Assembly (NCBI RefSeq): GCF_005771675.1 | Contig: NZ_VAJM01000003.1 | Location: 1 to 64,000, forward strand | Length of the DNA stretch: 64,000 nucleotides | Direction of reading: 5' to 3' | DNA from: Hymenobacter jeollabukensis | GTDB lineage: Bacteria; Bacteroidota; Bacteroidia; Cytophagales; Hymenobacteraceae | In this document: positions 1-64,000 of the stretch, one piece after another | Layout of the letters: every line of letters begins with the position of its first letter | Position numbering within the stretch: position 1 is the stretch's first letter | Position numbers and translations under genes: made by a program | The notes under the pieces: generated by a model | The model's database searches: none | Seen by the model: only the letters and a program-made list of their open reading frames with translations | Told to the model about the DNA's origin: nothing

Positions 1-224
1 GCCTCTTCGGCCGCGGGGGCTGTGCCCGTTTATGGGCCCCCGCCGCCCCCCGGCCTGCCCCCACGCGCCGAGCACGTTTGGCGCCGATTACCGCTTTTCC
101 TGCCCGTTGCTGCATGCGCCGCTGCTTATAGGACTGCGGAGCGTTGCCGGTTTGCAACTGCATGAAGCGTTTCTGTCAAAACCTGCTCTCAGAATGCCGG
201 TCCAAGCTCTTGCTGCTAGCCGCG
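1..224. other. Left edge, no gene recognised
   Basis: This stretch lies downstream of the minus-strand oxidoreductase that ends at 225. The short open frames that cross it have no recognisable composition or motif. I see no tRNA, convincing terminator or repeat. It may hold the end of a gene outside the window, but nothing supports that directly. Confidence 0.4.
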
Positions 225-1187
225 CTAAGTGCATTCTTCGCGCGTGAGCTGCTCGTTGCAACTGATGGCTGCCTGCGCGCCTTCGGCGGCGGCGATAAGG
301 GCTTGTTGGGCCGCGGGAGTAATGTCGCCGGCGGCATAGACCCCAGAGACGGACGTCTGGATGCGTTTGTCGACCCACACGGCACCGCTGCGCTGGAGCA
401 GGCGGCAACCTAGCTGTTCAGCCAAAGGGCTGCGGTGCTGCTGTTCGGGGTGAATAAAGAGGGCATGACGGGCGAGGCTAGTGCCGTCTTGGAAATTTAT
501 GCGGTGGAGTTGGCGGTTGCGACGGCCGATTAATTGGCTAATGGGCTGCTCGTGGAGGATGATATGATGGCGCTTGAGGCGGTGACGAGCGTGCTCGGAC
601 AGGCCGGTCCAACCATCGGTACAGACGGCTACGTCCTTGGACCAGCGGCTGATGAGGAGGGCAAAGCCGGCTACGGATTTATTGGTGCCGTAGACAGCGA
701 CGGGCTGGTCGCAGACTTCGAAGCCATGGCAGTAGGGGCAGTGCAGCACGCCACGGCCCCAGAGCTCGTGCATGCCGTCGATCGGGGGCAGGATATCGGT
801 GACGCCGGTGGCGAGGATAATTTTGCGGGTAGTGACTGCGCGGCCGGAATCCAGGGTGAGGTGGAAGATGCCGGTTTCGGGGTCTTTCGAAGCTTGGGAA
901 ACGCAGTTCTCGCGCCGCTCAACGGTGGGGTAACTTGCGAGTTGCTCGTGGCCGATACGGAGCAGTTCGTGCGGCTTAATGCCGTCGCGGGAGAGGAAAC
1001 CGTGGACGGCGGGGGAGAAGTGGTTGCGGGGCCGGCCTCCGTCGCAGAGCAGGACGCGGCGGCGGCAACGGCCCAGGAGCAGGGCGGCACTCAGGCCGGC
1101 GGCCCCGGCCCCGACGATGACCACTTCGTAGTCGGTGGCGGGGACGTGGCGGGGGCGCCGGAAGGGGCGACGTGTGGATATGGGCAT
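225..1187 (-). CDS. NAD(P)/FAD-dependent oxidoreductase, thioredoxin-reductase-like
   Basis: 320 aa, class II pyridine nucleotide-disulfide oxidoreductase fold. The N-terminal FAD-binding loop is VGAGAAG (about residues 25-31), the redox motif is CPYC (C150, C153) followed by HGFE, and the C-terminal FAD motif is GVYAAGD (about residue 284). Low-molecular-weight thioredoxin reductases usually carry CATC and a clear GGGDSA nucleotide loop. Here the active site is CPYC and the second Rossmann loop is the degenerate YGTNKS, so assignment as true TrxB is not safe. The family reduces a small disulfide partner with NADPH, in the cytoplasm. It is a single gene with no partner thioredoxin beside it. 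ATG start at 1187, TAG stop at 225-227. Confidence 0.85.
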   Translation of the reverse strand: MPISTRRPFRRPRHVPATDYEVVIVGAGAAGLSAALLLGRCRRRVLLCDGGRPRNHFSPAVHGFLSRDGIKPHELLRIGHEQLASYPTVERRENCVSQASKDPETGIFHLTLDSGRAVTTRKIILATGVTDILPPIDGMHELWGRGVLHCPYCHGFEVCDQPVAVYGTNKSVAGFALLISRWSKDVAVCTDGWTGLSEHARHRLKRHHIILHEQPISQLIGRRNRQLHRINFQDGTSLARHALFIHPEQQHRSPLAEQLGCRLLQRSGAVWVDKRIQTSVSGVYAAGDITPAAQQALIAAAEGAQAAISCNEQLTREECT

Positions 1188-1316
1188 TGCTGACGGGACC
1201 GTGTTAGCTCGGAAATACCGTGGCCGCAGGGGTAAGGTTGTGCTTAAGAGCTAAAGAAGATTGAAGTAGTTCCGGATTTTCTGGTACTTGGGCCATCAAC
1301 CTTTCCCCACTTGCCT

Positions 1317-4300
1317 ATGCGACACCTATTACTTTTGCTGGCGGCCTGCGGCCTCAGTACCGGGGCTATGGCCCAACTTTCAGGTACCAAGACAATTGAC
1401 CCGGCTGGTACGGGCACCAATAACTACCTCACGTTTACGGCGGCGGTGCAAGCCCTCAACGCTGGCGGGGTCGGAGCGGGCGGGGTAACGTTTCAGGTGA
1501 AAGCCGGCGCGACGTTTACCGAAACCATTCCGGCCATCACGGCAACCGGGACGACAGCTAATCCGATTCGATTCAGCAAGAGCGGGCGGGGAACCAACCC
1601 GGTGCTGCAGCTGGTGGGCGCGGGCGCAACCGACGCGGTGCTGACGCTGGACGGGGCCGATTACGTGCGCCTCGACAGCCTGACCCTGCGGGAAAACCCG
1701 GCCAACGCCACAGCGGCGGAAATGACGGAGTACGGCCTGTGGCTGAAGAACGGTGCCACGAACAACACGGTGCAGGGCTGCAGCATCGAGCTGAGCCGCA
1801 GCAACGCCAACAAATCCTACGGCGTGTACGTGCTGGACGGGAACAACAGCGCCAACCGCTTCTACAACGATGCGGTGAGCAACTGCACCAGCGCCTACTA
1901 CCTGGCGGGCACGACGGCCACCTACGACACGGACAACGAAATCGGGACGCTGCCGGGTGGGCGCAGCCTGGTATCGCAGATCGGGGTGCCGGCTGCGGGC
2001 GGACCGCCCGTGACGACCATCGTGTACGCGGTGTACCTGAAGTCGCAGACGCGGGTGAAGGTGTTTGGGCTGGAGCTGACGGACGTGCAGGGGCCGGGCA
2101 GCGTGTACGGATTGTACTCGACGGGCACCAGCAACTCGGCCGACCTGACCGACAACACCCTGCGCAACGTGGTGAGCAACGCCACCGGCACGGGCATCGT
2201 GGAGGCCATTTACATCGACGGTGGTACGACCTCGAATATCTTCCGCAACCGGCTCGACGGAGTGCGGGCGGGCGGCTCGACGGCGTTTGCGGTGGGCATC
2301 GACGTGACGGGCGGCACGACCAACAACGTGGTGAACAACTTCGTGCAGAACGTGGCGGCCCCGGCCAGCACGGCGGGTACGGCGGTGCGGGCCCTGAGCC
2401 TGCGCGGCGGCACCAACAACAACGTGTTTCACAACACCGTGCTGGTGGAGTACGCCGCTACGGTGGCCAGCAACAAGAGCGGGGCCTTCTTTATGTCGGG
2501 GGCCAGCACGCCGGGCTACGTGGCTAACAACATCTTCGTGAACCGCGTGACCGGGTTGACGCCGGGCGCGGGCGGCATTGGGGCAGCGTTTTTCAAGGCG
2601 ACGAATACGCTGACGACGCTGTCGGCGGGCTCGGGCAATAACCTGTATTACGCGGGCCCGCCCTCGGCCGAGCACCCGATTTTCTACGGGGCCAATACCA
2701 CGGCCCCGGCCCTGGCTACCACGCTGGCCGACTTCAAGCAGCTGGCTTCGCCGGCCGAGCAGGCCTCGGTGACGGAAAACCCGCCCTTCGTGAGCAGCAC
2801 CAACCTACACATCAGCCCGACGACGCCCACGCAGGTGGAAAGCGGCGGGCAGAGCCTGGTGGGCGGCACTGGCGTAGGCACGGATATCGACGGGGACGCG
2901 CGCAACGTGACTACGCCGGACATCGGGGCCGACGAGGGCACCTTCCAGCGCGTGGACCTGGCCGGCCCGGCCATTGTGCTGACGCCGCTGGGCAACACCA
3001 GCAGCCTGACCAGCCGCACGCTGAGCGGGGTGGCTATTACTGATGCCAGCGGGGTGAACGTGGCGGCCGGCACCAAGCCGCGGCTGTACTATAAAAAGAA
3101 CACCGACGCCAACGTGTTTACGGCCGCCAACGACGCTACCGGCAACGGCTGGAAGTGGACCGAAGCCAGCAACGCGGCCTCGCCCTTCAGCTTCACGCTC
3201 GACGTGAGCAAGCTGCGCAGCGCCCCGGCGGCCGGCGACTCGGTGCAGTACTTCGTGGTGGCCCAGGACCTGGCCGCGACGCCCAACGTGGCCGCCAGCC
3301 CCGGCGTGGGTTTCGCGGGTACTTCGGTGGCGGCTATCAGCAGCGCCCCGACGCGGCCCTACGTGTACCGCGTGCTGGGCTTTATCAGCGGGGTGAAGAC
3401 GGTGGGCACCTCGGCCGCGGCCGATTATCCCACGCTAACGGCCGCCGTGGCCGACCTGAACCGCTCGGAGCTGAACGGCAACCTGACCTTCCGCCTCATC
3501 GACGCCAGCTACACGGGGGAGACGTTCCCGATAACCATCAACGCCAACCCCGGCACCCGGCCCACGCCGGCGACTTCGCCGCGGGCGGTGCTGATTCAGC
3601 CGGCGACGGGTACGGGCACGGTGCTGCTGCGCGGCACGGCCACCACGCCGCTGCTCATCATCAACGCCAACTACGTGGGCATCGACGGGGGTACGGCGCA
3701 GAACCGGCGGCTGCGGCTGCGCAACGACGGCGTCGGCTCGGCCAGCGGTGTCATCTTCGCCTCGGGGCGCAACGTGGTCATCAGCAACTCGGAGCTGATT
3801 GCGGGCAGCAGCACGACGGGCTACGGCGTGGCGTTTGACGCGGTGGTGGCGGGGCGGCTGGCCAATTGCTTGGTGCAACGCGCCAACGTGGGCGTGCAGC
3901 TGCAGAACAACTGCGACTCGGTGCAGGTGATTGGCAACAGCATCGGGGCTACTGTGGCGGCCGATAAAATCGGAACGACGGGCGTGGTGGTGCTCAGCAG
4001 CCAGCACTTCGACGTGCGCGGCAACACCGTATCGGGCGTGACGCGGGCGGCCAGCCCGGCCGTGACGGGCGTGCAGGTGAGCGGTACCTCGCGCGAAGGC
4101 TACGTGCGCGGCAACTTCATCAGCGACATCACCCACACCGGCAGCACCACCTCGACTTCCTACGGCGCGGTGGGCATCCGCCTGGCTTCGTCGGAAGCAG
4201 CCGCCGCGGTACTGGTGAACAACAACATGGTGCGCGACGTGCTCAGCTACGGCGACGACGGCTTCAGCTTCGCCCCGCACGGCATTCTGGCCAGCAGCGG

Positions 4301-5075
4301 CGGGGGGTACGGCATCACCTACAACACGGTGGCGTTGAGCGGCACGATGAGCGGCGGGGCCACCCCGCAAAGCTCGGCTCTGCTGCTGAACACCGGCGTG
4401 ACCAACGTGACGGTACTCAACAACATTCTCGTAAACAACATTAGCAGCACTCCCGCCGGCGGCCGGGTGTACTCGCTGATGGTGGTAGGCATGGCGGGCA
4501 ATACGCTGCTGAACAGCAACAGCAATGACTACTACGTGACGGCAGGCACGTCGGCTGCCCTGGCCAGCATCAACGGCGTCGAGGCGTCGGCCATAGCGGC
4601 CCTGCGCACCGGCACCAACGGGGACCAACGCAGCGTATCGGTAGCCCCGGTCTTCGTATCAGCTGCCGACCTGCACCTGACCGGGCAGAACTGCGGCCTG
4701 GTCGGCGTGGGGCTCCCGCTCACCAGCGTACCGACTGATATCGATGGAGACGTGCGCAGCACCTCGTATTCCGTCATCGGGGCCGACGAAACCAACATCT
4801 GCGTGACGGCCGCGACCCTGGCCCAGGCCAGCTGGCAGACCAGCGTGTACCCGAACCCCTCGGCTGGCCTGCTGACTGTGGCCGTGCGCGGGGCCCAGGG
4901 CGCGCTGACGCTGGAAGTGCTGGATGCGCTGGGCCGGCCGGTTCTCCGGCAGGCGCTGCCCGCCGGGGCGGATGTCAGCCAGACGGTGGACCTGCGCGGG
5001 CAGGCGGCGGGCGTGTACCTGCTGCGCCTGAGCAACGGGCGTGCGAGCAGCAGCCAGCGCGTGATGCTGCGGTAG
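1317..5075 (+). CDS. T9SS type A sorting domain protein with parallel beta-helix repeats
   Basis: 1252 aa secreted surface protein. A Sec signal peptide (hydrophobic run then AMA-Q, cleavage near residue 20) is followed by two long blocks of Asn/Thr/Gly-rich repeats with recurrent NN-V-N turns (NNTV, NNVVNN, NNNVF). This is the look of right-handed parallel beta-helix or pectate-lyase-like solenoids. A DIDGD-R...DIGADE motif closes each block (near residues 530 and 1145). The last ~85 residues are a type A T9SS sorting domain (VYPNPSAG, then LDALGR, GVYLLRLSNG). Substrate is unknown. I chose ATG 1317; a TTG six bases upstream is in frame. A T9SS cargo of this type is exported to the cell surface or medium; adhesion or polysaccharide binding is only an inference. 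Confidence 0.85.
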   Translation: MRHLLLLLAACGLSTGAMAQLSGTKTIDPAGTGTNNYLTFTAAVQALNAGGVGAGGVTFQVKAGATFTETIPAITATGTTANPIRFSKSGRGTNPVLQLVGAGATDAVLTLDGADYVRLDSLTLRENPANATAAEMTEYGLWLKNGATNNTVQGCSIELSRSNANKSYGVYVLDGNNSANRFYNDAVSNCTSAYYLAGTTATYDTDNEIGTLPGGRSLVSQIGVPAAGGPPVTTIVYAVYLKSQTRVKVFGLELTDVQGPGSVYGLYSTGTSNSADLTDNTLRNVVSNATGTGIVEAIYIDGGTTSNIFRNRLDGVRAGGSTAFAVGIDVTGGTTNNVVNNFVQNVAAPASTAGTAVRALSLRGGTNNNVFHNTVLVEYAATVASNKSGAFFMSGASTPGYVANNIFVNRVTGLTPGAGGIGAAFFKATNTLTTLSAGSGNNLYYAGPPSAEHPIFYGANTTAPALATTLADFKQLASPAEQASVTENPPFVSSTNLHISPTTPTQVESGGQSLVGGTGVGTDIDGDARNVTTPDIGADEGTFQRVDLAGPAIVLTPLGNTSSLTSRTLSGVAITDASGVNVAAGTKPRLYYKKNTDANVFTAANDATGNGWKWTEASNAASPFSFTLDVSKLRSAPAAGDSVQYFVVAQDLAATPNVAASPGVGFAGTSVAAISSAPTRPYVYRVLGFISGVKTVGTSAAADYPTLTAAVADLNRSELNGNLTFRLIDASYTGETFPITINANPGTRPTPATSPRAVLIQPATGTGTVLLRGTATTPLLIINANYVGIDGGTAQNRRLRLRNDGVGSASGVIFASGRNVVISNSELIAGSSTTGYGVAFDAVVAGRLANCLVQRANVGVQLQNNCDSVQVIGNSIGATVAADKIGTTGVVVLSSQHFDVRGNTVSGVTRAASPAVTGVQVSGTSREGYVRGNFISDITHTGSTTSTSYGAVGIRLASSEAAAAVLVNNNMVRDVLSYGDDGFSFAPHGILASSGGGYGITYNTVALSGTMSGGATPQSSALLLNTGVTNVTVLNNILVNNISSTPAGGRVYSLMVVGMAGNTLLNSNSNDYYVTAGTSAALASINGVEASAIAALRTGTNGDQRSVSVAPVFVSAADLHLTGQNCGLVGVGLPLTSVPTDIDGDVRSTSYSVIGADETNICVTAATLAQASWQTSVYPNPSAGLLTVAVRGAQGALTLEVLDALGRPVLRQALPAGADVSQTVDLRGQAAGVYLLRLSNGRASSSQRVMLR

Positions 5076-5154
5076 GACGCCTCACCTCCCGGCCCCCTAC
5101 CTCGCTTGATGCACGACATGAAAAGGAGAGGGGGAGCCAGACGATTCGTATGAT

Positions 5155-5212
5155 CCGCAGAAGCCAAAAGCGCGGCACCTCTTTCGGGGTGCCGCGCTTT
5201 TGGCTTCTGCGG
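5155..5212. terminator. Bidirectional hairpin terminator
   Basis: A near-perfect 25-bp inverted repeat (arms start CCGCAGAAGCCAAAAGCG) around a loop of about 8 nt. It lies between the convergent ends of the beta-helix T9SS gene (5075) and the glucanotransferase (5231), so it can stop both. Confidence 0.8.
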
Positions 5213-5230
5213 GTCTGCGGGCGGCGTCGG

Positions 5231-7981
5231 TTAGTGCACCGGGCCGCGGCCACTTTGCTCGACCAGCTGCTTGATCTGCTGGTTGAACTCGGTTTGCTGC
5301 TTCAGGTCTTCGAGCGGGATGTGGAAGCGGTACTTCCAAAAGTGCTCGGGGTTGGCGGGCACGTTGATCTGCTCGTCCTGTGGGTTCTGGCGGCGCAGGT
5401 GCTCGTCGAGGGCCACTAGGTCCTGCAGGGGGAAGATGGCCCACATGGCGGGCGAATAGAGGTGCTGCACCATCATTTCGCGGGCCACCCAGGGCTCGGC
5501 GAAGTAGGGCGCCTGCTGACCACGGTGTCCCAGCAGCTGCTCGAAGAAGCGCTGGGTCCGCTCGTGGTCCTCTTCCCACCAGCCGCGCACGGTGCTCATG
5601 TCGTGGCACGACGGGGACACCACGGAGAGGTAGGCCGCGTCGTTGGGGTGCGAGAATTCGATGCCGGTGGCGGCGGGCATGCGCTGGATGTTCAGGCCGA
5701 GCATGCCGAGCTGGCGCATTACGCCGGGCACCGAGGCGGGCACCATGCCCAGGTCTTCGCCGCAGATGAGCATGTCGGTGGCGTAGCGCACGGCGGGCAG
5801 CTTCACCAGGCCCTGCTCGCGCCAGAAGTTCTCGTGGCGGCGGAAGAAGAAGTCGACGTAGAGGTCGTTCATGCGCTGGCGCGTCTGGTCGTCCAGCTCG
5901 CGGAAGGTGCGCGACTTGTCCACCGTGATGCGCGGGTGCCAGAACTCCCCGTTCGAGCCTTCGGCTTCCACGAACAGTACTTCGGTGAGCAGGCGGTAGA
6001 GGCCGAGGCGCTGGCGGGTGAGCCGCTCCAGCTCGGCACCTTCGGCAAACTCCAGGCGCGCTTCGAACACAGCTTCCACCTTGCGCTGAGTACTGACGGC
6101 CTCCTTCAGGCGGAAGGCGCCGTGGCCGGTTTCGTCGAGGAATTCCTCGCGCACGGCGTTGGCGTCGGCGTCGAACAGCTCCTCCAGGATGTGCCAGCGG
6201 ATGTAAGGCTGCGTGAGGCGCTGGGCATCCCACCAGCCCAGCCGGTCGCGGATTTCGTCGCGGTGCAGGGGCAGGGCGGGCGAGAAGTGCCCAAGCAGGC
6301 CCTCTACGGCGTGGTTGGGGATTTCCCAGATGCGGAAGAAGCCCAGGATGTGGTCGATGCGCAAGGCATCGAAGTAGCGGCTGAGGTGGCCCATGCGCTG
6401 CTGCCACCACTGGTAGCCGTCCTCGGCCATTTTCTCCCAGTTGTAGGTGGGGAAGCGCCAGTTTTGGCCCGTGACGGAGAAGTCATCCGGCGGGGCACCG
6501 GCCTGCTGGTCGAGGTGGTAGAGCTCGGGCTGGGTCCAGGCCTCCACGGAGTGGCGGTAGATGCCGATGGGCAGGTCTCCCTTGAGCACCACGCCGCGCT
6601 GCCGGGCGTATTCCACGGCCTCGCGCAGCTGCTTGTCGAGGTGATACTGGATGAAGAGGTGCAGGCCGAATTCGTCGAACTCCTTGTGCTTGGGGTCGAG
6701 CAGGGCCTCGAGCCAGGCGCCGGGCTGCTGGAACTCCTGGGGCCATTGGCGAAAGTCGACGGTGCGGAACCGGTCGCGCAGGCCGCTGAACACGGCGTAG
6801 GGCGCCAGCCAGGCTTTCTGCTCCTGGTAGAACTGCTGGTAGTCCTGGTCGGCCAGGAAGGCTTTCTTCTCCTGCTTGTAGAGGGCGCGCAGAAACTTCC
6901 ACTTGGCCTCCGTCACCGGCTGGTAGTCCACGAACTCGCGCGTGTTGAGCAGCTCCCGGGTTTCGTCCAGCTCCTTCTGCAGCGCGGCGTCCTTGAGCTT
7001 GGCAATGCTGTCGAGGTTGACGTACTGCGGGTGCAGGGCGAAGACCGAAATGGCCGCGTAGGGGTACGAATCGACCCAGGTATGGGTGGCGGTGGTGTCG
7101 TTAATGGGCAGCACCTGCACCAGTTGCAAGCCGGTTTCGACGGCCCAATCGACCAGCAGCTTGAGGTCGGGGAATTCGCCCACGCCTAAGCCCTGCTTGC
7201 TGCGCAGGGCAAAGACCGGCAGGGCCACGCCCGCGCCGTGCCAGGGGCCGGTGGTGTAGCGGTACAGCTCGTCGTGGCGCCAGCGCAGGGTGTCACGCCC
7301 CTGCAAGGGCGGCAGCACGCGGTCGGGGCCGCCTTCCAGGTCGATGCACTGCTGTTTCGCCGGGTCGTAGAGGCCGTACTTATAGATGACGGGCTTTTCC
7401 GCGTCGGCCAGCACCACGTCGGCCGACCAGGTCGGGAAGGTGGCATCGGAGAGGACCAGCGGCTTCCGGTTGTCCCAGGCGCCGAGGGCTTCGTCGGAGC
7501 CGAGCACGCACAGGCACTGCCCGGGCGCGATGCGCGGGGCCGTGAGCGAGAAGCGCGTGGTGGCGTCGGCGGTGCGGGCGCGGGCCTTCTTGGGCTGGTG
7601 ACAGGGCGACTCGGCCGGGCGGCGGAAAATGGCCTGGGTGAAGGCGTTGGTCTGCAGCTCGTACTCGGGCAGCTCGGGCTGGTGCCAGAACTCGTCGACG
7701 ACCACCGTGGCGTAGGTTTCGCCGGCGAGGCTGAGGGTGCGGTCGGGGCCGCCCTCCCAGGTCACGGCGCCGCCGTTGTCGTCCACCAACACGTATTTAT
7801 AGCGCAGCTCCGCTGGGTCGGCGGGCAGCTCCGTTTCGCCTTCCCAGGTGTTGGTGCCGGGGTAGTAGGTCAGGCGCAGGGCTTGGGCGGGCTGCCAGTC
7901 GCCGAGGGCGGGGCCGGTGCCGCGCACTTCGAGGCGCTGGCCCCAGGTCGTGAAATAGGGAATGCGGAAACGGAGGCGCAT
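5231..7981 (-). CDS. malQ: 4-alpha-glucanotransferase (GH77), two CBM20 domains, DPE2-like
   Basis: 916 aa amylomaltase/disproportionating enzyme moving alpha-1,4-glucan segments between maltodextrins or to glucose. Two starch-binding CBM20 domains come first: residues 1-~100 (opening RFRIPYFTTWGQ) and ~125-~235 (LGSDEALGAWD). The GH77 catalytic domain follows. Catalytic residues are visible: nucleophile D543 in LRIDHILG, acid/base E742 in CGEDLG, third carboxylate D794 in SCHDMST. The E-to-D distance equals that of E. coli MalQ, but the D-to-E distance is about 150 residues longer, an insertion known from plant DPE2-type enzymes. Starts at ATG 7981, where CBM20 homology begins; a TTG at 8011 is less likely. 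Stands alone, convergent with the T9SS gene. Cytoplasmic, as no signal peptide is seen. Confidence 0.93.
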   Translation of the reverse strand: MRLRFRIPYFTTWGQRLEVRGTGPALGDWQPAQALRLTYYPGTNTWEGETELPADPAELRYKYVLVDDNGGAVTWEGGPDRTLSLAGETYATVVVDEFWHQPELPEYELQTNAFTQAIFRRPAESPCHQPKKARARTADATTRFSLTAPRIAPGQCLCVLGSDEALGAWDNRKPLVLSDATFPTWSADVVLADAEKPVIYKYGLYDPAKQQCIDLEGGPDRVLPPLQGRDTLRWRHDELYRYTTGPWHGAGVALPVFALRSKQGLGVGEFPDLKLLVDWAVETGLQLVQVLPINDTTATHTWVDSYPYAAISVFALHPQYVNLDSIAKLKDAALQKELDETRELLNTREFVDYQPVTEAKWKFLRALYKQEKKAFLADQDYQQFYQEQKAWLAPYAVFSGLRDRFRTVDFRQWPQEFQQPGAWLEALLDPKHKEFDEFGLHLFIQYHLDKQLREAVEYARQRGVVLKGDLPIGIYRHSVEAWTQPELYHLDQQAGAPPDDFSVTGQNWRFPTYNWEKMAEDGYQWWQQRMGHLSRYFDALRIDHILGFFRIWEIPNHAVEGLLGHFSPALPLHRDEIRDRLGWWDAQRLTQPYIRWHILEELFDADANAVREEFLDETGHGAFRLKEAVSTQRKVEAVFEARLEFAEGAELERLTRQRLGLYRLLTEVLFVEAEGSNGEFWHPRITVDKSRTFRELDDQTRQRMNDLYVDFFFRRHENFWREQGLVKLPAVRYATDMLICGEDLGMVPASVPGVMRQLGMLGLNIQRMPAATGIEFSHPNDAAYLSVVSPSCHDMSTVRGWWEEDHERTQRFFEQLLGHRGQQAPYFAEPWVAREMMVQHLYSPAMWAIFPLQDLVALDEHLRRQNPQDEQINVPANPEHFWKYRFHIPLEDLKQQTEFNQQIKQLVEQSGRGPVH

Positions 7982-8247
7982 AAAAAAACGATGCAAGAAA
8001 TCGGAGGGCAAAAGTCGGATATTTAGCCGATTCTACCGCAGTTTCTGAGCGGAAGCTTTGCGGTGGCGAGTAAGTGTTTACTCCGCGCCGCGCCGTAGGG
8101 TTGGAAAGTGGCTAGGGACGCCCACAAGCCCGGATAAGACCCGCGGCGGCGGCGGGCCCACCGCCAAAAAACGGCTGTCACCAACGGGGTTTTGGGCCGC
8201 GCCGCCGTCCGAAACGGCGGCGGGCGAAACTGCCAAGCCGGGGCCCA

Positions 8248-8283
8248 CAAAAAAAGGGCCGATGTAACATTCTGGCCTTTTTG
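8248..8283. terminator. Hairpin with T-runs on both sides
   Basis: A stretch of A residues plus GGGCC pairs with GGCC plus TTTTT around an approximately 14-nt loop. It is upstream of both divergent genes (malQ and tamB), so it is not an obvious terminator for either. It matters because the longest tamB frame would begin inside it, at TTG 8281, which argues for a start further downstream. Confidence 0.4.
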
Positions 8284-8349
8284 TTCGTCCGAAAGGGCTC
8301 AGTAGCCGTTCTGCTTTCGGGCGCACGGCACTCAGCCCTTCTCTCTCGC

Positions 8350-11300
8350 TTGGCAAACTCTACGAATACTACTCCACCCGCGGCGCCGGCTCCCCAGCCC
8401 GCGCCGCGCCACCGGCTGCCCGGTCCCCTGCGCTGGCTGCTCTGGGGCCTGCTGGGCCTCGTCGGTCTGATTGTCCTCGTGGCCGTCGGGCTGTATTTCG
8501 CGCTGCAGGTGCCCTCGGTGCAGGACTGGGCCGCCCAGAAAGCGGCCGGCTACCTGCAGGGTAAAATCGGCACGGAAGTCCGCATCAATAAATTCCGCAC
8601 CGACTGGCGCCACGGCTTAGCCCTGGAAGGCGTGTACCTGGAAGACCAGAAGGGCGACACCCTGCTGTCGGTGGGCAAGCTGGCCGCGGGCATCGACCTG
8701 TGGGCCCTGGCCAAGTCGCAGATCAACGTGAGCAACGTGGAGCTGACCGACGGCACGGTGCACATCGCGCGCACGCTGCCCGACTCGACTTACAACTTCG
8801 ACTACATCCTGGCCGCCTTCGCCACCGGCGACACCACCACCGCCACCCCGGCCGACTCCACCGGCGGCTTCAAGTACGACATCGGCGAGGCCCACCTGGC
8901 CCGCGTGTACCTGACCTACGACGACCAGGTGGACGGCATGAACGTGCGCGGCCGCGTGGGCGACTTAGCGGTGCGCATGAAGGAAGTGGACGTGGACCGC
9001 AGCATCTACCGGGTGGAAACGGCCAGCCTGAAGAACACCGGCATCAACATCCGGCAAACCAAGGTGCCGCCGGATACGCCCGCCGAGCCGCTCACGCTCA
9101 CCTTCGGGCTGGGCCAGGCCACCCTCGACAACGTGGCCCTGAACTATGCCAACGACCCCTCCAAGCAGTACATCAGGACGCGCATCGGGCAGGCGCGGGT
9201 GACGGCCGACAACATCGACCTGATCCGGCAGCGCATCAGCCTGAACTCGCTGGTGCTGCGCAACTCCGATATCAGCTACGCCCAGAACTCCACGGTGCCG
9301 GTGGAGCAGCGCGTGGTGAACCCGGCCGAAGCGGTGCAGAAAGTGGACTCGGCGGTGGCCCAGACCACTGGCGCGCCCACCAGCTGGCGGGTGGCCCTGC
9401 GCAACTCCGACATCAGCGGGGTGCGCTTCGCCTTCGACAACCTCGACGAGAAGCGGCAGCGCACCCGCCTGCCGGCCATGGACTACAACCACCTGCTGTT
9501 CGACTCGCTGGCCCTGCGCACCCGCGACCTGCTCTACACCGAAAACCGCACCACCGGCCGCATCGACCTCTTGCGGGGCCGGGAGCAGAGCGGCTTCCGG
9601 GTGGATAAGGCCCAGGCCGACGTGGTGTACGACTCGGTGCAGATCCGCCTCGACAACCTCGACCTGATTACGCCCCACACCCGCATCCGCCGCACCCTGG
9701 CCATCGGCTTCGACTCCTTGGGCGCGCTGGCCGACAGCCGCACCCTGGGGCGCACGCGCATCGAGGCCAACCTGCAGAACACCCGCCTGGGCTTCCGCGA
9801 CATTCTGTACCTGGCGCCCGATCTGATTACCGAAAAGCCTTTCACCAGCGGCCCGAACCAGTCGGTGCTGCTGAGCGGGCAGGTGAACGGCCGCATCGAC
9901 AATTTCGCGCTCAACAACGTGGAAATCGTGGGGCTGCGCAACACCATCGTGAAGGCCTCGGGCCGCATCCAGGGGCTGCCCAATACCGACCGCCGCCTCT
10001 ACACCGACCTGAACATCCGGCAGCTGACCACCACCCGCCGCGACTTGAACGACATTTTGCCCGCCGGTACCATTCCGCAGGACGTCATCGAACTGCCGGA
10101 GCGGGCCACGCTCAGCGGCACCATCAAGGGGCGGCCCACGGCCAACGACCTCGCGCTGAACCTGAAGGCCAATACCTCCTTCGGCGGGGCTACCATTGCG
10201 GCCAACCTGCGGCCGGGGCCCACGGGCAAGGAGCCCGTTGATGCCCGCTTCAACCTGCAGAACTTCCAGCTCGGCCGCCTGCTCAAGCAGCCTGACATCG
10301 GGCCGGTGACGGGCTCGGGCACCTATACCGGCGTCGGCTTCGACCCCGAGACCATGCGCGGGCAGCTGACGGCCAAGTTGCAGCGCGCCCGCTACGGCAA
10401 CTACACCTACCAGAACATCGACGCCAACGTGGGCATCACCGGGCAGCGCTACGACATCGTGGCCCGCAGCACCGGCGACTCGAACGCGGCCTTCAACATC
10501 AAGGGCGTCGTTGATCTGAGCAACCCGAACGCCCCGCAGTACTCCTTCGGCGGCTCCTTGCAGGGGCTGAACCTGACTGCCCTGGGCTTCTACTCGGGCG
10601 GGCAGCTCAGCCTGAAGGGCGACCTGGACGCCAACCTGCGCGGCTCGGACCTGAACTCACTCAACGGCACGGTGAAGGGCGACAACGTGGTCATCAACCT
10701 CAACGGGCAAAGCATTCCGCTCGACTCGCTCGACGCCCGCATCCTGCAGCAGCCGGGCCGCACCGAGGTGGACTTTACCTCGCGCATTCTGCAGGCCACG
10801 CTGCGCGGCAACACCCGCCTCGGCGACATTGCCACCGAGCTGCAGCGCCACATCGACCGGTACTTCGACCTGCCGGACGTGCAGTACCGGCCCTCGGCGG
10901 TGGCGCGGCAGTTTACCTTCGACGTGAACGTGCCCAAAACCGGGGCGCTGCTGCTGCCGCGCTTCGTGCCGGGGCTCACCCGGATTTCGCCCTTCAAGCT
11001 GGCCGGCAGCTACGACAGCCGCGCCGCCAACCTGACGGTGCGCACCGACATTGCCCGCCTGCGCTACTCCGGCACCACCGTCGACTCGATGAAGCTGCGC
11101 GTGACCTCCGACCCGCAGAAGCTGGACTACGGCCTGCTGATCGACCAGGTGTACCAGGACACGACCCTGAAGATTCCGAATCCGAGCCTGACCGGCAGCA
11201 TTGCCAACAACCAGATCGGGACGCGCCTGCGCATTGCCGAGTCGGACTCGGTGCAGCGGCTGAGTCTGGGCGGCACCCTGCAGGTGCTCAACGGGGCGCA

Positions 11301-13599
11301 GACCTACCAGTTCAGCTTCGCGCCCGACATCGTGCTCGACAACAAGCAGTGGACCGCCGCCCCCGGCGGGGTGGTGCGCTACACCTTGTCGACCGGCAAC
11401 ATCGACGCCCAGAACGTGCGCATCTCGCGCAGCCAGGGCGCCGCCGACCGGTTTCTGGCCCTGCAGACGCTGGCGGGCCCGCGTAACCCGCTGCAGGTAC
11501 AGCTCGGCAACCTCGACCTGAACGGCCTGGGCCGCGCCGCCGGCCTGCAGGACTCCCTGGTGGGCGGCACCCTCAACGGGCAGGCCGTGGCCTACAACCT
11601 GGGCCGCACCGGGCAGGCCTTCACGGCCGACCTCACGCTGGGCGGCTTTGCCTACAATAAGTACGTGCTCGGCGACCTGCGCGCCCAGGTCGTGAACAAC
11701 ACCGCCGACCGCTACGACCTGACCGCCAACCTGACCAAGAACGACGGCACCGACGTGCGGCTGAGCGGTTTTTACAATACCAACGGCTCCATTAACGTGG
11801 TGGCCAACATCGCGCAGTTCAACCTGAAAGCCATTGAGCCCTTCTCGGCCGGGCAGATCCGCGAAGCTACCGGCGCGCTGACCGGGCGCTTCACCGTGAC
11901 GGGCACCACCGCCGCGCCGCAGCTGCGCGGGGCCGCCCGCTTCCGCGACGGGGGCTTCACCCTCTCGCAGCTGGGCGCCCCGTTCCGCCTCTCCGACCAG
12001 GAGCTGGTGCTCAATGACCGCGGCCTGCACTTCGACCAGTTTGCCATCATCGACTCCCTGGGCAGCCGCGCCATCGTGGACGGCTACATCGAGCCGGCGC
12101 GCAACCTGGCGCAGGTGGGCCAGTACCGCCTGCAGCTCACCGCCACCACCGACCACTTCCTGGCCGTGCAGAGTACCCGCCGCGACAACCCGCTCTACTA
12201 CGGCACGCTGTTCGTGGATTCGGACAGCCAGGTGCGCGGCAACCTGCAGCGGCCCAACGTGCGCACCCGCGCCACCGTGGCTGAAGGCTCGAACCTGACC
12301 GTGGTGGTACCCACCGACGAGGCCGTGGCCGTGGAGCGGGAGGGCATCGTGGTGTTCGTGGACAAGGACGCGCCCAAGCCCAACGCCGATTCGCTGCTGA
12401 CAGCTATGGCCGACGACATCGACAGCGCGGCCGTGGCCACCGGCTACGACGTGCGCGCCAACATCACCGTCAACGACAACACGCCCTTCACCATCGTCAT
12501 CGACGAGGCGGCCGGCGACAACCTGAAAGTGCGGGCCGACGGCACCCTGAACGCCACCCTCGACGAGCGGGGCGCCCAGACGCTCACCGGCCGCCTCGAC
12601 GTGACCCAGGGCCAGTACGTGCTGAGCCTCTACGACCTGGCGGAGCGCAAATTCGACATTGCCCCGGGCTCCTTCATCACCTGGAGCGGCGACCCGTACA
12701 ACGCCCAGCTCAACGTGACGGCCATTTACAAGGTGCGGGCCGTGGCCGCCGACCTCATTGCCAACCAGCTCGACGCGGGCTCGGAGCTGAGCAACCTCTC
12801 GCGCAACCGCCTGCCCTTCGAGGTGTACCTGAACGTGACCGACCAGCTGCTCAAGCCCACCATCGGCTTCGACATTCGGGTGCCGGAGGGCACGACCAGC
12901 CCGGTGGCCGAGCCGGTGCGCGCCAAGCTGGAGCAGCTGCGCCAGCCCAGCAACGTGAACGAGCTGAACAAGCAGGTCTTCTCCCTGCTGGCCCTGAACC
13001 GCTTCATCGCCGAAAACCCCTTCCAGAGCACCGCCGGCCCGGGCACCTTCGTGGGCAACCAGCTGCGCGGCTCGGCCAGCCAGGTGCTGACGGACCAGCT
13101 CAACAACCTGACCGGCGAGTACCTGGCCGGCCTGGGCCTGGAGCTGGGCGTGGACTCGTACACGGCCGTGACGGGCACCGGCGCCCAGCAAAACCGCACC
13201 GACCTGAACGTGGCCATGCGCCGGCAGCTCTTCAACGACCGGCTCTCGGTCCGCCTCGGCACCGACGTGCCGCTGGGCGGGGGCAGCAACGGCACCCAGG
13301 CCACTTCGGGCACCGCCGCCGCCAGCCAGTTTGCCGGCGACGTGAGCATCGAGTACAACATCCTGCCCGACGGCCGCCTGCGCCTGCGCGCCTTCCGCAA
13401 CAACGCCTACGAGGACATCGATGGCCAATTCATCCGCACCGGCACCTCGCTCATCTTCCAGCGCGACTACAACTCCCTGCAGGAGCTGTTCCAGAAAGTG
13501 GCGCCGGAGATAAAGCAGGCGGTGAAAACGGACCGCAAGGAGCGCAAAGCCGAAAAGGCCGCCGCCCAGGATACGCTTAAAAACAACGCCCTGAACTAG
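8350..13599 (+). CDS. tamB: Translocation/assembly module TamB (DUF490 family)
   Basis: About 1749 aa. A short Pro/Ala-rich cytoplasmic N-terminus is followed by one transmembrane anchor (residues ~20-45, LLWGLLGLVGLIVLVAVGL) and a very long periplasmic beta-rich region. The C-terminal TamB domain (about the last 400 residues) has the expected GTLNATL, YVLSLYDLAERKF and PSNVNELNKQVFSLL stretches. TamB proteins span the periplasm and help lipid transport and outer-membrane protein assembly with a BamA-family partner. The partner gene follows 8 bp downstream, so the two form an operon. I prefer TTG 8350 (MANSTNTTPP...), because the longer TTG frame at 8281 starts inside a hairpin; the exact start is uncertain. 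Confidence 0.9.
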   Translation: MANSTNTTPPAAPAPQPAPRHRLPGPLRWLLWGLLGLVGLIVLVAVGLYFALQVPSVQDWAAQKAAGYLQGKIGTEVRINKFRTDWRHGLALEGVYLEDQKGDTLLSVGKLAAGIDLWALAKSQINVSNVELTDGTVHIARTLPDSTYNFDYILAAFATGDTTTATPADSTGGFKYDIGEAHLARVYLTYDDQVDGMNVRGRVGDLAVRMKEVDVDRSIYRVETASLKNTGINIRQTKVPPDTPAEPLTLTFGLGQATLDNVALNYANDPSKQYIRTRIGQARVTADNIDLIRQRISLNSLVLRNSDISYAQNSTVPVEQRVVNPAEAVQKVDSAVAQTTGAPTSWRVALRNSDISGVRFAFDNLDEKRQRTRLPAMDYNHLLFDSLALRTRDLLYTENRTTGRIDLLRGREQSGFRVDKAQADVVYDSVQIRLDNLDLITPHTRIRRTLAIGFDSLGALADSRTLGRTRIEANLQNTRLGFRDILYLAPDLITEKPFTSGPNQSVLLSGQVNGRIDNFALNNVEIVGLRNTIVKASGRIQGLPNTDRRLYTDLNIRQLTTTRRDLNDILPAGTIPQDVIELPERATLSGTIKGRPTANDLALNLKANTSFGGATIAANLRPGPTGKEPVDARFNLQNFQLGRLLKQPDIGPVTGSGTYTGVGFDPETMRGQLTAKLQRARYGNYTYQNIDANVGITGQRYDIVARSTGDSNAAFNIKGVVDLSNPNAPQYSFGGSLQGLNLTALGFYSGGQLSLKGDLDANLRGSDLNSLNGTVKGDNVVINLNGQSIPLDSLDARILQQPGRTEVDFTSRILQATLRGNTRLGDIATELQRHIDRYFDLPDVQYRPSAVARQFTFDVNVPKTGALLLPRFVPGLTRISPFKLAGSYDSRAANLTVRTDIARLRYSGTTVDSMKLRVTSDPQKLDYGLLIDQVYQDTTLKIPNPSLTGSIANNQIGTRLRIAESDSVQRLSLGGTLQVLNGAQTYQFSFAPDIVLDNKQWTAAPGGVVRYTLSTGNIDAQNVRISRSQGAADRFLALQTLAGPRNPLQVQLGNLDLNGLGRAAGLQDSLVGGTLNGQAVAYNLGRTGQAFTADLTLGGFAYNKYVLGDLRAQVVNNTADRYDLTANLTKNDGTDVRLSGFYNTNGSINVVANIAQFNLKAIEPFSAGQIREATGALTGRFTVTGTTAAPQLRGAARFRDGGFTLSQLGAPFRLSDQELVLNDRGLHFDQFAIIDSLGSRAIVDGYIEPARNLAQVGQYRLQLTATTDHFLAVQSTRRDNPLYYGTLFVDSDSQVRGNLQRPNVRTRATVAEGSNLTVVVPTDEAVAVEREGIVVFVDKDAPKPNADSLLTAMADDIDSAAVATGYDVRANITVNDNTPFTIVIDEAAGDNLKVRADGTLNATLDERGAQTLTGRLDVTQGQYVLSLYDLAERKFDIAPGSFITWSGDPYNAQLNVTAIYKVRAVAADLIANQLDAGSELSNLSRNRLPFEVYLNVTDQLLKPTIGFDIRVPEGTTSPVAEPVRAKLEQLRQPSNVNELNKQVFSLLALNRFIAENPFQSTAGPGTFVGNQLRGSASQVLTDQLNNLTGEYLAGLGLELGVDSYTAVTGTGAQQNRTDLNVAMRRQLFNDRLSVRLGTDVPLGGGSNGTQATSGTAAASQFAGDVSIEYNILPDGRLRLRAFRNNAYEDIDGQFIRTGTSLIFQRDYNSLQELFQKVAPEIKQAVKTDRKERKAEKAAAQDTLKNNALN

Positions 13600-13607
13600 G
13601 ACCGCAG

Positions 13608-16013
13608 ATGTCAGAACCTACCCCGACGACGCCGATGCGGACGACTCACCCGGTGCTGCGCGCCGCTGCGCTGGCGGGCCTGCTGCTGCTGGCCGGCTGC
13701 AGCGGCACGCGCTTTATTCCCGACAACGACAAGCTTTACACCGGCTCGGCGGTGAAGGTGACCTCGCCCTACCCCATTGCCAACGAAGCCGCCCTGAATA
13801 CGGAGCTGGAATCGATGATTACGCCCAAGCCCAACGCCTCCATCCTGGGGCTGCGGCCCAAGCTGTACTTCTGGCACATGGGCGCGGGCAAAACCAAGGG
13901 CCTGGGCAAGTGGCTGGCCGACAAGTACGGCGAAGCCCCGGTGCTGCTCAGCCAGGTGGACACCCAGAAGGTGAAAAACCTGATGCTCAACCGCCTCTAC
14001 AACAACGGGTTCTTCGCCAACCCCGTGGTGCAGAGCAAGGTGACGGCCAAGGGGCGCACCGCCACCGTCGACTACACGGCGCGGGTGCAGAAGGCCTACA
14101 CCATCAAGGAAATCCACTTTCCGGACCGCGACACGCTCATCGACCGCGACATCCGCAAGACCCAGGCCGGCTCCCTGCTGAAGGTGGGCGACCCGTACAA
14201 CCTCAACCGCCTCATCGACGAGCGCACGCGCATCGACAACGAGCTGAAGCAGACCGGGTATTACTACTTCGCGCCCGATTACCTCATCTACGAAGTCGAC
14301 AGCACCGAGCACAACACGGTGGACGTGTACCTGCGGGTGAAGGGCAGCATTCCGAAGCGGGCCGCCAAGCCCTACGTGCTCAACCGCGTGACCCTGAACA
14401 CGCGCTTCGGCCTGACCGATACCACCGAGAGCATCAAGCCCATCATCTACCAGAAGTTTCGCTACGTGCCCGATGAGGAGGTGTTCAAGGCTAAGGCCAT
14501 TACCCGGGCCACCTTCCTGCACCCCGACTCGCTGTACCGCCGCCACCGCCAGGACCAGACGCTGAGCCGCCTGATGAGCCTGGGCACGTTCAAGTTCGTC
14601 GACATTCAGTTTCGGCCGGCCCGGCAGAAGCCCGACTCGGCCGGCTACGGCTTCCTGAACGCGCAGGTGCGCATGACGCAGCTCAAGCGCAAGTCCATCC
14701 GGGCCGAAGTGCAGCTGGTGCAGAAAACCAACGGCTTCACCGGCCCGGGCTTCACGGCGCAGTTTCGCAACCGCTCGGCCCTGCGCGGCGCCGAACAGCT
14801 GATTCTGAACTTCGTGGGCACCTTCGAGACGCGCTCGGCCCCGCCCAAAGCCACGCCCGACGCGCCGGTGCTCGGCCTCTCGTCGGTGGAGGCGGGCGTG
14901 AACGGGCAGCTGCTGGTGCCGCGGTTCATCGCCCCCTTCGACATCCGGCTGCGCGAGTCGGACTTTCAGCCGCGCACCACCTTCGGGGCCGGTTACCGCT
15001 ACGTGGAGCGGCGGCAGTTTTTTCAGGAAGACTTCTTCAACCTGAATTACGGCTACAGCTGGAAAACCAAGATTACCAACGAGCACGAGTTCCGGCCCGT
15101 CGATTTGCAGTACATCCGCCTGGCCAACACCGAGCAGGCGTTCCGGGACCTGCTGGTGCAGCGACCCTTCTTGCGCCTGAGCTTCGACCAGCAGTTCATC
15201 CCCGCTTCGTCGTACCGCTACACCTACAACACGCAGGTGTATGAGAAGCGGCGCGAGCAGGTGTACTTCAGCGGCGGGCTGGAGCTGGCCGGCAACCTGG
15301 CCAGCGCCGTGAGCCGCCAAAGCAGCACCACCGCCGACGGCCGCACCCAGAAGGAAATTTTCGGGCAGGCGTTTTCGCAGTATTCCAAAGTCGACCTGGA
15401 GTTTCGCAACTACTACCGCATCACCCAAAACCCGACCAGCGGCAACAAAATAGCCACCCGCGTGCTGCTGGGCCTGGGCACGCCCTACGGCAACTCGCGC
15501 GTGCTGCCCTACCTGAAGCAGTACGGCATCGGCGGGCCCAACAGCGTGCGGGCCTTCGGGGCGCGCTACGTGGGGCCGGGCACCTACCGCCCCACGGGCG
15601 CCAACCAGATCAACAACCGCTTCTACGACCAGGTGGGCGACATCCGCTTCGAGGTCAACGCCGAGTACCGGCAGGACCTGTTTCCCTACGTGAAGGGCGC
15701 TTTGTTCGTGGATGCGGGCAACATCTGGCTGGCCAACCCAGACCCGAGCCGCACCACCTTCGACAGCAGCGGCAACCCCGACGGCAAAAACGGGCAGTTC
15801 CAGCTGAATTCCTTCTTCAAGGAGCTGGCCGTGGGCGCCGGCGCCGGCATCCGCGTCGACGTGCAGTTTCTCGTCATCCGCCTCGATTACGCCGTGCCCA
15901 TGCGCGTGCCCTACTCCACCACCAACATTCCTCCGGGCGAAGAAGACACCATCCCGCGCGTCGGCAGCTTTGTCGACGGCCGCCTGAACCTGGCCATCGG
16001 CTACCCCTTCTAA
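13608..16013 (+). CDS. tamL: TamL, BamA/TamA-family outer-membrane lipoprotein
   Basis: 801 aa. A lipoprotein signal with lipobox LLLAGC (Cys at residue 27 from ATG 13608, or 18 from an in-frame ATG at 13635, which gives a cleaner signal peptide) is followed by POTRA-like segments (~residues 30-300, for example VDYTARVQKAYTIKEIHF) and a C-terminal Omp85/BamA 16-strand-type barrel ending in LAIGYPF with a terminal Phe. Bacteroidota TamL is the lipidated TamA counterpart that works with TamB in the outer membrane. It starts 8 bp after the tamB stop, with AGGA upstream of ATG 13608. Its TAA stop is directly followed by a palindromic element that carries a terminator. Confidence 0.9.
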   Translation: MSEPTPTTPMRTTHPVLRAAALAGLLLLAGCSGTRFIPDNDKLYTGSAVKVTSPYPIANEAALNTELESMITPKPNASILGLRPKLYFWHMGAGKTKGLGKWLADKYGEAPVLLSQVDTQKVKNLMLNRLYNNGFFANPVVQSKVTAKGRTATVDYTARVQKAYTIKEIHFPDRDTLIDRDIRKTQAGSLLKVGDPYNLNRLIDERTRIDNELKQTGYYYFAPDYLIYEVDSTEHNTVDVYLRVKGSIPKRAAKPYVLNRVTLNTRFGLTDTTESIKPIIYQKFRYVPDEEVFKAKAITRATFLHPDSLYRRHRQDQTLSRLMSLGTFKFVDIQFRPARQKPDSAGYGFLNAQVRMTQLKRKSIRAEVQLVQKTNGFTGPGFTAQFRNRSALRGAEQLILNFVGTFETRSAPPKATPDAPVLGLSSVEAGVNGQLLVPRFIAPFDIRLRESDFQPRTTFGAGYRYVERRQFFQEDFFNLNYGYSWKTKITNEHEFRPVDLQYIRLANTEQAFRDLLVQRPFLRLSFDQQFIPASSYRYTYNTQVYEKRREQVYFSGGLELAGNLASAVSRQSSTTADGRTQKEIFGQAFSQYSKVDLEFRNYYRITQNPTSGNKIATRVLLGLGTPYGNSRVLPYLKQYGIGGPNSVRAFGARYVGPGTYRPTGANQINNRFYDQVGDIRFEVNAEYRQDLFPYVKGALFVDAGNIWLANPDPSRTTFDSSGNPDGKNGQFQLNSFFKELAVGAGAGIRVDVQFLVIRLDYAVPMRVPYSTTNIPPGEEDTIPRVGSFVDGRLNLAIGYPF

Positions 16014-16176
16014 GTGGTGAAATGGCGAGATGGTGAACTGGTGAGTTTAACGTTCTGGCTGCCCTGAATGCGCAAACGGCCCCGGCAACATCTGCTGCCG
16101 GGGCCGTTTGGCTTTCTTGATTTGATCAGGTGCCGCCAGCACGTCAACTCGCCAGTTCACCATCTCGCCATTTCAC
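16014..16176. repeat. Palindromic boundary element A (TGGTGA family)
   Basis: Left arm 16014-16050 and right arm 16141-16176 form an inverted repeat of more than 30 bp with few mismatches. The arms are made of an 8-bp word of the form ATGGTGAR. Just inside the left arm is the core GTTCTG shared with elements B-E. The element begins on the base after the tamL stop and supplies the TGA stop of the convergent amidase gene (16173-16175). A separate terminator hairpin lies in its centre. Confidence 0.85.
16074..16109. terminator. Terminator inside element A
   Basis: Perfect stem AAACGGCCCCGGCA / TGCCGGGGCCGTTT around a short loop, between the convergent tamL and amidase genes. It can act on both strands because the stem ends in A-runs and T-runs. 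Confidence 0.75.
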
Positions 16177-17768
16177 TGTTCCTCCGCCTCCGTCTTACTG
16201 TGGCCGAGGAAGCGCTTGGCGCGGGTGGCTTTCAGGAAGTTTTCGAGGCCGACGGTGATGCGCTCGGCTATCTGCTGCTGAAAGGCCGGGTCGAGCAGGC
16301 GCTTTTCGTCGTCAGGGTTGGAGATGAACGCGGTTTCGACCAGGGCGTTGGGGTATTCAGTGGGGCCGTTCAGGCCGAAGTTGAACGAGCCCACGTTGCC
16401 CCAGGGCGCCAGGCCGGTCTGCTGCATCTGCTCGTAGATGGCGGCCGACAGCGGCCGGAACGCCACGTAGCGGTAAAACGCGGCCGTGCCCTTGGCCTCG
16501 GCCGAGCCGGTGCTGTTGACGTGCACGCTCACCAGCAGCTGGGGCATCAGCTTGCGCAGGCGGCGGATGCGCAGCTCGTTGCCCACGCTCACGTCGGCTT
16601 CGCGGGTCATGAGCACGGTGGCGCCGGCTTTTTCCAGCTCGGCGCGCAGCTTCTGGGCAATGCTCAGCGTGAGCGTCTTCTCCATCACCCCAGCGCTGCC
16701 CACGGCGCCCTGGTTGTCGCCGCCGTGGCCGGCGTCTACGGCCACGGTCAGTCCTTTCAGCTCCAGCCGGGCCGGGGGGCGCCGCACCCGGATGGTCAGC
16801 ACGTTGTTCTGGTAGCCGATGGCGTAGCCCCAGCTCTGGCGGTGCCGCAGGTCGATGACGATGCGGAATACGTCGGGCTGGGGCTGCTCGTAGTACACGT
16901 TGGTGATTTCGCGCAGCCCCGCCCGCTGGGTTATCCAGTTGGTATTGGAGGTAGCCCCGAACACGTCGACGACCAGCCGCGTGGGCTCCAGTTGCAGTTG
17001 CGAGCGGTAGGGCAGGCGTTCCTGCAGGGGCACGCGCACGTAGTCGTACTGCTCGTCGCCGCTCACGCTCCACGAGCCGGTGAGCGACTGGGGCGCGAAG
17101 CCGCCGGGCGGCAGCAGGCGCACGGTTTCATCGGGCACCCAGGCGGTCTGGTTTTCGGCCAGGCGCACGCGCAGGTACTCGCCCACGCGGCCCGTCACGT
17201 GCAGAAGCACCAAGGAGTCGAGGTAGCCGATTTTGGCCCCGCCGAGGCGGTCCTCGCCCAGGCCGTAGTTAAGGTAAGCCAGCGAGGTATTGGTGCGGGC
17301 CAGCTGCGGCAGGGCCGGGTTGAGCAGGCGCACGGTGGTCTTAGTCAGCAGCGAGTCGCGGCGGCCGTCGGGCAGCTGCAGGCGCACCAGCAGCGGCCGG
17401 CCGGCGACGGTGCCCAGCGTGGTATCGGCGGCCTGCACCACGTAGCTGAGCTGGTAGATGCCGCTGCCGCGCTTGCCGTCGGGGGCGGACAGCTCGGTCA
17501 GCGGCACCTCGCGCAGCACTTTGGTCGGCTTGCCATCGGGGCCGGGCAGGCCGGGCGTCAGGGTTTGCAGCACGCTCACCCGGGCACCGGGTTGGGCTTT
17601 CACGCGCAGCTGCAGCCGGTCGCCGGGCTGCAGCCACTGGTCGCGGGCCGGCACCGTTTCCGCCGATTCGAGTAGGCGCTGGGCCGCGGCGGGCAGCGCA
17701 GGGAGCAGGGCGACGAGCAACAGCAGCGGGCCGACGAGCCGGCGCGGGCGGAACCAGGGAGCATTCAT
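16173..17768 (-). CDS. N-acetylmuramoyl-L-alanine amidase (Amidase_3)
   Basis: 531 aa. Sec signal peptide (residues 1-~29, ending PAAAQ), then about 300 residues of beta-rich region including an AMIN-like or SH3-like segment, then the Amidase_3 catalytic domain (~residue 338 on). Zinc ligands and catalytic residues are visible: H348 in VDAGHGG, E363 in MEKTLTL, H416 in SVHVN, and E478 in ALVETAF. The enzyme cleaves the amide bond between N-acetylmuramic acid and L-alanine in peptidoglycan, in the periplasm, usually for daughter-cell separation. Its stop codon lies in palindromic element A. Start ATG at 17768 fits the signal peptide. Confidence 0.92.
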   Translation of the reverse strand: MNAPWFRPRRLVGPLLLLVALLPALPAAAQRLLESAETVPARDQWLQPGDRLQLRVKAQPGARVSVLQTLTPGLPGPDGKPTKVLREVPLTELSAPDGKRGSGIYQLSYVVQAADTTLGTVAGRPLLVRLQLPDGRRDSLLTKTTVRLLNPALPQLARTNTSLAYLNYGLGEDRLGGAKIGYLDSLVLLHVTGRVGEYLRVRLAENQTAWVPDETVRLLPPGGFAPQSLTGSWSVSGDEQYDYVRVPLQERLPYRSQLQLEPTRLVVDVFGATSNTNWITQRAGLREITNVYYEQPQPDVFRIVIDLRHRQSWGYAIGYQNNVLTIRVRRPPARLELKGLTVAVDAGHGGDNQGAVGSAGVMEKTLTLSIAQKLRAELEKAGATVLMTREADVSVGNELRIRRLRKLMPQLLVSVHVNSTGSAEAKGTAAFYRYVAFRPLSAAIYEQMQQTGLAPWGNVGSFNFGLNGPTEYPNALVETAFISNPDDEKRLLDPAFQQQIAERITVGLENFLKATRAKRFLGHSKTEAEEQ

Positions 17769-17812
17769 GCTGCAAAGAAACGGCCCCGGCCGCGCCAGGA
17801 TGCGCCGGGAGG

Positions 17813-19360
17813 CTACAAATGCAGCACGCGGCGCAGCTGCACGCCCGCCGTCAGGCTGGCCATGCGCGAGTACACCTGCACCGGTACCTGCTCCGCGCCG
17901 TTGTGGTACCAGCTCACCGTCAGCTGATCGGCCCCGCGGCGGCCCACGGGCCGGGCGGCGTAGGCCAGCTGCAGCCCCAGCAGGGTACGCCGGCTGATGC
18001 GCGCCTCGATTTCGCCCTCCACCTGCATCAGCACCCGCCAGCGCCGGGGCATGCGGTAGCCCAGCGAGAATTCAGAATAGTCGTCGGTCGGAGTGGAGTT
18101 CATCAGCGTCACCCGGTCCCCAAACGATTCGGGGCCGGTGTAGTGGTGCAGCACCGCGCCGGCTTTGGCCGCGAGGTAGAGGCGGTCGGGGCGCAGGGTC
18201 CAGCGGCGGCCACCCAGCAGCGCCCAGGCCGTATTGGCCGGGAAGCCCGACAGCTCGGTGGTGTGCTGTGGCGCCACCATGAAGTGCGAATGGTTGCGGG
18301 CGCCTCGGGTGGCCGGGGCATCCACCGTGGGGTCGATGCTGAAAAACAGCGGCACCCAGGCCGTTTGCGGGCCGGCTTCGGCCAGCCAGCCGGGTGCCCA
18401 CTGATAGCCTAGGCGGGCCGAAAACACGGGCAGGGCCACGTTGGCCGCGGTACTTTGCTGCGCAGAGGCGCCGCGCTCCTGCCGGGCCAGGGCCACGCCC
18501 ATACGCATGCCGGTGCTCAGGTACAGTCCGCGAGCGGGCAGGGGCTGCCACGCCTGACGGGCTGCCCGTCGAGACTCGTAGGGCTCTAGGCCCAACTCTT
18601 TTTTCCGCAGCTGCCAGTGGTAGCCCAGGCTGATTTCGGTGAAGCTGGCGCGGGTGTCGTAGGTAGCGCCCAGGCGTAGCGGGCCGCCCGGCGCGGCAAA
18701 CTCGACCTCGTTGGTGGTGCGGTACACCGGGCCCAGGCCGTACTGGTGGGACAGTTCCAGGCTGAGCACGTTGTGGCGGCGCAGCTCCCGCGTCAGCCCC
18801 AGGCGCAGACTCAGCAGCCCATTCACCTTGTGCAGGCGGGCCAGGGATTGGGTGGTGGCGCCCCAGGCCTGGCGGTCCGACGGCAGCTGGCTCAGCGTAT
18901 CGGCCGGGCCGCTGTACAGCTGACTGGGCGTGCGGGCCAGCAGCAGGCCCAGGCCGGCGGCCCCCAGCACGCGGGTGCGGCCATTGGCTCCCAGTGGCCA
19001 GCTACGGCCGCCTTCCAGGCGCAGCACGGTGGTGCGGGCCACCGGGCCCGAGCGGTAATGCCAGGTGGTATCGGCGCGGCGGGCCCGGAAGCCCACCGCG
19101 GTCGAAAGCAGCAGGCGGTTGAGCGAGGCGCGGGCCAGCCAGCCGCCGGCAAAGGTGCGCTGCACCAGCAGCGTGGGCACCAGGCGGCCGGTGCGCGGCC
19201 CCTGGTAGCCGACGCCGGGTAGCTCGGTGGCGTTCCGCTGCTGCCAGGACGTGGTGGTATGGCCCAGGCGCAGGCCCATTTGCCAGCCGGGCGTTTGCTG
19301 GGCCAGGGCGGGCAAGGTGGTGAGGCAGAGCCCGGCAAGAAGGACGTAACAGCAACGCAT
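17813..19360 (-). CDS. Predicted outer-membrane beta-barrel protein, unknown function
   Basis: 515 aa. Signal peptide MRCCYVLLAGLCL...ALAQQ at the chosen ATG 19360; the frame is open further upstream but that extension lacks a signal sequence. The mature part is full of alternating polar/hydrophobic strands (GWQMGLRLGHTTT, SLTAGVQLRRVLHL at the C-terminus), the pattern of a Bacteroidota outer-membrane beta-barrel. No named family is recognised. It follows the amidase in the same direction after 44 bp, but a shared role is only a guess. Confidence 0.7.
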   Translation of the reverse strand: MRCCYVLLAGLCLTTLPALAQQTPGWQMGLRLGHTTTSWQQRNATELPGVGYQGPRTGRLVPTLLVQRTFAGGWLARASLNRLLLSTAVGFRARRADTTWHYRSGPVARTTVLRLEGGRSWPLGANGRTRVLGAAGLGLLLARTPSQLYSGPADTLSQLPSDRQAWGATTQSLARLHKVNGLLSLRLGLTRELRRHNVLSLELSHQYGLGPVYRTTNEVEFAAPGGPLRLGATYDTRASFTEISLGYHWQLRKKELGLEPYESRRAARQAWQPLPARGLYLSTGMRMGVALARQERGASAQQSTAANVALPVFSARLGYQWAPGWLAEAGPQTAWVPLFFSIDPTVDAPATRGARNHSHFMVAPQHTTELSGFPANTAWALLGGRRWTLRPDRLYLAAKAGAVLHHYTGPESFGDRVTLMNSTPTDDYSEFSLGYRMPRRWRVLMQVEGEIEARISRRTLLGLQLAYAARPVGRRGADQLTVSWYHNGAEQVPVQVYSRMASLTAGVQLRRVLHL

Positions 19361-19411
19361 AGCAGCGGGAAAACGGAGTGGGTAGACCTGGACCGCTGAT
19401 GGGGCAAAAAA

Positions 19412-19448
19412 AGCCGGCAACGCCCGCAGCAGAGGAGCGTTGCCGGCT
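19412..19448 (-). terminator. Rho-independent terminator after the 189-aa lipoprotein gene
   Basis: Stem AGCCGGCAACG / CGTTGCCGGCT followed on the minus strand by seven T residues, about 30 bp downstream of the lipoprotein stop at 19479. This separates that gene from the beta-barrel gene downstream. Confidence 0.85.
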
Positions 19449-19478
19449 GGCAAACGTTGTATGGCGTGGTGCCGGTAT

Positions 19479-20048
19479 CTAGCGGGCCGTGGCGGGCTTG
19501 TCGCGCACGGCGTCGCCGAGGTCCTTCAGGTCGCGGGTGGTTTCCAGGGTTTCAAACTCGGCCTGCAGCGCCTTGATGTGGATTTCCTGGCGAGCCGGCA
19601 AGTCGAGCCGCAGGGCCCGGTAACGGGCGTTCAGGCGGTCGAAGATGGCGGTGGCGTAGTCCCAGTCGCGCTGCGTCCACTCCCGGCGCTTGGCCCGCGT
19701 CTGGCGCAGCAGCTGGGTGTAGGCCGGGTCGAGGTTCGTCACCGTCAGCGTGCTCACGCGGGCATAGGGCCCCAGCAGCTCCTGCGCAAACGCGGCCGAA
19801 GCCACCGTGTCGAGGGCCTGACCGTTGCGGACGCGGGAGGCGGAGTCCCAGCGGGCGGCGCGGTGGCCGATGCGCTCAATAGCGTTGCCGGCTTTGTCGG
19901 CCAGGGTATCGATTTCGCGGGCACTGTTCTTCACGGCGTCCTGCCGCTCGCGCGGCGTGGAGTCGCAGGCGGTGAGGAGCAGGGCCAGGGCGGGGGCGGC
20001 CAGCAGCAGAGGGGCCAAACGGCGGCGAAAAGCGGCGGGAAGTTTCAT
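19479..20048 (-). CDS. Putative lipoprotein, unknown function
   Basis: 189 aa. Signal peptide with lipobox LLLTAC (Cys at residue 28) predicts export and lipid attachment. The rest is Arg/Ala/Leu-rich and probably helical (IDTLADKAGNAIERIGHRAARW, ETLETTRDLKDLGDAV). No catalytic motif or known family is recognised. It shares direction with the TonB-like gene upstream (54 bp gap) and ends at a strong terminator, so the two may be cotranscribed. Confidence 0.65.
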   Translation of the reverse strand: MKLPAAFRRRLAPLLLAAPALALLLTACDSTPRERQDAVKNSAREIDTLADKAGNAIERIGHRAARWDSASRVRNGQALDTVASAAFAQELLGPYARVSTLTVTNLDPAYTQLLRQTRAKRREWTQRDWDYATAIFDRLNARYRALRLDLPARQEIHIKALQAEFETLETTRDLKDLGDAVRDKPATAR

Positions 20049-20102
20049 AGGCGCAGTTTACGCAAGCCGGCGCGCACAAGATGCTGCGGCGCCGGCCCGC
20101 AG

Positions 20103-20681
20103 CTACTGCCGGGCAATGCGGAAGGTAAAGGGCAGCTCGTACTCCACCGGCACGGCACGGCCGTTCTTGCGGCCCGGAATCCAGTCGGACGGGATGGTGC
20201 GGGCCACGCGTAGGGCTTCCTCGTCGCAGCCGGCCCCGATGCCGGTCAGCACCTTGTAGTTCTGGGCCACGCCCAGGGTATCGACCACGAAGCTGACTAT
20301 CACCCGGCCCTGCACGTTCTTCAGGCGGGCCTGCTCGGGATAGTTCAACTGCCGCATAAAGGCCGACAGCATGGTTTCGCCGCCCACGTACAGCGGCGGG
20401 CGGTCGAGGTAGCCCACCTGCCAGTCGGTGCCCTGCTGGTGGCGGTAGGGGTGCTCGTCGGGCTTGCGGTAGTAGAGCAGTTTTTTCTGGTCGTAATCGT
20501 AGCGCTGCACCAGCACCTTGCGGCCGCTGGGCGTCATGGCGTAATACGACCAGGGCCCGAGTTTGCGGCCTTTTTCCACGCGGCCGCTGTCGAGGTCGGT
20601 TTGGCGCACCTTGCCTTGGGCGCGCAGCGTGAGGGGCGCGCAGCAGCAGGCGCCGAAAAGGAGCAGTAGAGGTACTCGCAT
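20103..20681 (-). CDS. TonB C-terminal domain protein (energy transducer TonB family)
   Basis: 192 aa. N-terminal signal peptide (residues 1-~22, LTLRAQ), a MORN-like short segment (GRKLGPWSYY), and a C-terminal TonB domain from about residue 105 (MRQLNYPEQARLKNVQGRV, VVDTLGVAQNYKV, then GCDEEALRVARTIP and W-P-G-KNGRAVPVEY). There is no Pro-rich spacer and the leader looks cleavable, so this is not a classical ExbB/D-coupled TonB anchor. Such short secreted TonB-domain proteins are common in Bacteroidota, with unclear roles. Confidence 0.8.
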   Translation of the reverse strand: MRVPLLLLFGACCCAPLTLRAQGKVRQTDLDSGRVEKGRKLGPWSYYAMTPSGRKVLVQRYDYDQKKLLYYRKPDEHPYRHQQGTDWQVGYLDRPPLYVGGETMLSAFMRQLNYPEQARLKNVQGRVIVSFVVDTLGVAQNYKVLTGIGAGCDEEALRVARTIPSDWIPGRKNGRAVPVEYELPFTFRIARQ

Positions 20682-20857
20682 GTGGGGGAATGCAGCCGGA
20701 GCAGACGTGGGGACGCCGTTCCGGGGGGTATTGGTGGAAAGTCGGACGAGGGCAGTAAGCGGCTGGATTAGCGGGATAATCCAATCGTAAACATAAACTT
20801 ACGAAAATATCTTGCGAAGATCTTTGAGTTTTTCTCGGAAAATTCCAGTAGCCCTAG

Positions 20858-21352
20858 CTATTGTGTATCCGGGTTGTCGAGGCGGCGCTGCAGGTCGTGC
20901 AGCTGGGTTTGCAGGCCGGGCAGGTGCGGGCACAGCTGGCTGAGGCGGCGCAGGGTGCGCAGGGCGCCCCGGTCGTCGCCTACCATGCGCAGGATGGTGG
21001 CCTTGCCCGACAGTGCCCCGAAGTGGCGCGGCTCCAGGCGCAGCGTGCGGGCAATGTCGAGCAGGGAAGCGCGGTACTCGCCGCGCAGGTAATGGGCGGT
21101 GGCGCGCTTATTCCAGCCCTCGGCGTAGGTCGGGTGCTGCTCCACGATCCAGCCAAAATCGGCAATGGCGCGGGTGTAATCTTCGGCCGAAAGGGCGCGC
21201 ATGCCGCTTTCCAGGCGCTTGTTCAGGGCCACATCGTCGGTTTCCAGCCACAGCTGCCAGATGCCCTGCTGCAGGGCCTCGATTTCGAGCGGGGCCGTGG
21301 CCGTCTGCAGGCGCTGAAAGAGCTCATCAAGCTGTTGAGGACGGTCGGGCAT
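20858..21352 (-). CDS. Tetratricopeptide-repeat protein
   Basis: 164 aa from ATG 21352 (MPDRPQQLDEL). Two to three TPR units are visible around residues 55-140, with the usual W-x(3)-A-x-x-Y-x-x-G spacing (YAEGWNKRATAHYLRGEY, then FGALSGKATILRMVGDDRGAL). TPRs are protein-protein interaction scaffolds. No signal peptide, so cytoplasmic. The stop is followed by an AT-rich intergenic stretch with no clear terminator. Confidence 0.75.
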   Translation of the reverse strand: MPDRPQQLDELFQRLQTATAPLEIEALQQGIWQLWLETDDVALNKRLESGMRALSAEDYTRAIADFGWIVEQHPTYAEGWNKRATAHYLRGEYRASLLDIARTLRLEPRHFGALSGKATILRMVGDDRGALRTLRRLSQLCPHLPGLQTQLHDLQRRLDNPDTQ

Positions 21353-21419
21353 GGAAAACGCGCGGATGGCAACGATAGAGTTAAACGGACCGCGGATGGG
21401 GATGGACAAGGTACGCCGA

Positions 21420-21460
21420 TAAAAACGGCAGCCGACGACCCGAAGGCCGCCGGCTGCCGC
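21420..21460 (-). terminator. Terminator of metF
   Basis: Stem GCGGCAGCCGGCGGCC paired with GGTCGTCGGCTGCCG around TTCG on the minus strand, followed by five T residues. It lies about 20 bp after the metF stop and before the TPR gene. Confidence 0.8.
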
Positions 21461-21481
21461 TGCGCCCGGGCATTGGAGGGC

Positions 21482-22438
21482 TTAAAACAGGGCCGCCGCC
21501 ACGCGCCGCACGCTGTCGGCCTTGCCCATGCTGTAGTAGTGGAGCACGGGCACGCCGTGGTCCATCAGCTCCCGGCTCTGGTTGATGCACCACTCGATGC
21601 CGATTTCGCGGGCCGCCGCGTTGTCGGGGGCCCGGTGAATGGTGTCGACCAGCTCGTCGGGCAGGTTCAGGAAAAAGGAGCGGGGCAGGGCCGTGAGCTG
21701 GGCCTTGGTGGTGATGGGCTTCAGCCCGGGAATGATGGGCACGTGGATGCCGGCCTCCCGGCAGCGCTTTTCGAAGCTGAAAAACTGCTCGTTGTCGAAA
21801 AACATCTGGGTGACGATGTAGTCGGCGCCGCGGTCCACTTTGTGCTTGAGGTAGCGCAAATCGGCGGCGTGGCTGGGGGCCTCGAAGTGCTTTTCGGGGT
21901 AGCCGGCCGTGCCGATGCAGAAGTCGGTGGCCCAGGTGTCGTCCTGCTCCTCGTCGAGGTAGGCGCCCTTGTTGAGGTCCGATACCTGCCCGATCAGGTC
22001 GCAGGCGTAGGAATGGCCGTCGGGCTCGGGCACGAAGCGGCCTTCCGACTTGATTGGGTCGCCGCGCAGGGCCAGCACGTTGTCGATGCCCAGGAAGTGC
22101 AGGTCGATGAGGGCGTTTTCCGTCTCCTCCTTCGAGAAGCCGCCGCAGATCAGGTGCGGCACGGTGTCCACGTCGAAGCGGTTTTTGATGGCGGCGCAGA
22201 TGCCGACGGTGCCGGGGCGGCGGCGCACGGTTTTCTTTTCCAGCAGGCCGTTGGGGTGCTGCCGGTACACGTACTCCTCGCGGTGATACGTCACGTCGAT
22301 AAACGGCGGCTTGAACTCCATCAGCGGCTCAATGTTGGAAAACAGCGTCTGGATGTTCTCGCCCTTCTTGGGCGGCAGCACTTCAAAGGAAAACTGCGTT
22401 TTGCCGTTGGCGCGGGTCAGGTGCTCGGTGACTTTCAT
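21482..22438 (-). CDS. metF: Methylenetetrahydrofolate reductase
   Basis: 318 aa, normal length for the bacterial enzyme. It reduces 5,10-methylene-THF to 5-methyl-THF with FAD and NAD(P)H, supplying the methyl donor for methionine synthase. The TIM-barrel family is clear from FSFEVLPPKKG near the N-terminus, IDVTYH, ALRGDP (about residue 130), and QMFFDNEQFF (about residue 210). metH lies 270 bp upstream in the same direction, separated by palindromic element K. It may be transcribed with metH or from its own promoter. Confidence 0.95.
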   Translation of the reverse strand: MKVTEHLTRANGKTQFSFEVLPPKKGENIQTLFSNIEPLMEFKPPFIDVTYHREEYVYRQHPNGLLEKKTVRRRPGTVGICAAIKNRFDVDTVPHLICGGFSKEETENALIDLHFLGIDNVLALRGDPIKSEGRFVPEPDGHSYACDLIGQVSDLNKGAYLDEEQDDTWATDFCIGTAGYPEKHFEAPSHAADLRYLKHKVDRGADYIVTQMFFDNEQFFSFEKRCREAGIHVPIIPGLKPITTKAQLTALPRSFFLNLPDELVDTIHRAPDNAAAREIGIEWCINQSRELMDHGVPVLHYYSMGKADSVRRVAAALF

Positions 22439-22452
22439 GGGTGGAAGAGGAA

Positions 22453-22694
22453 GCTCCCCTCCTTTTTGAAGGAGGGGATGCCGTGCCGAAGGCGCGGCTG
22501 GGGTGGTTGCTTCGTTGCTGACGTTGTTTAGCCCGCTGACGTGAATAGATGAGCGGATTTATCCGGCAGGATGGCAGACGTAGCGGTTGGGTGCTCGGCT
22601 GGATGAAAGAAGTTACTATCTGACGGCGCGGACGACGCAACCACCCCAGCCAAGCCTGCGGCTTGGCGTCCCCTCCTTCAAAAAGGAGGGGAGC
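22453..22694. repeat. Palindromic boundary element K (GGAGGGG / CCACCCC family)
   Basis: Two inverted copies of a ~60-bp unit (22453-22511 and 22635-22694) flank an approximately 120-bp centre. Each unit contains its own small hairpin (CCCCTCC, T or A run, GGAGGGG) and then GGCTGGGGTGGTTGC-type sequence. The element fills the space between the metH stop and the metF start. Units of this type recur in many Bacteroidota genomes; I recall this generally and cannot verify it here. Confidence 0.8.
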
Positions 22695-22707
22695 CTGGCG
22701 CTGCGCG

Positions 22708-26454
<3,747 letters not shown>

Positions 26455-26525
26455 GGCTTTCTGGGTCTAGAGGTGCGCAAGGCGCTATCCAGAAAGCCCC
26501 GGCTACTTCGGAAAGTGCCGGTTTC
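26455..26525 (-). promoter_or_regulatory. Expression platform of the metH riboswitch (start-codon sequestering helix)
   Basis: In the transcript, a central segment (26498-26486, GGCTTTCTGGATA) is exactly complementary to CCAGAAAGCC (26464-26455), which directly abuts the metH AUG. The same central segment is also exactly complementary over 11 nt to the 5' arm of aptamer helix P1 (26637-26627). The two pairings exclude each other. No U-run follows, so control is most simply translational: SAM-bound, start sequestered; SAM-free, aptamer opened and start free. Confidence 0.75.
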
Positions 26526-26640
26526 GCTCATCTTTTCCGAACGCGGCACGAGCCGCCTCGGATGGGAGTTAGCACCTCTGCCGCAGCGGCTGGTTGCTAA
26601 GACGTCACAGGGCCCAGTCCCTCGGTCTTTCTGGATAAGC
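26526..26640 (-). promoter_or_regulatory. SAM-I (S-box) riboswitch aptamer upstream of metH
   Basis: Read on the minus strand, the leader contains the S-box core: GAGGGACTGG, GCCCTGTGA, AGCAACC, then AGGTGCTAACTCC. Helix P1 closes between GCTTATC (26640-26634) and GATGAGC (26532-26526). A P4 hairpin with CGGC-TCGT-GCCG is visible near 26550. This class binds S-adenosylmethionine and represses methionine genes when SAM is high, consistent with the downstream metH. Confidence 0.93.
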
Positions 26641-26645
26641 AGTAG

Positions 26646-26677
26646 CGAAGATAAATCAGCGGGCACGTAATAACAAA
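26646..26677 (-). promoter_or_regulatory. Bacteroidota-type promoter of the metH riboswitch transcript
   Basis: On the minus strand a TTTG (26677-26674) is followed, after exactly 20 nt, by TATCTTCG (26653-26646), a 7 of 8 match to the Bacteroidota -7 consensus TAnnTTTG. Transcription would start about 6 nt later, at the first bases of the riboswitch P1 helix, which supports the assignment. Confidence 0.6.
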
Positions 26678-26814
26678 TCAGAGCAATAATCTATGAAAAA
26701 AATCATATAGTCATAACCGGCTTACTACTTCAGTGCCATTACATTTGTGCGATTTTGGGCCGGCTTGCACCGTGCCAGGAAGCAGCCGCTTGCGCCCGAC
26801 CAACGCTTCTGCTT

Positions 26815-28839
26815 ATGACGCCACTTCGACGCTCCATCAGTCCTCTTCTGCTCACCGCAGCTAGCCTTGTCGCGCTGACTACCGCTCACGCGCAGGCCGG
26901 CAAAAACGGCGCCCTGACCGTTGGTACAGCCAACGTGGTGGTGAACCAGTACACCGCGCTGGGCGCCAATGCCGCCGCCGGCAGCACCGCCGTCAGTGTG
27001 GCCAGCGCCGCGGGCCTCAGCGCCGGCGACCTGGTGCTCCTCATTCAGATGCAGGGCGCGCTGATCAACAACTCCAACACGGCGAGCTACGGCGACATCG
27101 TGAACCTGCGCAACGCGGGCAACTACGAGCTGGCGGTGGTGCAGGCCGTCAGCGGCACCACGCTGAGCCTGAGCCAGCCGTTGGCCCGCGCCTACACGGC
27201 CAACGACGGGGCGCAGGTGGTACGCATTCCGCGCTACACCACGGTGACTGTCAGCAGCGGCGGCTCTATCACGGGGCAGGCCTGGAACGGCAGCAGCGGC
27301 GGGGTGGTGGCCCTAGAAGCGCAGGGCAGCATCACCGTCAACGGCAGCATCACGGCCACCGGGCTGGGCTTCCGCGGCGGCGCGTTCGTCAACAACGGCG
27401 TGGACAACAACGCCAATTACCTCGGCTCGGGCAACACCGGCGGGGAAAAGGGGGAAGGCGTGGCCGGCTACGGCAACAGCTACGCGGGCGGCAGCCGCGG
27501 CCGCGGTGCCGCGGCCAACGGCGGCGGCGGCGGCAACTCGGTTAACTCCGGCGGGGGCGGCGGGGCCAACGGCGGCAACCCGGCGGTGTGGACGGGCACC
27601 GGGCGACCCAACACGAGCACGCCCGGCTGGGCCACGGCCTGGAACCTAGAGGGCGCCGGTTTTGCCAGCAGCGGGTCGACGGGCGGCGGGCGCGGGGGCT
27701 ACGGCGTGTCCGACAACGACCTGGATGCCCTGAGCGTCGGGCCCGGGCAGGGCAGCTGGGGCCCGTATAGCCGGCCCAACACCGGCGGCATCGGTGGCCG
27801 GCCGCTCAGCTACGATGCCGGGCGCCTGTTTCTGGGCGGCGGCGGCGGCAGCGGCGACGGCAACACGGCGGTGGCGGGCGTGGGCGGCAACGGTGGCGGA
27901 CTGATCTACCTGCTCGGGGCGGTCATCGGCGGCAGCGGCAGCGTGGTGGCCGATGGCGCGGCCGGCGCTACTTCCAATGGCGGCAGCTCCTTCGCCGATG
28001 GCGCGGGTGGCGGCGGCGCGGGTGGCGCCGTCGTGCTGGCGGCCGGCACCGTGAGCGTGGCGGCCAGCGCCAATGGCGGCAGCGGCGGCAACACCGTCAA
28101 CACCGTCATCAAGGCCTACGGGCCGGGCGGCGGCGGCGGCGCGGGCTACATCGGCGTAACCGGCGGGGCCGACCTGACGGGCTTCAGCTACAGCCTCAGC
28201 GGGGGCCGCGGCGGCGTATCGACCTCGCCGGGCCTGGCCGAGTTTCCGCCCAACGGTGCCACCGACGGGGGCGTGAACACGCTGGTGTTCCGCACCAGCG
28301 GCACGGCGGCCCCGTTGCCCGTCAGCTGGGCGCACTTCGACGCGGCCTATGCCGCTGGCCGCGTGCTGCTCCGCTGGACCACCGCCCAGGAGAAAGACAA
28401 CGCCTACTTCCAGGCCGAGCGCAGCCTCGACGGGCGCACCTTCGTGGCCTGCGGCGCGCGGGTGGCCGGCGCCGGCCACAGCACCAGCGCCCGCCGCTAC
28501 ACGGCCTCCGACGCGCAGCCGCCCGCCGGCACGGTGTACTACCGCGTACGACAGGTCGATACCAATGGCGAGTCGGCTACCACGGCGGCCGTGGCCGTGC
28601 ACTGCGGTACCAGCATCTTGGCGGCCTACCCCAATCCCGTGCGCCGCGGTGAGCTGCTGCGTACGGCGCTGCCCGCCGGCAGCGCCGTGCAGCTTTTCGA
28701 CCTGTTGGGCCGCCGCGTGGCCACGCCGACCGCTGCGGCCGACGGCGGGCGGGCCATCGATACGCACCGCCTGCCGGCAGGCCAATACTGGCTGCGGGTA
28801 GCTGGCGGCAAGCCCCTGCGCATTGTGGTACAAGACTAG
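26815..28839 (+). CDS. Glycine-rich T9SS type A sorting domain protein
   Basis: 674 aa from ATG 26815; signal peptide ends TTAHAQ (about residue 24). Residues ~30-150 resemble a beta-rich N-domain (LSAGDLVLLIQMQGA, YELAVVQAVSGTTL). Residues ~200-480 are extremely Gly-rich (runs of GGGG, repeated NGGGGG / GAGG), as in surface adhesin-like proteins. An Ig/FN3-like module (~515-590, VLLRWTTAQEKDNAYFQAERS) and a type A sorting domain (YPNPV, LFDLLGR, LPAGQYWLRV) close it. It is divergent from metH; a -7-like TACATTTG (26740-26747) lies upstream without a clear -33 box. Function unknown; T9SS-exported. Confidence 0.82.
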   Translation: MTPLRRSISPLLLTAASLVALTTAHAQAGKNGALTVGTANVVVNQYTALGANAAAGSTAVSVASAAGLSAGDLVLLIQMQGALINNSNTASYGDIVNLRNAGNYELAVVQAVSGTTLSLSQPLARAYTANDGAQVVRIPRYTTVTVSSGGSITGQAWNGSSGGVVALEAQGSITVNGSITATGLGFRGGAFVNNGVDNNANYLGSGNTGGEKGEGVAGYGNSYAGGSRGRGAAANGGGGGNSVNSGGGGGANGGNPAVWTGTGRPNTSTPGWATAWNLEGAGFASSGSTGGGRGGYGVSDNDLDALSVGPGQGSWGPYSRPNTGGIGGRPLSYDAGRLFLGGGGGSGDGNTAVAGVGGNGGGLIYLLGAVIGGSGSVVADGAAGATSNGGSSFADGAGGGGAGGAVVLAAGTVSVAASANGGSGGNTVNTVIKAYGPGGGGGAGYIGVTGGADLTGFSYSLSGGRGGVSTSPGLAEFPPNGATDGGVNTLVFRTSGTAAPLPVSWAHFDAAYAAGRVLLRWTTAQEKDNAYFQAERSLDGRTFVACGARVAGAGHSTSARRYTASDAQPPAGTVYYRVRQVDTNGESATTAAVAVHCGTSILAAYPNPVRRGELLRTALPAGSAVQLFDLLGRRVATPTAAADGGRAIDTHRLPAGQYWLRVAGGKPLRIVVQD

Positions 28840-28858
28840 CACCGAAATATCCGTCATC

Positions 28859-28894
28859 AAAAAAGCCCTTGCCGCGACCGGCAAGGGCTTTTTT
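28859..28894. terminator. Bidirectional terminator
   Basis: Perfect stem AAAAAAGCCCTTGCC / GGCAAGGGCTTTTTT with a 6-nt loop, 20 bp after the Gly-rich gene and 19 bp beyond the convergent glycosidase stop. Confidence 0.9.
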
Positions 28895-28912
28895 GATGCG
28901 AACAGAACCGAA

Positions 28913-30838
28913 TTACGGAATCAGCAGGCGGCGGTGCAGTTGCAGGCCGTTCTGGCCGCGGCATTCGAGCAGGTACACCCCGGCCGGCAGCTGGTGCAGG
29001 TCGAGCGGACGCTTGGTGGCCTGCACTTGGGCGAGGGTAGTATGATGCACCAATTGGCCCGTCACGCTGCGCACCTGCACGCGCACGTCCTGGCGGGCGG
29101 GCAGGTTCAGATCGAGGGTGAAGCGGCCGTCCTGGGCTGGGTTGGGGTACACGTCGAGGGCGGCCAGGGCGCGGGCGGGGGCGCTGGCCAGGGCCTGGGT
29201 CACCGAGAAGCGCAGCTGGGCTTGGCAGCCAAAGTCGCCGCTGATGGTATTGAGCACGGCGTTGTTCAGGCCGAGCAGGCGCATGCTGCCGGTACCGGCG
29301 TTGGGGTTGGCCCACCACGCCAGCCCGTCGCAACCGGTGTCGTTGACGCTCAGCGTGTAGCAGCCCGGCGCTAGGCGCAGCGTGTCGGCGTAGTCGGTGT
29401 TAGGCAGGGCGCCGGTACGGCTGGCCACGGGCTGCCCGTTGGCGTCGGTTACCGTCCACGAGGTCTGGCTCAGGCCACCGCTGATGGTCGAGGCGTTGGT
29501 GGTCATGTTCACCACGAAGCTCGGCGGCAGCACGCTCACCGGGCTGAAGCGGGTGCTTAGGGTGTCATTGGTGTGATTCTGGTCGGCCTGGCCGTTGGGC
29601 GTCATCACGTAGACCTTGAACACCGACTGCCCCGCAAAATCGGCGGGCACGGGCGGCAGCGTCACGTCGGTCTGGGCCAGGAAGTTGAGGCTGCCCGTCC
29701 ACTGATACGTGCGCCAGGGGCTGCTGCCCACCCGGTAGCGGATGGTGGCGGCCGTAAGCGGGGCCGAGCCGGTGTTGCGCAGCGTCACCTTGGGCGCGTC
29801 GCAGATGGGGTTGTCGCGGCGGAAGTTCGGGTCGGTGCTGGGGGCAATGATGCGCTCCAGGGCCGCGTCGGTGGTGAAGTTGGGGGTGCTGTAGCTCACG
29901 GCCTGGGTTTGCCAGATCCAGCGGGCACTCACGTTGGCCTGGTTGGAAATCAGGTAGTTGGCCATGTCGATGTCGACGGTGGCCGAGCCGCCGCTCAGCC
30001 CCGCGGTGATGTCGTGGTAGAGCGGGGCCACGGCGCTGCCGGGGCACCAGTTGCTGCGATTATACACCCAGGTGCCCGTTTGCGGCGACACCGGGTTCAG
30101 GCCGCAGTCGGCCCGCCAGAGGTCGGTGGTGGCCACGGCGGTGCCGTTGAGCTTCAGGGTGTAGTTTTTGCGGCAGAACTCGGCGCAGTTGCGCGAATCG
30201 GAGCCGTGGCCGGTGATAAAGCTCTTGAGCACGGTGCGCCCGCTGCCGGCCGGCGCCGTCACGGTCTTGGCCGAGAGGTGGTTTTCGAGCAGGTCGGTGG
30301 CGCTGCCGTAGAGGAAGTTGCCGTCGTACACGTTTTTCACCGCTATGGCGTCCTGCGGCGGGATGCCCTCGATGAACTCCAGGTACAGCGTGAGGGTGAA
30401 GCCCCAGGAGTAGCCGTCGTAGAGGAAGCGCAAGCCGCGCTGGCCCTTCAGCAGCGGGGCGTAGTCGGTCACGTCCTGCACGAAGTCGTGGCGGCGGTTC
30501 TGGGCCAGCCAGTCGGTGGCGTAGGGCGTGATGATGCGGGCCAGCTCCACGGTGTCGTTGGCGGGCGGCATCAGCAGCACGCGGGTGGTGTAGTCCCAGG
30601 AGCCGCAGTACTGCGTACCGGGCGGGCAGGCGTAGCGCCCGAGCACGTAATGCAGCAGAATTTTGCGGTAGCGCCCGGTGGCCGGCAGCGTGGCGGTGGT
30701 GTCGTAGTTGCCGTAGCGGGTGAGCGGGCGGTTGCTGAAGAGCACCACGCGGGTGGTGTCGCCGGTGGCCGCGCGGGCGGCGGGCGCCGCCGCCAAGCCG
30801 CCCAGCAGCAGCAAAAACAGGAGTAGACGTTTACCCAT
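28913..30838 (-). CDS. PNGase F-family glycosidase with T9SS type A sorting domain
   Basis: 641 aa. Signal peptide (residues 1-~23, ARAA). Residues ~30-320 align by eye with peptide-N-glycosidase F, which removes N-glycans from glycoproteins. Shared features: CGSWDYTTRV (D82, matching the catalytic Asp of PNGase F EWD), RIITPY, DVTDYAPLL, GHGSDSRNCAEFC (E220, matching the CAEWC Glu) and NWCPG. The second catalytic Glu of PNGase F (in its TETW segment) has no obvious counterpart here (YDGYSW), so activity is uncertain. A CARDB/Ig-like segment (~365-425) and a sorting domain (VYPNPAQDG, GVYLLECRG) follow. A secreted or surface role in releasing host or food N-glycans is inferred. Confidence 0.88.
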   Translation of the reverse strand: MGKRLLLFLLLLGGLAAAPAARAATGDTTRVVLFSNRPLTRYGNYDTTATLPATGRYRKILLHYVLGRYACPPGTQYCGSWDYTTRVLLMPPANDTVELARIITPYATDWLAQNRRHDFVQDVTDYAPLLKGQRGLRFLYDGYSWGFTLTLYLEFIEGIPPQDAIAVKNVYDGNFLYGSATDLLENHLSAKTVTAPAGSGRTVLKSFITGHGSDSRNCAEFCRKNYTLKLNGTAVATTDLWRADCGLNPVSPQTGTWVYNRSNWCPGSAVAPLYHDITAGLSGGSATVDIDMANYLISNQANVSARWIWQTQAVSYSTPNFTTDAALERIIAPSTDPNFRRDNPICDAPKVTLRNTGSAPLTAATIRYRVGSSPWRTYQWTGSLNFLAQTDVTLPPVPADFAGQSVFKVYVMTPNGQADQNHTNDTLSTRFSPVSVLPPSFVVNMTTNASTISGGLSQTSWTVTDANGQPVASRTGALPNTDYADTLRLAPGCYTLSVNDTGCDGLAWWANPNAGTGSMRLLGLNNAVLNTISGDFGCQAQLRFSVTQALASAPARALAALDVYPNPAQDGRFTLDLNLPARQDVRVQVRSVTGQLVHHTTLAQVQATKRPLDLHQLPAGVYLLECRGQNGLQLHRRLLIP

Positions 30839-30979
30839 TCGGTAGGAAGGTGGTTGAGGTGGAAGGAATTAACCAGTGGGTGGGAGGTCGTGGGGGCTAA
30901 AGTACAAGCCGCCGCCCGCCGCGCCGCATCAGCGTGCTTTCTTTGGTGAAATCAGGAAAAAGGAGGCGACCCGCGCAGC

Positions 30980-31009
30980 AAAAAGCCCCGGCGGCAGGCC
31001 GGGGCTTCG
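30980..31009 (-). terminator. Terminator after the 44-aa gene
   Basis: Minus-strand stem AGCCCCGGCC / GGCCGGGGCT-type with a short loop, followed by a five-T run, about 70 bp downstream of the small gene stop at 31075. Confidence 0.7.
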
Positions 31010-31074
31010 GACGATAATAGACGGTCGGCACGGGTGCGGCGTGAAACCTCTCGCCCACCAGGCGGAGCTGGCGC

Positions 31075-31209
31075 CTAATCTTTTTTGACGCAGTTTGGTA
31101 CGGTCTTGCCGTCCTTTTTCTTGGTGCCGGCCTGCTCGTAGCCTTTCCAGCACGGGTCTTCTTTTTTATGCGTCGATGAATGCGCGGCAGTCGTTTTCTT
31201 GGTCGGCAT
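31075..31209 (-). CDS. Small protein with CWKGYE...NCV motif
   Basis: 44 aa from ATG 31209: a Lys/Thr-rich N-terminus, then PCWKGYEQAGTKKKDGK and VPNCVKKD. The compact W-K-G-Y-E ... K-K-x-G-K-x-V-P-N-C-V pattern also appears in small bacteriophage and bacterial proteins of unknown function. I know this from general recall, not from a search. Two Cys could pair or bind a metal. It is followed by its own terminator, which supports a real gene. No partner gene is nearby. Confidence 0.65.
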   Translation of the reverse strand: MPTKKTTAAHSSTHKKEDPCWKGYEQAGTKKKDGKTVPNCVKKD

Positions 31210-31349
31210 GGTGTGGAGGCAAGTGGCTGGGTGAATCACACTTACCCCCGGAAATACGGGGCTGGCCAGGGGCTGGTTGGCCACCGCAGAGCAGCATCAG
31301 CTTTGGGAACACGGAAACCATTTTTTTAGCGTTGCTTTTCCTTTGTCCG

Positions 31350-32447
31350 ATGCGCACTGCTACGCTTCTTTTCCTGGGGCTGCTCACCGTCCAACTAGCC
31401 CAGGCCCAGGCGCCCGGCCGGCCCCAGCCCGCCGGCTCGGGGCTGCAGGCGGCGTATTACAACGGCACCAACTTCCAGCAGCTGGTCCTGCGCCGCCGCG
31501 ACGCCAACATCGACTTCGACTGGAAAAGGCAGCCACCCGTCGACGGGCTCGGGTGGGAGTATTTCTCGGTGCGCTGGGAGGGCTACCTGCTGGCCCCGAC
31601 GACCGGCGAGTACGAGTTTTCGACGGTGATGGACGACGGGCTGCGCGTGTGGGTGGGCGGCAAGCGCATCATCGACGCCTGGCGCGAGCAGGACCACGTG
31701 CCCGCCACCGTGCGCCTGCGCCTGGAGGCCGGCCGCTACTACCGCCTGCGCGTCGACTATTTCCAGACCATCCTCGACAGCCGCGCCGTGCTGCGCTGGC
31801 GCCTGCCCAACGCGGCAGCCCTGCAGACCGTTGGGGCCACCTACATGTTTGCGGCTCTGCCGGCCTCCGCCAAGCCGGTGCCGCCCCCCGCGCCGCCGGC
31901 CCTCGTGGTACGCGCGGCGCCAGCCACCCGTCCGGGGGCGGCCCCGTCGCCAGTCCAGCCCGCCGTGCGCCGAGTAGCCGCCGTCGCGCCACCCCGCCTG
32001 GTGCGGCGCCCGGCGGCCCAGCGGCCCGAGCCAGCTGGGCGCCGGGCGGCAGTTCCGGCCGTGGTGGGCCTGGGCGACTCCCTGCCCGATCTGACCAAGC
32101 TGCGCCGGGGCGAAACCGTGGCCCTGAAGCGGCTATACTTCGGGCAAAGCCAGGCCCGGCTGCTGCCCACTTCCCAGCCCGAGCTGAAGCGGCTGGTGCG
32201 CGTGCTGCAGGAGCAGCCGGCGCTGCGGTTTGAAATAGCCGGCCACACCGACAACGTGGGCGACGCGCAAAAAAATCAGGTACTCTCGGAGCAGCGGGCG
32301 CGGGTGGTGCGGGCGTATCTGGTGCAGCACGGCATCGATTCGGCGCGGCTGACGGCCGTGGGTTACGGCGGCACCCGCCCCGTGGCCGACAACCGCGACC
32401 CGCAGCAGCGCCCGCGCAACCGCCGCGTGGAGCTGGTAGCGCGGTGA
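31350..32447 (+). CDS. PA14-domain OmpA-family protein
   Basis: 365 aa. Signal peptide MRTATLLFLGLLTVQLAQAQ (cleavage about residue 21). A PA14 domain follows (~residues 35-170: GLQAAYYNGTNF, VRWEGYLLAPTTGEYEF, DDGLRVWVGGKRI, YYRLRVDYFQ), often carbohydrate binding. A long Pro/Ala-rich linker (~175-240) leads to an OmpA peptidoglycan-binding domain (~250-365: AGHTDNVG, LSEQRARVVRAYL, GYGGTRPVADN, NRRVEL). It probably tethers to peptidoglycan in the periplasm. The stop is immediately followed by palindromic element F. ATG 31350 was chosen for the signal peptide; the frame is open about 250 bp upstream. Confidence 0.88.
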   Translation: MRTATLLFLGLLTVQLAQAQAPGRPQPAGSGLQAAYYNGTNFQQLVLRRRDANIDFDWKRQPPVDGLGWEYFSVRWEGYLLAPTTGEYEFSTVMDDGLRVWVGGKRIIDAWREQDHVPATVRLRLEAGRYYRLRVDYFQTILDSRAVLRWRLPNAAALQTVGATYMFAALPASAKPVPPPAPPALVVRAAPATRPGAAPSPVQPAVRRVAAVAPPRLVRRPAAQRPEPAGRRAAVPAVVGLGDSLPDLTKLRRGETVALKRLYFGQSQARLLPTSQPELKRLVRVLQEQPALRFEIAGHTDNVGDAQKNQVLSEQRARVVRAYLVQHGIDSARLTAVGYGGTRPVADNRDPQQRPRNRRVELVAR

Positions 32448-32505
32448 CTCGGTGATTTAGTGAGTTGTTGAACCTCAATTCACTAAGTCGCTAAATCACT
32501 CAGTC
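32446..32505. repeat. Palindromic boundary element F
   Basis: Imperfect 27-bp arms (32446-32472 and 32479-32505) with a 6-nt loop, built from a degenerate GTGATTTA / AGTGAGTT 8-bp word. It overlaps the stop codon of the PA14-OmpA gene and may act as its terminator-like structure. Confidence 0.65.
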
Positions 32506-32659
32506 AGCATTCCACCGGTTTCACGGAGTATACCGGGCAAAGTGGGCGGCGGCCATAACCGCGGAGGGGAATCGGGGGTTAGACAGCCATTGCGCCCGCA
32601 GCCGGGTAGCAATCAACTCTGAAAAAACGCCTTTTGCTGGCGCTAATCCCCTTTTTGCC

Positions 32660-33793
32660 ATGAGCAACATCACTCCGAAGCTGTTTTCATCCTTCCAGCT
32701 GGGCCCCATCGAGCTGCCCAACCGCATCGTCATGGCGCCCATGACGCGCAGCCGCGCCACCAATCCCGAAACCGCCGCTACCGACTCGGTGGTGAAGTAC
32801 TACGTGCAGCGCGCCACGGCCGGCCTCATCATCACCGAAGGCACGCAGGTGTCGCCGCAGGGCGTGGGCTACATCAACACGCCCGGCATCTACTCCGAGG
32901 CGCAGGTGGCTGCCTGGCAGAAAGTTACCGAGGCCGTACACGCGGCCGGCGGGCGCATTTTTGCCCAGCTCTGGCACGTGGGCCGGGTGTCGCACCCCTT
33001 CTTCCATAATGGCGAGCTGCCGGTGGGGCCGTCGGCCATCAAACCGGAGGGCGCGAAGGCCTTCACCGGCGCCGGCTTCGAGGAAGTGCCCGCCCCCCGG
33101 GCCCTGGAGCTGAGCGAAATTCCGGGCGTGGTGGAGCAGTTCCGCCAGGCCGCCCGCAACGCCAAAACGGCCGGCTTCGACGGCGTGGAAATCCACGGCG
33201 CCAACGGCTATTTGCTCGACCAGTTCCTGCAGGACGGCTCCAACCAGCGCACCGACGCGTACGGCGGCTCGGTGGAAAACCGCAGCCGCTTCGTGCTGGA
33301 AGTGGTGCAGGCCGTCGTCGATGAGCTGGGCGCCGACCGCGTGGGTATCCGCCTCTCGCCCCAGGGCAGCGCCAGCATCCAAGACTCCGACGCGCTGGGC
33401 ACCTTCAGCTACGTCACCGAGCAGCTGAACCGCTTCGGGCTGGCCTACCTGCACGTGCTGGAGCCTCTGCCCGGCCACCCCATGGCCCGCCCCGAAGGCA
33501 AGCCCGCCATCGGCCCGGCCCTGCGCAAGATCTTCAAGGGCACCTTTATGCTGAACGGCGGCTACACCCAGGAAACGGCCGAGCTGGCCCTGGAAAACAA
33601 CGAGGCCGACCTGATTTCCTTCGGCGTGCCCTTCATTGCCAACCCCGACCTGGTGGCCCGCTTCGAGCAGGGCGCGGCCCTGAACCAGCCCGATTTCGCC
33701 ACCTTCTACGTGCCCGGCGACAAGGGCTACATCGACTACCCTTCGCTGCAGGAAGCCAACCAGGAAAAGGCCGCCGAGTACCAGGGCAGCTAA
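32660..33793 (+). CDS. Alkene reductase, Old Yellow Enzyme family
   Basis: 377 aa FMN-dependent ene-reductase. The OYE TIM-barrel signatures are visible: LPNRIVMAPMTRSRA near the N-terminus, AQLWHVGRVSHP (~residue 110), HGANGYLLDQFLQDGSN (~residue 180), YGGSVENR and FGVPFIANPDL at the end. It reduces electrophilic C=C bonds with NADPH and is often a stress or xenobiotic-response enzyme. It starts about 155 bp after element F and is a single gene ending before a terminator. Confidence 0.93.
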   Translation: MSNITPKLFSSFQLGPIELPNRIVMAPMTRSRATNPETAATDSVVKYYVQRATAGLIITEGTQVSPQGVGYINTPGIYSEAQVAAWQKVTEAVHAAGGRIFAQLWHVGRVSHPFFHNGELPVGPSAIKPEGAKAFTGAGFEEVPAPRALELSEIPGVVEQFRQAARNAKTAGFDGVEIHGANGYLLDQFLQDGSNQRTDAYGGSVENRSRFVLEVVQAVVDELGADRVGIRLSPQGSASIQDSDALGTFSYVTEQLNRFGLAYLHVLEPLPGHPMARPEGKPAIGPALRKIFKGTFMLNGGYTQETAELALENNEADLISFGVPFIANPDLVARFEQGAALNQPDFATFYVPGDKGYIDYPSLQEANQEKAAEYQGS

Positions 33794-33891
33794 GGCCCCG
33801 CCGGCCGAACGGTGTAGAGAATCAAATATCTTTTCACCGATCCTCTACAAACGGCCAGACCAACTCCGACAGGCCGACCTTCCTGCAGATA

Positions 33892-33935
33892 CCGTTGCCC
33901 CGTTACCGCCCTGGTAGCGGGGCAACGCGTTTTTG
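33892..33935 (+). terminator. Probable terminator of the alkene reductase gene
   Basis: Stem GTTGCCCCGTTACC / GGTAGCGGGGCAAC followed by GCG and five T residues, about 100 bp after the stop at 33793. Confidence 0.65.
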
Positions 33936-34029
33936 GGCAGGTATGCTGCGCGTCACCGCCCCGGCTCAACCGTTCTGCCGAGCTTTTGCGTAAGGCCAAG
34001 GGCACAACCACCACCGACGCCCGCTCCCT

Positions 34030-35040
34030 ATGGCCGCCAAGAAATCTGCTGCCCCCAAAGCCGCCCCCGCCCGCCCGGCGCCTAAGCCCGCCGACGACCC
34101 CAAAGCCGCCGCCAAACCCGCCACGCCCAAAGCCGCCGCGGCCAAAACCAAAGCCCCGGCGCCCAAGCGCGAAAAGCGCCCCACGGCCGCCCAGATGAAG
34201 GAGCACGCCCAGAAGCTGCCCTACCCGGCCAAGCAGGCCGACATGAAGCTCCAGCCCGACTCGAATCTCTCGGGCTACCAGCCCGCCGGCAAGCTCAAGG
34301 GCAAAATCGCGCTGATTACCGGGGCCGACTCGGGCATCGGGCGGGCGGTGGCGCTGGCCTTCGCCATGGAGGGCGCCGACGTGGCCGTGCTCTACAACGA
34401 AAACGACGTGGACGCTAAGGAAACCCAGCGCCTGGTGGAAGGCCAGAAGCGCCGCTGCCTGCTACTGAAGCTGGACGTGCGCGACCCAGAGCAGTGCAAG
34501 CAGGCCGTGCGCCGCACCACCAAGGAGCTGGGCGGGCTGAACGTGCTGGTCAACAACGCCGCCTTCCAGATGGCCCAGGAGAAGTTCGAGGACATCCCGG
34601 AGGAGCAGATCCGCCGCACCTTCGACACCAACATCCTCGGCTACATCTGGCTGGCCCAGGCCGCCATTCCGCACTTGCGCAAGGGCGACAGTATCATCAA
34701 CACCGGCAGCATCGTGGGCCTGACGGGCATTCCGCTGCTGATCGACTACGCCAGCACCAAGTCGGCCATTCACGCCTTCACCAAGAGCCTGGCCCAGTAC
34801 CTGGGCGAGCGGGGCATCCGCGTGAACTGCGTGGTGCCCGGCCCGGTGTGGACGCCCAATATTCCCGGTACCATGCCGCGGGAGGAAATCGAGAAGTTCG
34901 GCCACGAAGTAGCCCTGAAACGCCCCGGCCAGCCCGAGGAAATTGCCCCCGCCTACGTGCTGCTGGCCTCCCAGGACGGCTCCTTCATGACCGGCTCCCT
35001 GGTCCACGTGACCGGCGGCAAAATGAGCAGCGACCAGTAG
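34030..35040 (+). CDS. SDR-family oxidoreductase with Lys/Ala/Pro-rich N-terminal tail
   Basis: 336 aa. Residues 1-~55 are a low-complexity, highly basic KAAP-type tail, unlike normal SDR enzymes. Residues ~90-336 are a classical short-chain dehydrogenase: NAD(P) loop TGADSGIG, NNAA (~residue 176), catalytic Ser in NTGSIVG, YASTK catalytic Tyr/Lys, and a terminal TGGKMSSD. The linker before the core (LPYPAKQADMKLQPDSNLSGY) is typical of the YhdF/YdaD group. First gene of a plus-strand cluster with the GMC oxidoreductase subunits and a GH1-like gene. Its stop is followed directly by palindromic element B. Confidence 0.9.
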   Translation: MAAKKSAAPKAAPARPAPKPADDPKAAAKPATPKAAAAKTKAPAPKREKRPTAAQMKEHAQKLPYPAKQADMKLQPDSNLSGYQPAGKLKGKIALITGADSGIGRAVALAFAMEGADVAVLYNENDVDAKETQRLVEGQKRRCLLLKLDVRDPEQCKQAVRRTTKELGGLNVLVNNAAFQMAQEKFEDIPEEQIRRTFDTNILGYIWLAQAAIPHLRKGDSIINTGSIVGLTGIPLLIDYASTKSAIHAFTKSLAQYLGERGIRVNCVVPGPVWTPNIPGTMPREEIEKFGHEVALKRPGQPEEIAPAYVLLASQDGSFMTGSLVHVTGGKMSSDQ

Positions 35041-35150
35041 GTGAGATGGTGAGGTGGTGAACTGGTGAGTGCCGTTCCGCCTGCGCAAGCTGCGCAGCTG
35101 CGCGCCTCCCAAACATCAAACTCACCAGTTCACCACCTCACCATCTCACC
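35041..35150. repeat. Palindromic boundary element B (TGGTGA family), perfect 30-bp arms
   Basis: Arms 35041-35070 and 35120-35149 are perfect inverted complements, built of GTGAGATG / GTGAGGTG / GTGAACTG 8-bp words. The 49-nt loop (GCCGTTCCGCCTGCGCAAGC...) is closely similar, in the other orientation, to the loop of element D. It fills the gap between the SDR stop (35040) and the ATG of the next gene (35153). Confidence 0.92.
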
Positions 35151-35152
35151 AC

Positions 35153-35746
35153 ATGAAATACCCCCCCGGTACCGTTCGGGCCCTGCTCGATACGCCCCAC
35201 GTGAGCGACGCCACCCGCGCCGCTTTGCAAGCGCGGCTTGATGCCCCGGCCTACGAGCCGCAGTTTTTCGATGCCGACAGCTACCGGCTGCTCGGGGCGG
35301 TGTGCGCCCGGTTGCTGCCCCAGCCCGAGCGCGGTGCCGAGGCCATCGACCTGCCCGCCGGTATTGATGCGCGCCTGCTCAGCGGCCTGGCCGACGGCTG
35401 GCGCTACGACGCACTGCCGCCCGACCGCGAAGCCTACCGCCTTGGCCTGGGCGGCATTCAGCAGGCGGCGCAGGCGCAGTTTCAGCAGGATTTCCTGGCG
35501 CTGAGCGCCGAGCAGCAGGACCAGGTGCTGGCCGCCGTGCAGGCCGGCACGGCCCCCGGCGACCTATGGCTGAAAGTCGAGGCCCGGCGCTTTTTCGAGG
35601 AGTTGCTGGCCGAAGCCACTGCCCTGTACTACTCCCACCCGCTGGCCCAGGAAGAAATCGGCTACGTCGGCATGGCCGACCTGCCCGCCTGGACGCGCAT
35701 CGGCCTCGATGAGCGCGAAGAGCGGGAACCGCTGGAAGTGAAATAG
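35153..35746 (+). CDS. Gluconate 2-dehydrogenase subunit 3-family protein
   Basis: 197 aa. Small-subunit family of GMC-type sugar and gluconate dehydrogenases; it stabilises the catalytic flavoprotein. Family-like stretches are YRLLGAVCARLLPQPE (residues ~42-57), FQQDFLALSAEQQDQVLAAVQ, and FFEELLAEATALYYSHP followed by IGYVGM. No signal peptide is seen, unlike many Tat-exported members. ATG 35153 sits immediately after element B. The GMC large subunit starts 102 bp downstream, so the two should form one enzyme. Its last codons and stop run into element C. Confidence 0.88.
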   Translation: MKYPPGTVRALLDTPHVSDATRAALQARLDAPAYEPQFFDADSYRLLGAVCARLLPQPERGAEAIDLPAGIDARLLSGLADGWRYDALPPDREAYRLGLGGIQQAAQAQFQQDFLALSAEQQDQVLAAVQAGTAPGDLWLKVEARRFFEELLAEATALYYSHPLAQEEIGYVGMADLPAWTRIGLDEREEREPLEVK

Positions 35747-35842
35747 TGAGATGGTGAAATGGTGAGTTTGGCGTTCTGACGCCACTCCATTTTACCATGC
35801 TGCCGCTCACTATTTCACCATCTCACCATCTCACCATCTCAC
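35738..35842. repeat. Palindromic boundary element C (TGGTGA family)
   Basis: Left arm 35738-35766 and right arm ~35806-35842 of TGGTGA / TCACCA words, loop with core GCGTTCTG. The right arm has three tandem copies of CACCATCT. The left arm encodes the last codons (Val-Lys-stop) of the small-subunit gene, and the right arm ends 6 bp before the GTG start of the GMC gene. Confidence 0.82.
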
Positions 35843-35848
35843 CACACC

Positions 35849-37534
35849 GTGCCCGACGAAGAAGAACTGCTGGAGGAAGGCGTCGTCAGCCCCGTTCAGC
35901 CCGAAGTGCAGGACCCGCTGCTGCGCAAACTGCTCCAAGACGCGCCAACCCCGGCTGATGCGCCCGAGCCCCAACCCGAGAAGCTGCCCGAGCCGGCCGA
36001 GGAGGTCGACTGCGTGGTGATTGGGACCGGGGCGGGCGGGGCGCCGCTGCTGGCCCGCCTGGCTATGGCCGGGCTGCGGGTGGTGGCCCTGGAAGCCGGC
36101 CCGCGCCACGACTCGCGCCGCGACTACGCCACCGACGAGCGGGCCCAGGACTTCCTGTTCTGGAACGACGAGCGGCTCTCGGCCGGGCAGCACCCGCTGG
36201 CCTTCGGCCGCAACAACTCCGGCACCGGCGTGGGCGGCAGCACCCTGCACTACACCGCCTACACCCCCCGCGTGCAGCCCGACGACCTGCGCCTGCGCAC
36301 CGACTTTGGCGTGGGTCAGGACTGGCCCCTGAGCTACGACGACCTGGCGCCCTACTACGACGAGCTGGAGTGGCTGCTGGGCATTTCGGGCCCCTCGCCC
36401 TACCCCTGGGGACCCGAGCGTAAGCGGGGCTACCCGCTGCCGCCGCTGCCGCTCAACGGCGCGGCCCAGCTGATGCAGCGGGCCTGCGAGAAGCTGGGCA
36501 TCCGCACCTCGCCGGCGGCTAACGCGGCCGTGTCGGCGCGCTACTATCAGGAGGGCATCGGCTGGCGCGAGGCCTGCACCAACCGCGGCTTCTGCCAGGC
36601 CGGCTGCTCCAACGGGGCCAAGGCCAGCATGGACGTCACGTTTATTCCGCTGGCCGAAGCCCACGGGGCCGAAGTGCGCGCCGACTGCTTCGTGACGGAA
36701 ATCGAGCGGGACGCGCAGGGCCGGGTGACGGGCGTGGTGTACCAGCAGCACGGGCAGGAGCGGCGCCAGCGGTGCCGCACGCTGTTTCTCTGCGCCGGCT
36801 CGGTGGAAACGCCCCGGCTGCTGCTGCTCAACGAACTGGCTTTGAGCAGCGGGCACGTGGGCAAGAACCTGATGGCCCACCCCGGCCTGCAGCTCTGGGG
36901 CACGTTCGAGGAGATGGTGCGGCCCAACAAAGGCATTCCCGGCGGGCTGATTTCCGAGGACACGCACCGCGCCAAGGACGCCGACTTTGCCGGCGGCTAC
37001 CTGCTGCAGAGCATCGGCGTGATGCCCGTGACCTTTGCCGGGCAGGTGGCCCGGGGCCGCGGCCTGTGGGGCCCGAAGCTGCGCGAGTACATGAGCCAGT
37101 ACAACCACGTGGCCGGCATCAACATCCTCGGCGACTGTCTGCCCCACGCCGATAACTACCTCGAACTCTCCGATGAGAAGGACAGCCGCGGCCTGCCCAA
37201 ACCGCGCGTCTACTTCACCAACCAGGAAAACGAGCTGCGCATGAACGCCCACGCTGAGCGGACGATGCGCCAAATCTGGGAAGCCGCCGGCGCCCGCGAC
37301 ATCTGGACTTTCCAGCGCAGCGCCCACGTCATCGGCACCTGCCGCATGGGCCGCTCGGGCGACGACGCGGTGGTCGACGCCGACGGCCGCTGCTTCGACG
37401 TGCCCAACCTCTACATCTGCGACAACTCCGTTTTTCCCAGCGCCCTGAGCGTGAATCCGGCCCTGACCATCATGGCCCTGAGCCTGCGCACCGCCGACCG
37501 GTTCCTCGAAAAGCAGCAGCGCCGGGATAATTAA
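35849..37534 (+). CDS. GMC-family FAD oxidoreductase (sugar/glycoside dehydrogenase type)
   Basis: 561 aa catalytic flavoprotein with GTG start at 35849. An acidic N-terminal ~50 residues precede the FAD loop VVIGTGAGGAPLLARL. Other GMC features: NNSGTGVGGSTLHYTAYTP (~residue 125), a C-rich FCQAGCSNGAK segment (~residue 250), HVIGTCRMG (~residue 490, catalytic His region) and NPALTIMALSLRTADR at the end. With its subunit-3 partner it resembles glucoside 3-dehydrogenase or gluconate dehydrogenase pairs. Substrate is not determinable from sequence. No signal peptide is seen. Confidence 0.9.
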   Translation: MPDEEELLEEGVVSPVQPEVQDPLLRKLLQDAPTPADAPEPQPEKLPEPAEEVDCVVIGTGAGGAPLLARLAMAGLRVVALEAGPRHDSRRDYATDERAQDFLFWNDERLSAGQHPLAFGRNNSGTGVGGSTLHYTAYTPRVQPDDLRLRTDFGVGQDWPLSYDDLAPYYDELEWLLGISGPSPYPWGPERKRGYPLPPLPLNGAAQLMQRACEKLGIRTSPAANAAVSARYYQEGIGWREACTNRGFCQAGCSNGAKASMDVTFIPLAEAHGAEVRADCFVTEIERDAQGRVTGVVYQQHGQERRQRCRTLFLCAGSVETPRLLLLNELALSSGHVGKNLMAHPGLQLWGTFEEMVRPNKGIPGGLISEDTHRAKDADFAGGYLLQSIGVMPVTFAGQVARGRGLWGPKLREYMSQYNHVAGINILGDCLPHADNYLELSDEKDSRGLPKPRVYFTNQENELRMNAHAERTMRQIWEAAGARDIWTFQRSAHVIGTCRMGRSGDDAVVDADGRCFDVPNLYICDNSVFPSALSVNPALTIMALSLRTADRFLEKQQRRDN

Positions 37535-37670
37535 GCCGTTGGTTTCTGGCGCCAGAACAACTCTGCGCCCTCTGCGGAAGCCTCTGCGCCTTCTGCGGGC
37601 TAAAAGTCACCAGCAAGATCAAGCCGCCCTTGACGAAGGGCTTTGCCGCCGCCACACCCAACCACACCAC

Positions 37671-39008
37671 ATGCCCAAGGACTTTCTCACCCACATCAAG
37701 GCCAAATTCGGCGACGGGCACTACGCCGGCGACGAGTACGGCGGCGCGGCCGGCCACGACGGCCGCGGCCTGCCCACCGGCTCGCCCAGCAACTTCATGT
37801 TTGCCACCGGCATCGAGTGCTCGTACCCCACCATCGACCACGGCCGCACCCGCCGCGACCAGCTGGCCGAAAGCTACCACTACGAGCGGTACAAGGAAGA
37901 CCTGGGCCTGGTGCGGGAGCTGGGCCTGAAAGTGCTGCGCTACAACCTGCCGTACTATAAAATCCATAAGGCACCGGGCCAGTATGACTGGGAGTTTGCC
38001 GACCTGGCCATGGCCGAAATCCAGCGCCTGGGCATCACGCCCATCCTGGACCTGATGCACTTCGGCGTGCCCGACTGGGTAGGCAACTTCCAGAACCCCG
38101 AGCTGCCGGTGCATTTCGCCGAGTACTGCGGCGCGGTGGCCCGGCGCTACCCCTGGGTGCGCTTTTACACGCCCGTCAACGAAATCTACGTGACGGCCCG
38201 CGCCTCCGCCAAGGACGGCATCTGGAACGAGCAGCTCAAGGACGACCGCGCCTTCATCACCGCCATGAAGCACATCACGGCCGCCAGCATCATGGGCAAC
38301 CAGCAGATTGCCAAGTACCGGCCCGACTGCGTCATCGTGCAGAGCGAATCGGCCGAGTACATCCACGAGATGCGCGCCGTGCAGAGCTCCGAAATCCGGC
38401 TCACCAACAAGCTCCGCTTCCTCTCGCTCGATTTGCTCTACGCCCACACCATCGACGCGGAAGTGCTGCTCTACTGCCTCGACAACGGCCTGACCCGGGA
38501 CGAGCTGAAGTGGTTTATGGCCGGCGAGCCGCCCGGCTACCAGATCATGGGCAACGACTACTACGGCCGCAATGAGCGCATCATCAAGCCCGACGGCAAC
38601 TGGTGCGCGGCCGAGGACGTGCTGGGCTGGTACACCATGACCAAGCAGTACTACGAGCGGTACCGCAAGCCCGTATTCCACACCGAAACCAACTCCTTCA
38701 ACGCCAAGGATGCCGAATGCTGGCTCTGGAAGCAGTGGGTGAACGTGACGCGCATGCGCCAGGACGGCGTGCCCGTCGTGGGCTTCACCTGGTACTCCCT
38801 GCTCGACCAGCTCGACTGGGACATCAGCCTGGCCGAAAAGCGCCTGGCCGTGAACCCCTGCGGCCTCTACGACCTCGACCGGAAAATCCGCCCCGTCGGG
38901 GAGAGCTACAAGATGATGATCCGCGAGTTTGGGCAGATTACCATGGTGCCCCACGGCGAACTGTTCGAAATTTCGCCCCGGCCGGCCTCGCTGAAGGTCG
39001 ATATCTGA
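37671..39008 (+). CDS. Family 1 glycoside hydrolase-like protein
   Basis: 445 aa TIM-barrel protein related to GH1 beta-glucosidases. The acid/base segment is YTPVNEIYV (Glu in NE, ~residue 174) and a likely nucleophile is the Glu in FHTETNSF (~residue 340), but both differ from the classical TFNEP and TENG motifs. LRYNLPYYKIHKAPGQYDWEFAD and FTWYSLLDQLDWD are typical of the fold. ATG 37671 was chosen; the frame is open back to 37539 but that part is low in homology-like content. No signal peptide. Placed after the GMC pair, it may act on the same glycosides; this is inferred. Confidence 0.82.
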   Translation: MPKDFLTHIKAKFGDGHYAGDEYGGAAGHDGRGLPTGSPSNFMFATGIECSYPTIDHGRTRRDQLAESYHYERYKEDLGLVRELGLKVLRYNLPYYKIHKAPGQYDWEFADLAMAEIQRLGITPILDLMHFGVPDWVGNFQNPELPVHFAEYCGAVARRYPWVRFYTPVNEIYVTARASAKDGIWNEQLKDDRAFITAMKHITAASIMGNQQIAKYRPDCVIVQSESAEYIHEMRAVQSSEIRLTNKLRFLSLDLLYAHTIDAEVLLYCLDNGLTRDELKWFMAGEPPGYQIMGNDYYGRNERIIKPDGNWCAAEDVLGWYTMTKQYYERYRKPVFHTETNSFNAKDAECWLWKQWVNVTRMRQDGVPVVGFTWYSLLDQLDWDISLAEKRLAVNPCGLYDLDRKIRPVGESYKMMIREFGQITMVPHGELFEISPRPASLKVDI

Positions 39009-39034
39009 GCCCGGCGCCGGGGGCTTGAAGCACG

Positions 39035-39070
39035 AAAAAAGCCTGCCTCCTAGCGGAAGCAGGCTTTTTA
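39035..39070. terminator. Bidirectional terminator
   Basis: Stem AAAAAAGCCTGC / GCAGGCTTTTT between the convergent GH1-like gene and the T9SS protein gene. Confidence 0.88.
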
Positions 39071-39093
39071 GCTTAGTCGGAAATCCGACGCGC

Positions 39094-41985
39094 TTACTTG
39101 GTCAGCGAGAGTTGACGGATCGTGTACTCATCGCCCGATTTCACTTTCAGCGTGTACATGCCGGCGGCAAGGTGCGAGAGGTTCAGCTTGTTCTCGAAGT
39201 TGTCGCGCAGCTGGCCTTTGGTGTACACCGTCTGGCCCAGCGTGTTGATGATCTGCACTTCCAGGCCGTTTTGGGCCTTGGCGTTCTGCACGCTCAGCGT
39301 CACTTCGCCGTTGGTGCTCGGGTTGGGGTACAGGCTGATAGCGCGGTTCAGCGCGGCCGAGGTACCCGTTACGCGGTCAGCCAGGGCCTCGATAACGAAG
39401 ATGCCCAGGTTGCTGGCAGCAGCGTCGGTGAGGGTACCACCGGCGGCAGCCACGGTGAAGAACGTGCCCGGCTGCGTGGGAGACTGGGGCAGCGTAGCCA
39501 TCGGGAAGTAGCGGGTAGCGGCGTCCACGGGCGGCGTTTGTACCATACCCACGTGGAAGGTGGTACCGGCCGCCAGGCTGATCGGCGTGGCAAACGTGAA
39601 CGTCTTGCGCGTGCCAATGTCGGCCGTCGTTACCACGTAGTTCGGCGTGCGGCCGAGCAGGGCACCGGTCGAGCTATAGGCGACACCGTACACCGTATTG
39701 CCGACGGTGGGGTTGACGCCGCCCGAGGCAACGCCACCCAGACCAGCCGTTACAGCCGTCAGCGTGCGGGCTTCGGCCGTGGTGAAGCGGGCCACAAATG
39801 CAGCGGTCGACGTAATGCCGAAGCCTACGCTGAGTTGCGGATCAAACGCCGTGTTGTTGGCGTAGCTCAGTACGTTGGTGGTAACAACCTGGGCGAAGGT
39901 CAGCGTGTTGTTGCTGGCTACATCGTCGGCCAGCAGCGATACGGTGATGGTGTTGTTGCCAGCCGTGGCGGGCGTGTAGGCTGTGAACGTAACCGTTGCT
40001 GCGGTGCCCGGGGCAATCGTACCGGTCAGCTGGGCATTGGTGAAGGTGGTGACACCTGCCACAGTCAGCGAAACCGGCACCGAGCTGATGGGGCTGCCGC
40101 CGGCGTTACGAATAACGGCCTGCACCGTTACCGGCGAGCCAGCCGGGGTTTTGCCCAGCGTGTAGATGGCCTGTACGGCGGCATCGTTGTCGGGCAGCGA
40201 GGTAGCGCAGATGGTGAAAGCGCCCTGCGTATCGGTAGAGCCGAAGCCAGCTACGAATACGTAGTAGGTCGTGTTGGGCGTGAGGCCGTAGGCCACCAGC
40301 GGTTCCGATACGGTGTTGTTGGCCCGGCCCGAAGCGCAGGCAATTTCCGTGAACGGGCCAGTAGCAGCACCACCAGGGCTCGAGAACAGGCGCAGGTAGC
40401 CAGCCGGAGCGCCGGTTACTTGGATGCGCACGGCCGTGCTGCCAGCGCCGCTGGCGGCCGTCGTAAACTTGTACCACACATCTTTCGGGCTCACCGCGAT
40501 GCCGCAGGCCGTGTTGGGGTTGGTGCCGTTCACGTAACCGTTCACGGTCGTGGTCGTGGCGCCGGTGTTGGTGCCGTTAACCGGGGTGCAGGTAGCGCCG
40601 ATGGTCAGGGCAATGGCGCCGGTCGGGTTGTCGTTGGCCGGGCCCGTCGAAGTGGCCGGGTTCGTTACGCAGATGGTAAAGGCGCCGTTGGTGGGCTGGG
40701 GCAGGCTGCTGTCTTCGAACGCGTAGTAGCGCACGTAGTAGGTGCTGCCCGAGGTCAGGCCGGTCAGGGTCAGGGTTTCACCGTTGCCGATAGCATCGAT
40801 GCAGCCCAGGCTCGTCAGGGTGCCGCAGGCGCCGCTGAAGCCTTCCAGTACCCCGTCGAAGCCACCGGCAACGGTAACTACGTGGGAAGTACCCGTGGCC
40901 ACAAAGCGGTACCATACGTCAAGCGCGGTAGAGGACGTGGCCTGCGAGCAGGTGCTGGGCGCCTGGCTCTGGGTGGCGCCGCTTACCGTGCCGTTGGTGG
41001 TGGTGCAGGTAGCAGCCGCCGTCAGCAGCACCGCGCCCGCGCAGTTGTCGTTGGCCGGGGCGTTGGCCAGCGTGGTGAAGCCAATGGTGGTCTGCTGCGA
41101 GGTAGTGCTGCCCGCGCAGTTCGAGGCAATCGTCACCGTGTAAGCGGTGCCCGGCGTCAGGCCCGACAGGGAAATGGGCGAAGCCGTAGGAGCCGGCGTA
41201 ACGGTGGTAGCCGTGCCGCCCTGGGGCGTGTAGGTAACCGTGTAGTTGGTAGCGCCCGTGGCCGGCGTAAAGGCTACGCTGGCCGCGGTGGTGGTGATGC
41301 CCGATACCACCGGAGCAGTCGGACCCGCGCAGTTCGGAGCCGTCAGGCCCGTCAGCTGAATGTTGGGGCGGGGCGTAGCCAGGGTGCCGGCCGTGGTGGG
41401 CGCGGCGTTATCCGTCGCCCAGATCTGAAAGCGGTTAACGCCCAGCTCGGTCATGCGGAAACGCTTGCTCGTTGCGTCTTCGTTGCCGGCGCCCGTGGCG
41501 TTGGTTTCCACGATTACCTCCAGGTTGCTGGTGCCGTTGTACGCGAAAGGCGTGGTCAGCGGCACGTTCACCCAGGAGTTGGCCGTAAACGACGAAGCCG
41601 GGATGGTCGCGTCGTATACCAGCGTAGCGCCAGCTTCCTCCGCGGCTACCGTGGTGGCGGCGGCGAACGAGCTGGCGGTGGTGGTTTTGATGTAAATTTT
41701 CGTCGGGGCGTTACCGGGCGTGCTTACGCTGGCGGTGTAGAACCCGATCTGCGTGATGTTGCCGCTGGAGCCGATTTCGCCCGCCGTGTAAATCATGGCG
41801 CTGCGCTCGTAGCCGTAGTAGGTGCCGAACGGGTAGCGGCTCACGAAGGAGTTGGGGTTGCCGGCAGGCACTACCACCTGAGCCATTGCAGCCGGCGCCA
41901 GGCCGGCACTAATGGCCAGTGCTGCCAAGGCACCCTGCAGCTTGCGCCGCAATGAAGCGGAGCGAGAGTAGAGTTTTGTACTCAT
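39094..41985 (-). CDS. T9SS type A sorting domain protein with FN3 and tandem DVWYxF domains
   Basis: 963 aa. Signal peptide ends AAMAQV (~residue 36). N-terminal jelly-roll-like domain (~40-215: TIPASSFTANSWVNVPL), one FN3 domain (~220-310: APVVSGITTTAASVAFTP, ...GLTPGTAYTVTI), then two tandem copies of a PPC-like domain, each opening with PANDN and carrying DVWYKF/DVWYRF and GAFTIC (~315-445 and ~450-595). A CARDB-like region (~600-700) and a further beta domain precede the sorting domain (LYPNPSTNG, GMYTLKV). Likely a cell-surface or secreted multidomain protein. Third-position G/C bias looks milder than in its neighbours by eye. ATG 41985 gives the signal peptide. Confidence 0.85.
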   Translation of the reverse strand: MSTKLYSRSASLRRKLQGALAALAISAGLAPAAMAQVVVPAGNPNSFVSRYPFGTYYGYERSAMIYTAGEIGSSGNITQIGFYTASVSTPGNAPTKIYIKTTTASSFAAATTVAAEEAGATLVYDATIPASSFTANSWVNVPLTTPFAYNGTSNLEVIVETNATGAGNEDATSKRFRMTELGVNRFQIWATDNAAPTTAGTLATPRPNIQLTGLTAPNCAGPTAPVVSGITTTAASVAFTPATGATNYTVTYTPQGGTATTVTPAPTASPISLSGLTPGTAYTVTIASNCAGSTTSQQTTIGFTTLANAPANDNCAGAVLLTAAATCTTTNGTVSGATQSQAPSTCSQATSSTALDVWYRFVATGTSHVVTVAGGFDGVLEGFSGACGTLTSLGCIDAIGNGETLTLTGLTSGSTYYVRYYAFEDSSLPQPTNGAFTICVTNPATSTGPANDNPTGAIALTIGATCTPVNGTNTGATTTTVNGYVNGTNPNTACGIAVSPKDVWYKFTTAASGAGSTAVRIQVTGAPAGYLRLFSSPGGAATGPFTEIACASGRANNTVSEPLVAYGLTPNTTYYVFVAGFGSTDTQGAFTICATSLPDNDAAVQAIYTLGKTPAGSPVTVQAVIRNAGGSPISSVPVSLTVAGVTTFTNAQLTGTIAPGTAATVTFTAYTPATAGNNTITVSLLADDVASNNTLTFAQVVTTNVLSYANNTAFDPQLSVGFGITSTAAFVARFTTAEARTLTAVTAGLGGVASGGVNPTVGNTVYGVAYSSTGALLGRTPNYVVTTADIGTRKTFTFATPISLAAGTTFHVGMVQTPPVDAATRYFPMATLPQSPTQPGTFFTVAAAGGTLTDAAASNLGIFVIEALADRVTGTSAALNRAISLYPNPSTNGEVTLSVQNAKAQNGLEVQIINTLGQTVYTKGQLRDNFENKLNLSHLAAGMYTLKVKSGDEYTIRQLSLTK

Positions 41986-42171
41986 GTAAAAAGAAAAAAA
42001 GTGAAAGGGAAAACGAATCAAGGTTAATCAAATGCCAATGTAAGGGTTTTATCAAGCTTGATGTTAATATAGTCCTCCTATGTTGTTCATTATCTGTTAT
42101 TAATTGACAGGTTAGTTTAGGTGCCGACAACCGGAGTGGCCTGACTAACAAAGGTTAGGAAGGGCCGGCAG

Positions 42172-42210
42172 AAAACCAAGAACCCGGCCTGAAGCCGGGT
42201 TCTTGGTTTT
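42172..42210. terminator. Terminator of katA
   Basis: Perfect stem AAAACCAAGAACCCGGC / GCCGGGTTCTTGGTTTT with a 5-nt loop. It lies about 45 bp downstream of the katA stop on the minus strand, upstream of the T9SS gene transcribed the same way. Confidence 0.85.
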
Positions 42211-42253
42211 CGGAAGGAAAGATGCGCCTACGATAAAAGGCTTACTAAGTTCC

Positions 42254-43759
42254 TTATATGGCTGCCGCCGGGGCGTGGTGGGTCGGCACGGCTACATCCA
42301 ACCCCAGGCCCCGGGCCACGGCCATTCCCAGGCCGATATCGGCGCGGAACCAGTGGCAGAGCTGGCGCTGCAGGATTTCCTCGCGCTTCGGCCCGCTCAC
42401 CCCGCTCATGGCTCCCACGATGTTGTCGATGGTGCTGCGCTGGGCCTCGGGCGTCATCAGGCGGAACAAGGCGCCGGGCTGGGAGTAATGGTCGTTTTCG
42501 CCCGGGGCGTTGCGGTCGTAGCGGGCGGCCAAGCCGTGCAGGGCCTCGGCCGGCTCGCCCACGGCCGGGTCTTCCCGCGGCCCGTCGAAGGAGTTCGGGA
42601 AGTAGTTTGGGCCGCTGCCGCCGTTGTCGCCCAGGGCCATCTGCCCGTCGCGCTGGTAGTTGCTGAAGCCGAAGGGGCAGCGGTTCACGGGCAGGTGCTC
42701 GTAGTTGGTGCCCAGGCGGTAGCGTTGCGCGTCGGGGTAGCCCAGCAGGCGGCCCTGCAGCATCTTGTCGGGCGAGTAACCAATGCCGTCGACCACATGG
42801 GCCGGGGCGAAGGCGGCCTGCTCCACGTGGGCGTGGTAGTTCACGGGGTTTTCGTTCAGCTCCAGCACGCCCAGCTCCCGCAACGGATAGTCGGCGTGGG
42901 GCCACACCTTCGTGAGGTCGAAGGGGTTGAGGTGGTAGGTGGCCGCGTCGGCCTCGGGCATAATCTGCACTTTCAGCGTCCAGCGCGGGAAATTGCCCTG
43001 CTCAATGGCCTCAAACAGGTCGCGCTGGGCGAAATCCGGGTCCAAACCCTTCATTTCGGTAGCTTCTTCGGCCGTGAAGTTCCGAATGCCCTGCTCCGTG
43101 ATGAAGTGGAATTTGACGTAGAACCGCTCGTTGGCGGCGTTGATAAATGAGAAGGTATGCGAGCCGAACCCGTGCATGTGGCGGTAGCCGTAGGGCGTGC
43201 CGCGGTCCGACATCAGGATCAGCACCTGGTGCAGCGACTCGGGGTTCAGGCTCCAGAAGTCCCACATGGCCGTGGCCGACTTGCAGTTGGTCTGCGGGTC
43301 GCGCTTCTGGGTGTGGATGAAGTCGGGGAACTTCACCGGGTCCTTCACGAAGAACACCGGCGTGTTGTTGCCCACCAAATCCCAGTTCCCGTCTTCGGTG
43401 TAGAACTTCACCGCGAAGCCGCGCGGGTCGCGCTCTGTATCGGCCGAGCCTTTCTCGCCGCCCACGGTGCTGAAGCGCAGAAACACGCGCGTCTGCTTGC
43501 CAACGGCCGAAAACACCTTGGCGCGGGTAAACGCGGTCAGATCCTGCGTGATGGTGAAGGTGCCGTAGGCGCCCGAACCCTTGGCGTGCACCACGCGCTC
43601 CGGAATCCGCTCCCGGTTGAAGTGCGCCAGCTTTTCGTGCAGCAGGTAGTCCTGCAGCAGCACCGGCCCGCGCGGCCCGGCAGTTTGCGAGTTTTGGTTG
43701 TCCCAGATGGGGCGGCCAGCGGCAGTAGTCAGGCGGTTCGGGTTCTGATTTTCGGACAT
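42254..43759 (-). CDS. katA: Heme catalase (clade 3, small subunit)
   Basis: 501 aa monofunctional catalase, 2 H2O2 to O2 and water. Catalytic residues are visible: His in [13 protein letters not shown] (~residue 58), Asn in [10 protein letters not shown] (~residue 131), heme-ligand Tyr in [11 protein letters not shown] (~residue 342). ~500 aa with no C-terminal flavodoxin-like domain fits the small-subunit clade. It is transcribed divergently from oxyR, across a 102-bp spacer with an OxyR-like palindrome, so it is probably peroxide-induced. Confidence 0.97.
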
Positions 43760-43813
43760 CGTAAGCAGCGGTTATTTCTGTGGTTGAGGTGCCGCAAAGT
43801 TGTTTATTAAAGG

Positions 43814-43855
43814 ATTATCAAGAAAATTGATAGTTTTGATTCAGGTATTGATAAT
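43814..43855. promoter_or_regulatory. Candidate OxyR/LysR operator between katA and oxyR
   Basis: TATCAA (43816-43821), five bases, TTGATA (43827-43832) is a perfect dyad of LysR T-N11-A type. A further half site ATTGATAAT (43847-43855) follows one to two helical turns away, as in the OxyR tetramer footprint. TAGTTTTG (43831-43838), which fits the -7 consensus TAnnTTTG toward oxyR, overlaps the first dyad. It is 7-46 bp before oxyR and 55-96 bp before katA. Confidence 0.55.
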
Positions 43856-43861
43856 GATTAT

Positions 43862-44797
43862 ATGACTCTGCAGCAGCTGGAGTATCTCGTCGCCCTCGAC
43901 ACGCACCGGCAGTTCGTACTGGCGGCGGAGAAGTGCTTTGTCACCCAGCCCACGCTCAGCATGCAGGTGCAGAAGCTGGAAGGCGAACTGGGCGTACTGC
44001 TGTTTCACCGCACCAAAAGCGGCATCGAGCCCACGGCGGTGGGCGCCAAGGTGGTGCAGCATGCCCGCGAGGTGCTGCGCTCGGTGAAGCAGCTGCGCGA
44101 AACGGTGCAGCTGGAAAAAGGCGAGCTGGTGGGCGAGCTGCGCCTGGGCATCATCCCCACGCTGGCACCCTACCTGGTGCCGCTGTTTCTGCTGGAGCTG
44201 GTGCAGCAGCACCCGCAGCTGCGCGTGCAGGTGGAAGAGCTGCAAACCGAGCACATCGTGCAGCGCCTCAAAGCCAATCAGCTCGACGTGGGCCTGCTCG
44301 TCACCCCGCTCGACGACCGCGCCCTGCAGGAAATACCGCTGCTGGAAGAGCCGTTCCTCGTCTACGTGGCCGACGACCACCCGCTGCACGCGCAGGCCAC
44401 CATCCGCCCCCAGGACCTGCAGGCCCACGACAACATGTGGCTGCTGCAGCAGGGCCACTGCTTCCGGCAGCAAACGCTCAACATCTGCACGCCCAGCGCC
44501 GCCAACGACGCCCGTCCCTTCACCTACGAAAGCGGCTCCATCGAAACGCTCAAGCAGCTGGTGCGCCAAAACCACGGCTACACGCTGGTGCCCGAGCTGT
44601 CGGTGCTCGGCGAGCTGGACCACAACCCGATGATCAAGCGCTTCGAGGCGCCCGAGCCAGTGCGCGAAATCAGCCTGGTGGTGCACCACAGCTTCGTGCG
44701 GCGCCCCCTGCTCACACTGCTGCGCGACACCATGCTGCGGCGCACGCCCGAGCGGCTGCACGCCCGCGGCGCCGGGCAGAAAATCCGTTGGAAGTAA
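43862..44797 (+). CDS. oxyR: OxyR, LysR-family hydrogen-peroxide sensor
   Basis: 311 aa. N-terminal winged helix-turn-helix (residues 1-~60: LEYLVALDTHRQFVLAAEKC, TQPTLSMQVQKLE) and a substrate-type sensor domain. The redox pair is conserved: C200 in QGHC and C209 in LNIC, nine residues apart as in E. coli OxyR C199/C208. Oxidation to the disulfide activates transcription of peroxide-defence genes. It is divergent from katA, with a candidate operator between them. Confidence 0.93.
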   Translation: MTLQQLEYLVALDTHRQFVLAAEKCFVTQPTLSMQVQKLEGELGVLLFHRTKSGIEPTAVGAKVVQHAREVLRSVKQLRETVQLEKGELVGELRLGIIPTLAPYLVPLFLLELVQQHPQLRVQVEELQTEHIVQRLKANQLDVGLLVTPLDDRALQEIPLLEEPFLVYVADDHPLHAQATIRPQDLQAHDNMWLLQQGHCFRQQTLNICTPSAANDARPFTYESGSIETLKQLVRQNHGYTLVPELSVLGELDHNPMIKRFEAPEPVREISLVVHHSFVRRPLLTLLRDTMLRRTPERLHARGAGQKIRWK

Positions 44798-44812
44798 GGC
44801 TGCGGTGGCGGC

Positions 44813-45730
44813 TCAGTGCCGCTCCAGGTGGCGCCGGTCCCAGTGGGCGAGGTTGGCGGCGGCTTCGTAGGTGCTCTGCAGAAAATCGAGCACCAGCCGG
44901 CGCGGGTCGGCGGCGGTGCGCACGGTTTCGTAGGGCAGCAGAAACTCGCCCAGCTGTTCGCTGAAGCTGGCCGCGTCGGGGCGCACCGGGGCCGTGCCAA
45001 AGCCGGCCGGCGTGGGGTAGGCGTAGCTGTAGAAGGCCGCGTCCTGCCCGTTGCCGCCGGGCCACCAGCCCGCGCTGCTCACCTCGGCCGAGTAGGCTTC
45101 GCGCGTCACCCAGTCGGCCAGGTTGGGCACACCGCCGGGGTGCGGGGGCGCCGGCCGCCCCGAAAAGCGCGTGACGGCCAGATCGAACGAGCCCCAGAAG
45201 AAATGCACCGGGCTGGCCTTGCCGGTGAAGTGCCCGCGAAACTCGCCCAGCAGCTGATCGGCGCGCAGCAGAATCTGCCAGAAGCGCTGCACGGCATCGG
45301 CGTCGTAGCTGTGGTGGTGCCGGTCCTGCGCAAACGGGGTAGCATCCTCCACTTCCACCGGCACCGGCCAGATGGCCGCCGCCACATCTGCCGCGCGCAG
45401 CAGGCTGCGGTATTCGTGGTAGAAATCGGCCACGGAGCGCGGGGCCAGGGCCATGCGGCGCACCTCCCCGTCGCTGGTATAGAGCTGCAGCTCGTGGTGG
45501 TGAAAATCGAACACGACTTCGCAGGCGCCGCCGGCGTAGGGCATCGAGCCGGTGGAGAGGCCCCGGGGCGTCACGTACAGCGGCACCTGCCACCAGTGGT
45601 TGAGCATGGGACTCAGGGCCAGCCGCGTTTTGCCCACTATCTGCGTCCACATGTGCAGCGTTTGGCGGGTGGCGGTCCAGGAATCGGCCGGTAGAGCAGG
45701 CCAGGGCGAAGGGGCGGGGGAAGTGGACAT
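44813..45730 (-). CDS. DUF5996 family protein
   Basis: 305 aa, no signal peptide. The sequence opens with WPALPADSWTATRQTLHMWTQIVGK and contains YVTPRGLSTGSMPY, FDFHHHELQL and HFFWGSFDLAVTRFSG, which match my recall of DUF5996. These short His/Trp-rich stretches could bind a metal or cofactor, but the family function is unknown. It converges with oxyR with only a 15-bp gap, and no terminator is seen between them. Confidence 0.8.
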   Translation of the reverse strand: MSTSPAPSPWPALPADSWTATRQTLHMWTQIVGKTRLALSPMLNHWWQVPLYVTPRGLSTGSMPYAGGACEVVFDFHHHELQLYTSDGEVRRMALAPRSVADFYHEYRSLLRAADVAAAIWPVPVEVEDATPFAQDRHHHSYDADAVQRFWQILLRADQLLGEFRGHFTGKASPVHFFWGSFDLAVTRFSGRPAPPHPGGVPNLADWVTREAYSAEVSSAGWWPGGNGQDAAFYSYAYPTPAGFGTAPVRPDAASFSEQLGEFLLPYETVRTAADPRRLVLDFLQSTYEAAANLAHWDRRHLERH

Positions 45731-46011
45731 CGGCGGGTGGGCAACAGGTGAGGCTAATGATAATCAGAATTATATAATCAGGCTTCCTGCAGACTCGGAT
45801 GACTGAAGCACGAGGCCGAAAAACGGCCTCCCGTCATTCAGCTGGGCATTCGGCAATGAGTTGGGGGATGATTCGTAAGCGACATGCTCAGGATGACAGC
45901 CGACCAACCCATAACCGGCATTCCACCTAGCGGTAATGCTCCCCCGTCGCCATGCCACTCCGTCGCCACTTTCCCGTAAGCAATTCGATGTTGCCGTCTG
46001 TCCCCTCGCTT
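45731..46011. other. Intergenic region between DUF5996 and hydrolase genes
   Basis: About 280 bp. It contains a small hairpin, GAGGCCG / CGGCCTC (45812-45830), and an AT-rich patch near 45755-45780 that may hold the minus-strand promoter of the DUF5996 gene. Two ATGs (45952, 45988) in frame with the hydrolase lie here as alternative starts. Confidence 0.4.
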
Positions 46012-46770
46012 ATGTCCGCTGCCCCCGCGCCCGTCACCCTCGTTTTTCTGCACTACTGGGCCGGTTCCGGCCGCGAGTGGTCGGCCGTCGTCGAGGCGCT
46101 CGAACCCGGCTACCGCTGCCTCACGCCCGACCTCGGCGGCTTCGGCGACGCGCCGGCCCCGGCCGGGGGCTATTCCGTGGAGGCCTATGCCAGCGAGGTA
46201 GAAGCCCTCGTCAGCCGCCAGCAGCTCACCGACTACGTGCTCGTGGGCCACAGCATGGGCGGCAAAATCGCGCTGGACGTGGCCGCCCGGCAGCCGCCCG
46301 GCCTGCGCGGCCTGGCCCTGCTCACGCCCTCGCCGCCCACGCCCGAGCCCATGCGCGAGGAAGAACGGCAGGCCAGCCTGCGCAGCTACGGCGACCCGGC
46401 CGCCGCCGAAGCCACCTTCGAGCACATCACGACCCGCCCGCTGCCCGATGCCCTGCGCCAGCAGGTCATTGCCGACAACCTGCGCACCAGCCAAGCCGCC
46501 TGGGACGCCTGGCTGCTGCAGGGCAGCAAGGAAGACATCTGCGCCCTGATGCCCCGGGTGCAGGTGCCCGTGTTTCTGATTGCCGGCACCGCCGACGCCG
46601 TGCTGCCCCCGCAGGTACACCAGCGCGAGCTGCTGCCCTGTCTGGCCGAAACCACCACCTTCCACCTGATCGAAGGGGCGGGGCACCTGCTGCCGCTCGA
46701 AGCGCCCGGTGAAGTGGCTAGCGCCCTGCGGCAGTTCATGGGCGAGCTGCAAATCAGCGTGCCAGGCTGA
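46012..46770 (+). CDS. Alpha/beta hydrolase
   Basis: 252 aa. The catalytic triad is readable: nucleophile Ser in GHSMGG (~residue 82), Asp in AGTADAVLP (~residue 193), His in GAGHLLPLE (~residue 224). The oxyanion-side loop is LHYWAGSGREW. Close to esterase and MhpC/RsbQ-type hydrolases; substrate unknown. I chose ATG 46012 (MSAAPAPVT), where the domain begins, over ATG 45988 or 45952. The stop is about 100 bp before the YedK gene. Confidence 0.87.
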   Translation: MSAAPAPVTLVFLHYWAGSGREWSAVVEALEPGYRCLTPDLGGFGDAPAPAGGYSVEAYASEVEALVSRQQLTDYVLVGHSMGGKIALDVAARQPPGLRGLALLTPSPPTPEPMREEERQASLRSYGDPAAAEATFEHITTRPLPDALRQQVIADNLRTSQAAWDAWLLQGSKEDICALMPRVQVPVFLIAGTADAVLPPQVHQRELLPCLAETTTFHLIEGAGHLLPLEAPGEVASALRQFMGELQISVPG

Positions 46771-46774
46771 AAAG

Positions 46775-46807
46775 TGTGTGGCTAATGCACTTAGTTGTGT
46801 GGCTAAT
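46775..46807 (+). repeat. Two 12-bp direct repeats upstream of the YedK gene
   Basis: TGTGTGGCTAAT occurs at 46775-46786 and 46796-46807, 21 bp apart (two helical turns), 67-99 bp before the YedK/HMCES start. The spacing is what an activator or repressor site would show. It is directly downstream of the hydrolase stop. Confidence 0.6.
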
Positions 46808-46873
46808 TGTTTTAGTTTTATGCCGACAGCGCCCAGCCCGGCGCGTTCCTTCCTACTTCCAACCCTTGCAGCT

Positions 46874-47542
46874 ATGTGCGGCCGTTACACCATCATCACC
46901 CCCGATTCGGGCCTGGCCAAGCGCTTCGATGCCAAGCCGGCGGCGCCCAGTAAAGCCAACTACAACGCCGCGCCCTCGCAGCGTATGCCCATCATTACCA
47001 ACCTGGCCCCGCATGACATTCAGGCGGTACAGTGGGGACTGATTCCGGGCTGGGTGAAGGACGTGAAGCAGGCGCCCAAACCCATCAACGCCCGCGCCGA
47101 AACGCTGCCCGAAAAGCCCTCGTTTCGGCAGCTGCTGCAGCGTCGCCGCTGCCTGGTGCTGGCCGACAGCTTCTACGAGTGGCAACAGACGGGCCGCGGC
47201 AAGATTCCGCACCGCATCCTGCGCCAGGACGAAGCACCCTTCGCCTTCGCCGGCCTCTGGGACGAGTGGACCGACCGCGACACCGGCGAAGTGGTGCCTA
47301 CCTTTACCATCGTCACCACCGAGCCCAACGCCCTGATGGCCCAGCTGCACAACCGCATGCCCGTCATCCTGCCCGACCGCGCCGCCGAGCTGGCCTGGCT
47401 CGATGACCGCACAACGGCCGCCGAGCACCAGGCGCTGCTGCGCCCGCTGCCCGACGGCCTGCTGAAGGAGTACGCGGTAACCACCCTGGTCAACTCGCCG
47501 GCCCACAACGACCCGGCGGTGCTGCAGCCCGCCGCGGCCTAG
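46874..47542 (+). CDS. Abasic-site DNA-protein crosslinking protein, YedK/HMCES (SRAP) family
   Basis: 222 aa. The protein begins MCGRY: after Met removal Cys2 is the nucleophile that forms the DNA crosslink. Other catalytic residues are N72 (NARAET), E102 (SFYEWQ) and H159 (QLHNRMP), at the same spacing as E. coli YedK. The family protects abasic sites in single-stranded DNA. The start is fixed by the need for Cys2. Two 12-bp direct repeats precede it; no LexA box was found by eye. Confidence 0.93.
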   Translation: MCGRYTIITPDSGLAKRFDAKPAAPSKANYNAAPSQRMPIITNLAPHDIQAVQWGLIPGWVKDVKQAPKPINARAETLPEKPSFRQLLQRRRCLVLADSFYEWQQTGRGKIPHRILRQDEAPFAFAGLWDEWTDRDTGEVVPTFTIVTTEPNALMAQLHNRMPVILPDRAAELAWLDDRTTAAEHQALLRPLPDGLLKEYAVTTLVNSPAHNDPAVLQPAAA

Positions 47543-47551
47543 CGTGGGTAG

Positions 47552-47767
47552 TTAGCGGCCCAAGCCGAACAGGCCGTGGCGCTTGCGGCGCAGGTTGCCA
47601 CGGTTCTTCTTCCGCTTTTTGCGCTTGAACTTGTACCCGCCGCCGAACGCGTCGTGGTCGGCCGTGGTGAGTGAGGTGGTTTCGGCCACGGGCGCGCCGG
47701 CGAAGGCGGCCTCGAAGGGGGCGCTGGCCAGCACGGCAAGCAGCAGGGAGAAGCAAAGCGTTTTCAT
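47552..47767 (-). CDS. Small secreted protein with basic C-terminal tail (I)
   Basis: 71 aa. A signal peptide (residues 1-~23, ending AFAG) precedes an acidic-neutral stretch and then a strongly basic tail, KFKRKKRKKNRGNLRRKRHG. It resembles the 65-aa gene at 48193 (same plan, shared KRKKRKK). Function unknown. It converges with the YedK gene with a 9-bp gap. Confidence 0.6.
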   Translation of the reverse strand: MKTLCFSLLLAVLASAPFEAAFAGAPVAETTSLTTADHDAFGGGYKFKRKKRKKNRGNLRRKRHGLFGLGR

Positions 47768-47844
47768 AGCGGTGGAGCAAGAAGAAGTGGAGAAATCCTA
47801 GAATCGTTTGACGATGCAATGCTACGCTGCCCAGGCCGCTGCCC

Positions 47845-47878
47845 AAAAAAAAATGGCCTCACATGAAGATGTGAAGCC
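47845..47878 (-). terminator. Probable terminator of the 65-aa gene
   Basis: Minus-strand stem GGCTTCACAT / ATGTGAGGCC (one wobble) with a 4-nt loop, then ATTTTTTTTT. It lies about 120 bp beyond the stop at 47996. Confidence 0.65.
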
Positions 47879-47995
47879 GTCGGTTGGCGCAGCTCAGAGC
47901 TACGCCGAGGAAACGAGAACGGGTGGCGCTATCAGCTGAATGATAGTATTTTACACCAAATCAGGCCAAGGTTTTACCACCCCAAATATGCGAGG

Positions 47996-48193
47996 CTAGC
48001 GCCGCCGCCGACCGGCCCGGCGCTTCTTGCGCTTTTTGCGTTTGGCCACGCTGCTGGCATGACTCGCGTCATCCGCTTTCAGAATGGCAGTAGTCGGAGC
48101 CACTGGGGCCATGGGCTCGGCGTAACTCTCGTCGGGCACGGCCGCGCCGCCCAAGATCAGTGCGGCCAGGGCATAGTAAAGCTGCTTACGCAT
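47996..48193 (-). CDS. Small secreted protein with basic C-terminal tail (II)
   Basis: 65 aa from ATG 48193. Signal peptide MRKQLYYALAALILGGAAV...YAEP, a short Ala/Pro/Asp linker, and an extremely basic tail KRKKRKKRRAGRRRR. Same layout as the gene at 47767 and probably a divergent paralogue. A polycationic exported tail could bind lipopolysaccharide, DNA or peptidoglycan; this is speculation. The upstream region (48245-48300) is unusually AT-rich and likely holds its promoter. Confidence 0.6.
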   Translation of the reverse strand: MRKQLYYALAALILGGAAVPDESYAEPMAPVAPTTAILKADDASHASSVAKRKKRKKRRAGRRRR

Positions 48194-48310
48194 AGGGGTA
48201 AGTGGTTGTGTTGGTGGAAAAGGAACGTGCGAGTTGAGAAGCAATAATAATACTTTTGTACTGTATTATGCAATAAATAATATGATTTGTTATAATTATT
48301 GGGGCTCAGC

Positions 48311-48346
48311 AAAACGCAGCCCGCCTCAAAGGGAAACGGACTGCGT
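48311..48346 (-). terminator. Terminator of the 105-aa gene
   Basis: Minus-strand stem CGCAGTCCG / CGGGCTGCG followed by TTTT, 25 bp after the stop at 48370. Confidence 0.6.
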
Positions 48347-48369
48347 CGGCTGATAGGGTCCGGAAGCGG

Positions 48370-48687
48370 CTATTTGCCGGCCGGTTTGGCATCCTTGGCG
48401 GGCTCTTTGTCGTCGTCGCCGTCGGTGAAGTCCTCAATGGCGTCCTGAATCTGGTCGGAGTACTTGGTCAGCACCAGCACGGCGCCGGCGGCCAGCACGG
48501 CAATGCCGAGCACCAACTGGGTGGGCGTGAGGCGCTGGCTGGCCTTGCGCAGCAGGGCGCCGCCGTGGCGGAGCAGGTCTTCGACGTGCTCGTTGTCGCC
48601 CTTAATCACGTGGTAGGCGCTTTCGAAGGTGCGCGCAATGTCCTCCGGGAGAATGTCTTCCAGCTGTTTTTGGATCTGGGTGTCCAT
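48370..48687 (-). CDS. Small membrane protein, unknown
   Basis: 105 aa from ATG 48687. Helical N-terminus (residues 1-45: IQKQLEDILPEDIARTFESAYHVIKGDNEHVEDLLRHGG), one transmembrane segment (~60-80: TQLVLGIAVLAAGAVLVL), then an acidic/lysine tail (DGDDDKEPAKDAKPAGK). Layout resembles small inner-membrane stress proteins (YtxH/CsbD-like), but no family is recognised. Its own terminator supports expression. The frame is open 80 bp upstream, but that part is probably not translated. Confidence 0.6.
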   Translation of the reverse strand: MDTQIQKQLEDILPEDIARTFESAYHVIKGDNEHVEDLLRHGGALLRKASQRLTPTQLVLGIAVLAAGAVLVLTKYSDQIQDAIEDFTDGDDDKEPAKDAKPAGK

Positions 48688-48766
48688 GACGGAACGGATG
48701 AGGTAGTTAGGGGGTCGGAACAAACGCCCGGCGGCGGGGGCCGGCGGGCGTGTTTGGGCATTACGC

Positions 48767-48806
48767 AAAACTCCCCGCCAGGGCTACGCCCGAGCGGGGA
48801 GTTTTT
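48767..48806. terminator. Bidirectional terminator
   Basis: Stem AAAACTCCCCGC / GCGGGGAGTTTTT with a 16-nt loop, about 55 bp downstream of the DUF1501 stop at 48862. Confidence 0.8.
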
Positions 48807-48861
48807 CAAGTTTTGATGGTAACGGTTGAGGCCGGCCCGAAAAAGGCGGCTTGCCGAGCAT

Positions 48862-50442
48862 TTATTCCACCACCACCAGCCGGGTGCTCAGGCGCGAGCC
48901 TTCCTGCACGTGGCAGTAGTAAGTGCCCGCCGCCAGCGCTGTGGCGTCGAGCGGCAGCTGCTGCGGGCCGCGGGGCAGGGCGCGGTCCACCAAGCGGCTG
49001 ACTTCGCGGCCGGTGCCGTCGAAGAGCAGCACCTGCACGTGGCCGCCGTCGGTGTCGAAGGTGATGGTGGCCCGCTCGCGCACGGGGTTGGGGTACACGC
49101 TGAAGTTGGGCACGTTCACGTCGGCGGCGGCGGTGGTGCCGGTGGCCACGCCGGCGCGCAGCACCGGCACGTAGGGGAAGGCGCGGCCGAACAGGGTGCT
49201 GAGTGTGGCGGCGGGCACCGCGAACCAGTCCTGCAGAATGGAGGCGTACACCGAGCGGAAGTCGTATTGCATCGGCACGTTGTCGTTGACGCCGGCGTTG
49301 GTCGGCACCTGCACGTTCTGGCCGTGGATGCGCGGGTTGACGCTGGTGCCGAACACCAGCAGCGGGGCCGCCGCGCCGTGGTCGGTGCCCTTGCCGGAGT
49401 TGGCCTTGATGCGCCGCCCGAACTCCGAAAACGTCATGCCCACCACCCGGTCCTGCACGCCGAGGCGGCGCAAATCGTCCTGGAAGGCTTCGACGGCCTG
49501 CGACACCTTGCCCAGCAGCGTGGCGTGGGTGCCGGTGGCGGTGCTGCCGGTGGCCGGCACCTGCAGGGCATGGGTGTCGAAGCCGCCGAGGTTGACGCAG
49601 TAGATGCGCGTCTGCAGCCCGCCGGCAATCAGCTGGGCCACGATTTTGAGCTGATCAGCCAGGGCATTCTGCCCGGCGGTGGGCCACATCGGTGAGAGGT
49701 TGGTGGCCGCCCGGGCCGCCCGCTGAATGGCCGAGGTGTACACCTGCGTCTGCTGCACCACCTGCCGGATAAACGTCAGCTCGTGGCCCGCCGGGGTGTT
49801 CGGGGCGGTATCGACGGTGCCGGTGAGCAGCTGGTAGAACGAGCTGGTGCTGGCAATGGCCATGCCCATGTTCACGGTAGGGCCCTGCACGCAGTTGCTT
49901 ACCACCGAGCCCACGGTAATGGCCAGCGGGTCGGGGTTTTGGGTGCTGGGGTAGCCGGTGGGGAAGCCGGGGTACTCGCCGTCGAGGTAGCGGCCGGTCC
50001 AGCCGGTGTTCCAGGTCACGTTGGAGTCGGAGGCCGAGGTCCAGATGTCGGTGGCGCGGAAGTGGGAGAAGTTGGGGTTGGGGTAGCCCACGCTCTGCAC
50101 TACGCCAATTTTGCCGTTGTCGTAGAGGCTCTTGATACCCGTCATGGCCGGGTGAATGCCGGTGAGCGTGGTCAGCGGCAGCACCTGGGCCTGCGGAATG
50201 GCAATGTCGGGCCGGGCCGTCATCAGCCCGCTGTACTGATCCAGCGGAATGACCATGTTCAGCCCGTCGTTGCCGCCGTTGAGCTGCACCAGCACCAGCA
50301 CGCGGTCGGTCTGAATAGCGGTGTTGACCAAAGCCGCCAGCACGGCATTTTCCTGGCCGTAAGCCGCCACCGAGAAGCCGTTCAGCAGCACCGGCAGCAC
50401 CGCCCCGGCCGCCGCGGTCTGGATAAATTCTCTGCGTTTCAT
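48862..50442 (-). CDS. DUF1501 protein with Tat-like signal and T9SS sorting domain
   Basis: 526 aa from ATG 50442. The N-terminus MKRREFIQTAAAGAVLPVLL is a twin-Arg signal. The DUF1501 core follows (residues ~55-430; LVLVQLNGGNDGLNMVIP, GFDTHALQ, MTFSEFGRRIKANSGKGTDHGAA), related to the alkaline-phosphatase/sulfatase fold. The C-terminal ~80 residues form a type A T9SS sorting domain (VYPNPVRERATI, LLFDGTGREV, LAAGTYYCHV). Tat plus T9SS on one protein is unusual. It follows the DUF1800 gene in one operon, with element D between them. The pair is conserved in many bacteria; function unknown. Confidence 0.88.
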   Translation of the reverse strand: MKRREFIQTAAAGAVLPVLLNGFSVAAYGQENAVLAALVNTAIQTDRVLVLVQLNGGNDGLNMVIPLDQYSGLMTARPDIAIPQAQVLPLTTLTGIHPAMTGIKSLYDNGKIGVVQSVGYPNPNFSHFRATDIWTSASDSNVTWNTGWTGRYLDGEYPGFPTGYPSTQNPDPLAITVGSVVSNCVQGPTVNMGMAIASTSSFYQLLTGTVDTAPNTPAGHELTFIRQVVQQTQVYTSAIQRAARAATNLSPMWPTAGQNALADQLKIVAQLIAGGLQTRIYCVNLGGFDTHALQVPATGSTATGTHATLLGKVSQAVEAFQDDLRRLGVQDRVVGMTFSEFGRRIKANSGKGTDHGAAAPLLVFGTSVNPRIHGQNVQVPTNAGVNDNVPMQYDFRSVYASILQDWFAVPAATLSTLFGRAFPYVPVLRAGVATGTTAAADVNVPNFSVYPNPVRERATITFDTDGGHVQVLLFDGTGREVSRLVDRALPRGPQQLPLDATALAAGTYYCHVQEGSRLSTRLVVVE

Positions 50443-50447
50443 CAGAA

Positions 50448-50561
50448 GATGGTGAAATGGTGAGATGGTGATTGGTGAGTTTGATGCTCTGGAGGCCAGC
50501 ACTGCGCAGCTTGCGCAAGCAGAACGGCACTCACCAGTTCAGCATCTCACCATTTCACCAC
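50448..50561. repeat. Palindromic boundary element D (TGGTGA family)
   Basis: Left arm 50448-50480 and right arm 50529-50561, TGGTGA / TCACCA words with a few mismatches. The loop, read in reverse, closely matches element B's loop (core GCCGTTCYGC, then TGCGCAAGCTGCGCAG). It fills the gap between the DUF1501 start codon (50440-50442) and the DUF1800 stop (50562). Confidence 0.88.
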
Positions 50562-52277
50562 TTAGCTGAGTTGGTATTCGGCTTGGCTGAGCATGACCTT
50601 GAGCAGGGCGCGGAGCTTGGTGGCCACGGCGTTTTTCTTGGCCGTGTTGGTGGGCGCGGCCAGGTACTGGTTCCACTCGTCGGTCCACTCGAAGTCGGGC
50701 AGGCCGGGCAGCAGCGTGTCGTTGAGGTAGGCCAGCTGCGTGGTGGTCAGCGCGAAGGGCATCAGCACGTCGACGAAGGCCTGGATGAGCAGGTTCGGGT
50801 CCTGGGCGGTGGCGGCGGGCAGGCTCTGCACCCAGGCCACCGGGTCGACGATGAGCAGGAAGCCCGAGCGGGTGACGCCGGTGCTGGTGAGCAGCGCGTC
50901 GGATACCTGGGTGCGGCGCGGTAGGGTCACGGCGTTGATCCACAGCTCGTTGAATTGCGGGGTCTGCCAGTAGGCGGCCCAGCCGGCCACGTTGGGCGGG
51001 TCGCCCAGGTACTGCTGCTGCAGGTTGGTCAGCCCGTTGAAATAGTCCCACACCGAGTACTGCTGGGCTACGTTGGCGGAAGTCGGCTGGGCTACTTCCA
51101 GCTGGCGCAGCAGGCCCAGGCTGAAGTCGAGCGGGCTCTTGATGTAGCAGCCCACGTTCACCGCGTCGAAGAAGTGCTCGGAGGCCAGCAAGGTGCGCAG
51201 CACCGGCCCGATGTTGAAGCCATTTTGCTGCAGCTGGGTGGCCAAGGGCTGGATAATGTTCTGCTCGGTCGTCGCGTCGATGACGTAGTACACAAACCAG
51301 CGGTAGAGCTTGCGCACGAGGTAGCGGGCGGTTTCGGCCTGCCCGAAAATCATGTCCACCAGCGTTTTGTATTCCTGGTCGCCGCCGTTCGGAATGGCCT
51401 GGTTCTGAAACGCGCCGCTGAACTGCTTGACGGTGGTATCGTGGCGGGAGGCGGTGTAGTAGCCGGCAATGGTGGTGGCGTTGTCGCGCCAGCCGGTGAG
51501 GGCCTTGGCGGCAGCCTGCACGTCGGCCTCGGTGTAGTTGGTGTAGTTGCCGGCGCCGATGAGCGGGCCCTTGCCCACCGTAAACAGCTCCAGCAGCTCG
51601 CGGCCGTAGTTTTCGTTGGGCGCGGTGGCGGTGCTCTGGTTGCCGTTGAGGTAGCGCAGCATGGCCGGGGCCACGGTCACGTCCTTGCACAGCTGCTTCA
51701 CGTTGCCCAGGGCCTGCCCGCGCAGCAGCTCGGCGTAGTGGTAGCCGTAGCGCGCGTCGTTGATATCGGCCAGCTCGACGACGAAGTGGTTGTGCCAGAA
51801 CAGCCACATCTTGGCCTGCAGGGTGTTGTCGGCCAGCAGCTGGCCCAGCCACCACGCCCGCAGCGAAGAGCGCCGCACGCCCTCGAAGTTCTGGTCGAAA
51901 ACTTGCGACACCCAGGTCTGCCCGATAGGCACGCTCGTGTCGGTAGCCGACACGTTGACCGGCGGCGCGGGCGCCGCGGGAGCGGTCAGTAGGCTGGTCA
52001 GCACCTGCGAGAGGGTGGAGCTGGTCGCCGCCGTAATCTGCGCCCGGGTGGGGCCGAACAGGCAGCGCCGTAGCAGGTGAGCCGCCTGCGCCTTGCCCCA
52101 GGTGCCGGTGTAGGCCGTGAGGCCCGCGTTGGTGCGCGGTAGCACCGGCAGCGTCTTGTTGGCGTAGGGGCTGACGGTTTCGCCGGGCGGATCGGTTTGC
52201 TGCGCCGGGGCGGCCAGGACTGCCGCCGGGGCCGTCAGTGCCGAAGCCGGTTTGCGGAGAAAAGCTCTACGGTCCAT
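50562..52277 (-). CDS. DUF1800 protein, Tat-like N-terminus
   Basis: 571 aa. MDRRAFLRKP is a twin-Arg start; the hydrophobic stretch is weak (ALTAPAAVLAAPAQ). DUF1800 features: KAQAAHLLRRCLFGPT (~residue 62), MWLFWHNHFVV (~residue 155), NENYGRELLELF (~residue 220), and the C-terminal LLKVMLSQAEYQL. The family is almost always beside DUF1501 and may be a partner in an unknown secreted or periplasmic activity. First gene of the operon; an AT-rich tract near 52380-52410 is upstream. Confidence 0.87.
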   Translation of the reverse strand: MDRRAFLRKPASALTAPAAVLAAPAQQTDPPGETVSPYANKTLPVLPRTNAGLTAYTGTWGKAQAAHLLRRCLFGPTRAQITAATSSTLSQVLTSLLTAPAAPAPPVNVSATDTSVPIGQTWVSQVFDQNFEGVRRSSLRAWWLGQLLADNTLQAKMWLFWHNHFVVELADINDARYGYHYAELLRGQALGNVKQLCKDVTVAPAMLRYLNGNQSTATAPNENYGRELLELFTVGKGPLIGAGNYTNYTEADVQAAAKALTGWRDNATTIAGYYTASRHDTTVKQFSGAFQNQAIPNGGDQEYKTLVDMIFGQAETARYLVRKLYRWFVYYVIDATTEQNIIQPLATQLQQNGFNIGPVLRTLLASEHFFDAVNVGCYIKSPLDFSLGLLRQLEVAQPTSANVAQQYSVWDYFNGLTNLQQQYLGDPPNVAGWAAYWQTPQFNELWINAVTLPRRTQVSDALLTSTGVTRSGFLLIVDPVAWVQSLPAATAQDPNLLIQAFVDVLMPFALTTTQLAYLNDTLLPGLPDFEWTDEWNQYLAAPTNTAKKNAVATKLRALLKVMLSQAEYQLS

Positions 52278-52731
52278 AGGCAGGGGTTTTGGTCGAAAAA
52301 AGCCTTATAACCAGCGCGTGCTTGGCTTAGTGGTCGGTTGTAAGCTCTAAGATGCGTAGGAATAATGAAAGTTTAATGATGGGTATACTTCAATTTTAAT
52401 TTTATTTTAAGCTAATGCGGCAGGCAGTAAAACCCCACAAAAGCAAACGCCCAGCCCTCGTTGCCGACAGCAGGTCGTGAAGGCTAACTACGGTTAAATC
52501 TTTACTGACTCGAAAATGCAGGCTTGCGCTTTGCACTGAAGGCCAGCACGCATTCACCGCCGACTCAACCGGCACCCACCGAAAACGACACGGCCCGAAA
52601 CTGTACAAAGACGGTTTCGGGCGGGAGGGCATTGTACGTGTAGCCCGTTGGCCAGGCCCGATCAGCGACGCCTTCCTGCGGCTGCTTCGGCTACACCTCG
52701 CACTGACTGCCAGCTACACCGCCCGCCGGTG
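52278..52731. other. 454-bp region between DUF1800 and ispD genes
   Basis: No supported gene; a 76-residue minus-strand frame here has no recognisable content. An AT-rich tract at ~52365-52410 probably contains the DUF1800 promoter (no exact TAnnTTTG). A perfect hairpin, GCCCGAAAC / GTTTCGGGC (52593-52622), lies 110 bp past the ispD stop, with no T-run. Confidence 0.5.
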
Positions 52732-53436
52732 CTACCCCAGCAGCACCTCGGCCAGCAGCAAATCCTCCGGCGTGGTGATTTTCAGGTTGCGGTAGTCGCC
52801 CGGCACCAGCTGAATCGGGTGCAGGTCTTCCACCACGCTGGCGTCGTCGGTGAAGGTGGGCAGCTCGGGCAGCTGGTAGGCGCGGCGCAGCAGCTCCAGC
52901 TCGAAGCACTGCGGCGTCTGCACCAAGCGCAGGCGCGAGCGGTCCAGGGCGTAGGAACCCGTAGCCGAAAGGCCGCGCACCGAATCCTTGGGGGCCACGG
53001 CGGCCACGGCGGCCCCGTGCCGGGCGGCGGCCACGTAGGTATTTTCGATAACGCTGGTGGGGGTGAGGGGCCGCACGCCGTCGTGCACGGCCACCACGCC
53101 GGCGCCGTAATCCTTGAGTTGGGCCAACCCCTGCCGTACCGAAGCCCAGCGCGTGGCGCCGCCCGTGGCCACCGTGAGGGCCAGCTCGGGCGCGTAGCGG
53201 GCGTGCAGCTCCTGCCACACGCTCAGCTGCTCGGCGGGCAGCACCAGCACGATGCGCGCCACTCCCAGGCTTGGCTCGGCGAAGCGCCGCAGCGTGTGCA
53301 CCAGCACCGGCTCACCGCGCAGCTCCAGAAACTGCTTGGGCCGGTCGGCGCCCATGCGCGTGCCGCTGCCCCCGGCCACGATGATGGCCAGGCGGGTATC
53401 GGGAGAGGAAGTAACGGGAGCGGGAGTGGATGGCAC
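52732..53436 (-). CDS. ispD: 2-C-methyl-D-erythritol 4-phosphate cytidylyltransferase
   Basis: 234 aa from GTG 53436. Third step of the MEP isoprenoid pathway: CTP plus MEP to CDP-methylerythritol. Signatures: nucleotide loop AIIVAGGSGTRMGADRPKQF, VAVHDGVRPLTP, TDDASVVE and ITTPEDLLLAE. The usual length is ~230 aa, so the in-frame ATG at 53553 would add a 39-residue, low-homology extension; start uncertain. It is divergent from the pentapeptide-repeat gene. It feeds the isoprenoid pool that a lycopene cyclase further right would use. Confidence 0.95.
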   Translation of the reverse strand: MPSTPAPVTSSPDTRLAIIVAGGSGTRMGADRPKQFLELRGEPVLVHTLRRFAEPSLGVARIVLVLPAEQLSVWQELHARYAPELALTVATGGATRWASVRQGLAQLKDYGAGVVAVHDGVRPLTPTSVIENTYVAAARHGAAVAAVAPKDSVRGLSATGSYALDRSRLRLVQTPQCFELELLRRAYQLPELPTFTDDASVVEDLHPIQLVPGDYRNLKITTPEDLLLAEVLLG

Positions 53437-53568
53437 GGGCAGAGAAGACAGGATCGGCAAACGAAGCCGGCGCAAAAGTAAGCGGCCAACGGCCACCGAT
53501 CCGCCCGCAACTTCGGCGCCGGGACTGCGTCTTAACGGGTTTAGGCCTTTCACCTTACGCTCGTCGCC

Positions 53569-53937
53569 ATGAAACCAGCCGCTGACTACGCCTCCCGTTC
53601 ATCAAGCCCCGCCTCTGCTGCCGGAGCATCCGCTACCCACCTGCGCCACCAGGCCATCGGCGCCCAGGCTACGGGCGCTTCGGCTATCGGGGCGCAGGCC
53701 ACCGGCGCCGGCGCCCGCGGCGCGTTGGCCGTCGGCGCGGCGGCCATTGGCGCCTTGGCCGTCGGGGCGCTGGCGGTGGGCGTGGTGGCCATTCGGCGGC
53801 TGAGCGTGGCCCAGGCCCGGCTGCAGAAGCTGGAAGTCGGGGAGCTGACCATCCGGCGGCTGCAGGTCGACGAGCTGGTCGTCCGCAAAATCCTGGATGC
53901 CCCCGGCGCAGCCGCCGAGCGTAATCCGGCCGAATAG
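53569..53937 (+). CDS. Pentapeptide-repeat-like Ala/Gly-rich protein
   Basis: 122 aa. After a Ser/Ala-rich start (residues 1-29), residues 30-109 divide without gap into sixteen pentads of the form [I/V/T/R]-G-A-x-A, then more polar versions (IRRLS, VGELT, IRRLQ, VDELV, VRKIL). Strict 5-residue periodicity with a central small or Leu residue is the pattern of right-handed quadrilateral beta-helices. Such folds bind or mimic DNA in some families; here only the fold is supported. Divergent from ispD, followed by a bidirectional terminator. No signal peptide. Confidence 0.7.
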   Translation: MKPAADYASRSSSPASAAGASATHLRHQAIGAQATGASAIGAQATGAGARGALAVGAAAIGALAVGALAVGVVAIRRLSVAQARLQKLEVGELTIRRLQVDELVVRKILDAPGAAAERNPAE

Positions 53938-53952
53938 CCCGTCAAACGCGCA

Positions 53953-53989
53953 CAAAAAAGCCCGACCGCGGTTGGCAGTCGGGCTTTTT
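53953..53989. terminator. Bidirectional terminator
   Basis: Stem AAAAAAGCCCGACC / GTCGGGCTTTTT between the convergent pentapeptide-repeat and queA genes. Confidence 0.85.
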
Positions 53990-54046
53990 GCTGGATGCTA
54001 AGGCTACCGGGACCTGTTACGGGTCACCTCTCACCTCATCACCCGG

Positions 54047-55099
54047 TTACAGAATCAGCATGGCGTCGCCGTAGCTGAAGAACTTGTACTTCTCCTTGAT
54101 AGCCAGCTTGTACGCTTCGATGAGCAGGTCGTAGCCGGCGAAGGCCGAGGCCAGCATCATCAGCGTGCTTTCCGGCATGTGGAAGTTCGTGAGCAGCGCG
54201 TTGGCAATCTTGAACTCGTAGGGCGGGAAGATGAATTTATCCGTCCAGCCTTCCGTGGGCTTCAGGCGGGCGTTGGCCGACACCGACGACTCCATGGCGC
54301 GCATGGACGTAGTGCCCACCGCGCACACGCGCTTTTTCTGGTCGAGGGCCCGGTTCACCACCGCCGCCGAATCGGCCGGCACGATGAAGTTTTCCGAATC
54401 CATCTTGTGCTTGGTCAGGTCCTCCACGTCGACGGGGCGGAACGTGCCCAGGCCCACGTGCATGGTCACCGGCACCATTTCCACGCCCTTGATTTCCAGG
54501 CGCTTGATGACTTCGCGGGTGAAGTGCAGGCCGGCCGAAGGCGCGGCCACGGCGCCCGTGTGCTTGGCGTAGATGGTCTGGTAGCGCTCCTTGTCAGCCG
54601 TTTCCGGCTCGCGGGTAATGACCTCCTTGGGCAGGGGCGTTTCGCCCAGGTCGTGCAGGGCTTTGTAGAAGTCCTCCTCCGGGCCGTCGAACAGGAACTT
54701 GATGGTCCGGCCGCGCGAGGTGGTGTTGTCAATGACCTCGGCCACCATTACGCCGTCGTCGTCGAAGTACAGCTTGTTGCCGACGCGGATTTTGCGCGCC
54801 GGGTCCACCAGCACGTCCCAGAGGTGGAGTTCCTTGTTCAGCTCGCGCAGCAGGAACACTTCAATCTTGGCGCCGGTTTTTTCTTTGTTGCCGTAGAGGC
54901 GGGCGGGAAATACCTTCGTGTCATTTACCACAAATACGTCGCCGTCGTCGAAGTATTCAATGATATCTTTGAAGGTGCGGTGCTCGATGCGGCCACTGTC
55001 GCGGTGCAACACCATTAGGCGCGATTCGTCGCGCTGCTTGGCAGGATGCTGCGCTACCAGGGACTCGGGCAGTTCAAACTTAAACTCAGAAAGCTTCAT
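54047..55099 (-). CDS. queA: tRNA preQ1 S-adenosylmethionine ribosyltransferase-isomerase
   Basis: 350 aa, normal length. It uses SAM to make epoxyqueuosine in tRNA, a late step of queuosine synthesis. Conserved stretches: [24 protein letters not shown] at the start, [36 protein letters not shown], and [12 protein letters not shown] near the end. No other queuosine genes are nearby. ATG 55099. Confidence 0.97.
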
Positions 55100-55204
55100 G
55101 GCCAGCGTTGGGGACAGGCAACAATGCGGGGAGAATACGCATTTTTTTCGAGTTGCAAAAGTACGGAACCCGCCCGGATATATCGTTACCTTCCGCCCGA
55201 AAAA

Positions 55205-55307
55205 GGTGAAATGGTGAGATAGTGAAATAGTGAGTGCTGTTCCGAATGCCTGAACGTCGAACCCACCAATTCACCACCTCTCCATCTCCCCACCTCCCCA
55301 TCTCACC
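55205..55307. repeat. Palindromic boundary element E (TGGTGA family, degenerate)
   Basis: Left arm 55205-55235 (GTGAAATGGTGAGATAGTGA words) and right arm 55262-55307 (CACCA / CTCCCCA words) with the loop core GCTGTTCCGAATGCC. It sits between the divergent queA and ABC permease genes and ends 3 bp before the permease ATG. Confidence 0.75.
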
Positions 55308-55310
55308 GCT

Positions 55311-56573
55311 ATGAAAACCCTGCGCCTCACCTTTGAAAGCTTCCGGTTTGCCTGGCAGGCCCTGCAGGCTGATTTGCTGCGCACCATTCTTTCGTTGCTG
55401 GGCGTCACCATCGGCATCTTCGCCATCATTGCCGTCTTCACCGTGGTCGACTCGCTGGAGGCCAGCATCCGGCAGAGCATGAGCTTCGTGGGCGACAAGG
55501 TGATTTACGTGGCCAAGTGGCCCTGGGCCTTCGGCGGCGACTACCCCTGGTGGAAGTACTTCAACCGGCCCAGCCCCACCATGCGCGACTTCCGCCAGCT
55601 GCAACGCCTGCTCACGCCGGAAAACCAGCGCGGCATTGCCCTGTTTGCGGCCCGGGGCGGCAATACGCTCAAGGCCGGCTCCAACAGTATGGAAAGCATT
55701 GCCCTGCAGGGCGTCACCTTCGAGTACCGGCTGGTGTCGGACGTGCCGATTCAGGAAGGCCGCTATTTTACCCCGCAGGAGGTGGAAGCGGCCCGCAACG
55801 TGGCCGTGGTGGGCTACGACATTGCCCACAACCTCTACCCCGTGGGCTCGGCGGTTGGCCGCGAGTTCCAGACGCACGGGCGGCGCTTCGTCATCATCGG
55901 GGTGATGGAGCGCGAGGGCAAAAAGCTCATCGACACGCCCAGCAACGACACCAACTGCCTAGTGCCCCTGGGCGCTTTCACCAAGATTTATGCCCTGAGC
56001 ACCGGCGGCATGGGCGGGGCCCAGGGCACCATCGGCATCAAGGGGGCCGACAGTGACCCGGGCCTGCTCAACCTGGAGGCCGAGGTGCAGGGCGCCATGC
56101 GCACCATCCGCGGCCTGAAGCCCCGCGAGGAGGACGACTTCGCCCTGAACCGCCCCGAAATGCTGGCCGACGCCATTACCAAGCTGTTCAGCGTCATCGG
56201 AGTGGCCGGGGCGCTGATTGGGGGGCTGGCCACGCTGGTGGGCGGCTTCGGCATTGCCAACATCATGTTCGTGTCGGTGAAGGAGCGCACCAGCCTCATC
56301 GGGATTCAGAAGTCGCTCGGGGCCAAGAACTACTTCATTCTCTCGCAGTTTCTCTTCGAAGCCGTGTTTCTGTGCCTGCTCGGCGGGGCGGCCGGGCTGC
56401 TGCTGGTGTGGCTGGTCACGCTGATACCCCAGGATTCCTTCCGCATTTTCATGACGCTGAACCGCATCATCCTGGGCCTGGGGCTGTCGGTGCTAATCGG
56501 CATCATCTCGGGCATTGTGCCCGCCGTGGTAGCTGCTATGATGGACCCCGTGGACGCCATCCGGGCGAAGTAA
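55311..56573 (+). CDS. ABC transporter permease, MacB/FtsX type
   Basis: 420 aa. One N-terminal transmembrane segment (~residues 22-48, LSLLGVTIGIFAIIAVFTVV), a large periplasmic domain (~50-290), then three transmembrane segments (~298-325, 340-370, 385-412) ending with the FtsX signature (GIVPAVVAAMMDPVDAIRAK). MacB-type permeases drive export of peptides, drugs or lipoproteins with a separate ATPase. No matching ATPase gene adjoins it. ATG 55311 directly after element E. Confidence 0.92.
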   Translation: MKTLRLTFESFRFAWQALQADLLRTILSLLGVTIGIFAIIAVFTVVDSLEASIRQSMSFVGDKVIYVAKWPWAFGGDYPWWKYFNRPSPTMRDFRQLQRLLTPENQRGIALFAARGGNTLKAGSNSMESIALQGVTFEYRLVSDVPIQEGRYFTPQEVEAARNVAVVGYDIAHNLYPVGSAVGREFQTHGRRFVIIGVMEREGKKLIDTPSNDTNCLVPLGAFTKIYALSTGGMGGAQGTIGIKGADSDPGLLNLEAEVQGAMRTIRGLKPREEDDFALNRPEMLADAITKLFSVIGVAGALIGGLATLVGGFGIANIMFVSVKERTSLIGIQKSLGAKNYFILSQFLFEAVFLCLLGGAAGLLLVWLVTLIPQDSFRIFMTLNRIILGLGLSVLIGIISGIVPAVVAAMMDPVDAIRAK

Positions 56574-56591
56574 AGCCAGTTGAAAAAAGAG

Positions 56592-56701
56592 GTCATGTCG
56601 AGCGCAGTCGAGACATCTCGCGGGCTGACGCTTGATAGTAGCGTTCTGTTCAACGAGCAGATTACTATCCAGCGAGATGTCTCGACTGCGCTCGACATGA
56701 C
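56592..56701. repeat. Palindromic boundary element I (GTCATGTCGAGC family), perfect 30-bp arms
   Basis: Arms 56592-56621 and 56672-56701 are exact inverted complements (GTCATGTCGAGCGCAGTCGA...). A nested inner pair, GATAGTA (56634-56640) and TACTATC (56663-56669), continues the palindrome. It begins 18 bp after the ABC permease stop. The outer sequence matches the inner part of composite element J. Confidence 0.92.
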
Positions 56702-56939
56702 GTTCGAGGAACATTCGGCAGCATAACAAATTCGCCATACTTGCTAGTTGGATGTTAACAAATTGTTAACTTGGGCGCCCATACTTTTGGTCGTTCCGCC
56801 GCCAAGGCGTTGAACGGCCTTTCTTTTGCCCCCTCATACATTCCCATTTCTCACTTCCCGGCCCGCCGTGCCTGAACCTGTGCGGTAGCATCAGCCCTTG
56901 ACGACGAAGGCGGCCCGGCCCATTACCATCAGCGCGGCT

Positions 56940-57803
<864 letters not shown>

Positions 57804-57824
57804 CCGACTTCAGCGCAGCTGCGC

Positions 57825-57856
57825 AAAGCCTCCGGCCCGGCCGGGGGCTTTTTTTA
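57825..57856 (+). terminator. Terminator of the LOG gene
   Basis: Stem AGCCTCCGG / CCGGGGGCT with a small loop followed by seven T residues, about 25 bp after the stop. Confidence 0.8.
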
Positions 57857-57967
57857 TTTTACCACTGTTGATCTGTAGTTTGGTTATATGATATTAATTC
57901 AGTTATATGAAGTCGTGTTATTGTGCCCAAACGAATGTTGGCCGTTTTCCCTCACCCACCCTCTCTT

Positions 57968-58600
57968 ATGAATCCTACCAAACACGTCTACATCATTCCG
58001 CGCTGGGGCGGCAACTCCAGCAGCGACTGGTACCCCTGGCTGAAGCAGCAGCTGGAACAGGCCGCGGCCGAGGATGGCTGCCGCTACGAAGTGCACCCGC
58101 TGGACATGCCCGCCTGGGACGTGCCCGTTATCAGCCAAGCCGTGGAGCACCTGGCTAAGCTGCTGCCGCCCGCCAAACTAGCCGAGCAGGAGGTGTACCT
58201 GGTGGGCCACAGCGTGGGCTGCCTGGCTATTCTGCACTACCTGGCCGAAATCAACAAGCAAGACCCCAGCGCCCGGGTGGGCGGGGTGCTGTGCGTGGCC
58301 GGCTGGTTTATGGTGGATAGCCCCTGGCAGGATATCCTGCACTGGATGAACGCGCCCATCGACTACGAGCAGGCCCGCCAGGCGATTCCCGAAGACAAGC
58401 TGATGGTGCTGCTCTCGGACGATGACCCGTATACTTCGGCGTACCAGCAAAACGAAAAGCTGTGGCTGGAGCGCCTGCAGGCCCGCGTGAGCATTCTGCA
58501 CGGTCGGCAGCACTTCAGCGCCCAGCTGGACCTCGACGTACGCGACGCCGTGCGCGACCTGGCCGGTGCCTTCGACCATACTGAAACGCTGCGCCGGTAG
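57968..58600 (+). CDS. RBBP9/YdeN-family serine hydrolase (copy 1)
   Basis: 210 aa from ATG 57968. Small alpha/beta hydrolase: KHVYIIPRWGGNSSSDWYPWL start, nucleophile S82 in VGHSVGC, Asp in LLSDDDPYT (D151-D153), His in GRQHFS (H182). The YdeN/RBBP9 family includes human RBBP9, whose substrates are poorly known. It is a tandem paralogue of the next gene, so a duplication occurred here. Own terminator follows; separate transcript from copy 2 is likely. Confidence 0.9.
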   Translation: MNPTKHVYIIPRWGGNSSSDWYPWLKQQLEQAAAEDGCRYEVHPLDMPAWDVPVISQAVEHLAKLLPPAKLAEQEVYLVGHSVGCLAILHYLAEINKQDPSARVGGVLCVAGWFMVDSPWQDILHWMNAPIDYEQARQAIPEDKLMVLLSDDDPYTSAYQQNEKLWLERLQARVSILHGRQHFSAQLDLDVRDAVRDLAGAFDHTETLRR

Positions 58601-58714
58601 CCTGCCAAAACTGCCCGTTAACGGGCCTGAGCACTGCTTTTGAAGGCAACTCTGATATAGGCGCTTTAGCGCTTAAACATGCGTGATTAGCGCGGTGAAT
58701 CTTGTTGTTCCCGA

Positions 58715-58750
58715 AGAGAAGCTCCGGCGTTTACCGGGGCTTCTCTTTTT
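58715..58750 (+). terminator. Terminator after hydrolase copy 1
   Basis: Stem AGAGAAGCTCCGG / CCGGGGCTTCTCT followed by TTTT, about 115 bp downstream of the stop at 58600. Confidence 0.8.
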
Positions 58751-58867
58751 GGGAAAATAAGGCCATTTTGGGAAGGTGTAAGTAAATCAGGTTCCGACGT
58801 TTATACTTAGCCAATAATCAGTGGGCCGACAGAGCAGATACCGGGCCCGGCACGCAAATTATCTGGC

Positions 58868-59500
58868 ATGGTTCCTACCAAACACGTCTACATCATTCCG
58901 CGCTGGGGCGGCAACTCGGGCAGCGACTGGTACCCCTGGCTGAAGCAGCAGCTCGAAGCTTCTTCCGCCGAAGACCAGTGCCACTACGAAGTGAAGCCGC
59001 TGGACATGCCCGCCTGGCAGATTCCGACCGTCAGTAATGCTGCCGATTACCTGGCGGCAATGCTGCCGGCGGAGCGGCTGCGCCAGGAGGAAACCTACCT
59101 GGTGGGGCACAGCGTGGGCTGCCTGGCTATTCTGCACCACTTAGCCGAAATCAACAAGAAGGACCCGGAGCTGCAAGTGGGTGGGGTGCTGTGCGTGGCC
59201 GGCTGGTTTCTCATCGACAACCCCTGGCAGGATATCCTGAACTGGATGAACGCCCCGGTGGACTACGACCGGGCCCGGCGCGCCATTCCGGCCGATAAGC
59301 TGGTGGTCATGCTTTCCGACGACGACCCCTACACCACGGGTTACCAGCAGAATGAAAAACTGTGGCTGGAGCGCCTGCAGGCCCGCGTCAATATCCTGCC
59401 GGGGCGGCAGCACTTCAGCAACGCCCTCGACCCGGACGTGTGCGACGCCATCCGCGACATGACCGGGGCTTTTCTGCCGCCCTGGCTGGCCCGCGCGTAG
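58868..59500 (+). CDS. RBBP9/YdeN-family serine hydrolase (copy 2)
   Basis: 210 aa, same length and triad as copy 1 (GHSVGC, LSDDDPYT, GRQHFS). Large blocks are identical to copy 1 (KHVYIIPRWGGNS, VGGVLCVAGWF, YQQNEKLWLERLQARV), and variable stretches are concentrated at ~residues 30-65 and at the C-terminus. Copies share DNA identity over the 5' region as well, so duplication is fairly recent. Its distinct upstream sequence suggests separate regulation. Confidence 0.9.
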   Translation: MVPTKHVYIIPRWGGNSGSDWYPWLKQQLEASSAEDQCHYEVKPLDMPAWQIPTVSNAADYLAAMLPAERLRQEETYLVGHSVGCLAILHHLAEINKKDPELQVGGVLCVAGWFLIDNPWQDILNWMNAPVDYDRARRAIPADKLVVMLSDDDPYTTGYQQNEKLWLERLQARVNILPGRQHFSNALDPDVCDAIRDMTGAFLPPWLARA

Positions 59501-59574
59501 CCCCGCCGACCCGGAATCCGTAGCTTGGGGCGGGGCCGGAACGTCAAGGCCCCGTCACGCTACGTTTCTACCGA

Positions 59575-60747
59575 TTGGAGCCCGAATACGACTACCTATT
59601 GGCCGGCGGCGGCGCGGCGGGCCTGAGCATGGCCTACTATATCAGCCAGGAGCCGCGCCTGCAAGGCAAGCGCGTGCTGCTGCTGGAGCCCGCCGCCAAA
59701 GACCAGAACGACCGGACCTGGTCGTTCTGGACGGACCAGCCCACGCCCTACGACGCCGTGCTGGCGGCCGAGTGGCGGCAGCTGGCATTTCGCAGCCCGC
59801 GGTTTTCGGCCGTGCTGCCGCTGCGGCGCTACCGCTACTGCACCCTGCGGGGCATCGACTTTTACCGCTTCGTGCAGGCGGCGCTGGCGGCCCGGCCGGC
59901 GCAGTTTACGCGCGTGCCGGCCCACGTCGAGGAGCTGACGAACACGCCCGGCGGCGTGCGGGCCCGCACCTCGGCCGGCGAGTTTACGGCCCGTTACGTC
60001 TTCGATAGCCGCCCGCCCCAACCCGTGCCGCGGCCCGACCGGCGCTACCTCTGGCAGCACTTTCTGGGCTGGGAAGTGGAAACGGATTTCGACGCGTTCG
60101 ATGCCACGACGCCGGTGTTTATGGACTTCACCGTCGAGCAGCAGCGGGAGTGCCGCTTCGTGTACGTGCTGCCCTTCGGCCCGCGCCGGGCGCTGGTGGA
60201 GTACACGCTGTTTTCGGGGCAGCTGCTGCCACCGGCCGAATACGAGGCCGCATTACGGCAATATTTGGCCACGATGCTGGCCAGCCGGCCGTACCGCGTG
60301 GTGGAAACGGAAACCGGCGCCATTCCGATGACCGACCACCCGTTTCCGGCCCGCGACGGGGCCAATATCGTGAACCTGGGCACCCGCGGCGGGCGCGTGA
60401 AGGCCAGCACCGGCTACGCCTTTCTGCGCATGCAGCAGCAAGCCGCCCGCCTCACCGAGGCCCTTGCCACCACCGGCACCCTGCCCGCCGACCTGACCGG
60501 GGACCAGTGGCAGTTCCGCTTTTTCGACAGCCTGCTGCTCGACATCATGCAGCGCCGGGGCGAGGGGACGCGCGACATTTTCGCCGAGCTGTTTCAGCGC
60601 AACCCGGTGGAGCGCATCCTGGATTTTCTAGACGAGCGCACCACCTGGCCCGAAAACCTGCGGGTGATGAACTCCGTGACGCCCTGGCCATTTCTGCGCT
60701 CCATCGGGCAGGTGCTGCTGGGCCGGCCAGGGAAGAGGGCGGAATGA
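59575..60747 (+). CDS. crtY: Lycopene cyclase family protein
   Basis: 390 aa with TTG start at 59575. FAD/NAD loop YLLAGGGAAGLSMAYY at the N-terminus, the family motif NDRTWSFW (~residue 45), FMDFTVEQQ and LPFGPRRALVEYTLFS. Lycopene beta-cyclases form the rings of carotenoids from lycopene with reduced FAD. Many Hymenobacter are red from such pathways; no other crt gene is in the window. The stop is followed directly by palindromic element G. Confidence 0.88.
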   Translation: MEPEYDYLLAGGGAAGLSMAYYISQEPRLQGKRVLLLEPAAKDQNDRTWSFWTDQPTPYDAVLAAEWRQLAFRSPRFSAVLPLRRYRYCTLRGIDFYRFVQAALAARPAQFTRVPAHVEELTNTPGGVRARTSAGEFTARYVFDSRPPQPVPRPDRRYLWQHFLGWEVETDFDAFDATTPVFMDFTVEQQRECRFVYVLPFGPRRALVEYTLFSGQLLPPAEYEAALRQYLATMLASRPYRVVETETGAIPMTDHPFPARDGANIVNLGTRGGRVKASTGYAFLRMQQQAARLTEALATTGTLPADLTGDQWQFRFFDSLLLDIMQRRGEGTRDIFAELFQRNPVERILDFLDERTTWPENLRVMNSVTPWPFLRSIGQVLLGRPGKRAE

Positions 60748-60872
60748 TCAATTATCAATGAGCAATGAAGAATGAGGAATTGGCGTAACCGGGCCGGCAG
60801 GCAGGCGTAGCCTCATTGCTCATTGCTCATTGCTCATTGCTCATTGCTCATTGCTCATTGCTCATTGCTCAT
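60748..60872. repeat. Palindromic boundary element G with eight TCATTGC heptamers
   Basis: Right arm: eight perfect tandem copies of TCATTGC (60813-60868) plus a partial unit to 60872. Left arm (60748-~60780): degenerate GAGCAAT / GAAGAAT words, complementary in pattern. It separates the convergent crtY and ABC ATPase genes. The last codons and stop (TGA) of the ATPase gene lie inside the heptamer array. Confidence 0.88.
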
Positions 60873-61640
60873 CAGGCTCGCTTCGTTTTCCAGCCACGCG
60901 CGGGCGGCGTCGACGGTGGCGCGGCTGAGGGGCTGGAGCTGGGGCTCGGGGGCCGACATGTTCAGCAGGTAGCCGGGCATGGCGGGGAGCTGCTCCAGGT
61001 CGTGGGTGATGCAGAGGATGGTTTTGCGGTATTCCTGGCCCCAGCGGCGCAGCAGGCTGAACACGCGGCGGCGGTAGTACACGTCGAGCTGCTGGGTGGG
61101 CTCGTCGAGCAGCCAGAGGGCGGCGTCCTGCAGCCGGAGCTGGGCCAGCCACACGAGCTGCTGCTCGCCGCCGGAGAGCAGCGTGAAGTCGCGGTGGGCG
61201 AGGTGGACGGCGCCCACTTCCTGCAGGGCCGCATCGGCCTGGGCGTAGTCGGCCGGGGTGTAGCCGGCCAGCAGGCCGCGGTGCTGCCGAAAGCGGCCCA
61301 TCACCACCAGCTCGCGCACTTCGATGGGGAAGCCCACCACATTGCGCTGCGGCAGGTGAGCCAGCAGGCCCTCCACGGCCGGGCGGCGCACCGTGCGCAG
61401 GTCGCGGCCCGCTATTTCAACGGTGCCCTGGTAAGGCAGCTGGCCCGTCAGCACCCGGAACAGGGTGGTTTTGCCGGCGCCGTTGTGGCCCACAATGGCG
61501 ACAAAGGCGCCCTGGGGTACCGACAAAAAAAGGTTGCGGAGCAGAACGCGTCGTTCGTACCCCGCAACCAGATTGTCCGCGCGCAGCGCGAGAGGAGAGT
61601 TGGCAGTTGTCAGTTGCGAGTTGTCAGTTGATAGACTCAT
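60855..61640 (-). CDS. ABC transporter ATP-binding protein (orphan)
   Basis: 261 aa from ATG 61640. Walker A GHNGAGKT (51-58), Q-loop LPQRN, signature LLSGGEQQL, Walker B LWLLDEPT, and switch His ITHD. Gene order in the ATPase domain resembles the iron-siderophore/vitamin B12 FecE/BtuD class. No permease or binding protein adjoins it. Residues 2-~16 (SLSTDNSQLTTANS) are encoded by the arm of palindromic element H, and the C-terminal MSNEQ by the heptamers of element G, so both ends are repeat-derived. Confidence 0.85.
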   Translation of the reverse strand: MSLSTDNSQLTTANSPLALRADNLVAGYERRVLLRNLFLSVPQGAFVAIVGHNGAGKTTLFRVLTGQLPYQGTVEIAGRDLRTVRRPAVEGLLAHLPQRNVVGFPIEVRELVVMGRFRQHRGLLAGYTPADYAQADAALQEVGAVHLAHRDFTLLSGGEQQLVWLAQLRLQDAALWLLDEPTQQLDVYYRRRVFSLLRRWGQEYRKTILCITHDLEQLPAMPGYLLNMSAPEPQLQPLSRATVDAARAWLENEASLMSNEQ

Positions 61641-61694
61641 CAGGCAGGCGGCTTGGGGCCGGTAAAGATCCTGACAACTGACAACTACTAACTG
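61598..61694. repeat. Palindromic boundary element H (AGTTGTC heptamer family)
   Basis: Left arm 61598-61633 is five AGTTGxx heptamers (GGC, GTC, GCG, GTC, GAT variants); right arm 61671-61694 reads GACAACT words. It lies between the DUF2795 stop (61699) and the ABC ATPase, and covers the ATPase start codon at 61638-61640. Confidence 0.8.
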
Positions 61695-61698
61695 GCTC

Positions 61699-61920
61699 CT
61701 AATACTCGTCCTCGTTGAACATGAAGTCCTCCTTGGTCGGGTAGTCCGGCCACACTTCCTCGATGCTTTCGTAGGGCTGGCCGTCGTCTTCGAGGGCTTG
61801 CAGGTTTTCCACGACTTCCATCGGGGCGCCCGAGCGGATCGAGTAGTCAATCAGCTCGTCTTTGGTGGCCGGCCAGGGAGCATCTTCCAGGTACGAGGCA
61901 AGTTCAAGGGTCCAGTACAT
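61699..61920 (-). CDS. DUF2795 domain protein
   Basis: 73 aa, acidic. Opens MYWTLELASYLEDAPWPATKDELIDYSIRSGAP, the DUF2795 pattern (a single small domain, often with PATKxELI), and ends with an acidic tail DYPTKEDFMFNEDEY. No transmembrane segment or signal. The family is small and uncharacterised; a regulatory or nucleic-acid-related role has been suggested only loosely. Confidence 0.88.
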   Translation of the reverse strand: MYWTLELASYLEDAPWPATKDELIDYSIRSGAPMEVVENLQALEDDGQPYESIEEVWPDYPTKEDFMFNEDEY

Positions 61921-61980
61921 AGTCAGGGTGTGCGTAAAAAAGGGGGGAAGTTGAGAAAGGGTATCGGGCGCGGCGCCCGC

Positions 61981-62008
61981 AAAAATCCGGCCGAGGGGTG
62001 GCCGGCCG
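61981..62008 (-). terminator. Terminator of the DUF349 gene
   Basis: Minus-strand stem CCGGCC-ACCCC-type with CGGCCGG followed by ATTTTT, about 60 bp beyond the stop at 62070. Confidence 0.65.
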
Positions 62009-62069
62009 ACAAGGCGTCAGGAAAGGGCCGCGTATTGGGCTGACAACGCAAACGCGGCCGAAATGTTGG

Positions 62070-63374
62070 CTACTGCTGGTAGCGCAGGCGGAGGAATTCG
62101 ATGAGGTCGTTTTTGGTGCGGATTTTCCGTTCGAACGCCCGGATTTTGCTCTGCAGCATGCTGCGGAACGCCTCGTTGCCGGGCGTATCGGTGAGCTTGC
62201 CCAGGTTTTCCTCCAGCACGGCCTGCTCCTGCCGGTCGTACTTGATGAAGTCCTTGAGCGCGGCCACGCGCTGCGCGTACTGCTCGTCGGCCGGGGGCTT
62301 GGGGCCTTCCTGGGGCTGACGCTTCCGAATATAGTGCTCCAGCGAGCTTAGTTCAAACACCCGGTCGCAGGCCGAAAGGAAGGCTTCCCACACGCGGTCC
62401 GACTCGGGGCCGCGCACGGGGCCGACCTTTTTCCAGGCCGTTTGCAGCTCCTTGGCGCGGGCCACGGCCTCGTGCATGGGACGCTCCACCAGGGCTTCGG
62501 CTTCCTTCACCAGGTCGCGCTTGCGGGTGAGGTTGTCGTCCATGTAGTGGTCCTTGGCCTCGCTGCGCTTGGAGCTGATGTGTTCCTTCAGGCGGTCGAA
62601 GAAGCGGTTGTGGGCGGCGCGGAAGCGCGTCCACAGGTCATTAGCCGTCTTGCGGGGCAAGGAGCCGCCCACGTCCTTCCACTGCTGCTGCAGCTCCTTG
62701 AGCTGGGCCGTGACGCCTTCCCAGTCGTCGGAGTTCTGCAGGGCTTCGGATTTGTGGATGAGCGACTTGTACTTCTCAAACGCCCGGTTGGTCATGGCCT
62801 TTTTATCGGCCTGGAATGCTTTCTTACGGGTGTAGAAGTCTTCGACGGCGGCCTGGAAACGGTTTTCCATGTCGTCGGTCAGCTCCTTGGCCACCGGGCC
62901 GGTCTTGATCCAGGCCTGGCGCAGGTCCTTGAGCACCTCGGCGCCGGCCTGCCAGTCGACGCTGGTATGCAGGGCCTCGGCTTCCTCGATGATTTTGGCC
63001 TTGGTGGCGAGGTTTTTTTCGCGGTTGCGCGAGACGAGGGTGCGAATCTGCTCCTCGGCCTCGGTGAGGCGCTCGTGCAGGGCGGTGAAGTCGCCGAGGC
63101 CGTCGTAGGCGCCGATCTGCTCCTTCAGGTGCAGGGCCTTCATCAGGAACGAGCCCTTGTTCTCGGATTCGTCGATGCGCGCCAGCAGGCCGTCGACCTT
63201 GGTGCGGAAGCTCTCGAACCGCTGCGCGAAGTACATCAGCGCGGCGTCCTCGGTGTCTTTTACCTGCCCGACCTGGCGGGCGGGGAATTCCATGAAGGGC
63301 TTGAGCCAGACTTGGTCGCCTTCGATGTAGCCAAACTGACGGGCCTGGGTGAGCAGCTGGGTTTGCTGTTCCAT
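62070..63374 (-). CDS. DUF349 domain protein
   Basis: 434 aa, soluble and mostly helical with several DUF349 repeats (~70 residues each, W-K-x-x-G motifs: WKDVGGSLPRKTANDLWTRFRAAHNRFFDRLKEH, WKKVGPVRGPESDRVWEAFLSACDRVF). Coiled-coil-like heptads throughout. DUF349 proteins are common in Bacteroidota and uncharacterised. The start MEQQTQLLTQARQFGYIEGDQVWLKPFMEF is typical of the Bacteroidota members. Neighbouring genes give no functional hint. Confidence 0.92.
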   Translation of the reverse strand: MEQQTQLLTQARQFGYIEGDQVWLKPFMEFPARQVGQVKDTEDAALMYFAQRFESFRTKVDGLLARIDESENKGSFLMKALHLKEQIGAYDGLGDFTALHERLTEAEEQIRTLVSRNREKNLATKAKIIEEAEALHTSVDWQAGAEVLKDLRQAWIKTGPVAKELTDDMENRFQAAVEDFYTRKKAFQADKKAMTNRAFEKYKSLIHKSEALQNSDDWEGVTAQLKELQQQWKDVGGSLPRKTANDLWTRFRAAHNRFFDRLKEHISSKRSEAKDHYMDDNLTRKRDLVKEAEALVERPMHEAVARAKELQTAWKKVGPVRGPESDRVWEAFLSACDRVFELSSLEHYIRKRQPQEGPKPPADEQYAQRVAALKDFIKYDRQEQAVLEENLGKLTDTPGNEAFRSMLQSKIRAFERKIRTKNDLIEFLRLRYQQ

Positions 63375-63658
63375 ACGGATACTAACCTACTGAATAGGTG
63401 CGGGGTGGTGGGTGGCGGAAAACGTCAAACGCACAAGTTTACGGGTTTCGTAACGACTTGACGGTACGTAGGCAGACGAGCTTGGTTAGGCAATAAAAGG
63501 AATGCGCGGCAGTCGGCGCTGGCATCCGCTGCCGGAAGTTGCATTAGAACCTATATATGACGCAAGTAAACTTTGCGGGCTGTGTTCTGTAGCGCGGCTG
63601 GCGTAGCTTTGTGAAAGCGGTGTGACCAGCTGAACAACGGCGGGCACCTGCTGCGAAA
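63375..63658. other. Intergenic region with no gene seen
   Basis: About 280 bp upstream of the DUF349 gene and before composite element J. It must hold the DUF349 promoter, probably in the first 120 bp. No exact -33/-7 pair or RNA gene was recognised. Confidence 0.4.
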
Positions 63659-63877
63659 GAACGTCATGCGGACCCTACCGAAGCAGCGCTACCGCTTCGT
63701 TTGCCTCACATTGCACGTCATTCCGAGCTTGTCGAGGAATCTCGCGTGCTGACGTCCAAGGGTAACTTGCTCGTTGAGTTTACTCTCCAGCATCAGCACG
63801 CAAGATGTCTCGACTTCGCTCGACATGACGAACGCACGAAGCGGTAGCGCTGCTTCGGTAGGGTCCGCATGACGTTC
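63659..63877. repeat. Composite nested palindrome J, perfect 42-bp outer arms
   Basis: Outer arms 63659-63700 and 63836-63877 are exact inverted complements (GAACGTCATGCGGACCC...). A second, imperfect palindrome of the GTCATnnCGAGC family (63715-63753 and 63791-63830, similar to element I) is nested inside. The element ends 38 bp before the ettA start. Confidence 0.9.
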
Positions 63878-63915
63878 TACAATTCCCTTTTGACTCCAAC
63901 CCACAAGTTCTCTGC

Positions 63916-64000
63916 ATGAGCGACCAGCCCACCATTATTTTCTCCATGGCGGGGGTAACCAAGGTGTACCCGCCCCAGAAACAGGTTCTCAAGAACATCT
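63916..64000 (+). CDS. ettA: EttA, ABC-F translational throttle protein (5' end only)
   Basis: Only 28 codons before the window ends: MSDQPTIIFSMAGVTKVYPP then QKQVLKNI. This is the N-terminus of EttA-like ABC-F proteins (Bacteroidota members read IFSMAGVSK-PPQK-VLK-ISLSF). ABC-F EttA binds the ribosomal E site and gates entry into elongation according to ATP levels. Family assignment rests on this short stretch alone. Confidence 0.72.
   Translation, partial: MSDQPTIIFSMAGVTKVYPPQKQVLKNI

What the first reader, a model, noticed from the sequence alone, without database searches (positions are those of the whole stretch)
16014..63877. Eleven long palindromic elements sit exactly at gene boundaries
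Elements A-K (16014, 22453, 32446, 35041, 35738, 50448, 55205, 56592, 60748, 61598, 63659) are long inverted repeats placed within a few bases of stop or start codons. Five share a TGGTGA-type arm word and a related loop core. Others use TCATTGC, AGTTGTC, GTCATGTCGAGC or GGAGGGG words but keep the same plan: word-built arms and a distinct loop. Copies carry unequal numbers of words and complementary arms, which suggests active copying and repair of a structured element. No transposase or RAYT gene was seen in the window to explain them.
Basis: partly seen in the sequence, partly recalled or inferred. Interest (0 to 1): 0.78.

Follow-up and report, generated by a model that had tools for sequence, protein, structure and literature searches.

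The report
Word-swapping hairpins between bacterial genes
In Hymenobacter bacteria many tight gaps between neighbouring genes are filled by a DNA hairpin built from a repeated 7-8-letter word, and related species sometimes carry a hairpin at the same gap built from a different word, which points to an unexplained copy-and-replace process.

Summary
The palindromes are real, but of two kinds. (1) Six of the eleven (A, C, D, E, F, G) belong to one dispersed ~112-nt family with TGGTGARN octamer arms; I and J are other word families (AATGAGC, AGTTGTC). (2) B, H and K are long non-periodic palindromes; H and K look like CGTC-type REP pairs, a known class.

In 864 kb of this genome, 45 of 667 junctions carry word-armed hairpins. 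Arm period is 7 or 8 in 37 of the 38 clearest. They fill tight gaps (24 of 103 tight tandem junctions, 11 of 358 loose). The two arms covary, and fully typed copies are oriented with transcription (19 against 2).

Main result: at orthologous junctions a ~92% identical sister has a word-armed hairpin at 18 of 27 such sites against 6 of 254 others. At 6 of the 18 the word differs (four clearly unrelated, two possibly variants).

A sister that carries these elements has no RAYT or reverse transcriptase hit. I favour a non-autonomous hairpin family kept palindromic by template switching and replaced element-for-element at stalled-fork hairpins; the replacement step is inferred. The nearest precedent is one locus, the Nostoc trnL P6b stem.

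The parts
16017..16176 (.). A: TGGTGA word arms around a bidirectional terminator (AACGGCCCCGGCAAC...), convergent genes
   Evidence: same terminator-bearing form at four other convergent junctions (L242, L248, L249, C1:525857)
22453..22694 (.). B: 63-nt arms CTCCCCTCCTTTTTGAAGGAGGGG...; non-periodic palindrome
32426..32525 (.). C: degenerate TGGTGA-family hairpin at a gene end; in sister G002 the gap is 106 nt longer and holds a longer version
35040..35150 (+). D: type copy, 31-bp perfect arms, reaching from the stop codon of one gene to 2 nt before the next start
35738..35842 (+). E: TGGTGA hairpin whose left arm supplies the upstream gene's stop codon
50446..50563 (-). F: TGGTGA hairpin filling the gap between two minus-strand genes; other words at this site in G006, G001 and H. 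gummosus
55205..55305 (.). G: TGGTGA hairpin with diverged right arm, in a divergent gap; TTGTGAA-type in G006, ATGGCTAA in H. gummosus
56592..56701 (.). H: GTCATGTCGAG... non-periodic palindrome, CGTC-REP-like pair; H. gummosus has a TGGTTAAA word hairpin at this junction
60743..60872 (.). I: AATGAGC heptamer arms, 8.7 copies on the right
61598..61690 (.). J: AGTTGTC heptamer arms; other words in H. gummosus, G005 and H. fodinae, the same word in G006
63658..63878 (.). K: 43-nt perfect outer arms (GTCATGCGGACC...) with a second palindrome family nested in the loop

Best explanation
A, C-G, I and J are word-armed intercistronic hairpins: non-autonomous dispersed DNA elements, mostly 75-200 nt. 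Their two arms are tandem runs of a 7- or 8-nt word and are reverse complements around a loop of mostly 10-150 nt. Shown by computation: (a) one family (TGGTGARN) has dozens of full-length copies including the loop; (b) elements prefer tight gaps between genes, mostly tandem pairs, often with ends within a few nt of stop and start codons; (c) the two arms of one element change together; (d) at orthologous junctions the closest sister usually keeps a word-armed hairpin, and in a minority of cases its word is different. Inferred: being transcribed in an operon, the element folds into a long mRNA hairpin, and as single-stranded DNA it stalls replication. Template switching at the hairpin copies one arm onto the other (the quasipalindrome mechanism). 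Occasional switching to another hairpin elsewhere in the genome overwrites the resident element from gene end to gene end, because only changes that stop at the genes survive. Just over half of the arms carry stop codons in all three frames on the incoming strand, which would make landing on a gene end harmless.
For: Dispersal: 308 (overlapping) word matches genome-wide, control 0; 82 blastn matches to a 2.2-kb query spanning D and E in this genome, many of the listed ones covering the whole 112-nt element; 20-copy alignment with 75% mean column identity, loop included. Period: 38 periodic stems of 175, at period 7 (20), 8 (17), 9 (1) among lags 5-12. Placement: word-armed hairpins at 24 of 103 tight (residual gap <=30) and 11 of 358 loose tandem junctions, odds ratio 9.6, p 1e-9; both ends within 20 nt of genes in 30 of 45, against 15 of 69 other stems with loops >=11. 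Arms: free letters agree 2.86 of 4 within against 2.23 of 4 between elements, 0 of 10000 permutations (42 elements); 18 cells with paired double changes against 8.1 in shuffles, 0 of 500, and covariation score 0 of 500; both-sides changes 32 against 11.3 expected in 26 alignable elements versus G002 and 63 against 30.1 in 16 versus G006. Orientation: 19 against 2 among fully typed tandem copies, p 2e-4. Replacement: G002 hairpin at 18 of 27 own hairpin sites against 6 of 254 others, p 5e-17; G006: 7 of 18 against 0 of 125; 6 of the 18 in G002 share under 20% of 6-mers; sequences. No RAYT or RT hit in G006, which carries word hairpins.
Against: The replacement step is not observed, only inferred from end states; whole-allele exchange between strains or insertion hot spots could give the same picture. 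Loops at most replaced sites look unrelated by eye, so a homology-driven switch needs a first contact that I cannot show; a shared loop motif across word families was not clear (5 of 25 non-TGGTGA loops against a shuffled maximum of 4 for one motif, 3 of 25 against a mean of 3.0 for the other). At two of the six differing sites (464, 535) the words are similar (AATTATG, AATTAAA/AATTAAG), so part of the change may be gradual. In one search two of five measures do not exceed the shuffles (pairs changed on both sides 6 against 4.6, 99 of 500; further pair types 20 against 19.4, 227 of 500). Among half-typed tandem copies the orientation bias is weak (12 fit, 8 oppose). With other sisters co-occupancy is lower: G005 2 of 12, G001 1 of 5, G004 0 of 4 own hairpin sites. 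Gap figures depend on my own gene finder. The range looks narrow.
Confidence: 0.5

Rival explanations
1. Transposition with hot spots: MITE- or REPIN-like elements of several families move by an unidentified transposase that favours stop-start junctions; old elements are lost and new ones land at the same places.
For: Loops differ at most replaced sites; dozens of near full-length copies; site preference is strong.
Against: Own-hairpin sites without a shared word still hold another word in 6 of 15, against 3 of 46 tight junctions without an own hairpin (p 0.005), so tightness alone does not explain it. G005 and G006 have no Y1_Tnp hit. No clean target duplication was seen in the filled/empty pairs shown, though none was searched for systematically. 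At site D a leader motif kept by G005, G001 and G004 is absent in own, G002 and G006, that is, replaced rather than interrupted.
Confidence: 0.25
2. Ordinary hairpins under selection: operon junctions need an RNA hairpin (3'-end protection, partial termination, insulation of translation), and only structure is conserved while sequence drifts through slippage and compensatory change.
For: Strong folding, covariation, tandem junctions and orientation with transcription, a terminator-bearing form at convergent junctions.
Against: Drift cannot produce dozens of loci sharing word and loop, nor easily a jump from GGTGAGAT to GTAGGGTA at site 604 between ~92% identical relatives.
Confidence: 0.12
3. 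Allele exchange: homologous recombination in the flanking genes swaps whole junctions between strains that carry different elements.
For: Would give clean whole-gap replacement with unrelated loops.
Against: Explains spread of alternatives, not their origin. The flanking genes at these sites were not examined for recombination tracts.
Confidence: 0.13

Closest known systems
P6b stem-loop of the Nostoc tRNA-Leu(UAA) intron (Kaasalainen 2015, PMC4476775; passages read)
   Same: Stem built on one of two distinct 7-nt repeat motifs (TDNGATT or NNTGAGT); whole stem-loops repeatedly replaced by the other motif while the structure is kept; evolutionary origin unresolved.
   Different: One locus inside an intron in cyanobacteria; here many intergenic loci, many words, dispersed copies, mostly between tandem protein genes.
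STRR heptamers and TAACTGA direct repeats (Beggiatoaceae, Cyanobacteria, five Bacteroidetes; PMC4679880, passages read)
   Same: 7-nt words, intergenic, close to start codons, patchy across phyla.
   Different: Reported as direct repeats (169 sets, one indirect); in the passages seen, not as complementary arms of hairpins. STRR itself is recalled, not read.
CGTC- and GTAG-tagged REPs and REPINs (PMC3733652, passages read)
   Same: Small palindromes in high copy; the paper found no dedicated transposase for the CGTC kind; H and K resemble these.
   Different: Word-armed hairpins have periodic arms, no GTAG/CGTC tag in the listed copies, and different families occupy one site in different species.
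ERIC / intergenic repeat units (search listings and starts of abstracts only; details recalled)
   Same: ~110-130 nt imperfect palindromes in intergenic regions.
   Different: No tandem-word arms and no word replacement recalled.
Quasipalindrome template switching (PMC8604942, passages read; PMC7202029, start of abstract in listing)
   Same: Known process that homogenises inverted-repeat arms.
   Different: Explains arm identity, not dispersal or word replacement.

Membership tests
RAYT-mobilised REP/REPIN | Cognate RAYT (Y1_Tnp) in the genome | tested here: not met
   One Y1_Tnp match in this genome, flanked by different palindromes; none in G005 and G006, which carry word hairpins. A divergent enzyme below the model's reach is possible.
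RAYT-mobilised REP/REPIN | GTAG tag beside a short-loop hairpin | tested here: not met
   By inspection, the TGGTGA copies listed are bounded by GGTGA-type words and TCACC-type complements, and no recurrent GTAG end is seen; not scored by a script.
CGTC-tagged REP pair (elements H and K) | CGTC at one end, 8-9 bp stem, dimer | tested here: inconclusive
   H and K read CGTCAT... at an end and are inverted pairs; stem, loop and tail rules of PMC3733652 were not scored. B has no CGTC start.
MITE | Target-site duplication and an autonomous partner | tested here: inconclusive
   No duplication was visible in the filled/empty pairs shown, but few were clean; no partner element sought beyond Y1_Tnp and RVT_1.
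STRR-type heptamer repeats | Tandem runs of a 7-nt word | tested here: met
   I: CTCATTG (a rotation of the complement of AATGAGC) 8.7 copies; J: AGTTGTC 4.7 copies. The TGGTGA family has period 8.
trnL P6b word stem | Located in the group I intron of trnL | tested here: not met
   Elements lie between protein genes; no tRNA gene in the window.
Ordinary intrinsic terminator | Short GC-rich stem with small loop and T-run, after a gene | tested here: not met
   Arms mostly 20-40 bp, loops mostly over 20 nt; 35 of 45 between tandem genes and 4 at divergent junctions. Some loops contain a terminator.
ERIC/IRU | Sequence match to the ERIC consensus | not tested
   No ERIC sequence was used; the Rfam search of the window gave only a SAM riboswitch.

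The most novel reading that the evidence does not exclude
A general process needing no dedicated transposase rewrites whole hairpins in place: an operon-junction hairpin acts as an acceptor that is repeatedly overwritten by hairpins from elsewhere in the genome. Position and plan are then inherited while the 7-8-nt word and loop are not, and each species drifts to its own words. The same process would explain the heptanucleotide stem swaps in cyanobacterial trnL introns.
Probability: 0.3. Interest if true: 0.9.

Novelty: new variant of a known kind. Interest (0 to 1): 0.76.

Why it matters
Heptamer repeats in bacteria and the word-swapping P6b stem in Nostoc lack a known mechanism in the papers I saw. 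Here the same plan occurs at dozens of junctions in one genome, with sister species at 82-93% identity showing alternative states of the same site. That makes the question directly testable: which process keeps the site and the fold but replaces the sequence? It would also show a route by which intergenic DNA in operons is renewed wholesale, and it warns that intergenic hairpins with no sequence conservation can still be positionally conserved.

Tried and rejected
RAYT or reverse transcriptase as the engine: no Y1_Tnp hit in G005 and G006, no RVT_1 hit in six of eight genomes. Shared loop core across word families: not clear. A letter test with a strict arm pattern gave only 4 own pairs and p 0.13; a looser reading gave 42 and 0 of 10000. 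Gap-by-block alignment to sisters was too coarse and was replaced by gene-anchored junctions. Tables for H. gummosus, G001 and G004 are small (14-16 junctions); at the stem threshold G001 and G004 show no co-occupancy, and by the word-armed classification G001 shows 1 of 5, G004 0 of 4, H. gummosus 2 of 3. Plasmid collection: no match to D. Phylum-wide exact word-pair patterns: one search hit this genome and one other of 296; one search hit two others and not this genome. These patterns are very insensitive (one place in this genome). Literature searches for Hymenobacter or Bacteroidetes palindromes listed nothing on this; subscription papers are not held.

Rows dropped: junction segments over 800 nt or under 25 nt (667 kept of 698), stems with loops under 11 nt (69 kept of 96), elements too different to align (29 of 55 for G002, 10 of 26 for G006, 10 of 12 for G005); elements inside called genes (4 of 68), 42 of 71 stems had readable words, and of 51 tandem copies 21 had the two different ends typed, 1 had two like ends, 20 had one end typed (12 fit, 8 oppose) and 9 none. 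For one search, I chose 20 of 71 copies by eye for similar length and type, which may favour good pairing. Loci were chosen from matches, so counts that include them are not an unbiased sample; counts from C1:1-800000 plus the window are. Classification uses random shuffles, so small shifts occur (G006: 7 hairpin sites, 6). On recounting for this report I changed: the six differing words are four clearly unrelated and two possibly variants; one search includes this genome itself; four, not five, of the nine unmatched G002 sites keep word remnants.
Full report
What was checked. The window lies in a 6.18-Mb Hymenobacter-type genome (27 contigs; nearest named relatives Hymenobacter sp. 15J16-1T3B, H. 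gummosus and Hymenobacter sp. CRA2). Inverted repeats exist at all eleven places, C and J being weak. In 864 kb of this genome (window plus C1:1-800000) I called genes with a small codon-pair model (41 and 659 genes) and searched each junction for a stem with a loop of at least 9 nt. Score >=16 was reached by 131 of 667 junctions, 1 of 667 shuffled copies and 5 of 667 windows inside genes.

Two kinds. Listing all 131 shows long non-periodic palindromes (GTCATGTCGAG..., GTCATTGCGAG..., GTCATCCTGAG..., CTCCCCTCC...), terminator-like stems, and word-armed hairpins. Among 175 stems of score >=13, 38 have periodic arms: period 7 in 20, 8 in 17, 9 in 1, none at 5, 6 or 10-12. B, H and K are of the first kind. 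H and K resemble the CGTC-tagged REPs of PMC3733652 (passages read), which that paper says apparently lack a dedicated transposase.

Placement. A wider classification gives 45 word-armed hairpins, 96 other stems and 526 without. The word-armed ones lie at 35 tandem, 6 convergent and 4 divergent junctions; 30 of 45 have both ends within 20 nt of genes against 15 of 69 other stems; the median gap left outside the element is 14 nt against 90 nt. Tight tandem junctions are occupied in 24 of 103 cases, loose ones in 11 of 358. Arms read towards the loop have stops in all three frames in 49 of 90 cases, read the other way in 4 of 90. Periods of 7 and 8 are not multiples of 3, so a word holding TGA, TAA or TAG closes every frame if repeated enough. 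AGTTGTC is an exception.

The TGGTGA family. Counting beyond C1 with loci picked clusters gave 71 with a stem; 64 lay outside called genes and 35 of these had both ends within 5 nt of, or overlapping, a gene. Twenty chosen copies align over arms and loop at 75% mean column identity. The two ends differ: a GCCGTTCTG-type end and a GATGTTCGGGAGGC-type end. In 21 of 51 tandem copies both different ends could be typed, and the first faced the upstream stop codon in 19 (p 2e-4). Twenty copies with one typed end are less clear (12 fit, 8 oppose), and one had two like ends. A form with the terminator AACGGCCCCGGCAAC in the loop was seen at five places, all convergent (A, L242, L248, L249, C1:525857). 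The word itself is specific: 308 matches against 0 for the reversed pattern.

Arms change together. Free letters of the words agree more within an element than between elements (2.86 against 2.23 of 4; 0 of 10000 permutations; 42 elements). In the 20-copy alignment 18 cells have changes on both sides that keep pairing, against 8.1 expected (0 of 500), and the covariation score exceeds all shuffles; the number of pairs changed on both sides (6 against 4.6) and of pair types (20 against 19.4) does not. The tool warns that relatedness alone can exceed its shuffles. Between orthologues, pairs with both sides changed number 32 against 11.3 expected for G002 (21 still pair) and 63 against 30.1 for G006 (43 still pair) (this set mixes all stem kinds and leaves out elements too different to align). 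Element selection by stem score favours pairing somewhat.

Word replacement at the same junction. Orthologous junctions were found by matching 300 nt inside both flanking genes (281 junctions in G002 at 92.1% mean identity). Own word-armed sites are word-armed in G002 in 18 of 27 cases, other own sites in 6 of 254. For other sisters: G006 7 of 18 against 0 of 125, G005 2 of 12 against 1 of 51, G001 1 of 5 against 0 of 10, G004 0 of 4 against 0 of 12, H. gummosus 2 of 3 against 2 of 11. Of the 18 in G002, 12 share the word and 6 share under 20% of 6-mers; two of the six (464, 535) look like variants of one AATT word. Examples: site 456 has AATTATG-type, AGGAGTTAG-type and ATGTGCTA-type words in own, G002 and G006; site 481 has AATTAAT in own, AGTTTAAG in both G002 and G005, and another in G006; site 604 has GGTGAGAT in own and GTAGGGTA in G002. 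In the window, site F has TGGTGA (own, G002), GTGAACTT-type (G006) and ATGGCTAA-type (G001, H. gummosus) words; J has AGTTGTC in own and G006 but other words in H. gummosus, G005 and H. fodinae. Tightness alone is not enough: among own-hairpin sites without a shared word 6 of 15 hold another word, against 3 of 46 tight junctions without an own hairpin (p 0.005). On the other side: 9 of 27 own sites were not classed as word-armed in G002; reading the sequences by eye, four of these (32, 404, 499, 515) still have word remnants and five (37, 359, 401, 459, 599) are empty or hold something else. At D, species lacking the element (G005, G001, G004) keep a leader motif CACACCCGGC that is absent in own, G002 and G006, so gain looks like replacement.

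Engine. This genome has one Y1_Tnp match, flanked by its own different palindromes, and one reverse transcriptase match. G005 and G006 have no Y1_Tnp match and G006 no RVT_1 match, yet both carry word hairpins. The window itself shows no mobile-element gene among 40 of 41 scanned (7 of the 40 matched no family).

Reading. Shown: dispersal, placement, orientation in fully typed copies, arm covariation, positional persistence with word change at a minority of sites. Inferred: template switching as the cause of arm identity (a known process, PMC8604942, passages read) and ectopic switching as the cause of replacement. The closest precedent is the P6b stem of Nostoc trnL introns, built on one of two 7-nt motifs and repeatedly replaced as a whole (PMC4476775, passages read). 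TAACTGA direct repeats share word length and patchy spread (PMC4679880, passages read). I found no report of word-armed hairpins replacing each other genome-wide in the listings of searches of an open-licence library, which is not proof that none exists.

Range. Of 20 loci of about 21 kb (8 other Hymenobacter, 12 other genera or unplaced Cytophagales), H. gummosus had five hits, H. siberiensis one, the other 18 none; shuffled copies of ten loci gave 0. The scan undercounts: H. fodinae gave none although site J there shows words by eye. An exact AGTTGTC hairpin pattern hit this genome and one other of 296 Bacteroidota genomes, an exact AATTAAG pattern two others, with 0 in controls. The abundance seen here is therefore probably a feature of some lineages.

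Noticed in passing
window 26525-26641 (-): SAM riboswitch (Rfam RF00162, 74 bits) directly upstream of a B12-dependent methionine synthase gene at 22708-26454; the next gene on that strand (21482-22438) is MTHFR.
   Followed up: no
L031 1320-2110 (G000 C3): The only Y1_Tnp/RAYT match of the genome is flanked by its own palindromes (GTGGTACTACGACT and an inverted GTTGCTGACGTTGAAC pair), unlike the word hairpins.
   Followed up: partly
A; L242; L248:5133-5327; L249; C1:525857-526020: A version of the TGGTGA element with one terminator type in the loop was seen at five places, all convergent. Two other copies (C1:179539, convergent; C1:389060, tandem) have different terminator-like hairpins in the loop.
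   Followed up: partly
window 63658-63878: K has two palindrome families nested concentrically, one inside the loop of the other.
   Followed up: no
C1:669453-669719: Own genome has a 50-bp perfect palindrome where G002 keeps only its outer nine bases on each side around a different short core.
   Followed up: no
window 57968-59500: Two adjacent Ser_hydrolase (PF06821) genes, possibly a tandem duplication.
   Followed up: no
L295 (G000 C8:880-1557): A 580-aa open frame with a strong RVT_1 match; six of seven sister genomes have no match.
   Followed up: no
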